In this document: in pieces, positions 1 through 64,000 of the stretch | How positions within the stretch are numbered: position 1 is the first letter of the stretch | Layout: each line of letters begins with the position of its first letter | Origin: Owenia fusiformis | Taxonomy: Eukaryota > Annelida > Polychaeta > Sabellida > Oweniidae | Direction of reading: 5' to 3' | Assembly (NCBI GenBank): GCA_903813345.2 | Contig: CAIIXF020000012.1 | Coordinates: 23,698,184 to 23,762,183, forward strand | Length of the DNA: 64,000 bases | Position numbers and translations under genes: made by a program | Notes under the pieces: generated by a model | Database searches by the model: none | What the model was told of the DNA's origin: nothing | Seen by the model: the letters and a program-made list of their open reading frames with translations, nothing else

Positions 1-1352
1 TTTTGTAATGGACATGATTTATTTGATGATAGCAAAACAGATTATCAAACACACACCCATGTGCTTCCCAAGTTTGTTCATATGTAACCTATTTCTCTCC
101 ACTGTTTTTCGTTCGTGTCCGCAGGACTGCAATTATACCCAATATGACAGTTTCCCTGCGTATTAATCGGATAATTTTCGTCGATCCAGATTTGCCAAAA
201 CCTTTTGACAAAATCAATTTATTTAAGTATATTGTAATTAGTGGAGAGTTTAAGCTAGCAATCTTTTTCACAACGCGACCGTGAACAGAAAGTACATGAA
301 TCAATATAGCAGTTTATAACGCGCATACAAAACAGGCGCTTATTAGTCTATTTCAGTTACTTCGAGTTTCGAGTTTAGAACGCGAAACTCCATATTTCAC
401 GTTGGTCTCAACGGGAAACAGTATACACGTGTCTATTACCATACAAGGCTGTTAATTGGATTCCGATACAAAGTAGAATTCTTTCTGAAGAAGATGGGGA
501 ATAAGTGAGGAAGACGTGGGGAAGCTACATGCATTTGTATATAGGCAATTTATACGTATACGTTGCCGTTTCGATTTTACTAGCTTAAACTCTCCATTCT
601 TGTACTAAGGCAGGGTTTAGGCTGGATACTGTGATATAATGGAACCCAACCACATTATTCAAAACTCCCAACCACATATTTCTAGACAGGAGAGACGCAT
701 AGTGGCACTTGCTTTTTGTTTCAATATACATCAGACATTATCAGACAATTTTTGGTATTATTTCAGTTTATAATTCATGAATATGTTATCACATTGAGGT
801 CGTTTAATTGCTTTATTTTTAGTTTAATGATGGATATAGGCCTCCACTTTCAGTGCTAAATGTAATCAATATTTTCCCATCGGCATATATTAGAATTTGG
901 ACTATACCATATACTTTGATCTAACTATAAAGCATCTCATTAATATATATTTTCACAATTAAAGATGTTCAAACAGTTTTCTTTTCAGATGAAAGTTAGT
1001 GGGATGCGGGGTGGTTTCCGTTACAAAATGTACAAGGACCAGGATTTCTGGAATTGTTCTTCTAATCTTGAGGTAATAAAATAATTGAAAAACTGAAATG
1101 ACATTTAAGAGTAAACGTTTAGACATGTTTATCTCATTTAAAAATTCTATCATTACATCAATTTTAAAATATACATTTCTAATATAGCAATTTTGCTCAA
1201 ATAAACATTGATTTCATTTTACTCATGCAATAGTATAGTTTCCATATAGCTTTTGAAATCTCGCTAAATCTCGTTTTTCGTGAGATTTTAAGAGATATAC
1301 ATATTAGACCTCTAATGACTTACATTACCTTCTTTTAAATGGCATCTTTGAT
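1..1352. other. upstream non-coding stretch, nothing recognised
   Basis: This AT-rich stretch lies 5' of the sphingomyelinase gene. The only open frames are short (60-70 codons), show no domain character and have no supporting splice structure. I see no transposon termini or tandem repeats in it. It may contain distal promoter sequence of the gene to the right. Confidence 0.4.
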
Positions 1353-1450
1353 TTGCTCCCCATTGTTTAAGTACATTTGCCTCTGACGATATGTAGAAGA
1401 CGCTCCCCCAGATAGTGACCAATAGCAGTTTGATAAATGGAACCATTATA
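1353..1450 (-). repeat. inverted 98-bp copy of the sphingomyelinase signal-peptide exon
   Basis: Read on the minus strand, this segment repeats 2322-2419 with only two mismatches by eye (about 96 of 98 identical). It includes the start codon, the signal peptide and about 31 codons in all. The reading frame stays open past the copied part for about a dozen further codons, diverges from the real protein, and then meets a stop. Similarity ends abruptly at both edges, so this is a short inverted duplication and not a second gene that I can follow. No other sphingomyelinase exon is visible on the minus strand to its left. A head-to-head paralogue whose remaining exons lie outside the window is an alternative. 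Confidence 0.9.
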
Positions 1451-2325
1451 TTATTATTATTAGCTTTGATTTACACAGTTATGTAATTTGAATAATTTTC
1501 TATGACAATTTAAAAAAAACTTGGGCCAAATCACCATAGATGCAATGCTAAAATTCTTTAAAACCTTGGATTATTTGTATGTCAACCAACATTTGCATGT
1601 TTAATCACAACATATACATAAACTGGGCATATCATTCAATGTTTATATAGATTCAACTAAGACTCTTTGATAAATCATGAAATTAAGCCACTATTCAAAG
1701 ATCTTAGCATGTACAGTGAATGGAACTCTAGCCCAAATTAAAAGATGAATAAAAGATGGCAGCACTAGATTCCATTGCTTTTTCTGCTATTTAGAAACTA
1801 TCCTATTCTTTGCAACAAATATACTTAAACATGTTAACTTAGTGGAAATTGTATCATGCAGTTGCAAAAGATGTTAGTCACATGCTCGACTACTTTAGCA
1901 CAATCACATTCAATGTATCAAAGTGAAACTAAACCTAAAACTTCCCCATTACTCTTCCCAGAATATGTCTTCGTTATTCCATTAAATACTATGTTAACTG
2001 TTCAATTCCACATGTCATAATAAATCATTAACTTTCACTTCAAAATAGGAATACAGATACTTTATCTATTTTGTATATGAGGTAAGACTCTTCAGTGAAG
2101 ATAGCGTCAAAAGTATAGATACTACATTAAAGGATACAATAACATTGTTTAGTAGTACTTATGCAAACGTACAGCTTTTCGGGTGTCTCTGGACCTCTTA
2201 GTCAATATGTATTTACTAGACTAATTTAGTATATGTTTATGAACCAAAGGGTCAACATTGAATAAGGAGGTTGAGTCCAGATACACCCATTAATGTTCAA
2301 TGGACAGGATTGAGACGTGTCTATA

Positions 2326-5300
2326 ATGGTCCCATTTATCAAACTGCTATTGGTCACTATCTGGGGGAGCGTCTTCTACATATCGTCAGACGCAAATGTA
2401 CTTAAACAATGGGGAGCAAGTAATCATTACGAATCAGGAATAAATGCTTTTTCAAAGGATGCTCATACAACCAGGAAGCAAAATTCAATACATTTAGACG
2501 TTAAGTGTGATCTTTGTAAAGTATTCGCAACAATCATCCAGGACTACGGCCAAGGCAAGATAGAGAGGGATGATGTGGCTACAATTTGTATTGACACTTG
2601 CGTTGATCTCAAACTGTATAGCGACCGTGTATGTAAACTAGCAGTTGCAACATTCAAGGTAAATAGAATGAACCCTTTGCAAGTCTTTAAAAGGGCTACA
2701 TCTAGTCTTTGCCTAGCCATTTACAGTCCAAAACATTAGGCTAGTACTGTATAGTACCCAATTATAATTGCAATCACTTGATTCTACCTTATGACATTCA
2801 TTTCACTTTAGGATCACCATGTCATTTGTAGTCCCTAGAGGTTGGTTTCTAAGAGACAAAATATAGCGAAAAGATCAAAAATGCTGAAAAATTCAGGTGA
2901 AAGCAAATGTTGCTAATAATAGAAGTCCCTAATGAGGCGAGATAAAATCATGAATAACATCTTTCTAATAGGAATGGGTGTTAACTGTTGCGGACCTTGC
3001 GTTCCTAAGTCCAGCCTACATCTGCGGGACTCTTTTTGGAGATTCATGTGCGCATGCGTATGATCCGAGTATCATGTGGAACATCTCGATAGCTGGGAAC
3101 AAACCTCCAGTGGTACCACCCAAAACGCCAAAGGTAGGGTTTCATCCCTGTAAACGCAATCTAGAATATGCCAGTACCTCCCTAGTACAATACTGTCTTT
3201 GTATTTCAAAATTCATGCTCATGCGTCTGGGATAAAATGGCTCGTATTTCCGAGAAACGAGACTTTGCGAGATTATCCGGGTATATAGCAATTACTTACC
3301 CTCTAAGGAATAAAAAGTATATGAAACCCATTAGAATGCAACTTTCATGTCTCCAATATTGAGCACATGTTGACCACCATTTTGACTCGGAACTTGTGAA
3401 GGACAACTGATTTAATACCTCCACTACCAACCTATATTCATATTGTTTTTCAGAAAGGGTCTCCAATGCTACGAATACTCCATATCTCTGACATTCATGT
3501 TGATCCATTGTACATGGAAGGTTCAGATGCAGAATGTGGAGAACCCCTGTGCTGTAGATCCAATGACAATCCAGCACGTGAGTTTTTAGAATGTCCAAAC
3601 AAAGACGTAGCCAGGCATATGGCAACATATAAAAAACATAAAAATATTTTCAGACGTTTTTGCAATTAAAACTGGGGAAAACGTATTTATATTCCTCCTT
3701 CAGTTCACTGTTAAAGATGCGCACCACATGTACACGTCCGCATGGATGAACAACGCCAATAACACAATACCCAATGAGTCATGGGGAGAGATCACCTTCT
3801 ACCAATTTCTTCTTTAATAGTATGATAACAGAAAGAAAAAATCTGAAAGTGTCAGAATACAAATGGATTCCTATAGAGATTTTAAAAGTAAGTGGCAACC
3901 CATTCCAGTATCGATACCTCAATGTACATGTATATGTGACTCGTCGAAAAGTATTCGTTGAAAGCTGTACGAAAAAAGTATCCTTCCTATTTTTATAGCT
4001 ACAGAGGCAAGAAAGGCAGGCAAATGGGGTGACATAAGAAACTGTGATACTCCTTTTCGGACACTGGAGAGTATGTTTCAACACATCGCCACTACCCACA
4101 AGGTATACTTGGAATATCCAATTGATCCATTGCTCAATTGTTGTCTAATCAATATATTAGATATTCCATTCACTCTAGCTTGGTCCTTCCATTCTGTGCA
4201 GTGACAATTCAGCTACAATACAGGGTGACACAAAAATGCACAAATAAGTTTTAGATGACTAGCCCAATTGCATGCACTTTTATGAGCGTTACAAGATGTG
4301 CTCTAAATGTCGTACATTCTTTTGCAGGCACGCCTAAATTCTACACAAAACATGCCACCTACCTTTAGTAACATAGCTTTGTAATGTTCAGGGGAGTCCA
4401 TTTATTAATTAAACACAAAATAATAAAGTTCTCATTGGTGAAATTAATACTACTTATTTATAAAAGTATGTTACAAAAGATGGCTGGCATTTCGGTGTAG
4501 AATCTAGGAGTGCCTGCAAAAGAATCTCATAAAGGTGTATTAATCTCTGCGCTACTCCAGAAAAAATGAAGTGTCGTTTTCCGGTCTTACAGTTCCAAAT
4601 ATGCATGCTAAATTATGTCCGATGGACTTATTTTCCAAGGAATGCAGGTCCGTCCTAGGAAAATAAGTCCAGGGACTTGCATTCCTAGGAAAATAAGTCC
4701 ATCGGACATATTTTCCTTAGGACTGTATGATCACATATTATCTTTAAACTCCATTGTTCAAAATTCCATTGAAAATAAATCAAGTATATTTGCTGGGTTT
4801 ATTGACCCCCAGAAGGCTTTTAATTTAGTCGACAGGAATCTCATGATTTATACACTCCTTAAAATGGCATTAATGGCAAAGTTTATCATACAATTAAAAG
4901 TATGTACACAGCAACATCATCAGCAGTAAAGGTCGATGATTTACTGTCAGATTGGTTTGATACGTCACCAGGAGTACGTCAAGGTGATACATTATCTCCA
5001 AATTTGCTGATGATATTGTGATCCTAGCAGGCTCAGAGGTAAATTTACAACAGATCTTAGATCTTAGATATATATTGTGTACAATTGGTGTAAAAAGTGG
5101 CGGCTCTGAATAAACATTGATAAGTCGAATATTGTACATTTTAGGCACAAAACTGTTAAACTATCAGAGTTCGACTTTAAACTTGGGAACCAGTCTTTAA
5201 AAAATGTTAAAGATTACAAGTATCTTGGTGTTATTTTTAATGAACATGGCAGCTTTGTAAAGCCAGTCACAGAGTTGGCCGACTCTGCTGGTCGAGCACT

Positions 5301-8300
5301 AGGCTCTGTGATTCAACGATGCAAAATGTCGAATGAGTTTAGTTATAAAACCTACACAAAATTATATAATACATATGTTTCACCGATACTAGGTTATGGT
5401 GTAGGAGTTTTCTATTCCATTGCAAAAGATATGATGATCTGAGAAAAACATACTTTGTTGAGGTAAATTCTAAAGATTTGGATAATGAAGGTTGCAAAAT
5501 TGAATTTCTTTTTAGGGAATACTACCTGTAAAATTGTTAAATTTATTAAGAATGGCTTTTGTGCGGAGAAGGCAATTCATTTGCAACATGTGATATTGAT
5601 TTTCGTGTATTAATTTTGTATTTCCTATTGTTAACAGTGGTTTGTAAGGTGGGCTGGGTAAAATTGTAATTATTTTTTTTATATTTTATTGAATTGCAAG
5701 ACTGACCACTATAAATAAATAAATAAACAAACTAACTAACTAAACTATAAACCATCCAACACATAAATATAACATGTCATGTTTTTATTCACGGGCAAAA
5801 TATGACAATACAATTTGAATTGGTTAACTACATGTATAAACTGTCTCAAAATATCTGAGTGAATATAATAACGGGCGCTAAATGAGTTTCAAGAAGTCAT
5901 GTCTAGAATTCCTCAGACACCTCTACATCAGAGGTGGTACTGCTATTATCGTCCTTTCGAGCTTCTTCAGCTGGTCTTTGGTATGGCTTGAGATTGGCAG
6001 CTGCCACTCCTCGAGCCAACGTTTTTACCCTCTTTAAAATGCCTGAGGTAATAATTGGCTGCGAGTTGTGATTACGTATGGCCCAAGCCACCTATCTGCA
6101 GTTTTCCACCCTTCGTACCTTCTCGAGTTCTTCTTGAGCACCAGTACTCCCATCTTCAACTCCCAGAATTATACAATGGATACGTTTTAAAGTTTTATTT
6201 CATGGATGACATAGGGGGAAAACTCGATTTCAACATTACCTTACCTAAAAGTATGGCTTCATTCTCAAATCGTAGTTCTTTTTCTGCCTTTTTGTGCGCT
6301 TTCTATGTTTGCTTGGACCACTTTTCCCACATCTGCCAGAGCAGTGGCAATGGCATTTACAACTGATGTTGACGCTGCATCGACATTGCTTGGGCCAGCC
6401 TCAGCCTCTACATGTACATCCTCATTTACATCTTGTGGCAGGTTGCCTAAATTATAACGCAATTATGAATTAGCTATTGAACTGTATTAATTTTAACACT
6501 AATTTGAAGGACCACGGGACAGTTAAGTCAAGGGCGTTATCCAAGTAGGAGAACAGATAACACTAGAGCCGATTCCGATAGATGAAAAAACAAGTTCAGA
6601 TTGATTTGTTTGGATTTTATATGGTGTTTTACTGCATGTATTTGGTCTGAAGAAATACGATTTGAACACTCTGGGTTATTATCATTTCTTAGAACACGGA
6701 GAGTTTCCTTTTATGGGTAGAAGTCCCTCAACTTTTACCTTCCATATACAATGAAAAAAGGCGAAAACTTGGTTGAGGCCTGTACACTGGTATTGTACAC
6801 AAATACGACTTCTGGGAGAATGCAGTCCAGTGGCTTTCCTGTATCTGCTACAGTTCTATGAAGCATACCTTCAAGAGTTTGATTGAAGCGTTCTGGAATA
6901 GAAATTAGTTCTATTGGATAAATATAAATATTCACAGAAAGGTATATGCATCAGTTAAACAATATTACTGTGGATTTTTTTTTTATAGTATAAACTTTAT
7001 TGAAGTAAAGTCAATACATTTTCGGCCACCAATCGCCATATTGGCATTAAAGGTTGGCCATCACTTACATGTAAAAAATTAAGTACAGTATTTAGCTGTT
7101 TGAGGACAACTGTGCATCGAAGGGTATCCCAGGGACCAAAGGGTTTGTGCCAAGTAGATGTGAACAAGATAAATATATTATGAGTTCTCCAGGGCTTAGA
7201 TGAGACCTCTTTGCTATGTCTTGTTGTCATGGAGAAAATTGCTGACGATGATAAGAAGTTTACTTAGTTCTGCTAAGGATAATGTCTCGTCACCATAAAA
7301 GAGAAAATTAAGTTTATCATCCATGTTTGTTAGTTGGCTGATCTTATTATAAAAATTATTGTTGACCTCTTCCATCAGGGCATGCCTATTAATTTGGCAT
7401 AGAGGACACTTGAAAAATAAATGTTTTAGTGTTTCAGGTTTGCTGCAAGATCAATGAGCCGAGTCTATAAAAGTAAATTGGTGTGCAAAAAGTCTTGCTT
7501 TCAAAAATAAGTCAACACGAGCTCTGTTGAGAGTGCTTTCTTGAGACCTTGTTAAATTAATCAGGGACGTTGAACTGATTATTCTCTTGGGCAGATAGTG
7601 TTTATTACTTTCTTTTTTTGAACGATGGTAGGGAAAATTTTAAGGCATATTCTAAAAGAGGTTTAGGTAATTTGTTCCACAGTGATATTGCATTAGGAAT
7701 AGGGGATTTAATAAATTGGGCAGTTGACCTTAAAGGAATTTGGTATACCTCTGTATTGCTTGTTATTCTGGTAGCTGGATTTTTGAATTCTTCAAATATT
7801 GAAGATACATAGGAGGGTACCTGGTTTCTGATAACTTTGTACATGAAGTTAAGAATGTGTAGTGTGCACCAGTTTAAGACCCCCATTACTTTACCTGTAT
7901 CAGAGCCATGGAGACACCCAGAACACAATAATGCAGCCTGATAATGTAACTTGCTAGGGATATTGATCAGTACTTGAGTTGATGAATGATAAAGAATGTC
8001 TGCGTAATCAAAATGAGTACTTATGAATGAGTTGTACATTGTCTCCAAATGTTTCGAGTTAATTTTTGATGTAAGTGCCTTCAATGAATTAAGCAGTTTT
8101 TGTACTCTCTTGACAATGTCATATGTATGATTTTTGTTAGAAAGAAGATAATCAAAAGTATACCCTAGATGCTTATGAAGATTATTCCTTTTAATTTCCC
8201 CATTTCCAAGTTTGGCTAAAGGTGGCGGAGTAGGAAATACACAGCGCTGGCTTTGAAAGATAGCTTTCTCTGTTTTGCAGGCTTGAAATCTAGTTTCCAT

Positions 8301-11300
8301 TTTTGAGACCAGTTAGTTATGATATTAAGATCATGAATGATAGTAAGCATGTCAGGATCAGATGGATCAAAGGGTTAATATAGTGATGTGTCATCAGCGT
8401 AGATAAATGCCGTTCCCAAAAGAGTAAGTTATTTATATAAATCAAAAATAAAATTGGACCTAGGATAGATCCCTGAGGGACGCCGCAGTTGATATAGTTT
8501 GCAGAAGAAGTATCCGATGATTGACCACCTACATTTACATTGACTTTACGATTTGACAAATATGATTGGAGAATTTGAAAAAATTGTCCTTCAATGCCGT
8601 ATGCTTTCAGTTTTGCAAGCATCAGGAACACGATCAAAAGCAGAGCTAATGTCTAAATATAATGCACGTACGGCTTTATGATCTTTGATATTTGAATGAA
8701 GAAAGTGATTTATTGCCAGTACTGTGGACTGTGAACGGATGTTGACCCTTTGAAACGCCCATGGACTTGGAGACTGGATTTTATCTATCCCACATCATTT
8801 GAGACTGAATGCTCTTTCTTGTATGATTGAGTACTTGTATCTACAACTATTTTTGATGTTATGAGTATTGGCTATCAATTTCTAGTTTTTTCTTCAACAT
8901 GTATTGTAATGACTTCAGTATGAATGAAATGTCCCTTGGTGTTCTTGTCTTGGATTGTGATATCGCTTCTTGAATGGTGGGGGAAATGGGGTATTATACA
9001 TTGTTTCTTTTCACGTTAGATCATGGTTTTGGGATATATGGGGTTTGTTTTTCCTGACTGGTATGCACTGAGTTTGCTTTTTCTTGCTAAGTTCCATTAC
9101 AACTTTTGGTCCTTTCCCTTTGGCACTCGTGCTTAGATATTCACAAAGAGTGAAAGTTACAGTGGATGGATATGATACAACCAGCGTTTTATTGAATCAT
9201 TTATTAAATCTTCGTCTTATCGACTAATAAAAACGCTATTGATTACTTATCAAAACGAGGGCCTTAATCTTTTTCCCAGTAAACGTTAAAGCTGTATAAA
9301 GTAGAATTTACCAGTGAGACCATTGCATTGGGGGTGGTATGCTGATGTAGTTTTGTGTTGCGTTCAATAGACCCAGCAGATTCTGAATAACTGCGTTGTT
9401 GAATTCTCTCCCTTGATCTGATAACATGGAAAAGGGGAATCCTAACCGAGTATAAAGAACATCTCCGATTATTATTTTTAAGAATAATCTTTATGCATAA
9501 TTACGTGTACATAAATTGACGTTACTAAATGATAAGCACCGACGAATTGACTTTTGGCATTGACAGTAAAAGACAAAATGCAAGACTTACCTCAAACATA
9601 ATTCTAATAAATATTGCGCAAGCTCTACGGCGGATTTTGTTTTCAGGCCTTCGCTTCCGCCGCCCATTTAGAGAAATAGCAGGTGATAGTACAGGCGTAT
9701 TTACTTCCTATTGGTGTTTCTTGGAGGGGGCCAATAAGATCGATTCCTATCTGTAACATTAATCATACAATTAATATTTTTATTAAGATACGTGCTTAAA
9801 ATATTTCAATGATAACAAATTTTAATACATACATTTTAACATTTTTATACATACCTGTACATGTATATCCTAGATGTACATGAAAACGCTTTTGTTACTT
9901 GAACTGGAAATGGTGTACTTTCATCAAGAAGAAATTGCAGTCGTTTCATAATATAAACTAAACGGCCTTAAAACACATAGCAAGCAACATGCTAAGTCAC
10001 GAGTCATTAATGTTACAATATTTTTATGGGAGTTTGTAGGCAAGCACGAATGAATAATTACGTTTGAACCTACCCGTGTCCATGCTTCTTGGAAGCGCAC
10101 TTGTATCGGTTGCAGGGCCTGTTGCACATTCTTTATGGACTTATTTGTTCTTTGACAAATGTCAAATGATGCTATCATGTCTTAACATCGTCAACCATCT
10201 TTGGCTACCATTATCTGCTGGACATTTTCTGGTACACGTTATCTCTTCCTAAGTGGCCACCTGAAATGATTGTTATTTAACAAATGCAAAAAAGCTTATA
10301 ATTTACATACAGTTTGGTGAGGTTTCATTCAACTTTCTTGTAAAAATAGCGTAAAATAAGTTTAACCTACAGGGTTCCGATAAGCTTTCAGTATAAAAAC
10401 AATAATGAAGGTGCAACTGGATCAGTCCATTTTGAAGAAATAAGGGGAGTTTTGTAATATCCAGTTTATTGAAATTGTCTTGGAGATAAAGTAATCTGTT
10501 TCTAATATGATTCTGAAAACATTATTCAGAGAGTGATCGTTCAAATAATGCATGTACAACAGTCAATATAAATTCTTGTATTAGAATTGCTTTGTCTCAT
10601 TTGGAGGATATTCCATATGCCAAGCTGTGTACTATTATGTTGGCGAAAGAAGATCGTGAAACTTCACCCATAGAATGTGAAATTGATTTGTCAAAATAAA
10701 AATCCCCCTTTTATAAATGGGTAACAATATATACTATACTATTGCAACATACAAGCAGAGGTGTTTACGCAACGACCTCAAACCTGTGAACCTTTGAGTA
10801 ATATTCCGGGATCGACCCTTTTATACTAAACGATGAGCAACACCAGAAACGAGCGTTCGATTTGCTAAACGATATGCGCCACCCTTTAAAATCTCACCAA
10901 GTGTTGAGGAATGGAGGGACGAAACGATATTTTACGTTTGTTCTCATCAAGGATCACTTTTCTCCATTTTTCGGCCGTTGGTCTTCATTGTCACTTCTAG
11001 CACTGTCACTATCTTGTATGTTTTCTGTGGGAGTTGTCTTCCCCAGAGTACTGTAAGACAGCGTACCATTAAGAAGCTGAAAAATAGAATTTATTGAATA
11101 TTTCGAATTCAAAGTAGATGCGCATGTTGATATTTGTGCAATTTTGAAAACAAGACCACTCATTTATGGTTATTCTACATTATATAAAATATACCACAAA
11201 ATGATGCACTTTCTGTGCAAAATGAAAGAAAAAACATGAATGAAATAAGTTACGGTCATCTGAAAAAATCACATGGTTATAAAAATGGACGAAACTTCAC

Positions 11301-14300
11301 TGAATGTTCACATAGTAGTTTAGAATAATAGTTTTAACTCACCAAATGTTATTTTGTTGGAATTTCTGTTCTTCATATGCACAAGTTTTCAACGTATATT
11401 TTATGACATCAATTTTAGTTTGATTACATTGTGTGGACAGGAGACCTCCCACCACATAATGTATGGAACCAAACACGAAACGACCAGCTGAGTCAGATTA
11501 AGAACCTTACAGCAATGCTCAACATTTACTTTCCCGGGAAAGCAATTTTTCCAGCAGTTGGGAATCACGAGAGTGTACCAGTAAATAGGTAATTAGTATA
11601 TATCTATAGAAAAGTGTACAAGAAGATGTCTCTGCCACATCTTCACTTTGCTCTGGAGTTTTAATTTCCGTTTTCTTCACCATGCCTATATCATGCTCAT
11701 TCAATAGTGGCTTATAGTTTGTGTTTTGTATGTAAAGTCAAAATAAATTCTATAAATAAAAATGTTCACTCTGGGGCCACTGAATGCTTCTCATTGTGTC
11801 TATTTCATATTTTCTGTAGTTTCCCTCAACCATCCATCACAGGGAGTCAAAACATTAAATGGCTGTACACGGCTTTGGCAGATAGCTGGACACATTGGCT
11901 TCCGGAAAGTTCTAGAAATACAATTGAATAGTAAGTAGCCATCATGATAAACCATGACATCTTATTTCTTGTCAGCCCTGCGATGAGTATCAGAATGGTA
12001 CACTCCCCTCCATAAGTTTGGCAACCTTTTTCCCCCATTGAACTACGTGTTAAAGCCTCTTTACCTTTGAATTTTTATTTACTTAGTTTAGTTTTTAGTT
12101 TAAGATAGTTTATTTTTGTGTCACTGATATTACAATATACATATAAAATACATAATAAAAACAACATTTTGTAACATCACCAGCCGGTGCCGACTTATGA
12201 GACACAGTATACATTAGATCTGAGTGTCACCCATTACTACCCCCAATGGGCAGCTTGGGTCAACATTCATAAAGACAGAGACAAAAAATGTCCCTGGTAA
12301 AAATTTATACATTAATAACCAATGATATAAATTCAGTCTGGTTAATCAGTTTGGCATAAATAAGCAGTTCATGGAATGATATTGTCAATCATTATATTAA
12401 ATACATATATTGCACCTAATGTGATATGAATATTGCATAATAAATACATATATTGCACTAAATGAGAGTAGCATGTTGCATATTGTCAAAAATTACAATA
12501 AATACAAATATCGCACTAAATGTGACATGTATCATGCATATGGTCGAATACTGATACTACAATAAATTCATATATTGCACTTAATGTAAGTAGCATGTTG
12601 CACTATGGTCAAATATTACAATAAATATGAATATTCCACTAAATGTGAAATACATAATGCATATGGTTGAAGACAAATATTACAATAAATACATATATTG
12701 CACTAAATGTGAGATGCATATTGAATAATAAATACATATATTGCACTAAATGGGAGTTGCATGAGCAGTGAATAAATAAAACAAGAAACCCATAGATAAT
12801 ATTCACCTCTGCAGTACTGAATTGAGACCATCTTCCCCAAGGTCGATAGCTCAAAGCACTAAAAAGAGGCATCATAAAACCAAGGAGTTTCTGACTAGAT
12901 ACATTTTAAATAAATATTTTATAAAGGAGACTTAGGTGACATGCATACTCATTTAGTGATTATAGCCTATCAATATTAAGGGATCTCTTATTGCACATAT
13001 TATAAACTAAAGCTCCTAATGGTCTTTGGAGTGAAGTACAATTCATAATGGAGACAAAAAGAAGTGTAGAATTGGCTGATGTTACATCTAAATAGGGCAA
13101 TTTCTGTTTTAACATTTTCATAAAAATCACATCTTAGATCATCATAATGGCTACATTCTAATAAGAAATGCTTTTCATCTTCAATATAATTCATGTCACA
13201 TAATAAGCATTTCCTTTCGTGTAATGGTATACCTGTGTAGCGCCCTGTTTCAATTGCTAAGGGTAAAGTACCAGTTCTGAATCTAGCGAGTGACCTACGG
13301 TGATGCTTTGGTAGGGCCAAATACCCTTCCTTGCAAACACCATATTTGTACAGTCTATATTGCCTCAATTTATTGCCATTAATTTCATTATTTCTATCAT
13401 CCCATATGTTATGGATAAATTTATCAGAATTTCGAAGAGAGTTAGTAAACTGTTTTAAAATGTGGTATGACCAGTGGAATTTATATTACATGTATTTAAC
13501 ATTGAATTAACTTTAAAGTCCCAACTGCTTTTCCGTTTAATGGACCATTTATGTATTTTAAAATTCAGCCTATTCTGATTCATGGACTTCAGTTTAATGA
13601 ACAATCTAGCACATTCCACCTTTTGTTTTAAATGTGGAGTGTCCCATCCGAGATCTCCTCTAACAGCCTCATTACTAGTGCGTTTGTTTACACCTAGAAA
13701 GAACTTGCCAGCTTTATTTTGAACATTGTTTAGGCATTGATGTTGGTTGAGGCCAAATATAGATGAACCATAGTTTAGTATAGGCTGGACTAAAGAGTCA
13801 TATAGCTTGTTGTAAACTGCGAACTCCATACCCCCAGTTTGCTTGTATTTGCTGATAATCACACTCAGGGCTCTATTTGCTGATTTTGCAATTTCTCTGG
13901 CAGAATGTGTTGAGTCCACATGCTCTTGGAGCCAGATCCCCAGATATTTATAAGTGTCTTTATAATCCAGATCAAAGTCCCCACATTTTAATTTTAGATT
14001 TTTGAGGGTTAATTAGAAGTCTCCATTTGCGGCACCATTCATGTAGAGTGTTTAACATCTGTTGTAAGTTATCAGCTGAGCTTGCAATAAGCGCTATGTC
14101 ATCAGCATAAAGAAGGATGCCTATGTTCTCGTCCTCCATTTGTATTCCACATTGTAGACTGTTAATGTCGGTCACTAGATCATTCACATACACTGAAAAT
14201 AATGTCGGGGATAGCAGACAGCCTTCTCGGCAGCCATTGCTTACGTTTACTTTTGGAGATAGTAGACCATTTATGCGGATGTTACATGTCACATCTTCAT

Positions 14301-17300
14301 ATAGGGATTGAACTGCTTTAAAGATTTTGCCTTTGATGCCAATCTTATTGAGTTTATACCATAGGCAGTCTCGATTAACACTCGAGAATGCCTTAGTTGC
14401 GTCAATGTAGCAAATAAAAGTATCGAGCTTAGAAAGTTTCCTATTATTGATGATTGAGTAGACACTGTGAACTTGTTCTTGACAACCACGTCCCTTGCGA
14501 AAGCCCCCTTGTTCATCATGAATAAGGTTATTGTCTTCAAGGAATTGAGTTAGGCGCTTGTTCAAAATATCAGTGTAGACCTTGCAAGGCACAGATATTA
14601 ATGTAATGGCACGATAGTTCAGAGGATTACATGGGTCTCCATCTTTATATATTGGGTGTATAATACCCTCCATCCACTGACTTTTTTACTTAACCTGCGA
14701 TGAAAATACGTATACTATTGATAGAAACGTAATTTGACTTTAATTCCAATACCTCCAAATTTTCTCAATTTTTTTCCTCAATTACAATAGGTCGAAAATT
14801 GATGATGAATTTGATGAATTTTTGAAAATCGTCATTCCCATGTTAACCAATGGGAAATGGTAGGTTTGCCGCAAGTCATATGACAGAATATCAATCCATC
14901 CGAGTCCTTGCAAAAAATACGAGTTAGGCAGGTAATTGAATTTGCGAACTTTATTTAACAAAAAATTGATATGTTTCTTCAGGTTTAACAAAGTTATAGG
15001 GCTTTAAAGTCAAATTGTTTTTCAAAAAACCTCTCCCATTGAAACAACACAGGAGGCGAAAAATAATTTTCAAAAATGACTTTGAAGCGCTGTAACTTTA
15101 ATATTCATCAAATAAACTAAACACTTAGTGTTCAAAAAAGTTAGACAATTCAATTTTCTATATGACAATATTTTTTGCTGAATCTTTTACTGAACAGATA
15201 TCCTGATTTCTGATTTGCCCTGAACCCTCCATTTCCCATTGGATTACATGAGAATGACGATTTTCAAAAATTCATCAAATTTATCATCAATTTTCGACCT
15301 ATTGTAATCGAGGAAAAAAATTGAGAAAATTTGGAGGTATTGGAAATAAAGTCAAGTTACGTTTCCATCAATATCATAAGTTATTTCATCGCCGGTTAAG
15401 TAAATAAAAATTCAAACGTTAAGAGGCTTTAACACGTAGTTCAATGGAGAAAAAAGGTTGCCAAACTTATGGAGGGGAGTGTAAGTAGCCCATACCTAAA
15501 ATGCTCGCACATAGAATAGAAAGTACTACATATTTGTAATCATTAATGGTAAGGATTGAGGATGATCTAATACTTAATATGAATAATACTAACCTCATAA
15601 TTAATCCTTGTGGAACACTGCATTGCATTGTGACGTGTTAGATAAACTCCAATATATACCTTACTCTGAAACAAAAAGGTACCATAGATAAAAAGTACAT
15701 GGATTTATAATATCATGAGTTAAATTCATTATTCAAAACATATTTTGACTGTTTATAGTGGAGGATACTACTCGGTCCTTGTGAGAGCTGGGTTCAGGAT
15801 GATTGGGCTAAACATGAACTACTGTGATAGTGCCAATTGGTGGCTACTGATAAATGCAACGGATCCTGCAGGACAACTTCAATGGCTCTCAAATGAGCTG
15901 AAAATTGCAGAGGATAATTCCGAAAAAGTACTGCAAGGATATTCAAGTTGCAAATGAGTTATATAAACTGATGAAATTCAATGATTAAGTTGTTTAAGAA
16001 ATGGAAAACTACTTTAACATATCGATAGATGTGAGGCCGGTGTGAAAGAAATTATGATCCCCTGGGGATTTCGGCCCTTACTGGCCCTGACTGTGTATAA
16101 ATAATAAGGAAAATAATTGTAATTAGGTCACCATATAAATCAATAGAGAGTAGGACCAAAATTTGATAGGACCACCACCTAACCTTTTACACCGGTGTAA
16201 AAGGGTAGGAGGTCCTTTCACACCGGGATATGAGGTAACATTTACATTGTGTGTATTGATTTTAGGTTCATATCTTGGGTCATCAACCACCCAGTAGCTG
16301 TTTGAAAGCCTGGAGTTGGAATTACTACAAACTAGTTACAAGGTAAAAGTATCAATAATATGGCAGATAGCCACAAGTAAAATATCAATAGATGATGCTA
16401 TCCATATTTAACAACTCCTTTATGAAATTATATACTGATAGGTGCGGTTTTAGTTATTTTTTCTGAAATAATTTGTTAGTTTATTTTCTTTTTGATCATT
16501 TCTCTAATACAGTAGTTTGCCGATTTAGTATCACTACAAATGCCCATTTTCTAGTATTAATCATGTATATTCATGTAGTATCCTAATATTATTGCTTTAG
16601 ATTCGAGAACACCATAGCCGGTCAGTTCTTTGGGCATACACACAATGACGAGTTCAAGGTCTTCTATGATGCTGATACGCTTTCTCGACCTGTTGGTGTA
16701 CTATATGTCCCAGGAAGTGTCACTCCTACTGGAGGACGGTTCCCGGCATATAGGCTGTACGAAATAGACGGGTTCTACACTGGCAGCTCGTGGGTAGTTA
16801 TCTTTTTTATTTTAATTATCTTAAAACTCAAATTATCCTGGCTCCAAATAATTTAGCCTAAAATAAAGACTCATATTTGTTAGCTTTTTGAAATAGTGGA
16901 ATACTTTCTGTCGTTATAAATTTCACACGATCTATGAGTCTTCCATTAATTTATACAAAAACTTTCCTATATTTTGGAACTACCTGTACCTGAATACATC
17001 TTAAGAGGAAAAAGTATTCTCAAGATACTACATGTGCTAATGATCTTCGTTCTATCCTATTATGACACTGCAATCAAACCACAATCTTTTAATTTATAAA
17101 AAAGCTTTTGAAAAACTTTGGAACTACCTGTATTCATAGATAGTCATGATCTCCATATCCATGTTATCATGGCACTGCAATCAAACTGTAAATCAAGGCA
17201 CATTAATATTAACGGGTTCAATTTATCTGACATTAGATGGTGCAGGACCATTGGACCTACATGCTGAACTTGACAGAGGCAAACAACAGCCCTTGGGTTG

Positions 17301-18570
17301 GACCTCAGGACCACCCCTTGTGGAAACTTGAATATGCGGCAAAGGTGATGTACTCATCATAAATACGTTATTTGAGAAACATGTATAACAATATGTCTTT
17401 ATTTTATTCCATTTGTTGATCAGAAGATGTATATTGTTACGCGGTAAACAAAATTCAAAGTATGCCATATTCCGCAACGAATATGCCATATTCATTTGCG
17501 GTGTATGACAGATTCACCTGCGGTATATGGTAAACACACTAACCAACGAGAACGTGATACGGAAGTACGCAATTGTCAATTGCATCGATTGAACGAATAA
17601 GTAAAACTTTATAAATCATTATAATGATTACTGAATCAGCAGTACAGTTTATTGAATATATCAACGTATGCAGAAGTATCACTCACCAATCTCACGTAAT
17701 AAACTTACCCAATCAATCCAGGATTCATGTATTAGTACTCGACGCACTAATATTGGTAATCCAGCGTAGTTTTACATTAAGAGCCATTCTCGCAACCAAT
17801 CAAACCAAGTCTTTCTGTATCACGTTTTCACTTGTCGAATATGTCATATTCACCTGCTGTATATGGCATATTCCGCAAGTGAGTATGACATATTCTGAAG
17901 GTGAGTATCGGGTATTCAGTATTCACCGAAATCAATGTATCACATATTCCTTCTTATTTTCTCAGGCGACATACGGACTTGACAATCTGTTTCCTGAAAG
18001 CTGGGACAAACTTATAACTAGGTTTGAAAAAGATGATAAGTTGTTCCAGAAATATAACAGGTAAATAATGACTGCAATTTGCAGTTTTCATTTGCAATCA
18101 GTGACAAGTTTTTAAGTTTAATTTTTCCAAAGAAGTAAGATACAGAAATCATGGTTAACTTATTCAGTGGAAACATGTGATGGATGAAAACGTCATGACA
18201 GAAGTGTTGTTATATGTATGTCCGTTAATCCCTTTTTAAATGTGTAGATATTAGCTTTTAATCTCCCTAGTGAATACACATGATTTATTTGGTACACATA
18301 TATTTTTTTCTATTTTCAACATGATTTTAATCACTCTATGTTTTATCTCTCAATATTTGTAGTCTTTGTGTAATGTTCCATAACCCTCATTGTTGTAGAC
18401 AATTTTCACGGGCGAACAGCGGAGGCATTTGTGAACAGACATGTAAAAGGAACATGATATGCAACATGCGCAGTGCCAGATCATACGACCCAGCATTGTG
18501 TAATGATATTCTACCAGGCGCTGCATACAACGAATATATACAATTCAAGAATGACATTATTGCCTGTTAG
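2326..18570 (+). CDS. SMPD1: acid sphingomyelinase (sphingomyelin phosphodiesterase 1-like), 12 exons
   Basis: It hydrolyses sphingomyelin to ceramide and phosphocholine in lysosomes or outside the cell. Coding exons: 2326-2658, 2972-3133, 3454-3577, 3999-4102, 11419-11588, 11820-11930, 15759-15927, 16266-16342, 16601-16793, 17246-17344, 17966-18060, 18399-18570. All joins are GT-AG, the frame stays open throughout, and the product is 602 residues, a usual family length. The start is the ATG at 2326, which opens a hydrophobic signal peptide. The saposin-B domain spans residues 61-137 with CxxC, CIDTC and further cysteines. Metallophosphatase ligands are D178, H180, D250, N290, H397, H429 and H431; this spacing equals that recalled for human SMPD1 with a constant offset of 28, and H254 matches the catalytic histidine. 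The C-terminal exon is cysteine-rich. Intron 4 (7.3 kb) and intron 6 (3.8 kb) are swollen by transposons. The gene appears intact. Orthology to SMPD1 rather than another ASM paralogue rests on the saposin domain. Confidence 0.95.
4614..4710. repeat. near-perfect hairpin with repeated GGAAAATAAGTCC motif
   Basis: Arms at 4614-4646 and 4678-4710 are reverse complements over 33 bp with one mismatch. The roughly 31-bp loop holds one more copy of the same AAATAAGTCC motif, so the motif occurs on both strands several times in under 100 bp. It abuts the LINE fragment to its right, inside sphingomyelinase intron 4. Confidence 0.85.
4711..5745 (+). mobile_element. decayed non-LTR retrotransposon (LINE) fragment
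   Basis: Broken frames give reverse-transcriptase pieces: a D[10 protein letters not shown] motif around 4800-4835, a remnant of the catalytic ADD box near 5010-5030, then WCKKWRLNI-like and [10 protein letters not shown] motifs at about 5085-5235, followed by the usual post-RT segment. Frameshifts and stops separate them. The 3' end appears to be the (TAAA)n/(TAAC)n tail at about 5712-5745. The post-RT region resembles that of the LINE at 12086-14684, so they may share a clade. It lies in sphingomyelinase intron 4 in sense orientation. Confidence 0.75.
6971..8790 (-). mobile_element. 5'-truncated CR1-like LINE
   Basis: Reading right to left: an RT segment with [10 protein letters not shown] at about 8460-8510, then a frameshifted YADD box near 8395-8410, then a long open post-RT block (8300-7605, 231 codons). 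A cysteine-rich C-terminal segment ([19 protein letters not shown], about 7455-7380) follows, with an A-rich 3' end at about 6971-6985. The element is interrupted by frameshifts and lacks the 5' RT and endonuclease regions. It sits in an intron-like gap of the gypsy-type integrase pseudogene. Confidence 0.8.
8791..9300. other. unassigned stretch inside sphingomyelinase intron 4
   Basis: Between the LINE and the integrase block I see no coding blocks and no clear repeat edges. It probably belongs either to the 5' flank of the LINE or to the original integrase intron. Confidence 0.3.
10261..11418. other. end of sphingomyelinase intron 4
   Basis: Apart from the N-terminal integrase block near 10890-11060 on the minus strand, this stretch is AT-rich with no supported gene or repeat. 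It ends at the AG acceptor of exon 5. Confidence 0.4.
12086..14684 (-). mobile_element. 5'-truncated LINE inserted in the MITE, 8-bp target duplication
   Basis: The insertion is bounded on both sides by TTTACTTA (12078-12085 and 14685-14692), a sequence present once in uninterrupted MITE copies. Coding blocks on the minus strand: RT from the conserved NYRAITL region to the YADD box (14673-13972, 233 codons), a post-RT block (13919-13455) and a C-terminal block with a CLLC...H...C knuckle (13368-13000). Frameshifts or stops separate the blocks. The 3' UTR carries tandem repeats. Its start within the RT marks typical 5' truncation. I cannot name the clade with confidence. Confidence 0.85.
12400..12770 (-). 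repeat. tandem repeats in the LINE 3' UTR
   Basis: About seven imperfect copies of a 45-70 bp unit built around ATACATATATTGCACTAAAT, alternating with AATGCATATGGTC-like spacers. The array lies in the presumed 3' UTR of the LINE and may be part of that family rather than a genomic satellite. Confidence 0.7.
16034..16235. repeat. small foldback element in sphingomyelinase intron 7
   Basis: CCGGTGTGAAAG near 16037 is mirrored by CTTTCACACCGG near 16216. An inner palindrome around ACCTTTTACACCGGTGTAAA (16177-16200) completes a cruciform-like arrangement. There are no coding frames. Confidence 0.6.
17440..17935. repeat. foldback of ATGCCATATTC/TGCGG motifs in intron 10
   Basis: A cluster of GTATGCCATATTCCGC-like words at about 17458-17530 is repeated in inverted orientation at about 17836-17930. 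Within each arm the motif also recurs head to tail. This looks like a small non-autonomous element whose ends I cannot fix. Confidence 0.5.
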
Positions 18571-18826
18571 GCTTTTCAATAGTACCAAAGTGCACTATAT
18601 TAAATATGTCAAATGATTTATGCCCAGAGCTCAGTAAATTATACACGATTTTAAGCACAGTCTTGAGACTTTGAATGAGGGCGGGGTGGAATCCGGGATT
18701 CAGAGGTCAACATCAAGAAACGAGTGCATTAAGTAATTGATTTCACTAATTCTAAAACGCATATTGTATACTTTGTGCCGATTGGCTACTTATGTGTGAA
18801 TGTTCATTCTTGCTACCGACTGGATG

Positions 18827-18832
18827 AATAAA
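18827..18832 (+). terminator. polyadenylation signal AATAAA of the sphingomyelinase gene
   Basis: A canonical AATAAA lies about 257 bp after the stop codon at 18570 and is followed by a T-rich stretch. It is the first such hexamer downstream on this strand and gives a plausible 3' UTR. Confidence 0.6.
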
Positions 18833-18989
18833 TACTTTTTTATCATCTTGTGAATTGGAGTTTTACTTAAAAACCTCCAAAGAAATGATTGTATTTTTAC
18901 TTCAAATACACATTTAACAGAAAAGGCATACCGGTTTAGTTATTAAGAGAAGGTTGTGTTTCCAAAAATGAAATGAAATGATAGAAGAC

Positions 18990-19330
18990 ACTCCTAAAGG
19001 ACATAAAACGACACGTGGAAGAAATTTTATTTTCCAACGGGATAGTGCTCCATCACACAGGTCTAATGCTACCCTCCCGGAGCTATCTTGGAGTTTTGGA
19101 GGCACAAAATGACCCCGTCATTAGTCCAGACAAATGGCATTCTAACAGTCCATTGCCATTACCTGTAGATTTTCCATACTTGGATGCATCTAGAACAGTA
19201 TAATCTATGAAAAACGTCAGCCCATCAAGGATGTAGAGTTGGATGGTACTTGCGCAAACATCCATCGATCGCGCCATCAACCATTGGCTACCATGTCTTT
19301 TAAATGTAGTTTTAAATTATTTTTTCTTTA
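18990..19330 (+). mobile_element. mariner/Tc1-like transposase remnant
   Basis: Downstream of the sphingomyelinase polyadenylation signal, plus-strand frames give FQRDSAPSHRSNATLPEL near 19030-19085 (catalytic Asp region). An SPxxPVDFPYLD segment follows near 19145-19195, then an IDRAINHW-like C-terminal motif near 19265. Stops and frame changes break it, and no terminal repeats were found. Confidence 0.7.
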
Positions 19331-19366
19331 TTCTTAAAATTACAAATGATTATCTTTATATTTCTT

Positions 19367-22300
19367 TTAACTGTATATATTATTTATTTGTTTGCGATCA
19401 TCGGGTGATAAACGATATCCCAGCTCCAGAGCACGTTGAACTGCCCATTCTTCCGTCAGATTCCATATTTCCATTGCAGTAGCTAGAGAAGGTTTGACTG
19501 CAATAGAATATTTTCAAACTACAAGATTTATCATTTTCACCGTGAAAAGGGAGGCAAAAGTTCGTCTTGAAATACAGGGTGACTGTTTATATATGACCAA
19601 TTGCTTTAAATTACTTCAACCGATGCTATTGATTCAACTTATATTTTAGACGCATCTTATGTTCAAGCAATCAATGTCAATATTTCAGATTTAAAGCTTA
19701 CTACACTTTAGAAGTAACGAGGATTTCATTTTTGACCACGCTGTACAATGTTAATAATTATAATTTAATTGATAGCACGAATGTCGAAATTAATCATGAG
19801 CTATAAACCTAAATGCAATGATATCCCAGATTTTGTAAATGTAAATATGAAGTGAAGATGTACACAGTGTGCTTGTAACATTTCATTGGCTAGTTGTATA
19901 TTTAATCGAAATACGTATCATTTATTTTGATAGCATAACCATACCATGTCTGTATTATTATGTAATATAACTAGGTTAGGTTGTGTCATTAATTGTTTAA
20001 ATACAAGTAAGTACATTTATTAAATGATTCGTATAACAAACAAAATTAGTTACTGTTTTTGAAACATCATTTGTGCCCTTAATATTATATAAAACCATCA
20101 TTCAGGACAATAGTGGGACCAAAAGGTATCACGGGGTCCAAACTACGACCGTTAATTTGAATTTTAGACCTACCGGGTGTTTGAATACAAGGATTGTGAC
20201 TCTCATACTGCACCGTTTTTCTTCAAACTTCTTCCATTTATAGGAAAACAAAAAGCCTTTCTGTCGGTGCATTGTTTTATTGTACAGAGTCCCTCGTTTT
20301 AGCAGCGTTTTGGGTCCCCAGCTGAGAGAAGCGCTTCTCACACCTGGGGCCCCAAACGCCGCTAAAGGAGGGACTCTGTATAATAGTATAATGTACCAAA
20401 AGAAAGGTATTTTTGTTTTGCTTTTAATGGAACAAATTTAAATAAAAATGGTGCAGTATAAGACGCACAATCCTTGATTTTTAAATTCAAATTAACGGTC
20501 GTAGTTGGTACCCCGTGGGTATGGGAAGTGGTGAAACATAGCTCCTTCTCTTTATTACTTACTTGCCCTGTAGCCTTTCCCGCAGTGGAATAATACAAGC
20601 CCTCTATGTGTCGCTCTCTGAGCCATTCTCTTCATGAGGGAGGCTTTAAATGGAAAAATTAATGATTTTACTACATGCGTTTAATTATCACATCTAACGA
20701 AGTTTGGAGGGACAACTGCCTGACCGGGCAATAAATTAAATACAGTTGGCCCAATTTTGATATTTTATACGTACACTCCCCTCCATAAGTTTGGCAACCT
20801 TTTTTCTCCATTGAACTACGTGTTAAAGCCTCTTTACGTTTGAATTTTTATTTACTTAACCGGCGATGGAATAACTTATGATATTGATGGAAACGTAACT
20901 TGACTTTATTTCCAATACCTCCAAATGTTCTCAATTTTTTCCCTCAATTACAATAGGTCGAAAATTGATGATAAATTTGATGAATTTTTGAAATTCGTCA
21001 TTCTCATGTAATCCAATGGGAAATGGAGGGTTCGGGGCAAATCAGAAATCAGGATATCTTTTCAGTAAAAGATTCAGCAAAAAATATGTTTATAAAGAAA
21101 ATTGAATTGTCTAACTTTTTTGAACACTAAGTGTTTAGTTTATTTGATGAATATTAAAGTTACAGCGCTTCAAAGTCATTTTTGAAAATTATTTTTTGCC
21201 TCCTGTGTTATTTCAATGGGAGAGGTTTTTTGAAAAACAATTTTGACTTTGAAGCCCTATAACTTTGTTGAACCTGAAGAAACATATTAATTTTTTGTTA
21301 AATAAAGTTAGCAAATTCAATTACCTGCCTAACTCGTATTTTTTGCAAGGACTCGGATGGATGGATATTCTGTCATATGACTTGCGGCAAACCTACCATT
21401 TCCCATTGGTTAACATGGGAATGTCGATTTTTAAAAATTCATCAAATTCATCATCAATTTTCGACCTATTGTGATTGAGGAAAAAATTGAGAAAATTTGG
21501 AGGTATTGGAATTAAAGTCAAATTACGTTTCCATCAATAGTATAAGTATTTTCATCGCAGGTTAAGTAAATAAAAATTCAAAGGTAAAGAGGCTTTAACA
21601 CGTAGTTCAATGGGGGAAAAAGGTTGCCAAACTTATGGAGGGGACATGCCCCACGTGAGTTCTGCTCGAAAGTCGATTTCCAAAATGGCAGCCGGTTTCA
21701 GTGTGTGTTATTTTACAGCTTTGTTTAAATTGAAAGTACTGGAGCAATTTTGTAAACATAAATTGCTGTTATCTAGTTTTGTCATTATGTACTGACTGAC
21801 TGAGCAGTACTTTTCTTAAAAATAGGGTGACATATCATGAATGTGTTAATTCCAATCAATGCTATAGTTTTCCAACTAAGTTTTCATAATTTGTCTGCAT
21901 TTACATCATATTCTAATTCTCTATAATACGAGTATTTTGATGAAACCTTCAAAATAGTATGAATAGCAATTGTAACTCAAAATTAATTTCTTTCAAAGAT
22001 AACTATTGCAGATGTAAATGGTAACGTGTAGTTGTTTTAACAATGGATTTCTATACCATTCAGCTGATGGATTGAACAAAGGAAGTCGTAAAATACATTC
22101 TACCTCACTGTATTACGTAACAAAGAGACTATATGAGAGAGCGGTCAGCTGCTGGTTAATCACTTGTGGTTCAGCTTGCTTAACACTAAGAGCTCATGCA
22201 GCATGGCTGCTATTTACCCTTTGTTTTCCTTTGAGGATTAAATGTTAAATTCAGATACCAAAGAAAGTGAACTTGTTACTTAAAGTAGATATGTTATTTC

Positions 22301-25300
22301 GTAATATTTTCAATTTTTTAAAGTGCCGTGAATGGCCTAAGTTAAATGTTAGTTTTTTAAAAAGAAAAAGGATATATCACTTGTTCCGGAGGAATCTATT
22401 TATTAAAAAGAAATTGCGGACTGTGGCAAGATAAATTATAGGATGATTGTCCGAGGAGAGGATGTTACCAGAAAATAAATGGGTTTGATGTCTTAAAAGA
22501 CTAGGCTACCGGTTCTAGAGCCCGTTCTAGAGTTATGTTCCAGTTGCAGATGCACATACAGTCTCTCCAAACTTCTATTACACGAAGTAATGAAGCCAAC
22601 ACTGCAAGATTGGTAATATAATAATTTTTTATATGTAACCGTTAAAGGTTTGTTTTTTAAGTGAAATGAAACCTCAAATGTGAGGATGTCAAATGGCCAG
22701 CATGTGAATGTTGGCAAAGTTGGAATCATCCAACTGTTGACTAAAAAGGGAGTTCCTCCCAAAAATGAAACCTCAAAGCAAGGATGTCAAATGGCTGGCA
22801 TGCGAAAAATTTGAGCCACCCAATAGTTGACTATAAAGGGAGTTCCTCTCAAAAATAGGATGCATGTAGATTAAAACTATGTAGATTAAACCTAAGTCCC
22901 TTGCTTGGAATCATTTAATAGTTGGTAATGGGAGTTCCTCCCAAATAGAACACAGGGATATTCCGGTCTTACACTGCTTGGAATATCTGTAATTACTGAA
23001 GAATGGAAGTTCCTTCCGAAACTGTTTAAGTATATTACCTTGATGGAACTTTTTTCCCATTTCATCTTCTTTAAGAAGAATGAAAAAATTAAAGAAGCTT
23101 GTTTGTAGCCATGCAAGGCACAAATGTAGAAACCCATTATGTTCAGTAACTGATCCTGTGTTGAGGAAGTTGCTAGCTAAAGCTGCCCCAGCTCGGATCA
23201 AATTGTAGCAATAGATTCGCAAAAACGTGTTTTTCCAACTATGACCCCTGATGGGGATTGAAATACAATAAAGCTAATAAATTTGAATTTGTGCACCCTT
23301 TTGAAGGCATTGCTACTAAGAAACATTACAATTGGGCAAAATAAGCCACAAATTTCAGTATAAATTCTCAGAGCCAATCCAGCGTCAACTGTTTCCAGGT
23401 TTCAGACTGATAATCAAGTCTTTTTGCATCATGGCAATCGCATCTGTCCCAGATCAAGTGCTATGGTAATAGAGCTAAGGTAGTTTGAAATGTATTTTTA
23501 ACAGGAATCATAATATCCTTATATATCTTTTAAAACTAGATTAAAATGGAGAAATTAGCACAGTGAGTGCAGGGAAATGATAACTTTTCATTAAAACTTG
23601 ATTTTTATCCAACTCTATCCTTGAGGATAGAGATCCATGCCTCAAACAAACTTGACTAAGACTTTATCTTCATTCGAAAAGTTAAACAATCTTAAGTGTG
23701 GATAGTCCAAAATTGAAACTTTCTAAACAGACATTTGGCCTTATACAGAAAGAATACTAGATATAGCATCATAAGGCATCATAAAAATCACACACTTTGA
23801 TGAGAATGTTTAAGATTAAAATTACTTGAAATTATCAGTTTTTTTTAGCTAGGTCACTAATTTTTTAGAAAATGATGCTTTAAATGCATAAACTGTGAAG
23901 TCAGTGTTATCACTTTTCATCTTTATTCATACAGTATGTATTACATTAATGTCGGTACCTTGACAGATATTAGTCATATAAAAATGCATGCACACAAAAC
24001 ATTGTGCCTACTTGGGAAGGACACATGAGAAACAGTTCTAAGGATAGCATAGAATCAATGTGAAATCACAGCTTGCTAACCTTATTACATAAGCATGAGC
24101 ATCTTTTTCAAAGGTCATTGGGTTTGTGTCTTTATTGTTGCAACTTATGATAATCTCCTACTTTTTCAATACATGAATCTTGAATAAGATGAAAGTAAGA
24201 CATGAAACATCAGAGGCAATTATGAAGCAATTATATATCATTATCAAATGATTCTAATGTAGCTGGCAGACTGGGGAACAATGAAATCCAGTGACTCAAT
24301 CAGTCATGGTGTCCAAGACATGACCCTCTTCACTGATGCATCAGGGAGTGGTTGATGCAGTGTATGAAATGGCATTTTTGAAGGCAGCCCTTGCTCTTCT
24401 AAAGAAGATAATAGTATGACTTAAATTACTTAGAAAGAATCTACATCAAAAGTTGGCCTAATAATGTGTGACTGTATGACTCTCATAGTTCAAACTTTAT
24501 AAATGGGACGAAATCTTTGCTTGCACACATAAAATGATTGTAAAGGTATTCAATGCTCATCCATGGTATAGTCTAGTGTGAGTACATTTACTTTGGAAGT
24601 AGATGCAGAATCCAAATATGAAAACATTTGTGCTTATGAAAATGTAATTACTTGAGTTGCAAACCCTTTTAAATGTTCCCTAATATAAGTTTTATGTTGC
24701 TTTAGAGTACTAATTGAGACAGATTTTGTGATCTTGAATCTAAGATGAAGATAATCATATCATAATGATATAGGGTTGTCTATGTATTTTGATAAAATCT
24801 TTCAAAAGAAAGAAATGCACAAAGGGCACAACATTCCTTTGTTTGTGTCTAAAAACCAGAACCTGGTGAACATGCAAAGTTGCATCTTTGGGCTTGCCCT
24901 CTCACCTTCCAAAGAGGAGGGGTGGGGGGGGGGGGGTGGTGGTGAAATACATGTACTCAATACTCATTACAGTATACCCAGATTTGCCAACAAGCAAAGT
25001 TCTAAATATTTTTTCAATTATACAAGTTATTGTTAGCTGCCCCAGCTATCCAAGTGTTGAATATTGAAGTTTTCTATAAAGCAAACACTTTTGATAACAC
25101 TTTCTAAAGATAACCAATCTTTACTTGGAATATCCATGTAAGCTATAAGTTATAATTATATTTAACAAGATTAGGCCTGACAGGCTTTTTTTGGACATCT
25201 ACATATTTAATGTAATTAGATATGCTCATTCCTGTAGCACTGTATACTTTATATCACCTCAGATAAATAAGTATTTCACTAAAAATGAAAGTATTTCATT

Positions 25301-28300
25301 GTTTGTCAATGTGCGTGACTTAGCGCTAACTACATGCAAATCGTCATAAAACGTGACACCTCATTTCATATGAGATGTTTTAAGTAAAACAGAAGATGCT
25401 ATGAGTAGCAGAATGGATGCAGATAAGCATTGCATTTTTCACATCTAGAGATATATTAACAAGTTGCTCAATCATAGAATAAACAACTTTAAGAAATAAA
25501 AAATAAAAATAAAAAGGAAATAACCTTTTTACTGCAACTTTGAATGGATGTTGATTTTTAAAAATATTTTACTACAAATGCGATGTTACACTTTAGACCA
25601 TTCACCATGCTAATGGTTAAATCTCATAAAACTGGTCATCAAATATGACTTCATGTGATTATTTGATAATGTTCTGTAGATTCAGTTAAAAATGAGAACT
25701 TATAACTGGGTTTCTTCAGAAACCTTAAACATTAATTGATGTAATATATCCCAATTTACAGCAGCAATTAACAACTCATGCCAAATCCATATTAGTATCT
25801 GGATAAGACTACAGGAATGCATGTGATGCTTTATTTTATTTTTTGAAATGTCAAAAACTTTATTCCAAATGAGTTAGATACAGTGTATCAACAAACCTAA
25901 AGGGAAGGATATGTTTTTACACAGCTGTGGGCATTGTGCTTTTGTGAGGTCTGAGTAACTTGACACAAGATTGTCTGAGTACAGCTTTTACAATTTCATT
26001 GTTTTGTTTCTATAATTGATGTTTCTTGAAGATAATCTTCATTACAAAAGTTATACTTTTGTTGTTTCAAAATTTTATTTTGATATTCATTAATTATTGG
26101 GTGATCCCATGCTTTAAAATCTCATATAGTCTCTTTGTTACGTAATACAGTGAGGTAGAATTGATAGTTAAACGAGACTTACCTTGGTAAGTTGAAGTTT
26201 GACTGTAGTTCTACCGAACTGTATGCAGGAACAAAGAGATTATATCCCACCCTATCCCTCCCAAATTGTTCCTGCATCATGACAATGTGATCACTCAATG
26301 CTCTCAATAGTGATTAACCAGCAGCTGACCGCTCTCTCATATAATCTCTTTGTTCCTGCATACAGTTCGGTAGAACTACAGTCAAACTTCAACTTACCAA
26401 GGTAAGTCTCGTTTAACTATCAATTAAAAAACATCGTTAATATTTGACCTTGGTCCACAGGATTTTGTCATGTTTGAATTGCAATAAAGAATCCCGTATC
26501 ATTATATATTGGAAATATAAAAATATCCATGCATGTACCAACCCATGCACATAATGCACTCAGGCGAAAATCCTTAATTAATAATACCTATTACTATGGG
26601 GATATATACGTACATTTAAACTTAATTCGTCCAGTTTTATTTATTTGTTAATGAACAGGTTCTTTATAGTTTCTAGGTTGTCTTTGTCTACCATATAGAT
26701 ATTGGCGAATATTTACATGTACATGTATTTAATTTATATTAGTCTTTGCTAATAAACCTTTATTTGTAATGAAATAAATTGCGATAGTGTCGATTTCATG
26801 CCATAAAACAGTATGATAAGTATATGTCGCATTTAATACTATATTTCCTGGTGTCTCGATGTTATAAGAATATTATTCTATGATTTTAAAAAATCATTTA
26901 TATCCATGAGTGGATACTGATATTTTCATAAGTTGAAATCTTGATGTTTTAATATCTTTGAATTTTTTATTAAATTTGAAATATAATTAAAAAAATTGAA
27001 AAAATGAAACCATCGAATATCACTTTTTAAGAAGTGATATTCAATAGTTTAAAAGTGATATTCTATGGTTTGGGTTTTTTGCTGAAATATGATATCTTGA
27101 TCCACATGTCAAATATATCTTCATGTGATATTCGGTCTATATCCTTGCAAAAATGGGATAAGTACGTATAAATAGACTATGTATAATCAATATTGGAGTG
27201 TGAACCTCATGAACAACCAGAATGAAGAGAATGTTGTATGCTTTGGTAGCCTAGGGGCAGAAAGAGTAAAGAAACAAGTTCATGGGAATACGGATAGAGT
27301 GGCTTGAACTATTATGGATACACTCTTGATGATCCATTTTCTGTAACTGTACCTCAAAGTGACATTTTGTAAAAAGTGATGAAAGCTAGTTTAAATATGT
27401 ACAAATATTAACAATAAAATAGGTTAGGTTTATAAATGTTTTATGATGTTTTTTTTTTATGTTTGAATGTGTATTTAACGACATCATTAAACATTGGCAG
27501 TGTGTGAATTATCACTAGCTAATGGCAAAAAGTAGACTCCCTATTCAAGAATGTAACAAATCATACTAATCTTCTTGTACAACAGAAATTGCTATTCGCA
27601 GGCAATTCCAGCCCCGTAGCCAGGATTTACCTGAGGGCGAGCGGTTTTACCAAGGGGGAGCATTTGCATTTCTCTCACATAGAAATATTTTTGTGTCTTT
27701 ATAGGGCGTTCAATATGCCAAAAATAAGTCAGAAACACAAAGCAGCAGATTTACTGGTACTTATTGTATAACATATATTACCTTTTGGTTTAAGGTGGTA
27801 CCTCATACCACCAATGGCTTCAACTGCCTGTCTCTCTAACGTCTCATTATAACCGATCGCATCACCGAATTCCAATGCATTCATTGCTTCATAGTTCACC
27901 TTGGAGCTCTTGGAGATGTACTCATTCTGTTTGCAGGCATCGATCCTCGTATCTTCAAGCCGTTTAATGCTTTGACGTCCACCGTGCTCAAAGGTGCAAT
28001 ACGTACCTGTCTTGCCTCGTACGTTCAGCAATGTTACCTCTTCTTGAGATGGCATGGAATTCTCTACAAGAGCATAATTACTAGGTAAGCCTTATATAGT
28101 TTAGTTTTATATATATTTCTCCAGTCTTGTTGCATTACATTTTAATCAATCGCAATTTAGACATAGACGGTGAATTAAAAGTAACTTATTTACCTGGCTG
28201 AATAATTGAAAATACAAAACCATTACGAGGGTATATAAAATCAAATTCATTACCTGTTACCCCTTTCCGAACATTAATAATGGTCGAGTAGCCAGCATCT

Positions 28301-29862
28301 TTTAAATTTTGTATATTGGAAGACCAAACCTGGCCAGCAATGAATATGTTCTTATACAAAGGTTTTGCCAGCCAATACTTTTGCCATTGGTTCCCCATTG
28401 GAATATCAGGTATATGTGCAGCTTGTGCGGCATTCACTTCATCAATGCTATTTCCTGTTACTTGAGCTACTATGTCAAGGAGAATAGGAGAACCAGTGTA
28501 CTCAAAACCTTGTTTCGATGCCATTTCGAAAAACGCATTTACATCCACTCTAGGTTCAAATGAAGGGTCTATCCTCGTCTTGTTTGCAAGATAACATAGC
28601 AAATAAAATGTAGAGGACCAAGCTTTCGTACAGTGTACCAAAGTTGGTTTCGGGAAGCTATCTGCAATCCTTGTAAAGCTGTGAACCATATTTATGTCTT
28701 GCCACTGAGCCCAGTCTAACGGCCTTGCTATACCATATGGTACACCAGCTAACCGTTCTGATATATCCTTAGCATCTAACGTCGTCGGGAAATACTCATC
28801 GCCCCTCTGAACTGCTGTTGTAAAATTCACAACTGCTATGATTGATTTGAAGCCAGCCTCATGAGCATATTTGATCATTCTGCTTGACAATCTTCCTGCC
28901 GTGTAGTAGTTCTCTGTTATACGCTTTGTCCACCATATTCTCTTATCATATTTGTCAGCTTCAAATTCGATGTCTCCACCTAGTGTTTAAGATATATCAT
29001 AAAGCATTTCTTTGACTTCATTAAACAGCAAACATAACTGGGATACGACCTCTATGGGTTCTTATAATTTTCTGATATTTGAATTTCCCGCTATCAACAA
29101 TGTGGATTGTCATGGACGTTATTTAAGGATTTAAGTCCTGGACTCATTGTGGACCGAATATTTTCTCGGAAGGTGTTGTTTTTAAATCTTTGCATTACCG
29201 CCCAGAGGGAATGCAATGTTTAGGAAACAACGCCTGAGTGGAATGAATCAGCCCCAATGCATCAAGTCTTAAATTCTTTTCACACATTGCAAAATATTTT
29301 TTCGAAATCACCTAAAAGATACGAAATCACTAAAAGAACATGTTTTCAATGGCTTTTTGCAATAGTCAAGTTGGCAAAGCATCGATTTCAATATGTAGGG
29401 TCAAGTTTAACATTGACAACCATTCAAAAATGACCTTGGATGCGGTGATTGGTCATATAATGCAGTGCAGTTATATGAGCAACTTTGTTCGGATTTGCTG
29501 GAATCGGACACACCTTGCCTAGCAATGTGTGAAAAATACTTTAATTTTCTTTAGGGCCCTAACGTACCTGCATGACATCTTGGGTTCTCACCACAAGCAC
29601 ACGTGCTCAAAGATTCGACCTTCTCACTCAACTTGCAATTGGAGTCCATTATATTTGCTTTCATCGACGTTTTCATGTCTTTCAGTTCTGACATCAACTT
29701 TTCGTTCTCCGATTTTAAACCCACGATCTCATTATGCATTTCGTTGGCTTTATTATTTCCATCCTCAATTAAATTCTTCAGTATTTCGAAATCGTTTGCC
29801 TGTTCAGTAAATGGTAGCAAGGCGATTGTAAAAAGAGTCGCTAATATCAAAGAGCGGCACAT
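19367..29862 (-). CDS. gene A: secreted coiled-coil protein with two DUF442/BLH phosphatase-like domains
   Basis: Five exons on the minus strand: 29568-29862, 28254-28979, 27782-28063, 20563-20643, 19367-19497. All joins are GT-AG and all introns are phase 1. The open frame encodes 504 residues. Exon 1 gives a signal peptide (about residues 1-21) and a charged heptad-like coiled coil (about 22-88) ending in a CAC motif. Exon 2 holds domain 1 (about 120-230; TAGRLSSRM, then LVHC at residue 215 followed by T-K-A-W-S) and the start of domain 2 (IFIAGQVWSSN, about 300). Exon 4 supplies the domain 2 loop FHCGKGYRA (C455), which fits the C-x4-R loop expected of DUF442. Domain 1 lacks that arginine and glycine. 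Function is unknown; the phosphatase-like assignment is by motif only. Intron 3 (7.1 kb) is enlarged by repeats compared with about 2.4 kb in B and C. The 3' exons are more diverged from B and C than the 5' exons. Confidence 0.8.
19498..20119. other. gene A intron 4, possible small MITE
   Basis: No exon is visible here. A segment from about 19574 to 19748 begins TACAGGGTGAC and ends GTCACGCTGTA-like (read as GACCACGCTGTA), which could be the ends of a small TA-flanked element. The rest is AT-rich. Confidence 0.35.
20120..20525. mobile_element. foldback MITE in gene A intron 4
   Basis: Two arms of roughly 180 bp face each other. CACGGGGTCCAAACTACG at the left is mirrored by CGTAGTTGGTACCCCGTG at the right, and the centre carries TTTGGGTCCCCAG and its mirror around 20310-20355. 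No transposase frame is present. It ends less than 40 bp from the donor of gene A exon 4 (20563). Confidence 0.75.
20772..21648. mobile_element. palindromic MITE, copy 2 (uninterrupted)
   Basis: Same family as 11999-15483 and 52790-53661: ACACTCCCCTCCATAAGT at the left and its mirror at the right, although the last bases at the right end have drifted (GGGGACATG instead of GGGGAGTGTA). The apparent open frames inside are by-products of the AT-rich arms. It lies in gene A intron 3. Confidence 0.85.
22099..22165 (+). repeat. fragment related to the 26.1-26.4 kb palindrome
   Basis: Bases 22099-22138 are the exact reverse complement of 26121-26160 (40 bp). The next bases (AGCGGTCAGCTGCTGGTTAA) mirror 26310-26336. 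The two sites, 4 kb apart in inverted orientation, could be the ends of one larger element or two independent members of a family. Confidence 0.75.
22664..23025. repeat. imperfect tandem repeat, about 98-bp unit
   Basis: AATGAAACCTCAAA starts at 22664 and again at 22762. Both units end in GGGAGTTCCTCCCA or GGGAGTTCCTCTCA. Shorter, more degenerate copies of the GGGAGTTCCT end follow at about 22930 and 23005. It lies in gene A intron 3. Confidence 0.65.
23026..26118. other. long intronic stretch of gene A, nothing recognised
   Basis: AT-rich sequence with a short G-run at about 24926-24940 and no exon, terminal repeat or RT block that I can see. A segment near 25370-25420 (GATGCTATGAGTAGCAGAATG) resembles repeats near 11980 and 47960, suggesting one dispersed short repeat. 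Confidence 0.4.
26119..26425. repeat. 87-bp perfect inverted repeat centred on splice-site-like palindromes
   Basis: Arms 26159-26245 and 26339-26425 are exact reverse complements by eye. Each arm contains the 16-bp palindrome ACTTACCTTGGTAAGT or its mirror. The left arm with its flank (26121-26245) also forms a weaker hairpin of its own. The loop holds CCACCCTATCCCTCCC. It is most likely a foldback transposon; a hairpin RNA precursor is possible. Confidence 0.85.
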
Positions 29863-30417
29863 CTTCGCCGTTGAAGGGTAAAATTAGATATGACTTAGAT
29901 ATAATATGTGTATGCTCATTGGTATTTGTGTGTTATATCAATGAATGAATTAAATGTATATCAATTATAATAAATGAATAAATAAATAAACTAACTACAT
30001 AATATTTATTAGGTTTTCATTGCAAATAATATATCATCTCATTGGAATGTAAATGCTGAAGTAGTGATTTACACTAAATAAAGTATTATGATTAAAGATA
30101 TATTATCATATAACCAATGACGTATGATTTACATATGCTGTAGTGATTTACATTTATAGCCCATGACTTGTGATTTACATTAAGTTGCAAGGGGGGGGGG
30201 GGGCATTTGGACCCCCCTCCTCTACGATTTTTTATTACTTGTCTGATTTCAATATTGTAAAACTTATTCAATTACCTCTTCAGAAAAGTCGTTTTTTAAA
30301 AAATAGTTCAACAAAGGTCAATAATCTAATGGAGCTAAGGTCATGGTAAAACCTTTTCCAGAACTGATTTTTTTCATCATTGATAGCAGATATCGCGAAA
30401 TTCTATTGAGATCAATG

Positions 30418-31508
30418 TACACTCCCCTCCGTAAGTTTGGCAATTTTTGTAGATTTTTGTGCGATCAACATTTCAAACTGAAACAATACGTTTTCCTATA
30501 TAACTTAATCGCTAATATATTGTGTAGTCATGAATTTTTGGCAATATATTCGTATGATGTTCAAAAGCCGGACAGCATTTGCCCATTCCAATCGTCGTTG
30601 TCGTATGAGGGGAGAAGTAATAGGCTAATATAATGCTTGGCTATACGACCATACAGACCTCTGTTATATAACTTAAAATAATAAAGGCATTTTATGGAGC
30701 ATAAAACTCTGAAACAAAACCAGCATCGTAGGCAAAAATTCGTAATAATTGTGTAAAATCGATGAATATTTTCGAGAAGTTCGTCAAAATCAAAGCACAA
30801 AAAAAGAAAAGTGACAATATCGCACCTTCTCCTGATAGTAGACTAGCTTGCACGCACATATGTTAAAGTTCATCTGCCAGAAAGTTTTCGGCCTTAGGAC
30901 TGTTGTCTTACATTCTAGCCGGGTATGATGTACAAATGCCTTCCAGAGCGGGATGGGTCCCTGTTTTACCATGTATTTCGGAATCGTGTGATGGTTTTTG
31001 ATAGTTCGTCCTTGTAGCGGTTCAGTCAGTATTAGACCAATATATCGCAACGACCAACCCTCATTGTGGAGAAAAATAACGGTGGCCAAATCTTCATGAG
31101 TACTGGAGTGCAGGCCCCATAAGAAATGAGCGAAATGTCAACGCATGTTTCATGGATCATAGGTGTATCAAACGAGTGAACAAATCACGTATATACAGTA
31201 ATGCATGTTTTAAATAATTGTTAAGAACGCATTTCAACAATAAAGATTCAAATGATATAACTCATCAAACCGGTATTCTATTCTAAAAAGGGCACTTCCA
31301 ATATGTGACCAATTATGTACCCCGTCATAGCGAAATAAATAAATCAAACAACTGCAGTGTGTTCAATTATTGTAGGTAATAAATTTTACTATATATACCA
31401 CACACCCATCTTAACGAAAATCTCATTAAAGATTGTTTTTGGAAAAAATACTGATTTGATTCTTCAGCAGTGTGGAAATTGTTTGATAAACTTATGGAGG
31501 GGAGTGTA
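30418..31508 (-). mobile_element. Tc1/mariner-like element with degenerate transposase N-terminus, copy 1
   Basis: It begins TA-CACTCCCCTCCGTAAGTT and ends AACTTATGGAGGGGAGTG-TA. On the minus strand near 31085-30790 a frame contains VIFLHNEGWSLRYIG and RTIKNHHTIPKYMVKQG, which resemble the helix-turn-helix part of Tc1-like transposases; the DDE core is missing. Its outer 25 bp closely match those of the palindromic MITE family although the interior differs. Confidence 0.7.
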
Positions 31509-31662
31509 ACGTAGAATTGAACAGTCAGCAATTACAAGTTCAACTTGTTTTCGTCTTTAGCATTCTCATTTCAAGATATACAAAAAGGCCAAGTAGTGAT
31601 TTAGTATGCAGATGTATGAATGTATGACCTGGTATTGTTCCAATATAATTTCAGTCCATAAT

Positions 31663-31675
31663 GTTGCCTAGCAAC
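31663..31675. promoter_or_regulatory. X-box-like palindrome GTTGCCTAGCAAC
   Basis: A 13-bp near-perfect palindrome matching the RFX-type X-box pattern lies about 1.8 kb upstream of gene A, and a second partial half-site (CCTAGCAACGG) follows at once. The same site is present upstream of gene B at 40622-40634. Regulation by RFX factors is only an inference. Confidence 0.3.
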
Positions 31676-32545
31676 CACCTAGCAACGGCAAAAACATCGG
31701 ATTAGTGAAATTGAAAAGTTAGGGGTAGGGGAGAATAAAAAAAATTATATCTAAAATTGGGAAATTGGCATGGTATCATCATAATTCTATTACTACAGGC
31801 CTAGGTAGTATAGACATTCAGAAATATGCAAAAAATCGAAGATAACGCGATTGGTAAATACTTGGCGATTAACTGTTTTTTTTACCTTCATAAATTCATA
31901 ATATAGTCAATAGTGGCTCGATTTCCATGAAATAAAGCATATTTGAAAGAGAATTCAATATGCTAAATTATTATCTATCAAACAGAGCAATTATCATTCT
32001 TTGAATTTTCTAGAGTATTAGAAGGTAAGAATCAATATTTTATGAATTTCAATTTTATTGATCAAGTTCCAACTATCATAAATTTGCCCGCAGTCCCCAA
32101 TCACCTAGGTTTTTACGCAAAACGTGTCTTATATCTTTGGCTCAAGCTAAAAAAAAATTGGGGGACGCAAAAAAAATTGCAAAAGTACTCTTGAAAAAAT
32201 TTAGCAGACATTAGGGTTAAACAATCTTAATAGGCAAGCCATCTGTAGAACTCGCTTACGCATAAAACGGAAAGAACGCATAGACAAGACTTTTAAGACA
32301 AGTTGGACGGTTAGCACCTAACAAACATAACCAAGTATAGACCCTTATGCAAAGGGGCATCCCTGAAAATTTCAGAATTGATCCATGAAATTGTTTGGCT
32401 GAAAACGTGTAGACAAAACTTTCAACACAAATATTAAGGACGAAAAATCCAAAATGAAACAAAACACACTTTGTCTTAAATCATTTTCTATTACTTCTTA
32501 ATTTCAAATTAATTAACTGTAGTCTACAGAATATTTCATTTAATT

Positions 32546-35500
32546 TTAAGGGTAGATTTGGTTTATTTGGTTCAGTCGTGCAGCTGATAAAGGATATCCC
32601 AACTCCATGGCACGTTGAACTGCCCATGCTCCTGTCAGATTCCATATTTCCATTGCAGTAGCTAGAGCATTTCTGACTGTAATACAATATTTACAAACTA
32701 GATTAAACTTTTTACATCGTTGAGAATGAAATACTTGCTTGAGTCCGTCCAGGTGAGCTTTTAAATATATGACCAATATGCATCGAATTTGAGGTGCTGT
32801 TAGATCAACTGATGTTTTAAACAAATGATACACAGCGGATGTATGACTACCTCAGATTTGAAGCTTATTGTTTATATATTTACAAAGTTATTAGGGGAGA
32901 CGCAGGTTAAAATTTATATTTCTGTTGAAAAGAAAGTCCACCATAATCATGAGTTACACATTTAGCTCAGTGACATTATGGACCTCGTAATTATAGGCTA
33001 TACATGTAAATATAAAAGAAATTGCATGCAACATATTTCATTGTGTTTGTACGTATTTTTTCCTTTGATAGCAATTCCATATGATGAATATATTATTATG
33101 TAATGAAGCTAGTTCATGTCAATGAATAATTTCATATATTAGTAAACAAAAATCATTCAATTTATTACTCATATATTATTTGTCATATGTTATATTTATA
33201 TGTCAATTGATATGATATACTTATAACGAACAAACTTATAAGTTTTGAAACAGTATCCGTTCCTTACATGCACATGATATAAACCATCATTCGAGAATCG
33301 GGCACAGGTAGTATACTCGTAGTGAGACATCACCCTCTTTACTACTTACTTGCTCTGTTGCCACTGCCACAGTGAAACAATACAGGTCCTCTGTTCGTCT
33401 TCTGAGTGATTTTCTTCATGAGTGCGGCTAAAAAGGAAAAATAAGTATATTCATCCTTGAGCCATAGGCAAAGGTCGATAGAAATATTATTTTTAAATAA
33501 AGATGGCATGGTAATCGATGTGTTTATTTATAAATATTCTCTTAGGGAAGATAATACTTGATTCTATTGGTGCTGCCATCTTTATATCGGCCCAGAACCT
33601 ATGACTTGAGCTAAGAAATATAGACTTCAGAGCAGGTGTTATATCGACGAATACAGACCGCTGGGCTAGGCACAAACGTCTTCTGTACCCTAAAAGACTG
33701 TAGCTAGGGATTGAGGGGTTCGAGGGATTTTGTGCCTAGCCCTAAGTATCGTTGATATAACACCTTCTCTGAGGTCTATATTACGATTCGAACATGAAAA
33801 CTCACTAAAATGTTTCAAACATTCATTAATGGTCCTCCAGTTCTACAGCCCACCGTTATGATGTCACACATTACTCGTATTACCAGGGGTATTGTTCGGA
33901 ATATAACCCGTGTGAAATATTGACTTTGTTCACAGTTTAAAGAAGGCGTGAATACAGTCATGTTCGAATCCAGGATATCCCATTCACGACACGTAGTTAT
34001 GCATGAATATTCTTTTTTATGATTTAGTATATAATACAGAAAACATTATTCCTGACCCACCAACACACTAGTGGGTCATATCGCGCGCGATATTTCTTGA
34101 TGATGGGATAGGCTCGCCTATACTGTAGGTTGTCTTAATAACTGAATTTGGATGGACAAAAACTACTTCATTCTCATTCAAAATCCTCATGAAAAATATT
34201 TATAAAATCGTTATTTGATATCGTTTGATATCCGATAAGAATTCATAATTCTTATTTATGGGGGCATGTATATTTAATATTTAATTTTAGTTCCGTCTTA
34301 TTTATCCGTTTATGAACAGGTTCTTATTAGCTACTAGGTTGTTTGCAATTGTCTACCGTATAAAGGTGATATTTGCACATATTTTCTATATCAGTCTTGG
34401 CTATAAGGAAATAGGTAAACCTAATGATGTAAACAAATAATATGTAATGAAATCATGCATGTAGCTTTTCATGCAATACGACCAGTGTGACTTTATAAAT
34501 TATTTGTCGCATTGTTAGGTATGCATCAAAGTAACTGTAATTGTCAATATGGATCAGCTAAAGTAGTCAATCATTTACTTATGGTCCAAGTGCTTTCGGT
34601 GTCGATCCCTTGTTCAGGATGTACACCTTCATGTAATTTGCATTTGTCTATATGAATACGGAATATAAAGAGCTTTTTAGTAAAGAGAGTGTGTGTTAAC
34701 ATACATGTAGCATTAGAAATACAACCAAGTTTTTTGGAACACAAACAGAGTGCCTAACTGTTGCAACTGTTGCCTAACCGGTGCACTTTTGGACCTTTAT
34801 TTTGTGTGCCTTGAATTATTTTTGGTGCACTTTTGATGCTTCATTTCATGTGCCTTGTTCTATTGTTGATGTACTTTTGGTTCTTCATTTAATGTGCCTT
34901 GAACTATTGTTGGAGTACTTTTGGTGCTTCACTTCATGTGCCTTGAACTATTGTTGGTGTACTTTTAGTGCTTCATTTCATGTGCCTTGAACTATTGCAG
35001 ATGTACTTTTGGTGCTTCATTTCATGCGCCTTGAACTATTGTTGGTTCACTTTTGGTGCTTCGCTTTATGTGCCTTGAATTATTGCTGGTCCACTTTTGG
35101 TGCTTTATTTTATGCGCCTTGGTGCACTCTTTGCGCTTCATCTTGTGTTTTCCGAACCTCAAATGTCTGATGTGACCCGTCGTTAAAACGGTAAACGTGA
35201 CCCTTGAAGGTTTTAATGTGTCAAAATGACAACAATAAATTAGATTATGTTTACAAATATTTTATGATTTTTGTTATGTTTGAGTGTATATTTAATCTAA
35301 CATTAACTATTAGCAGTATATGATTAATCGCAAGTTAATGGCAAAAATAAAATAGCTATACGCAAAAAATGTGACTGCGCTACAGCTTGCCGGCCTTGAC
35401 AAGTATTGAGCTTATGTAATTGTACATTCAGTATTATGAATAAATACAAAAAAAACTAAAGAGGTCTCTGTGATATGGAGACAATTGTAACAATTTTGCA

Positions 35501-38500
35501 CAGGGAAACATTACTTCTGTCGTACCCGGGATGTTCATTAAGTACTGTTCGAATTGCAGAAAAATATGAAACAGCAGAAACGTCAGGCTTTTTATTCATC
35601 GATAATCATTGAAAGCCCTGTATTTAAAACCTCCCTCAGTTTTTTGGGCCAAACATGTACAATATGTTTTTCTTTGCACATATATAAAGTGCTAATAATT
35701 TAACAGCAACAAACATATCTATTTTGTTAACATTTGTTATGCAACAAGCAAGTAATTAACTTACAGCTACATGTAGCTACAGTATATGAGCATATGAAAC
35801 ATAATATATATTACCTCTTGGTTTATTGTGGTACCTAATACCACCGATGGCTTCAACTGCCTGTCTCTCTAACGTCTCATTATAACCGATCGCATCACCG
35901 AATTCCAATGCATTCATTGCTTCATAGTTCACCGTGGAGCTCTTGGAGATGTACTCATTCTGTTTGCAGGCATCGATCCTTGTATCTTCAAGCCGTTTAA
36001 TGCTTTGTCGTCCACCGTGCTCAAAGGTGCAATACGTACCAGTCTTACCTCGTACGTTCAGTAAAGTTACCTCTTCTTGAGATGGCATGGAATTCTCTAA
36101 AATAGAGTATCAGTTTACGAGCATTATTTCTCCAGCTAAATTAATCCGTCTTAGATTTCATTTGAACCAGTCGCAATAGACGTTAAATAAAAGTAACATA
36201 CAGGGTGTCCGGAAAATAAAGATACAAATGCTCTTATTTCAATAGATTTACCTGTTGTGAGATGAATTGCTACAAATTTAAGAATAACATTATCACAACT
36301 TATCTTGCAACTTTCATACCAGATAGTGTCAAAATGAAAAAGTTATGGTTGTTATGGTAACAGGACTCGGGGATATTTGGAGTAACGTCACAATTGCGTT
36401 TTATAATTCTTTTTCCTGCTCATATATTCATGGCACTACGTCATCTGTTCCTATTTTCACATCAAATTATGTACATAACAGCATAAGGATTAAAACTGAA
36501 ACGTTATTTGATCATTTCATATTACTGCTGTTATCCGGCATTATATATTTTCCACCATTATCTGAACATTCGTAGTGCATCCTGACCGGAGATTCAAAGG
36601 CCTGACAATTTAACCACTGATGTCCACCTCTCAGATTGCTGATAACATTGGCTTCCAGCTGAGTCTTAACGTATTCATTAATATAATGTAGAAGTCTAAC
36701 GAGACTTTATAAGGGGAATATCGGCCATTGTACAAAAAGGTTAATTGTCATGGCATTCAATTGCAAGATTTGTTTTCTTTACTTTTTGAATTGGTGCATT
36801 GTGGAGGACGAGGTACAATATTGACTTTCCTATTAATTCAGGGACCTTTTTTCTAAGTACTTATATAATATTTCTTTGATTATTCTGGTTAGTGACATAA
36901 CGCGTATAAATCATATCATTATACTAAAGAGTACACTGGCAACAATTATACAATATCAAAACATTGATAGAAAATACAATAATAAACACTCTTTCAAATG
37001 GTTATACTAGTATTTTAGCAATCTATCACATTTTAGCAATATTCTGGAGCTGCCCCGCATACGTCTCACCCCAGTAACCATGACAACCATAACTTAAACA
37101 CGTTTAGACAATTTGGGATGAAAGTTGGTAGATACATTGTCATAGTGTTCCTGTACAATCTGTAGCAATTTCATTTCAAAAAACCTAAATCTCTTAGAAT
37201 TAGAGTATTTGTATCTTTGCTTTTTGACACCCTGTATTTGTTGTACGTAAAAACGATAATACATAAAATTAAATTCATTACCTGTTACCCCATTGCGAAC
37301 ATTAAAAATGGCAGAGTAGCCAGCATCTTTTAGATTTTCTATATTGGAAGACCAAACCTGGCCAGCAATGAATATGTTCTTATACAAAGGTTTTGCCAGC
37401 CAATACTTTCGCCATCCGTTTCCCGTTGCTGGTATGTCAGGTATATGTGCGGCTTGTGTGGCATTCACTTCATCACTGCTATTTCCTGTTACTTGAGCAA
37501 CAATGTCAAGGAGAAGCGGAAAACCAGTGTACTCGAATCCTTGTTTCGATGCCATTTCGAAAAACGCATTTACATCCACTCTAGGTACAAATGAAGGGTC
37601 TATTCTCGTCTTGTTCGCAAGGTAAGAAAGCAAGAAAAACGTAGAGGTAAAAGCTGACCTACAATGTACCAAAATTGGTTTCGGGAAGCTATCTGCAATT
37701 CTTGTAAGGCTATGAACCGTATTTATGTCTTGCCACTGAGCCCAGTCTAACGGCCTTGCTATACCATATGGTACACCAGCTAATCGTTCCGATATATCTT
37801 TAGCATCTAACGTCGTCGGGAAATACTCATCACCCCTCTGAACTGCTGTTGTAAAATTCACTACTGCTATGATTGATTTGAAGCCAGCCTCATGAGCATA
37901 TTTGATCATTCTGCTTGACAATCTTCCTGCCGTGTAGTAGTTCTCTGTTATACGCTTTGTCCACCATATTCTCTTATCATATTTGTCAGCTTCAAATTCG
38001 ATGTCTCCACCTAGTGTTTAAGATATATCATAAAGCATTTCTTTGACTTCATTAAACAGCAAACATAACTGGGATACGACCTCTATGGGTTCTTATAATT
38101 TTCTGATATTTGAATTTCCCGCTATCAACAATGTGGATTGTCATGGACGTTATTTAAGGATTTAAGTCCTGGACTCATTGTGTTGTTTTTAAATCTTTGC
38201 ATTACCGCCCAGAGGGAATGCAATGTTTAGGAAACAACGCCTGAGTGGAATGAATCAGCCCCAATGCATCAAGTCTTAAATTCTTTTCACACATTGCAAA
38301 ATATTTTTTCGAAATCACCTAAAAGATACGAAATCACTAAAAGAACATGTTTTCAATGGCTTTTTGCCATAGTCAAGTTGGCAAAGCATCGATTTCAATA
38401 TGTAGGGTCAAGTTTAACATTGACAACCATTCAAAAATGACCTTGGATGCGGTGATTGGTCATATAATGCAATGCAGTTATATGAGCAACTTTGTTCGGA

Positions 38501-38869
38501 TTTGCTGGAATCGGACACACCTTGCCTAGCAATGTGTGAAAAATACTTTAAATTTCTTTAGGGCCCTAACGTACCTGCATGACATCTTGGGTTCTCACCA
38601 CAAGCACACGTGCTCAAAGATTCGACCTTCTCACTCAGCTTGCAATTGGAGTCCATTATATTTGCTTTCATCGACGTTTTCATGTCTTTCAGTTCTGACA
38701 TCAACTTTTCGTTCTCCGATTTTAAACCAACGATCTCATTATGCATTTCGTTGGCTTTATTATTTCCATCCTCGATTAAATTCTTCAGTGTTTCGAAATC
38801 GTTTGCCTGTTTAGTAAATGGTAGCAAGGTGATTGTAAAAAGAGTCGCTAATATCAACGAGCGGCACAT
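32546..38869 (-). CDS. gene B: secreted coiled-coil protein with two DUF442/BLH phosphatase-like domains (chimeric)
   Basis: Exons: 38575-38869, 37282-38010, 35815-36096, 33350-33427, 32546-32676. All introns are GT-AG and phase 1; the open frame gives 504 residues. The start chosen is the ATG at 38869, aligned with gene A. The layout matches gene A: signal peptide, coiled coil rich in E/K, domain 1 with LVHCRSAFTST, domain 2 with IFIAGQVWSSN and, in exon 4, LFHCGSGNRA (C455). Domain 2 has the complete C-x4-R loop; domain 1 has Cys but Ala and Thr where Gly and Arg are expected. The first part of exon 2, exon 1 and intron 1 match gene A almost exactly, whereas the rest of exon 2, intron 2 (with a transposon) and the 3' exons match gene C. 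Domain 2 may be catalytic or ligand-binding; nothing here identifies a substrate. Confidence 0.8.
33613..33790. repeat. palindromic element in gene B intron 3
   Basis: GGTGTTATATCGACGAATAC and GCTAGGCACAAA on the left are mirrored by TTTGTGCCTAGC and the matching ATAACACC segment on the right. The corresponding gene C site (about 43320-43425) keeps the left arm only, so the right arm was deleted there. Confidence 0.7.
34785..35145. repeat. 44-bp minisatellite in gene B intron 3, about 8 units
   Basis: The unit contains CTTTTGGTGCTTCATTTCAT and GTGCCTTGAACTATTGTTG. I count eight GTGCCTT-type units. The unit length is not a multiple of three, and the frames across it are accidental. Confidence 0.9.
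36199..37236. mobile_element. TA-flanked MITE in gene B intron 2
   Basis: It starts TACAGGGTGTCCGGAAAAT and ends with CAAAAAGCAAAGATAC-type sequence mirrored before GACACCCTGTA. Inverted ends extend about 40 bp (AAAGATACAAATGCTC against its mirror). No transposase frame is present. The right end lies about 45 bp from the exon 2 donor. The same insertion is in gene C intron 2 but absent from the 190-bp intron 2 of gene A. Confidence 0.8.
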
Positions 38870-39376
38870 CTTCACCGTTGAAGGGTAAAATTAGATATGA
38901 CTTAGATATAATATGTGTATGCTCATTGGTATTTGTGTGTTATATCAATGAATGAATTAAATGTATATCAATTATAATAAATGAATAAATAAATAAACTA
39001 ACTACATAATATTTATTAGGTTTTCATTGCAAATAATATATCATCTTATTGGAATGTAAATGCTGAAGTAGTGATTTACACTAAATAAAGTATTATGATT
39101 AAAGATATATTATCGTATAACCAATGACGTATGATTTACATTAAGTAGCAAGGGGGAGGGGCATTTGGACCCCCCTCCTCTGCGATTTTTTAATTACTTG
39201 TCTGATTTCAATATTGTAAAACTTATTCAATTACCTCTTCAGAAAAGTCGTTTTTTAAAAAATAGGTCAACAAAGGTCAATAATCTAATGGAGCTAAGGT
39301 TATGGTAAAACGTTTTCCAGAACTGAATTTTTTCATCATTGATAGCAGGTATCGCGAAATCCTATTGAGATCAATG

Positions 39377-40467
39377 TACACTCCCCTCCGTAAGTTTGGC
39401 AATTTTTGTAGATTTCTGTGTGATCAACATTTCAAACTGGAACAATACGTTTTCCTATATAACTAAATCGGTAATACATGTGTATATTGTGTAGTCATGA
39501 TTTTTTGGCAATATGTTCGTATGCTGCCAAAAGCCGGACATCATTTGCCCATTCCAATCGTCGTTGTCGTATGAGGGGAGAAGTAATAGGCTAATATAAT
39601 GCTTGGCTATACGACCATACAGACCTCTGTTATATAACTTAAAATAATAAAGGCATTTTATGGAGCATAAAACTCTGAAACAAAACCAGCATCGTAGGCA
39701 AAAATTCGTAATAATTGTGTAAAATCGATGAATATTTTCGAGAAGTTCGTCAAAATCAAAGCACAAAAAAAGAAAAGTGACAATATCGCACCTTCTCCTG
39801 ATAGTAGACTAGCTTGCACGCACATATGTTAAAGTTCATCTGCCAGAAAGTTTTCGGCCTTAGGACTGTTGTCTTACATTCTAGCCGGGTATGATGTACA
39901 AATGCCTTCCAGAGCGGGATGGGTCCCTGTTTTACCATGTATTTCGGAATCGTGTAATGGTTTTTGATAGTTCGTCCTTGTAGCGGTTCAGTCAGTATTA
40001 GACCAATATATCGCACAACCAACCCTCATTGTGGAGAAAAATAACGGTGGCCCGTTCTTCACGAGTTAGCTGGCGTGTAGACCCCATAAGAAATGAGCGA
40101 AATGTCAACGCATGTTTCATGGATCATAGGTATATCAAACGAGTAAACAAATCACGTATATGTTTTAAATAATTGTTAAGAAAGCATTTCAACAATAAAG
40201 ATTCAAATGATATAACTCATCAAACCGGTATTCTATTTTAAAAAGGGCACTTCCAATATGTGACCAAATCATGTACCCCGTCATAGCGACCGAAATAAAT
40301 CAAACAACTGCAGGAATGCATTCAATTATTGTAGGTAATAAAGTTTACTATATAAACCACACACCCATCTTAACGAAAATCTCATTAAAGATTGTTTTTG
40401 GAAAAAATACTGATTTGATTCTTCAGCAGTGTGGAAATTGTTTGATAAACTTATGGAGGGGAGTGTA
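39377..40467 (-). mobile_element. Tc1/mariner-like element, copy 2 (duplicated with the spacer)
   Basis: Identical structure to 30418-31508, including the helix-turn-helix-like frame on the minus strand near 40020-39756. It was copied as part of the segmental duplication, so the two copies are not independent transpositions. Confidence 0.7.
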
Positions 40468-41530
40468 ACGTAGAATTGAACAGTCAGCAATTACAAGTTC
40501 AACTTGTTTTCGTCTTTAGCATTCTCATTTCAAGATATACAAAAAGGCCAAGTAGTGATTTAGTATGCAGATGTATGAATGTATGACCTGGTATTGTTCC
40601 AATATAATTTCAGTCCATAATGTTGCCTAGCAACCACCTAGCAACGGCAAAAACATCGGATTAGTGAAATTGAAAAGTTAGGGGTAGGGGAGAATAAAAA
40701 AATTATATCTAAAATTGGGAAATTGGCATGGTATCATCATAATTCTATTACTACAGGCCTAGGTAGTATAGACATTCAGAAATATGCAAAAAATCGAAGA
40801 TAACGCGATTGGTAAATACTTGGCGATTTACTGTTTTTTTTACCTTCATAAACTCATAATATAGTCAATAGTGGCTCGATGTCCATGAAATAAAGCATAT
40901 TTGAAAGAGAATTCAATATGCTAAATTATTATCTATCAAACAGAGCAATTATCATTCTTTGAATTTTCTAGAGTATTAGAAGGTAAGAATCAATATTTTA
41001 TGAATTTCAATTTTATTGATCAAGTTCCAACTATCATAAATTTGCCCCCAGTCCCCAATCACCTAGGTTTTTACGCAAAACGTGTCTTATATTTGGCTCA
41101 AGCTAAAAAAAAATTGGGGGACGCAAAAGAAATTTGCAAAAGTACTCTTGAAAAAATTTAGCAGACATTACTAGATTAGGGTTAAACAATCTTAATAGGC
41201 AAGCCATCTGTAGAACTCGCTTACGCATAAAACGGAAAGAACGCATAGACAAGACTTTTAAGACAAGTTGGACGGTTAGCCCAAAATAAAATGGCCACCT
41301 AACAAACATAACCAAGTATACACCCTTATGCAAAGGGGCATCCCTGAAAATTTCAGAATTGATCCATGAAATTGTTTTGCTGAAAACGTGTAGACAAGAC
41401 TTTCAACACAAATATTAAGGACGAAAAATCCAAAATGAAACAAAACACACTTTGTCTTAAATCATTTTCTATTACTTCTTTAATTTCAAATTAATCAACT
41501 GTACTAGTCTACAGTATATTTCATTTAATT

Positions 41531-44500
41531 TTAAGGGTAGATTTCGTTTATTTGTTTCAGTCGTTCAGCAGATAAAGGATATCCCAACTCCATGGCACGT
41601 TGAACTGCCCATGCTTCTGTCAGATTCCATATTTCCATTGCAGTAGCTAGAGCATTTCTAACTGTAAAACAATATTTACAAACTACATTTAACTTTTTAC
41701 ATCGCAAAGAATGAAATACTTGCTTGAGTCCGTCCAGGTGAGCTTTTAAATATATGACCAATATGCATCGAATTTGAGGTGCTGTTAGATCAACTGATGT
41801 TTTAAACAAATGATACACAGCGGATTTATGACTACCTCAGATTTGAAGCTTATTGTTTATATATTTACAAAGTTATTAGGGGAGACGCAGGTTAAAATTT
41901 ATATTTCAGTTGAACAGAAAGCCCAACATAATCATGAGCTACACATTTAAGCTCAGTGACATTACAGAGCTCGTAAATAGGTTGTAAATGTAAATATAAA
42001 AAAATTGCATGCAACATCTTTTATCGTATTTGCATTTTTTCTTTTGATAGCAATTTCATACATTAGTAGGCCTAAACAAAAATCATTCAATTTATTACTC
42101 ATATATTATTTGTCATATGTTATATTTATATGTCAATTGATATGATATACGTATAAAAAACAAACTTATAAGTTTTGAAACAGTATCCGTTCCTTACATG
42201 CACATGATATAAACCATCAATCGAGAATCGGGCACAGGTAGTAAGGCTATACTCGTAGTAGTTTAAAGGTTGAATAAATAGTGCAGAGACGTATTCAACG
42301 ATCATGGTCCTGGTGTCAAAATACATCGAATTTTGAATATTTCATCAAGGCTAACATCTATTTTCATTAGCTACAAAGAAAACCCCCGAACGTACCTAAT
42401 TTCTGCCGATATTCACAATCACTGGCATCCTAAATCCCCGGGAATCTTCTCCCGACATCGACAGAAAAAATGCTCACGTACCTTTTAATGATTTCCCGGT
42501 TATATTGTCATTGGATTCCAGCCCCGTTTTCACCTAACATTCTGTCCAACATTCTGTTTCCTTTATACCATGCGCGTGTCAAGAAGACCTTGAATATGGG
42601 CAGATTTGAGGTGTTTTTAGTCTTAGATTTTTTTGATTTTTCTTCGTCAGTGGATCAGATTAACTGCAAGAGTCGCCGGTAATAGACCGTCAACGGCATA
42701 CCGTGCATACGGTTATATCAGACAACCGCGGTTATACTGTAACATGCGGTCTTACCTATCTCAGCTGCAGCAAGAATTTTAAATGGCGGAGATTTAGAAA
42801 TGTTTCAAAAAACAAATTGCGGGACGTCCAACCTTTCAATTGTTTATTTAGAAGTCTATTTGCAAGTCTGATTGGTGGTATTCGTCGACAAGTGCATATA
42901 TTTTAAGAAAATAGGTATGGCGAAGAAGACATTGGGCCAAACGTTGCACTAATAGCTCGGGAAAGGTAAAATGACTCCCAAATTTCTTCTATAGTCTTTA
43001 TTCAACCTTTAATGTTATGAGACATCACCCTCTTTACTACTTACTTGCTCTGTTGCCACTGCCACAGTGAAACAATACAGGTCCTCTGTTCGCCTTCTGA
43101 GTGATTTTCTTCATGAGTGGGGCTAAAAAGGAAAAATAAGTATATTCATACTTGAGCCAGAGGCAAAGGTCGATAGATTAGTTATAGATAGTTATTTTTA
43201 AATAAAGATGGCATGGTAATCGATGTGTTTATTTATAAATATTCTCTTAGGGAAGATAATACTGCATTCTGTTGGTGCTGCCATCTTTATATCGGCCCAG
43301 AACCTATGACTTGAGCTAAGAAATATAGACTTCAGAGCAGGTGTTATATCGACGAATACAGACCGCTGGGCTATGCACAAACGTCTTCTGTACCCCAAAA
43401 GACTGTAGCAAGGGATTACCAACTCGTATTACCAGGGGTATTGTTCGGAATGTAACCCGTGTGAAATATTGACTTTGTTCACAGTTTAAAGAAGGCGTGG
43501 ATCCAGGATATCCCATTCAAGACAAGTAGTTATGCATGAATATTCTTTTTTATGATATAGTATATAATACAGAAAACATTATTTCTGACCACCAACACAC
43601 TGGTTGGTCATATCGCTCGCGAAATTTCTAGATGATGAGATAGGCTCGTCTTATACTGGAGGTTGTCTTAATAACTGAATTTGGATGGACAAAAACTATT
43701 TCATTCTCATTCAAAATCCTCATGAAAAATATTTATAAAATCTTTATTTGATATCGTTTGATATCCGATAAGAATTCATAATACTTATTTATGGGGGCAT
43801 GCATATTTAATATTTAATTTTAGTCCCGTCTTATTTATCTGTTTATGAACAGGTTCTTATTAGCTTCTAGGTTGTTTGCAATTGTCTACCGTATAAAGTG
43901 AATATTTGCACATATTTCTATATCAGTCTTGGCTATAAGTAAATAGGCAAACCTATTGATGTAAACAAATAATTTGTAATGAAATCATGTAGGTTTTCAT
44001 GCCATACGACCAGTATGACTTTATAAATTATTTGTCGCATTGTTAGGTATGCACCAAAGTTCCTGTAATTGTCAATATGGATCAGCTAAAGTAGTTAAAG
44101 GTCCAAGTGCTTTCGGTGTCGATCCCTTGTTCAGGATGTACACCTTTATGTAATTTGCATTTGTCTATATGAATACGGAATATAAAGAGCTTTTTAGTAA
44201 AGAGAGTGTGTGTTAACATAGCATTAGAAATACAACCAAGTTTTTTTGGAACACAAACAGAGTGCCTAACTGTTGCAACTGTTGCCTAACCGGTGCACTC
44301 TTGGACCTTTATTTTGTGTGCCTTGAATTATTTTTGGTGCACTTTTGATGCTTCATCTCATGTGCCTTGTTCTATTGTTGATGTACTTTTGGTTCTTCAT
44401 TTAATGTGCCTTGAACTATTGTTGGAGTACTTTTGGTGCTTCACTTCATGTGCCTTGAACTATTGTTGATGTACTTTTGGTGCTTCACTTCATGTGCCTT

Positions 44501-47500
44501 GAACAATTGTTGATGTACTTTTGGTGCTTCACTTCATGTGCCTTGAACAATTGTTGATGTACTTTTGGTGCTTCACTTCATGTGCCTTGAACTATTGTTG
44601 GTGTACTTTTAGTGCTTCACTTCATGTGCATTGAACTATTGTTGGTGTACTTTTAGTGCTTCACTTCATGTGCCTTGAACAATTGTTGATGTACTTTTGG
44701 TGCTTCACTTCATGTGCCTTGAACTATTGTTGGTGTACTTTTAGTGCTTCATTTCACGTGCCTTGAACTATTGTAGGTGTACTTTTGGTGCTTCACTACA
44801 TGTGCCTTGAACTATTGTTGGTGTACTTTTAGTGCTTCATTTCATGTGCCTTGAACTATTGTAGATGTACTTTTGGTGCTTCATTTCATGCGCCTTGAAC
44901 TATTGTTGGTTCACTTTTGGTGCTTCGCTTTATGTGCCTTGATTTATTGCTGGTCCACTTTTGGTGCTTTATTTTATGCGCCTTGGTGCACTCTTTGCGC
45001 TTCATTTTGTGTTTTCCGAACCTCAAATGTCTGATGTGACCTGTCGTTAAAACGTGACCCTTGAAGGTTTTAATGTGTCAAAATGACAACAATAAATTAG
45101 ATTATGTTTACAAATATTTTATAATTTTTGTTATGTTTGAATGTATATTTAATCTAACATTAAATATTAGCAGTATATGATTAATCGCTAGTTAATGGCA
45201 AAAATAAAATAGCTATACGCAAAAAAATGTGACTGCGCTACAGCTTGCCGGCCTTGACAAGTATTGAGCTTATGTAATTGTACATTCAGTGTTATGAATA
45301 AATACAAAAAAAACTAAAGAGGTCTTTGTGATATGGAGACAATTGTAATCAATTTTGCACAGGGAAAAATTACTTTTGTCGTACCCGGGATGTTCAACAA
45401 GTACTGTTCGAATTGCAGAAAAATATGAAACAGTAGAAACGTCAGGCTTTTTATTCATCGGTAATCATTGAAAGCCTTGTAATTAAAACCTCCCTCGGTT
45501 TTTTTGGCCAAACATGTACAATATGTTTTTCTTGCACATATATAAAGTGCTAATAAATTAACAGCCAACAAACATACCTATTTTGTTATCATTTGTTGTG
45601 CAAAAAGCAAGTAACTTACAGCTAGCTATATGAGAATATGAAACATAATATATATTACCTCTTGGTTTATACCACCAATCAATGGCTTCAACTGCCTGTC
45701 TCTCTAACGTCTCATTATAACCGATCGCATCACAGAATTCCAATGCATTCATTGCTTCATAGTTCACCATGGAACTCTTGGAGATGTACTCATTCTGTTT
45801 GCAAGCATCGATCCTCGTATCTTCAAGCCGTTTAACGCTTTGACGTCCACCGTGCTCAAATGTGCAGTACGTACCTGTCTTGCCTCGTATGTTCAGCAAT
45901 GTTACCTCTTCTTGGGATGGCTTGGAATTCTCTAAAATAGAGTATCAGTTAACGAGCATTATTTCTCCAGTCTTGGAGCTAAGTTAATCTTAGATTTCAT
46001 TTGAACCAGTCGCAATATACGTTTAATACAAAAGTAGCATACAGGTTGTCAGGAAAGTAAAGATACAAATGCTCTTATTTCAATTTTACCTGTTGTGAGA
46101 TGAATTGCTACAAAAAGAATGACATTATTACAACTTATCCTGCAACTTTCAAACCATATAGTGTCAAAATGAAAAAGTTATGATTGTTATGGTAACAGAA
46201 CTCGGGGGTATCTGTTCCTATTATGCATCAAATTATGTACATATAACAGCATAAGGATTGGTACTGAAACATTATTTGATCATTTCATATTACTGCTGTC
46301 ATCCAGTATTATATATTTTCCACCATTTTTCGAACTTTCGTGGTGCATCCTGACCGGATATTCAAAGGCCTGTCAATTTAACCGCTGCTGTCCACCTCTC
46401 AGATTGCTGATAACATTGGCTTCCAGCCGTGTCTTTCACGTATTCATTAATAGAATGTAGAAGCCTATCGAGACTTTATCAGGAGAATATCGGCCATTGT
46501 ACAAAAAGGTTAATTGTCATGAAATTTAATGGTAAGATTTGTTTTCTTTGCTTTTTGAATTGGTGCATTGTGGGGGACGAGGTGCAATATTGACTTTCCT
46601 ATTGATTCAGGGACCTTTTTTCTAAGTACTTTGTATAATATTTCTTTGATTATACTGGTTAGTGACATTACGCGTATCAATGCTATCATTATACTAAAGA
46701 GAAAACTGGCAATAATAATACAATATTAAAACATTGATAGAAAATACAATAATAAACACTCTTTCAAATGGTCATATTTTAGCAATCTATCACATTTTAG
46801 CAATATCCTGGAGCTGCCCCGCATACCTCTAACAACCGTAACCATGAAAACCATAACTTAAACACGTTTAGACAATATGGGATGAAAGTTGGTAGATATA
46901 CTGTCATAGTGTTCAATCTGTAGCAATTTCATTTCAAGAAACCTAAATCTCTTAGAATCAGAGTATTTGTATCTTTGCTTTTTGACACCCTGTATTTGTT
47001 GGCGAAATACATGAAAGTATAAAACAGTTACGAGACGAGTCCTTAAAAGCAGAATCCTGAAACGATAATACATAAAATTAAATTCATTACCTGTTACCCC
47101 ATTGCGAACATTAAAAATGGCAGAGTAGCCAGCATCTTTTAAATTTTGTATATTGGAAGACCAAACCTGGCCAGCAATGAATATATTCTTATACAAAGGT
47201 TTTGCCAGCCAATACTTTCGCCATCCGTTTCCCATTGGTATGTCAGGTATATGTGCAGCTTGTGCGGCATTCACTACAGTAATATGTTCTCCTGTTACTT
47301 GAGCCACTATGCCAAGCAGAGTAGGAAAACCAGAGTACTCAAATCCTTGTTTGGATGCCATTTCGAAAAACGCATTTACATCCACTCTAGGTTTAAATGA
47401 AGGGTCTATTCTCGTCTTGTTTGCAAGGTAAGAAAGCAAGAAAAACGTAGAGGAAAAAGCTGACCTACAATGTACCAAAATTGGTTTCGGGAAGCTATCT

Positions 47501-50500
47501 GCAATTCTTGTAAGGCTATGAACCATATTTATGTCTTGCCACTGAGCCCAGTATAATGGCCTTGCTATACCATATGGTACACCAGCTAACCGTTCGGATA
47601 TATCCTTTGCATCTAACGTCGTCGGGAAATACTCATCGCCCCTCTGAACTGCTGTTGTAAAATTCACAACTGCTATGATTGATTTGAAGCCAGCCTCATG
47701 AGCATATTTGATCATTCTGCTTGACAATCTACCTGCTGTGTAGTAGTTCTCTGTTATACGCTTTGTCCACCATATTTTGCTGTCATACTTGATAGCGTCA
47801 AATTCGATGGCTCCACCTAGTGTTAGAAATATATAGCAAGGCATTTATTTGACCTCAAATAACTTATTTACGAACATTCAGAAGGCTTGGGATACTCATC
47901 ATGATAAACCACGACGTCTCATTTCTTCTCAGCCCTGAGATGTTTCAGGTGAAACAGAAAGATGCTATGAGTATCAGAATGTAGGATACTAATGTCCCCA
48001 CAGGCTAAGTACATGTCAAATTAAATCCAAGTGCGACTTGACCAAGTGACGTAGCCAGGATCTAGATAAGGAGAGGCAAAGAGCAAAAGAAGAGGCAAAT
48101 TTAGGCTGAATTGTGTATATTAATACCTTTACACTTTATTTACATAAAAACAATTTTAAAAAATATCTGTAAAATTTTGGTGAGGCAGTTACTTCGCCTT
48201 CCACAAACATGGCTACTTCCAATTTTTGACAAGCTGGAGAAAATTCTAAGTAACAATCCAAGTTCTGCTTAACGTTATATATGAGGGGTGATCAATAAGT
48301 AATGGACGCTTTTTTAAACAGATACTTTTTATAGACCAATCCCTTTGATTTTCCTACCAGTGATACATCATTCAATTATCTATTAATTCTGAGGATTTGA
48401 AGACACAATATAAAATACATGTTGATATATCCTTATTTCCGTGAAGGAGGTACAGGTACCCCGGGACCGACATTTACGTTACATATTCAGTTTCCAGCCA
48501 GTTTGGCAAATTTCAGTTAGATTTGAACTTTTTATATGTAACAAGTGTTGTGTTGTTTGAAATATTTTGCTGACTGGTATCACATAACCATTCGAAATGT
48601 TGAGGCATGCGCAGACCTCTATTTAGTGATATTTTCATTTCAAATATGGCGGCCAATCCGATGTCTGACGACCCTTACAAAGAATCTAGGCAGTTTGCAT
48701 TTTTACCTCCTGTGAAATAACAAGTGGAATTTAGTAGTTGTTTTGTGTTTTATTATCATTCTGCATCGTAATTCTATGTGATGTGGTGTTGAAATGTCAG
48801 CAGAAATACATATCCATACGATAATCGAGTGAATCAGATAACAGATTTTTCGAAAACCCGTCTCGTGCTAAGAGTGTAAAAACTTGTATTAACATGCTCA
48901 AAAGTGCCAATGTGCACATCAATGTCAAGCTAAATCAATGTTGTGTCTAAAACAGGTACCCGATCTACTCAAAACAGCTTGTCATTCACGTATACACGCT
49001 TAGCAAACACGGCGAAATGACCTGAATCTTGGAATTTCGTTCAAGAGCTAGTAATGTTTGCTCCGGTCTTCGTCATAAGTGTTCATCAGACTTCACGCAT
49101 GCGCAGGAGAAAAACCATCAACCAATAAGGTTTATAAATCAATTTTGCGCATGCGCCTTACAACGGTAAACAAATTCGTATTTATAAACGAACCAGTTTG
49201 AGATAACCCGATATCAGTCGGAGAAATCTGACGATCTACGAAACTCACTTCAAAAAATCAAATGCGGACTGACGGCGTATTCTACTATGTTTGGATCTAA
49301 GATTTTCAGTATAGATAAAGTCTTTTATGATCTTTCGAATGAGGTAAGTCTCTAGTTCGAAAGACAATCGTATCAACTTGAACAAAAGTTAGAGTTTTGA
49401 CGAAAAATTTTAACATGCGCAGAAGTCCCATTTTCGTTGTACCACATTGACTGTAAACAGAAAGTATTGTGATGTCAGAGTGTTGTATGGAAGGGGTTTG
49501 CAGGTCAATTTGAGAAAGCATTGTGGAAGAAGGGGTTGGTGAGAGAAGGGAACACCCTACTCCATATGGACAATGAACCTGCCCACAGAATGGCACAGAT
49601 CTCAAAATGTTCAGTAAACAATATCCCTGGACCTCAAAATTGAGCCCTTGGCCAATGCACCATATTGTCCAGATTTGCTCGCATGTGACTTATTTATTTC
49701 TATACTACTTATTTCTATAGAGAAAGGACGACGCAGGTTTATATACATTGATAAAATAAAACAACCCGTGTAACTGTATCTTGCTACTATGTCAGAGAAT
49801 GGATTCAGCCTTGTCTCACAATCTTGAATTAAGAGGATGAGGAATTGTGTACATGTAGCACTTGATGAAACTTATGTAGAGGGCCCTGTAGAATGAATGT
49901 GGCATGAATACCACATAGTGATGATAAAATATTCAAAATTAACTATGGCATAACAAAATGGGGTAATTCATGACCATAATGGTCTGTTTTGTTCAGCCTG
50001 CATTCAACTGCATTGCATGGTAAACAAGCTAAAATAGCTTCAGAATGTTTGACGTTATGTCGGTCCCGGTGTACCTATACATCCTTCACGGAAATAAAGA
50101 TATATCAAAATAAATTAAATGTTTCGTTTTCAAATCTTCAAAGTTGATAGATAATTGAATGCTAAATCACCGGTAAGAAAATCGAAGGGATTGAACTATA
50201 AAAAGCATCTGTGTAAAAAAGCGTCCATTACTTATTGATCACCCCTCGTACTTTATTTGAAAGACCCAGCGTACCTGCGGGACATGCTGGCTTCTCACAG
50301 CCACATGCACACGAACTCAAAGAGTCGACCTTCTCGCTTAGTTTGCAATTAGAGTCCATTATGTTTGCTTTCATCGACGATTTCATGTCTTTCAGTTCAG
50401 ACATCAACTTTTCGTTCTCCGATTTTAAACCAACAATTTCGCCATGCATTTCATTGGCTTTATTATTTCCATCTTCAATCAAAGCCTTTATTTTTTCAAA

Positions 50501-50587
50501 ATCGGATTCCGTTTCATTGGCTCCCTGTTTTGTAAATGGTAGCAGAGCGATTGTATAAATAGTCCCTAATATCCATGGCTGGAACAT
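41531..50587 (-). CDS. gene C: secreted coiled-coil protein with two DUF442/BLH phosphatase-like domains
   Basis: Exons: 50275-50587, 47091-47816, 45659-45931, 43045-43122, 41531-41661. All introns are GT-AG and phase 1; the open frame gives 506 residues. The start is the ATG at 50587. Exon 1 is six codons longer than in A and B, with extra residues after the signal peptide (GANETES) and two more cysteines before the donor. Domain 1 carries LVHCRSAFSST; domain 2 carries LFHCGSGNRA in exon 4 (C457). Exon 3 is nine bases shorter than in A and B near its 3' end. A mariner-like element occupies most of intron 1 and ends 26 bp from the exon 1 donor; intron 2 has the MITE shared with B and intron 4 an extra inserted element. 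All exons are intact, so the gene is probably functional. Role unknown. Confidence 0.8.
42262..43012. mobile_element. 751-bp inverted-repeat element in gene C intron 4
   Basis: It begins TTTAAAGGTTGAATAAA and ends TTTATTCAACCTTTAA, inverted ends of about 16 bp. The empty site is visible in gene B at about 33320. Target duplication is unclear. Internal frames have no recognisable domain. Confidence 0.75.
44295..45010. repeat. 44-bp minisatellite in gene C intron 3, about 16 units
   Basis: Same repeat as in gene B intron 3 but with about sixteen units. First and last units match one to one between the two arrays; the extra units are in the middle and include near-identical blocks with the GAACAATTGTTGATG variant. 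This indicates internal expansion after the duplication. Gene A has the flanking intron sequence (about 27380-27540) but no array. Confidence 0.9.
46040..46994. mobile_element. TA-flanked MITE in gene C intron 2 (orthologous insertion)
   Basis: Same position and ends as 36199-37236 with about 10 percent visible divergence and several small deletions. A shared insertion site means that B and C introns 2 descend from one interrupted intron. Confidence 0.8.
47880..48000. repeat. short dispersed repeat in gene C intron 1
   Basis: TCATGATAAACCACGACGTC followed by TCTCAGCCCTGAGATG and GATGCTATGAGTATCAGAATG recurs near 11937-11997 and in part near 25365-25420. It is probably one short interspersed family. 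Confidence 0.55.
48292..50249 (+). mobile_element. mariner-like transposon with transposase remnant, in gene C intron 1
   Basis: The ends are TGAGGGGTGATCAATAAGTA and the mirrored TACTTATTGATCACCCCTCG, flanked by TA. Plus-strand frames near 49550-49720 give LHMDNEPAHRMAQISK and, in another frame, a YCPDLLACDLF-like motif, typical of the mariner catalytic core. Stops and frameshifts disable it. Intron 1 sequence to its left (48030-48290) matches sequence near 51385-51620, showing where the intact intron continued. Confidence 0.8.
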
Positions 50588-50799
50588 CTTCACCGTTGAA
50601 GTATAAGCTGGTAATGACTTACCATACAGACCATAATAAGTGTACGCTAATTGATTTTTTTGTTTGTGTTATGTCAGGTTTTTATTTGCAGTATTGAACT
50701 ATAAATGAGTAGTTAAACTGAGAGTAAAACAATAATACAATTATAGAATAACAGGTTTTGTCGATATCATAAAATAAACAAAAAAATAAGCCGAACATA

Positions 50800-51380
50800 T
50801 ACCACGGTGTCCAACCCAAACGCTCTTACATGCACGACGGAGCGTTTCATTCACGTGGAACCGCCGCGGAGCGAAATAAAATGGCGACTAATGAAGATCC
50901 CACAATGACCGTCAGTATTGTTTTACTCGTTTCTCTTACATATCATACGTTATGGTGACATATTATGTGCCATTCGATGAACAATACCCTGAGCAAAGAT
51001 CATATTTATTCAACTTCTGGTGGTAAACTGTTATTTGCTTGATCAAAGCTCCGTAGTGTAGATCGAACGAATGTGAAGTAGACGAATTGACCACGAATTA
51101 AACTAGTATTTATGAAAACGTCAATCTTTCTGTCAAAGTAGTAGATCACAAACTCGTATATTCTCAATTGCTAAAATCCCAGTCCGAATCCATTACTTGT
51201 TCTCGAGAAATCTCTTGTTTTCCTCGAAACGCTCTGTCGATTTTGGACACAATTTTAGAACGCTCTTACCATTTTGTTTTGATATTATTTTCAGATTATT
51301 AAAGTAGAGTTCGGAGTCGAATCTATCTCTCAAAAACGTGTTGTACTTGCTAGGCAAATTGTAACTTAAACTTTGAATCT
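50800..51380. other. CpG-containing stretch upstream of gene C
   Basis: Bases 50820-50900 are clearly richer in GC and CpG than the surroundings and contain an ATG in good context (AAAATGGCGACT at about 50878). Short repeats of AACGCTCT occur at about 50819, 51228 and 51259. It may be an inserted element or an unlinked first exon or promoter; no continuing exon was found. Confidence 0.3.
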
Positions 51381-51625
51381 AAAGATCTAAAATTGGGGAG
51401 GCAAAGATCAAAGAGAGAAGCAAATTTAGGCTGAATTATGTATATTACTACCTTTACACTTTATTTATACAAAAACAGTTAAAAAACGTCTAAAATATAT
51501 CTAAAATTTTGATGAGTAATCTGCCTACGTCCATGCTTACCTAAAAAACTACACAGCCAGTGAATATTTTTATCAGCTGGGGAGAATTTTAAGTGACGAT
51601 GTAGGTTCAACTATTTTACTTTACT

Positions 51626-51882
51626 CAAAGATTCGACCTTCTCGCTTAGTTTGCAATTTGAGCCCATTATGCTTGCTTTCATCGACGTTTTCATATCTTT
51701 CAGTTCAGACATCAACTTTTCGTTCTCCGATTTTAAACCCAACGTCTCATCATGCATTTCACTGGCTACATTATTTCCATCTTCAAGCAAAGCCTTTATT
51801 TTCTCGAAATCGGATTCGATTTTATTGTAAATGGTAGCAGAGCGATTGTATAAAGAGTAGCTAATATCTGTGGTCGGAACAT
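51626..51882 (-). pseudogene. gene D: broken first exon of a fourth paralogue
   Basis: Minus-strand sequence from the ATG at 51882 gives a signal peptide almost like that of gene C and then shifts frame. In the second frame the coiled-coil part continues (LKSENEKLMSELKDMK and SNCKLSEKVESLS) before running into stops where the splice donor should be. Upstream sequence to about 52020 also matches the gene C upstream region. No other exon of this copy is present nearby, so it is a dead 5' fragment of an older tandem copy. Confidence 0.85.
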
Positions 51883-52188
51883 CTTCACCGTTGAAGTATG
51901 AGCTAGTAATGAATTAGACCATAATATGTGTACGCCAATTGATTTTTGTTTGTGCTATGTCAGGTTTTCATTTGCAGTATTGTTATAAATGTATTGTTAA
52001 ACTGAAAGTAAAACAATATTGCAACAATAGAATAACAGGAAAGCAAAAAGCAAAGAAAATCATGTCCCCACCAATTAACGATTATAATTTTTCATCCTGA
52101 ATGCCCAACACTAATCAATTGCAGGAACAACATTACATGACGATCCAAAACGACCACCAAGGAATTTACCTAACATGCTAAAAAACAT

Positions 52189-52470
52189 ATCATTTGTAGA
52201 ATTTTATACCATGAAACGGTTACCTGAAAACCTCATATAGATCCATGAAAGGGTTTGGCTGGTAACGCGTAGAGAAAACTTAACAAAAATGTTATCGAAA
52301 TGGAAAGTCCATAATGGCTGTCTAAAAATTTACCCAGAAGGCCCCTCAACTACTAATCAGTTGCAAACTGACGAACGTAAAGACAATATGGCCCAAAGTT
52401 ATGTGGTGTGGTACATAAAGAGGTATAAGTACAGAGATCGCATACAACACCGAATTCTTAAAAAACTGTA
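52189..52470 (-). repeat. remnant of a gene-cluster 3' flank
   Basis: Sequence such as GATCCATGAAAGGGTTTGGCTG and CGTAGAGAAAACTT resembles the region just downstream of the last exon in genes B and C (about 32340-32460 and 41330-41450). This suggests that a further copy of the cluster unit once continued to the right. No exon is preserved. Confidence 0.5.
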
Positions 52471-52789
52471 ATAATATAAAAGGAATTGACAAAATTTTAA
52501 TAACTTCCTCCCGTTAAAGTAGCACTGTTTTAGATTGTATTGGTAGATTTAATATCACTGTACATACTTATTGCTTATTGAGCATCACACAACAGTACCG
52601 TTTATCATTCATTTGGGATTAAACAGGGGTCTAATTTACATATCATTAATTATACAAATTTATTACAAATATGAAAATATGAAAAATTATTAGAGAACAT
52701 TGCTAGGAAAAACCTTGACCTCGGACAGTAGGTGAAGTTTTGCAAAGTTACCATCTTTTGTTTTTATTTTTTCTTCGGCTCCATTGACT

Positions 52790-53661
52790 TACACTCCCCT
52801 CCATAAGTTTGGCAACCTTTTTCCCCCATTGAACTACGTGTTAAAGCCTCTTTACCTTTGAATTTTTATTTACTTAACCTGCGATAAAAATACTTATACT
52901 ATTGATGGAAACGTAATTTGACTTTAATTCCAATACCTCCAAATTTTCTCAATTTTTTTCCTCAATTACAATAGGTCGAAAATTGATGATGAATTTGATG
53001 AATTTTTGAAAATCGACATTCCTATGTTAACCAATGGGAAATGGTAGGTTTGCCGCAAGTCATATGACAGAATATCCATCCATCCGAGTCCTTGCAAAAA
53101 ATACGAGTTAGGCAGGTAATTGAAATTGAACTTTATCTAACAAAAAATTGATATGTTTCTTCAGGTTCAACAAAGTTATAGGGCTTTAAAGTCAAAATTG
53201 TTTTTCAAAAAACCTCTCCCATTGAAATAACACAGGAGACGAAAAATAATTTTCAAAAATGACTTTGAAGCGCTGTAACTTTAATATTCATCAAATAAAC
53301 TCAACACTTAGTGTTCAAAAAAGTTAGACAATTCAATTTTCTATATGAAAATATTTTTTGCTGAATCTTTTACTCAGAACATATCCTGATTTTTGATTTG
53401 CCCTGAACCCTCCATTTCCCATTGGATTACATGAGAATGACGATTTTCAAAAATTCAACAAATTTATCATCAATTTTCGACCTATTGTAATTGAGGAAAA
53501 AAAATTGAGAAAATTTGGAGGTATTGGAAATAAAGTCAACTTACGTTTCCATCAATATCATAAGTTATTTCATCGCCGGTTAAGTAAATAAAAATTCAAA
53601 CGTAAAGAGACTTTAACACGTAGTTCAATGGAGAAAAAACAAACTTATGGAGGGGAGTGTA
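52790..53661. mobile_element. palindromic MITE, copy 3 (uninterrupted, 872 bp)
   Basis: TA-flanked, with complete ACACTCCCCTCCATAAGT ends and long opposing arms. It carries the uninterrupted ATTTACTTAACC site into which the LINE jumped in copy 1, which proves that the LINE there is an insertion. The right arm has a small deletion where GGTTGCC is missing. Confidence 0.9.
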
Positions 53662-53675
53662 ACTTTGGGATATTA

Positions 53676-54004
53676 TCATGTATTTCATACTTGAGTGGGT
53701 TTGGGGTAGATATCACCCCGGAATATATATCATATCTGAGGAGCGGGCAGGATATATTGTATATGTCCCGCCCTAGGCCAAATGCGGGCAGATATAATAT
53801 ATCCATCCCGCTCCCGGGAATTTTTTCAAAAGTTTAAAAAAGTTTAAAATTCAAATGTTACAATTTCATTGTATTGATCTGAACTGAAGGAATATTAAGA
53901 AAATGTTAAATATAAATTGTGCTTTTACAGTATGGGCCTATCTTGTCATTTGAAAAAAAGGTGGTAAAGGTTTTATCTACCCCAAACCCACTCAAGTATG
54001 AGAT
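53676..54004. repeat. foldback element with 26-bp arms
   Basis: CATACTTGAGTGGGTTTGGG near 53687 is mirrored by CCCAAACCCACTCAAGTATG near 53981. The interior has a second inverted pair around CGGGCAGGATATATTGTATA and its mirror. It is likely a small non-autonomous transposon. Confidence 0.75.
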
Positions 54005-54011
54005 ACACCAG

Positions 54012-54150
54012 TTATGTACGGTCGGTTTTGGATACAGTGTTTATCCCGCGGGGAATATGTGTATCTCCCTCGGTCCCTGCGGTCCCTCGTGAGATATACA
54101 TATTTCCCTTGGGATAAACCCTGTATCCAAAACCTCCCAGTACATAACCC
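54012..54150. repeat. near-complete hairpin of about 140 bp
   Basis: GGTTTTGGATACAGTGTTTA with GGGAATATGTGTATCTC on the left is mirrored by GAGATATACATATTTCCC and TAAACCCTGTATCCAAAACC on the right, with GTTATGTAC and GTACATAAC as outer ends. The loop is about 25 bp. It lies immediately after the foldback at 53676-54004. Confidence 0.8.
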
Positions 54151-54748
54151 TTATATATCAATATATGTTAATACAGTGTTAAGTCAATTTCTTCGAAAAT
54201 TCGAAATTAAATACATTGGATTTGTACATATTTTTTGATGACACTTGATAGATCCTTGCAATACTTAAAGTGTAAGAGACAACAGAATAAAAATCAAAAT
54301 TGTTATTTTTCAACTGTTTTTGGAGTGGTACTTTTTGTTGATTTCTTGACAATTTTTTTGTGCTTGAGACAGTAAAAAAATCAAAAACTATTTAATTCCA
54401 CTATTTTCGGGTAGGAGGGTGCAAGGGGGTACGTTGCTATTTAGTGATTCCTATGCACTTCCAAAGTGTTTGTGTCAAAAAATGATAAAAATGTTCCATT
54501 TTAATTTCAGTGAGGGGTGCCATAGGGGGTACATTCGCACCCATCACACCCCCGTCTACCATTTGACCGGCCTATTCATTTATGTATGTTCATAGATTTT
54601 ATGGCAAATACGATCATAAATCAAAAGATCACAAGATCATGATTCAAAATAGGCGTGACAATAAGTGCAACCCTGGTTAACGCCAATGATGAAGCTGATT
54701 AAAAATATGGATTACACATCAAATGAATAGTATTTTCTTACTACACAC

Positions 54749-54976
54749 CGGAATAGCCTGACAACGGTCAGATACCGTTGTCACAAATGGCAGACATAAC
54801 CGTCGCTTCAACTCTTTATAATCACTTGCTCCTCGTTTCATGGGACTTATCATCGCTAATTCTGTGCATGTATTAAGCTCTTGTGATGATGTATCATATG
54901 AAATCCCAATTTCAATCAAATTGGGTCGTGAATCGCCACAATATAGCGTCTTCGATATTGTCAGTGACAACGGAAT
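54749..54976 (-). CDS. possible isolated exon, unknown protein
   Basis: A minus-strand block of exactly 76 codons without stops sits between an AG acceptor (AAATTCAG) and a GT donor (CCG/GTGTGT) and is phase 0 at both ends. Its composition is less AT-rich than the flanks. The predicted segment has no motif I recognise. No neighbouring exon was found, so it may be chance. A short inverted repeat (GACAACGGT and ACCGTTGTC) lies at its left end. Confidence 0.25.
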
Positions 54977-54989
54977 CTGAATTTGTAAT

Positions 54990-56880
54990 AATTTACCATA
55001 TGCCGTTGTCTTTGTAAATTATTTCAAATTTAGATGGTATGAAGTGTTCTCGGGTGAGACATATCGAGGCTAAAAGTACATTTGTAAGCCATAACGTCCA
55101 ATCCAAATGTAGCAAAACCTATTTTGAAAATGTGAAATTAAAAACAGAAAAGATTGATATGTATAGGGATAAGATGGTAACAGTGAGTTACTTATTAATG
55201 AACTTAAGTTTATAAAAACTTGACCTCCAGACTTATGCATGTTACCATAAAACACATTTATATTATGCACTGTTTCTTCACTTGGTAAGGAGTTGCGAGC
55301 TTAACAAAACAAAACAAGAAGACAAAACTGCAATGTAAGTATGTTCGCATGACATTTCAACAATTATAGCATGAAGGCAAGCTGTAAGAGATTCGACAAT
55401 CTCATATAACAATATGGTACGAAATACACAAATAAGTGAAAACCCTAGTAATTCATGGAAAATGTCAACCATTCATTAATTAAAATTAAATTGTCAATGA
55501 CTATTTCATTTTTTTTATATTCTTAACTGCTCTGTTTTTGACTTTTTTATAGTTGCAACAACCATGTCCATTTATTTGTTTATTTATTTTTTTGTCGTTA
55601 CATCATGTGTTTATTCTCATTTATCATACCCTTTCCAACAAATAAATGAATCCCTATTCCATAACCAAATCAGCGCCATACTGTACCAATGTAGTTTCTG
55701 CTAGAGTAACTAAACGTCGTTCATTGTGAGTCTTCCTTTTTCAAAGAATTCATCCAACGCGACATTGGCTGAAATTGCTGTAAAAAATGTGAAAAACACT
55801 CATCTACATAACATATATATACCGACATCAATCACAGCACACAAAACAAGTAGACACAATTACCAATTATACCAAACTCTTGTGGTAGGTATATCTCAAA
55901 TGTGGGGAAGCAGACCAATAACACTAAATCTAACAACACAACATCATAAAACAAACTGATTGAGGTCGTGAACTCTACCCTTTTTCAGCTGTGAATAGTA
56001 ATTTAAAACGAAACTGAATATAATGAAAAAATATTTTAGTTATCACAAGAATATAAGCAATACTGTGCAATATATAAGTACAGCTAGAACACTTATTCCA
56101 ACAGATAAAGGGGGACTTAGGGAATCAAGATTTTGACAAATAAGAGGCCATAAGAATGCTAAAAAAGAAGGTTTGGCTCATATAGACAAGGAATATACAA
56201 CGTATTGGTTTGTATAACGTTTACCAAAAGCAAATAAAGAATGCATAGGCAAGTTGTACTACTAAGAGAATCCAATCATTCAATATAACAAATCTATAAA
56301 GTAAAACGAAACTGAATATTATGAAATGTTATTTAAATTTTAACTGACTCAGGAGTAAAAGCAATACTGAGCAATATTGTTTAAGTTACTAGAATCTCTT
56401 ACACGAAGGTAAGGTAAAATATTAAATCACCGGTGTCAAATTACAAGATAATAAGGTATACTAGTACCTATCATAAAAGGGTAATTTTACGTGTTAGTAA
56501 CGTAATACCATTCGGTATCTACGGTATACCGTATTAAAGTTTACATTGGCGGGTAATATCAGCTTAAATAATTACTTATTTTATAATGGTAATTTGACAC
56601 CGGGTGTGCTCAAATGTAATATTTTTAGTAGTCTGACATTTAATTAACTATTAGATAATCTGCGACTGTCCAGAACAGTTTTGAAAGTATTATTTGTATT
56701 AATTTTTCACGGACATCATCTGGATCTTGTATTATTTATTGGAGAATCATAATCATCTGAAACCCAAGGTTCAACAATAACTTTTATATTACGGTTATTT
56801 AATTATCAATTCGTGGAAAGTGAACTTTTTATTTGCTATAATAACATTCTGTTCTCTTCTACGTTTTGCATTTCAGATAA
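54990..56880. other. AT-rich stretch without recognised features
   Basis: Only short accidental frames are present. I see no terminal repeats, RT blocks or tandem arrays. It may be upstream sequence of the possible gene at 56941. Confidence 0.4.
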
Positions 56881-56940
56881 ATCACTAAGATTGGGCACAT
56901 TTCATTGCATGGTGCAATAACGAAGAAATACTGATCTAGA

Positions 56941-56969
56941 ATGGCAGCCAAGAGTAATTCAAGAAGTAA
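56941..56969 (+). CDS. possible short first coding exon
   Basis: The ATG at 56941 is in good context, encodes nine residues (MAAKSNSRS-type start) and ends at a GTAAGT donor. It is preceded by a T-rich AG acceptor near 56876 that could splice an upstream 5' UTR exon. A compatible phase-1 acceptor is found at about 61634. Evidence is limited to splice consensus. Confidence 0.25.
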
Positions 56970-57239
56970 GTTATGTTCTCTGTTTTTAAATGACTAAAGT
57001 TATTGCACGTGAAGAATTATAGAGAGCAAACAGGTCCTGTCGAAGATGTTAAGAATTCTGCGAAACGTTTTGAACGTTTTGATAAGTAGACAACAAAAGA
57101 CCAATTCAGGAGTCGTGCATTGAAGGCACGAGAGCTTAAACGAACTAAAGTTAAAGGCAGAATCAGATCTAGAAAGATCTTGACAACAAAACTTGACAAA
57201 AATTGTTTCAATTTTAGACATTTTTGGGCTCATATCATT

Positions 57240-57480
57240 CCTTGTCAAGTCTATTCTCTAAAAATTTATGGAAAACTAAAGGTTCCCTTAAGAAAAAAAC
57301 CAATGCTTTCCATAGATTTCCATGAAAATTACTAGTATTCCATGGAAATAACCATGGAAAACCATGAAATAATCTATGGTATTTACCAGTATTCGATGGA
57401 AAATACCAACGGAATTGTCCATGGTAATTACCATGAAATACTGGTTCTCCATGATTTTTGGTCATGACATATCTTGGTCA
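57240..57480. repeat. CCATGG/TACCA-rich repeat cluster
   Basis: CCATGGAAA, TACCATGG and ACCAGTATT words recur in both orientations over about 240 bp. A similar short cluster appears at 63465-63520. The apparent frame here is an artefact of the repeats. Confidence 0.5.
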
Positions 57481-57829
57481 TGTATTTGCATTTTAATATC
57501 AACCCATCAACCATTTTATTTTTTAATTATATAAGAAATCCTGGGATACAAAGTTGCTAAAATGTATCAAATATTTTTATATAATTTCTGATCGAATATT
57601 CAAAGAAAACTTTGAATACCAAGTCCATGCTCCATCCCTACAAAATGTAATCAAGTCCATGGTTTTTGTATACATATCAAAACACCTGGCATACCATTTT
57701 TTCTTGAGAATGTAATCAAGTTCCATGGTCTTTACTTCTTTTAACTTGATGATAGTATCAGATCTAGTGAGCAGCCTTATGGCAAAAACTATTTCAAGCT
57801 TCAGATGAAGCGAGCAAACCGTAACAAAA

Positions 57830-58210
57830 ATATTGTCTAAATTTTTAGATTTTTTGGGTTAATATGTCTATTTTCTAAAAATCTTAAAAATTGGGAACAG
57901 TAGTTCATGTTTCAGTATACAGGTTTCACTGGACAAATTACCAGAAACGCAGGTGTCACTGTATATTTTACCAGACATGCATGGAGTTGATGGCAATCAA
58001 CTCCATGCTTTCTACAAAATGCAATCAAACTTCATGTGCTTTTCTGGTAAAATGTACAGTGAAACCCGGTTTTCTGGTAAATTATCCAGTTAACCTGTAT
58101 ACTGAAACCGACACTACTGTTCTCAGTTCTTTAGAATTTTTAGAAAAATAGACATGATCTTTGCCTAAAATATCTTAGAATTGAGACAGTTTTTGTTTAG
58201 ATTTTTGTTT
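57830..58210. repeat. foldback element of about 380 bp
   Basis: TGTCTATTTTCTAAAAAT on the left is mirrored by ATTTTTAGAAAAATAGACA on the right. Inner pairs around CAGTATACAGGTTTCACTGG and TACCAGACATGCATGGAGTT are mirrored as well. It has no coding capacity. Confidence 0.7.
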
Positions 58211-59092
58211 CCTTATTAGTATTTTTTTATTCAGTTTATTTTATTACAAATTATCATATCAAAATACAAATACAAATAGCGGCTGTACTTATATTAACAG
58301 TATTAATAACCACGTTTAATACAAATTTAAGGTACATATGATTTGGTCACAGATTTTAAACAATATACAGGTGGTGGAAAGACTTACTAGACATTAACAC
58401 ATCTTTCAACAAATTGTGCGCTTAGCTTTAAAATACATGTATTGACTCTGTCTGGAAGGCTTTGATCACCATTTACAAAAAGGGAAAGTTTATCTTGTTG
58501 AGATCTATAAACTTGATAGTTGAAATTTCTCATGCTCCTTAATTCATCTTCAAATTCTGCAGAAATCTAGATCTAAAAACAACATGCAGGGTTATCTCAT
58601 TTTTAAATCATCATTGACACATGGGAGATTCAACATTTGTGAAATTGTGTGAATGTAAATGAGATTTGAATACTAAGTCACATCTTACTTTATTGGAGAT
58701 AATCTCTTGATTTCTGTTTAGGCCAAGATATGAAGTACGGATCATTTTGGTATTTATTAAACCCTTCTTAAGTTCTGATTTAAAAATATTTAGATTATTT
58801 GAACTTCTAACTTTAGGTGTCAATGAGTTCCACTCAGTTATTGTAGTAAAAATACATGTTCTATTATAAATAGCTGGCCGCTTGATTGGAATACTGCAGT
58901 CAAATCTATATTTGCCCTGTTATGATTTCTTTTAAATGGAAGGAATAGGATGTTTGATACATACAGGTAATCAGGCAAAATACTTCTATTGACCCTATAC
59001 ATAAGGACATTTCTGTGCATCTTTCTTCGGTCAGATAAACTTGGCCAATTTAAGTTTTTTAACAGTTTGAGTGATGAAGTGCCCCGTAAAAC

Positions 59093-59845
59093 GGAATGTT
59101 ATAAAAACCCTTCGACCTTCGACCTGCACCTTCGACCTTCAGCTTCGACCTGCAGGGTGCCCAAAAAGCGGGCAAAAAAGAAAGTTATAAAAACCCTTCG
59201 ACCTGCACCTTTGACTTTTCTTATGAAAATTGTCAAAGTCCAAAAATATTTCTTTGAAAAACGACTAAGTCCAACTTCACATAGATTATGAAATTGAACG
59301 GAGCTCTGTCCTCGTCGAAAGCTAGCTGTCATCTCTTGAGTTTACATCGGCGAAATACTTTATAGGCCTGGTGACGTCATCACTTTTCGGACAAGATTTC
59401 AAAGTTAAATAACAAGTTATTGACGCCATATCCCGTTTTAATATTGATCACACAACAAGACTATAATTGGAACTCAATAAATAAAACAGTAATTGATCGC
59501 TACTTACTCTAATTTTACTTCGATTCAATCGAATCAAAACCAGGAAGTAAGTTCTAAAAAGGGAAACTTCCATTTAAACTACCCGATTGACTACCCGATC
59601 AACATCAACAGAATCTTAATTTGATAACATGAAAACGCTATTTCACCCCTGTAACTAAACCTAGAGTACTGCAAACGTTGCTACAATTTAAGATCTTAAT
59701 GATCTCACCTGTGAACCACAAATCAAGTGACTCTTGCGTGGTCTGAGATCGGCAAAAATAGCTTCTATAATATTTTCTTTTTGGACACCCTGTAAGTCGA
59801 AGGTGAAGGTCGAAGGTGCAGGTCGAAGGGTTTTTATAACATTCC
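59093..59845. mobile_element. Mutator-like non-autonomous element with 9-bp target duplication
   Basis: The flanking 9-mers CCGTAAAAC at 59084-59092 and 59846-59854 are identical, and joining them restores the LINE. The ends GGAATGTTATAAAAACCC are inverted. Just inside lie tandem TTCGACCTGCACC or TTCGACCTTC repeats in opposite orientation at the two ends. There is no transposase. A 9-bp duplication and long ends are typical of Mutator-like elements; the superfamily is inferred from these alone. Confidence 0.8.
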
Positions 59846-60345
59846 CCGTAAAACACCTGAACAGATACAAGCAGCTTTATAGAATAGTCTGTCAAGTACT
59901 GCTAGTTTAGTGGCATTTGCACACCCATAAAGTATATTACAGAAGTCAAATAGAGGGAGAATAAAGCATTTAAACATAAGTTCTAGGTGTTTTCCACCTA
60001 TCTTTGGACTAAGCAATTTGAGGGGGTTTAATTTCTTGTCAATTTTTGTTGCCATTTCAGTAATATGATTTTCAAAGGTCAAATGTTTATCTAGTATAAG
60101 ACCTACATGTTTATGATGGTCAACACGCGGGATCAAGTTTTCACCTAATTTAAGATCAGGTGTTTGTACTATAATAGCTTTTCGTGGATAGGAGAAAGTT
60201 AAATCTTTACTTTTACTGGCTTTAAAATTCAGTTTCCACGTTTTGGACCAGAGTGAAATGGAATTCAGGTCTTGTTGTAAAATATTATTCTTTTCAACTA
60301 CATTTCTACTTGAGAAGGACTGGTAAAGGGAAGTATCATCTGCAT

Positions 60346-61015
60346 ATTACTTATATTAAAATAGGATTTTATTAGTACTGATGCCCTTTTAGGGCCAAAC
60401 GTACATCCGAAATACAATTTTCAATAACAGTAAATATAGCAATAAAGTAAAGAAAATAGGATTACATTCTTCAAATGACATATAAAATGTTACTTTGATA
60501 TAAGAATCCTGTCTCTACCAATCATTAGATAATTTATCATGTCAGCAGATTCTTTTAATATGATCCCCTCACTCGTCAATAGAAAAATTGTCTTTTGGTG
60601 GTCATTCATGTTTTTAAAATTACTACACAGGTTTTCAAGTTTTTCAATATGGTATTTTCTGATATACTCCAATTGTTTACATTTGAATAAAAAGTGTGTT
60701 TCATCTTCTATAACCGAGTCCTTACATATTTTACAAAAGCGACTATTGAGATCAGTAAGGGGTCTTGTATATCGGCCTCTATCTCTAGATTGTGGGTGCT
60801 TATACGTAATCTAGTTAAATGTTTAGCATTTGAAAGTGTCGTTTCTGAAAGGTAGTGTGATTTTAGTTGTTTAAATAATTTAAGTTTCCCCCCATTCCCA
60901 CTTATCAGATTCTTCCAATATACTTGATATCTCTCTATTAATTTCTTTTTGACTTTAATAGCAAGCCTATTTGTGCTCTTCTCTATGTAGAGATATATGA
61001 AACATTTACTTATTA
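60346..61015 (-). mobile_element. 5'-truncated LINE inserted in the CR1-like LINE
   Basis: Minus-strand frames give a C-terminal block with FCKICKDSVIEDETHFLFKC and a following helix-rich tail ending near 60490. It resembles the C-terminus of the LINE at 12086-14684 ([19 protein letters not shown]). It splits the RT of the host LINE between YINDLP and ADDTSLY. The flanks share TTACTTAT-like sequence, a likely target duplication. Confidence 0.75.
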
Positions 61016-61634
61016 TTATATAAAGTTATCTGGGAGGTCATTTATGTATAATAGAAATAGAAGAGGGCCTAAAATCGAGCCTTGTGGTACTCCTGCGTTT
61101 ATGAAATTAAGTTCAGAAAGATCGGAATCTTTTCCATCGATGACAACTTTAATTTCCCTGTTTGAGAGATAAGATTTTAGAAATAATAACACGTTTGGTC
61201 TAATTCCATAAATTTTATTATGCGGAAGGGTGTCAAAAGCAGCAGTAATGTCCATTAGTATTATTAGTATTGACTGAAATATTATTATAGGCAAGTTAAT
61301 CTTTTAAAATAAAATGATGTCTGATTTGAAAATATCAGCTAAGGAAAAGGTATTTGGTGAAAATATCAACAAAGGAAAAGGTATTTGGTGAAAAGTTCAA
61401 AGCTGTATATGTAATAAAGGATGTTATTGTAGCAAGCAGACATTGCAATCAGACAATGTCATGTGATTTCCTTCTCACGGATGGTTTCTCTTGTTAACAA
61501 GCATGACGATGCTGTCTAATTATGTAATACTAGTGTTCCATCATATATCGATACTGATATAATGCACTACATATATAATGAATTATTTCTCTAAGTTTTG
61601 GCATGTGTTTCATTGCAGCAGCCAGGTACATCTG

Positions 61635-61795
61635 TAGATCATTCAACAAAACTATATAAAACGGTTCAACAAAACTGTATAAAACATATGATTCCAAATA
61701 TTAGAGCATTAGTAGCAAAGTTGTTAATGAATAATTGGATTATAAGACTGATATGTTTTGTCGACATGGAATATATGACCAGATTAACATAATTG
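61635..61795 (+). CDS. possible terminal exon, unknown protein
   Basis: After a T-rich tract and CAG acceptors at 61618-61634 the frame is open for about 52 codons (HSTKLYKTVQQNC, IPNIRALVAKLLMNN) and ends in a stop near 61792. A splice from 56969 would be in frame. The helical pattern faintly recalls death-fold domains, but I would not assign it. Confidence 0.25.
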
Positions 61796-61989
61796 AGTCT
61801 ATATGTTTTTTATCCACCTAAGCTCTAATACTAGTGTTAATTGCATTAACTTTCACATTTATACTTGTAGACATTCTTTATCTTTTTAATCATTAAATCA
61901 ATTATCAAGAATTCTTAATTTTGTTGTTTAATTTTGCAAAATCATAATAATTTATTCTTAAACATGTTCTTCAGGTTGGCTTATCAAAT

Positions 61990-63077
61990 CACAAAATATA
62001 TTTTTCTTCTTTCCACAACCTTTATTTTACTATAACCAGGACGTTTCGGATCCTGTTTGGATCCTTTTTCAAACTGACCTGAAGCGCTACAAAACAATTA
62101 AATAAAAACAATATTACGTCATATTAATTCACCAAAAAATTCATTCCAAATTCCCGCCAATTTATAGTTCCCTTGATCCCTGTTCATATTATTATCATTT
62201 TTCTTTATAAAAAGAGATTCTTTTATCTTATTTATTTATAACTATTATTATTTTATTTATTCTTTTATACATTGGTTAATAGATGCAAAACTCTTGTAAC
62301 AGAAGATGCTGATAAAGCCATAGAAATTGAACATATCAAAAAGGCGTTGGGAAATTGTGGATATCCCCAATGGACCGTTTCCTCAACAATGAAAAATGTA
62401 AAACGTAAGGTCAATCAAGATGAAGAGGAAAAACCGCTGGGGACTGTAGTGTTACCGTATATCAAAGGTACGACGGAGAAGCTCCAGAGAATTTTTAGAA
62501 AACATAAAATTAATGCAGCAGTGAAACCCTACATGACTCTCAAAAATATGTTAGTCCACCCTAAAGACAAAATAGACATTAATGATAAATCAGGAGTTAT
62601 ATATGAGGTACCTTGCAAAACGTGTAACAAATCGTATATAGGAGAAACCTCAAGACCTTTGAAAGTTAGAATTAAAGAACATAAGATAGAAGCAGATTCG
62701 AGGGACAATTCACGTTACACGCGCCAAGCAAAAGAAAATATGAGAGGGGTGATGAATAAATCAGCCATTATGGACCACGTCCTTCAGAATAATTGCGTAA
62801 TGGACTGGAACAATACTATGGTTTTGGACAATGACAATAAGAGACTTGAAAGATGGATAAAAGAATCTATTTTTATAAAGAAAAATGATAATAATATGAA
62901 CAGGGATCAAGGGAACTATAAATTGGCGGGAATTTGGAATGAAAATAATTAAAATTTAATTGTTTTGTATCGCTTCAGTTCAGTTTTTATACAGTTGAAA
63001 AAGGATCCAGACAGGATCCGAAACGTCCTGGTTATAGTAAAATAAAGGTTGTGGAAAGAAGACAAATATATTTTGTG
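61990..63077 (+). mobile_element. Penelope-like element fragment with inverted arms
   Basis: Left arm 61990-62235 and right arm 62848-63077 are reverse complements over about 230 bp with few differences, including GGACGTTTCGGATCCTG and its mirror. The right arm contains the end of the coding region and the 3' end, so the left arm is an inverted copy of the same 3' end. Between them is the C-terminal part of a Penelope-type protein. Confidence 0.75.
62272..62952 (+). CDS. Penelope-like GIY-YIG endonuclease fragment
   Basis: The open frame of 226 codons is the C-terminal part of a Penelope-like retroelement protein. A segment with VVLPYIKGTTEKLQRIF precedes the endonuclease. GVIYEVPCKTC and YIGETSRPLKVRIKEH (about residues 107-140) match the GIY-YIG nuclease with the cysteine pair usual in Penelope elements. 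The frame is open at its 5' side without the RT, so the element is truncated. The nuclease part is uninterrupted, suggesting a fairly recent insertion. Confidence 0.85.
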   Translation: MVNRCKTLVTEDADKAIEIEHIKKALGNCGYPQWTVSSTMKNVKRKVNQDEEEKPLGTVVLPYIKGTTEKLQRIFRKHKINAAVKPYMTLKNMLVHPKDKIDINDKSGVIYEVPCKTCNKSYIGETSRPLKVRIKEHKIEADSRDNSRYTRQAKENMRGVMNKSAIMDHVLQNNCVMDWNNTMVLDNDNKRLERWIKESIFIKKNDNNMNRDQGNYKLAGIWNENN

Positions 63078-63520
63078 GTCATAATAATTTAGCAGTAAAG
63101 TATAATTTTCATGTGAAACCAAGGTTCTTATTCAAAGGTAGAATCAGTCTATTAAGGGGATGACAAAATTCAATCAATTCAGTAATTAATCAATTTAAGT
63201 TACGTCAATGAAAAATGTGATGATTTTATTATAAAAAGATGAATACATTGGCGTTTTTAGAAATTTGATATGACAAGGAATGTTAAGAGCATATTCTAAA
63301 ATTGAAATAACTTTTTTTAAACTCAAACCAGTCAAACCAATTCGGTAATATTTAGACATTATCAAACACTCGTAATGTTTTAGCAACTTTCACTTTATGG
63401 TTAAACAGGTCGATGTTATAGAGTAGACCAATGGTCAAGATAAGTATGTCATGAGAAAAAATAAAGGAAAACCAGTATTTCATGGAATACCAGTATTTAC
63501 CATGGAATATACTGCCTGGT
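63078..63520. other. spacer without recognised genes
   Basis: AT-rich DNA between the Penelope-like fragment and a LINE 3' end. Only the CCATGG-type repeat near 63465-63520 is noticeable. Confidence 0.35.
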
Positions 63521-63529
63521 AATTTTTTT

Positions 63530-64000
63530 TATAGGTTATGTTTTATTTATCAATACTATCATTTCACAATGTCTGACAATGGGCCAAGGCCATTGGCATT
63601 AGTGGCCCATGTCGATTTTCACACATACACATTTATACAATTTCTAAAACAGAGTTAAGTAGGCACATAAAAATCAGGTAATTTTAGGCTGCTGAACACT
63701 CAGCATGACAATACATGTAAGTTACATGTGACATTTTACACCAAATATATAAAGTTAAACATAGTCTACAATTAAAGAAATAAAGTTGGCAGTTGTTGTG
63801 ACTATAAGCTTGTTAGTTTCAATTTTATATGTTGAGCCACCATATAACAATGTATCTAGTTTCTCTTTTGCATTTAGTTTGTTATAATGGTTAATGTTGA
63901 AATTGGGTATCCCCGCAAGGTCGAGTGCTAGTTGTTCCCTGAGATCAAGTAAAAGGGGGCAAGAAAAGAATAGGTGTTGGGTTGTCTGAGATCGAAAACC
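63530..64000 (-). mobile_element. 3' end of a CR1-like LINE running off the window
   Basis: On the minus strand a frame from the window edge reads SQTTQHLFFSCPLLLDLREQ and then LDTLLYGGST before a stop near 63790, followed by a 3' UTR to about 63530. The cysteine motif and the LLYG block parallel the C-terminus of the LINE at 6971-8790 ([19 protein letters not shown]). Confidence 0.7.

Follow-up and report, generated by a model that had tools for sequence, protein, structure and literature searches.

A tandem gene cluster in the annelid Owenia fusiformis raises the question of what proteins with two DUF442/BLH-like domains do in an animal. In the available parts of two sources, DUF442 domains are bacterial, with sulfur transfer described for Blh (PMC5823870) and a phosphatase for NMA1982 (PMC10716126). 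Our best explanation, to which as a whole we give a probability of about 0.4, is that the cluster arose through recent tandem expansion within a small animal family whose proteins have two DUF442/BLH domains and are probably exported, and that domain 2 would carry out cysteine-based sulfur chemistry.

Organization of the gene cluster

The window, i.e., the whole stretch of 64,000 nucleotides analysed here, carries three genes on its minus strand, designated A, B, and C, each with five exons and an uninterrupted reading frame (504, 504, and 506 amino acids, respectively). All 12 introns are of the GT-AG type, and all 12 are in phase 1. Exon 1 (29568..29862 in A, 38575..38869 in B, and 50275..50587 in C) encodes, in gene A, a signal-peptide-like N terminus, a helical-looking segment, and CxC cysteines. 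Exon 2 (28254..28979, 37282..38010, and 47091..47816) encodes domain 1, which in A lies entirely within it, along with the start of domain 2; the active-site loop of domain 1 reads HCTKAWSS in A, HCRSAFTS in B, and HCRSAFSS in C, each time without the Arg. A conserved insert of domain 2 is encoded by exon 3 (27782..28063, 35815..36096, and 45659..45931), whereas the P-loop of domain 2, HCGKGYRA in A and HCGSGNRA in both B and C, is carried by exon 4 (20563..20643, 33350..33427, and 43045..43122). Exon 5 (19367..19497, 32546..32676, and 41531..41661) supplies the stop and, in A, the C-terminal part of domain 2. An earlier note on this DNA had described three intact five-exon genes accompanied by a dead fourth copy, and these were indeed found at the place claimed. 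The dead copy (51624..51881, minus strand) is a frameshifted remnant of exon 1 alone; exons 2 to 5 were sought within the window, and none was found.

When genes A and C were compared at the nucleotide level, with only alignments of at least 120 columns being considered, the matches formed blocks on the exons plus two short intron blocks, with identities of 73 to 78%. Such exon-bound matching is the pattern of coding constraint. Gene B is a recombinant, with some parts C-like and others A-like. Tandem, partly recombinant copies next to a dead one would suit the view that, in spite of their intact frames, A, B, and C are functionless recent duplicates that are little used or not transcribed at all. 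Nevertheless, we regard this view as very improbable, given that dN/dS is 0.21 to 0.32 in exons 1 to 3 across the three gene pairs and approximately 0.3 to 0.4 in exons 4 and 5 (A versus B and C), and that none of the three copies contains a stop or frameshift.

Including A, B, and C, the family has at least eight gene copies in the O. fusiformis genome. In the tree, the three window genes and a copy at C12:5.59 Mb form one group (100/99), and the latter copy possesses the same short exon 4 as the window genes.

Relationship of both domains to bacterial DUF442

The assignment to DUF442/BLH had been made by motif, and profile tests with Pfam, NCBIfam, and hhalign supported it. With the Pfam model PF04273 (BLH_phosphatase/DUF442), whole proteins B and C gave no match at an E value of ≤10, and scanning of single exons yielded no BLH match, exon 4 of B hitting the related PTP-SAK model at 0.22. 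The same model matched domain 2 of the paralogue at C5:15.29 Mb at 9.5e-8 (32.8 bits versus a cutoff of 26.1); at an E value of ≤1, it matched domain 2 in 5/8 members, and a match on domain 1 was obtained for a single member of the eight, at 0.025. At the same threshold of ≤1, the NCBIfam Blh model recognized all eight members (best E value, 5.6e-11) and TIGR01244 recognized six (best, 4.2e-14), with the member giving these best E values scoring below the NCBI curated cutoffs (52.7 versus 85.85 bits for TIGR01244 and 42 versus 625 for the full-length Blh model, NF040641). Searches of the whole genome returned no PF04273 match at an E value of ≤10 and one TIGR01244 match (0.127), which contains a stop and was not counted; that these searches missed the family is attributed to its split exons. 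Rhodanese (PF00581) matched domain 2 of two of the eight members (best E value, 0.0069), the scores of B (15.4 bits) and C (13.3 bits) lying below the Pfam cutoff of 22.2.

Profile-profile alignment was then restricted to window sequences. Against 32 bacterial DUF442 proteins, hhalign scored 76.6 for domain 1 and 71.9 for domain 2, versus maxima of 21.7 and 18.9 among 100 column-shuffled controls each and 11.2 for the exon-1 segment as a negative control. Both animal domains align to nearly the full bacterial DUF442/TIGR01244/Blh domain, with hhalign values of 99.2% and 99.5%. The hhalign alignment of domain 1 with domain 2 covers only 36 columns (80.8%, 1.3e-5), and because it is this short, the common origin of the two domains rests mainly on both of them matching DUF442. 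Judged from these sequence comparisons, it is very likely that the two-domain architecture is correct and that each domain is homologous to bacterial DUF442.

Several other matches were taken as chance, including a Shiga-like-toxin-beta Pfam hit on domain 1 of one of the eight members (0.023), single weak Pfam hits such as AWPM-19 and AMO, and a PADLOC restriction-enzyme model that hit 2/8 members at an E value of ≤0.01 (best, 0.0082). PHROGs gave no match at ≤0.1. Pattern searches for relatives produced 35 matches in viral contigs and 15 in prokaryote genomes, none of which was confirmed, and no donor for a recent horizontal transfer was found by exact-pattern searching, a method that could miss one.

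Structural comparisons were also made. A phmmer search of the PDB with the two-domain part of B returned nothing at an E value of ≤10. An AlphaFold2 model built from the three window sequences only had a pLDDT of 44, and Foldseek returned unrelated folds for it. With 32 bacterial DUF442 rows in the alignment, the domain-1 model reached a pLDDT of 73.8 and adopted a phosphatase fold for which DUF442 structures ranked top; since bacterial relatives were in its alignment, this fold is not independent evidence. For this model, NMA1982 (PDB 2f46) was Foldseek rank 1 (E value, 7.3e-5; TM, 0.46/0.58), and a Shewanella putrefaciens DUF442 protein (PDB 3gxg/3gxh) was the best VIA-align match (Z, 11.6; rmsd, 3.8 over 149 residues). 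The overall fold of classical PTP and dual-specificity phosphatases, including laforin, KAP, DUSP26, and others, was also present in it, with Z values of about 8 to 9. The S. putrefaciens protein was the second PDB sequence match as well, on domain 1 and without significance (E value, 0.26); the animal domain 1 differs from it in having no Arg.

A degenerate domain 1 and a C-x4-R loop in domain 2

The proposal of a degenerate first domain followed by a second one with a C-x4-R loop was borne out in A, B, and C (HCGKGYR, HCGSGNR, and HCGSGNR, respectively). Across the family, the catalytic Arg of domain 1 is absent from 8/8 copies, such that none has a C-x4-R loop there. In domain 2, both the Cys and the Arg are retained in six of the eight copies, all three window genes among them; the other two have lost the Cys, and one of these lacks the Arg as well. 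The loss of this Cys in 2/8 copies indicates that the family scaffold can persist without catalysis. The C-x4-R spacing of domain 2 is that of all seven bacterial proteins obtained by tblastn. It departs from the C-x5-R signature that the available part of the literature gives for classical PTP and dual-specificity phosphatases, which neither domain carries. The animal proteins nevertheless differ from bacterial DUF442 proteins in their tandem domains, probable export, the Arg-less domain 1, and an insert of about 75 residues in domain 2. This insert is the best-conserved part of both domains, with 68% conservation versus 38 to 47% for the rest of the two domains among four representatives.

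Two known systems bear on the chemistry of domain 2. According to the available part of PMC5823870, the DUF442 domain of bacterial Blh is a demonstrated sulfur transferase; unlike Blh, the window gene models contain no ETHE1 partner domain. NMA1982 of Neisseria meningitidis is a demonstrated phosphatase with a C(X)4R loop and the catalytic Asp D71, as described in the available part of PMC10716126, and its structure, 2f46, was the top PDB profile match, on domain 2, although not significant (E value, 0.044). These points would agree with an NMA1982-type phosphatase that acts outside the cell on proteins or small molecules. However, the position aligned with D71 is not Asp in the family profile, as counted manually on the alignment, and A, B, and C have no Asp in the segment that follows the conserved Pro of domain 2. 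Compared with the C5 and C11 copies, this segment is shorter by about 10 residues in the three window genes. An Asp occurs nearby in the C12 and C11 copies (PTVND and PVDN). As the catalytic Asp of NMA1982 is not kept, sulfur transfer or a non-catalytic pocket seems likelier than a phosphatase, and we consider the phosphatase improbable.

The non-catalytic pocket deserves serious weight, although we would not give it even odds. Here, both domains would be pseudo-enzymes in an extracellular binding protein, the loop of domain 2 would serve at most as an oxyanion-binding pocket, and the insert together with exon 1 would form a recognition molecule. The Arg-less domain 1 of every copy, the two losses of the domain-2 Cys, the conservation of the insert relative to its surroundings, and the shortened loop after the conserved Pro in the window genes are all in line with such a protein. 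Against it, A, B, and C have each retained the Cys, Gly, and Arg of the loop in domain 2, even though exons 4 and 5 of A and B differ by 29 nonsynonymous changes in 69 codons. Active sulfur chemistry in domain 2, the reading that we prefer, is a tentative proposal whose chance we place somewhat below one half.

Termini and probable export

A hydrophobic N-terminal stretch was found in 8/8 copies by hydropathy, and the proteins of the family are probably exported via the secretory pathway. With a signal peptide, they would differ from NMA1982, for which the available text reports recovery from the culture supernatant and no signal peptide (PMC10716126). Three paralogues end in a hydrophobic, GPI-signal-like C-terminal tail, which is absent from A, B, C, and the C11 copy (this comparison covered all copies except that on C12); where these three paralogues have the GPI-like tail, the window genes have a helical-looking, Cys-containing exon 1. 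A trimer-like coiled coil, suggested in the earlier note, did not hold up in a heptad shuffle test, in which 202, 116, and 115 of 2,000 shuffles reached the observed scores of A, B, and C, respectively, a result that is not significant. A search for exon 1 similarity in other genes at an E value of ≤1 matched only the four copies of the window. Although the C12:5.59 Mb copy starts with a signal-like exon in which Lys, Glu, and Met are abundant, this exon is not recognizably similar to exon 1 of the window copies (best E value, 0.47).

Discussion

In the mechanism that we propose, the proteins would enter the secretory pathway, with domain 1 having no catalytic role and serving for binding or as a partner. 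Exon 1 may allow the window proteins to work in soluble, perhaps oligomeric form, whereas the three paralogues with tails would be GPI anchored instead. The insert could shape the ligand site of domain 2, which would perform cysteine-based chemistry, with sulfane-sulfur (rhodanese-like) transfer being favored over phosphate hydrolysis. A free catalytic thiol is open to oxidation outside the cell, which counts against this sulfur chemistry. A bolder version, which we think unlikely, is that this extracellular animal family, pairing a pseudo-enzyme domain with a C-x4-R domain that bears an exon-borne, family-specific insert, constitutes a secreted or cell-surface machine for sulfane sulfur, or one recognizing oxyanions, for example, on the epithelium of a worm that inhabits sulfidic sediment.

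None of the papers listed by literature searches aimed at these proteins described an animal two-DUF442-domain family in its title or abstract opening; a prior description may exist outside these lists. If the proposal is true, an exported animal two-DUF442 family would carry this fold into animal extracellular biology. Moreover, within one genome the family provides active sites that are retained, half lost, or lost, on branches both with and without a GPI-like tail, a natural series open to direct testing.

Gene models of the cluster

Gene models rebuilt from the sequence bore out the three intact genes and the dead copy that the earlier note had placed at 19367-51882. Gene A (29862-19367), gene B (38869-32546), and gene C (50587-41531) all lie on the minus strand, each has five exons, and they encode 504, 504, and 506 residues, respectively. 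Their introns are uniformly GT-AG and in phase 1 (12/12 for both). Within the window, exon 1 was matched four times and exons 2, 3, 4, and 5 three times each; the fourth exon 1 (51881-51624, minus strand) is frameshifted right after its signal-like stretch, and partner exons 2 to 5 for it were not found in the window.

Other elements were present as well. A 44-base minisatellite resides in intron 3 of B (34780-35121, ~7.8 copies) and of C (44317-44985, ~15.2 copies). An RVT_1 reverse-transcriptase open frame on the minus strand (13972-14685, 3.4e-37) represents a retroelement piece, and a GIY-YIG open frame lies on the plus strand (62242-62952, 6.9e-5); we presume that the latter could belong to a Penelope-like retroelement. 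Furthermore, a repeat family (15012-15503, 20752-21644, and 52787-53662), occurring in both orientations with arms of up to 492 bases and 96% complementarity, flanks the gene cluster on both sides and is also found in its low end.

Gene B is a mosaic of A-like and C-like parts

When alignments of at least 120 columns were considered, A and C matched in blocks on their exons and, at 73 to 78% identity, in two short stretches of intron. B aligns with A without a break from ~37260 to the end of the B unit (4,311 columns, 94.3%). From 32501 to ~36379, it matches C in pieces at 87 to 95% and A only on exons and two short intron blocks (73 to 76%). Since B also aligns with C through 36443-38051 (88.7%), the A/C switch point falls near 36.4-37.3 kb. 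Exon 3 of B departs from this mosaic pattern, being 95% identical to A versus 90% to C. By Nei-Gojobori counting, dS/dN values for exons 1 to 3 were 0.149/0.032 (A-B), 0.238/0.076 (A-C), and 0.244/0.065 (B-C); those for exons 4 and 5 were 0.539/0.207 (A-B), 0.621/0.194 (A-C), and 0.044/0.038 (B-C), the last ratio carrying little meaning because just 8 differences underlie it. The composition of B would follow simply if an A-like and a C-like gene had undergone unequal crossing-over and exon 3 had later seen some conversion.

Paralogues elsewhere in the genome

Exon 2 yielded at least eight matches in the 498-Mb genome: the three window genes, one copy on C12 (5.586 Mb), three on C5 (15.284, 15.294, and 35.773 Mb), and one on C11 (29.505 Mb). 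Searches from two divergent paralogues returned the identical eight genes; an extra match at 0.038 was left out for its six stops, and all such copy counts are lower bounds. Among the matches listed, literature searches aimed at the family turned up no article dealing with animal proteins of this kind.

Read by eye, the exon order of the paralogues matches that of the window genes from exon 2 onward; in the C11 gene, exons 2 and 3 are fused in a single open frame of 409 codons. A, B, C, and the C12 copy formed one group in the tree (support, 100/99), in which the long C11 row could not be placed with certainty. The C12 copy shares the short exon 4 of the window genes. It has a separate first exon, signal-like and helical-looking, with no recognizable similarity to window exon 1 (E of 0.47; absent from the matches at E ≤ 1). 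It also carries a frameshift in its last exon (C12:5584500-5594000, about 5220), its domain-2 loop has neither Cys nor Arg, and the copy may be decaying. The C5 copies, assessed visually and by hydropathy, begin with a short N terminus that looks like a signal and is joined to domain 1, and they end in hydrophobic tails resembling those of GPI signals; hydropathy revealed no such tail in A, B, C, or C11.

Both domains are related to DUF442

The assignment of the two domains to DUF442/BLH, made in the earlier note by motif, held in profile comparisons. Against seven bacterial DUF442 proteins, domain 1 scored 100.9 and domain 2 scored 108.5, and the highest scores from 100 column shuffles per domain were 20.4 and 18.9; the seven proteins came from a domain-2 query, and therefore the domain-1 score is less biased. 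Scores against 32 bacterial proteins, selected by a P-loop pattern, were 121.9 and 138.2. The E-values that hhalign attaches to such scores each refer to a single comparison. Profiles built from A, B, and C only still gave 76.6 and 71.9 (shuffle maxima, 21.7 and 18.9), and the exon-1 segment, used as a negative control, gave 11.2.

A Pfam scan of whole B and C matched no BLH model, and a weak Rhodanese match appeared on domain 2 (B, 0.026; C, 0.12). Across the family, PF04273 (BLH_phosphatase/DUF442) matched five of eight domain-2 sequences at E ≤ 1, the first exceeding the cut-off (32.8 bits versus 26.1; 9.5e-8), and one of eight domain-1 sequences (0.025); further phosphatase models were hit by single domain-1 members (0.032 and 0.15). 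At E ≤ 1, the NCBIfam models Blh and TIGR01244 matched 8/8 and 6/8, with the best member under the curated cut-offs. The family profile found five PDB sequences, none significant: 2f46 (Neisseria meningitidis NMA1982) on domain 2 (0.044), 3gxg (DUF442) on domain 1 (0.26), 2m3v, an entry labelled uncharacterized (0.27), and two entries of the tyrosine phosphatase TpbA (0.37 and 1.9).

AlphaFold2 was run on exon 2, and domain 2 is spread over four exons; the structure model covers domain 1 of B alone. The three window sequences by themselves gave a pLDDT of 44.0 and a pTM of 0.35, and Foldseek found no meaningful match to that model. When 32 rows from bacterial DUF442 proteins joined the alignment, the values for domain 1 of B were 73.8 and 0.72. 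The top two Foldseek matches were 2f46 (7.3e-5) and 3gxh (1.0e-4), with modest TM-scores of 0.44 to 0.58. VIA-align gave 3gxh a Z of 11.6 (149 residues, 3.8 Å) and 2f46 a Z of 9.7, and the remaining phosphatase-fold entries among the matches listed had Z values of 8.2 to 9.7. Because DUF442 rows were in the alignment, the model indicates compatibility of domain 1 with a phosphatase fold and is not independent proof.

Active-site loops

Loops aligned across the eight copies bear out, for the three window genes, the description of a degenerate first domain and a second with a C-x4-R loop. In domain 1, the loops read HCTKAWSS (A), HCRSAFTS (B), and HCRSAFSS (C), and HCEITIAA, HCGVSYAA, HCGVGYSS, HSGVGYSA, and HCKIAFTA elsewhere; Cys is kept in 7/8, and Arg occupies the catalytic place in none. 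In domain 2, they read HCGKGYRA (A) and HCGSGNRA (B and C), and HCSSGFRS, QCRSGYRS, HCRTGKRA, HSRTGHTA, and HSGSGHRA elsewhere, with Gly in 8/8, Arg in 7/8, Cys in 6/8, and Cys and Arg together in 6/8. Bacterial DUF442 shares the C-x4-R spacing of domain 2 (7/7 proteins found by tblastn). The bacterial strand-end N-x-R is kept in domain 2 (8/8), whereas domain 1 has NFT instead, an invariant glycosylation sequon (8/8). We class the family as a relative, not as a plain member, because B and C stay under curated cut-offs and the domain-1 loop lacks its Arg.

In NMA1982, C95 and R100 make up the C(X)4R motif and D71 is the catalytic acid, according to an excerpt of PMC10716126. By our own count on the printed alignment, D71 falls on a non-Asp column of the family profile. 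The matching stretch in A, B, and C contains no Asp and is ~10 residues shorter than its counterpart in the C5 and C11 copies; an Asp does occur nearby in C12 and C11. The DUF442 domain of Blh is a sulfur transferase by measurement, as stated in an excerpt of PMC5823870. Our first guess for the chemistry of domain 2 is sulfur transfer; that the family is a noncatalytic binding protein is nearly as likely, and a phosphatase is less likely than either.

A conserved insert and a proposed working

Unlike the bacterial DUF442 proteins compared, domain 2 carries an insert of ~75 residues between the N-x-R strand and the following helix. In the window genes, it lies within exon 3, which is symmetric (phase 1-1). 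Among four representatives, mean identity was 68% in the insert, 46% in domain 1, and 47% and 38% in the rest of domain 2; with C11 added, these values were 57%, 43%, and 42% and 36%. Taken by itself, exon 3 of B drew no Pfam match at E ≤ 1; the sole match outside the family in a genome search with exons 3 to 5 had an E of 8.7. We infer that the insert is probably the functional center of the family.

In the working that we propose, the proteins are predicted to be exported, domain 1 would be a pseudo-enzyme, and domain 2 a possible cysteine enzyme with a pocket framed by the insert. Exon 1 would form a helical stalk, whose Cys residues (C76, C88, C90, and C96 in B) could link chains; the trimer-like coiled coil suggested previously was not supported, its heptad score being reached by 115 to 202 of 2,000 shuffles in A, B, and C. 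Taken together, the family is a divergent two-domain variant, probably exported, of a known domain.
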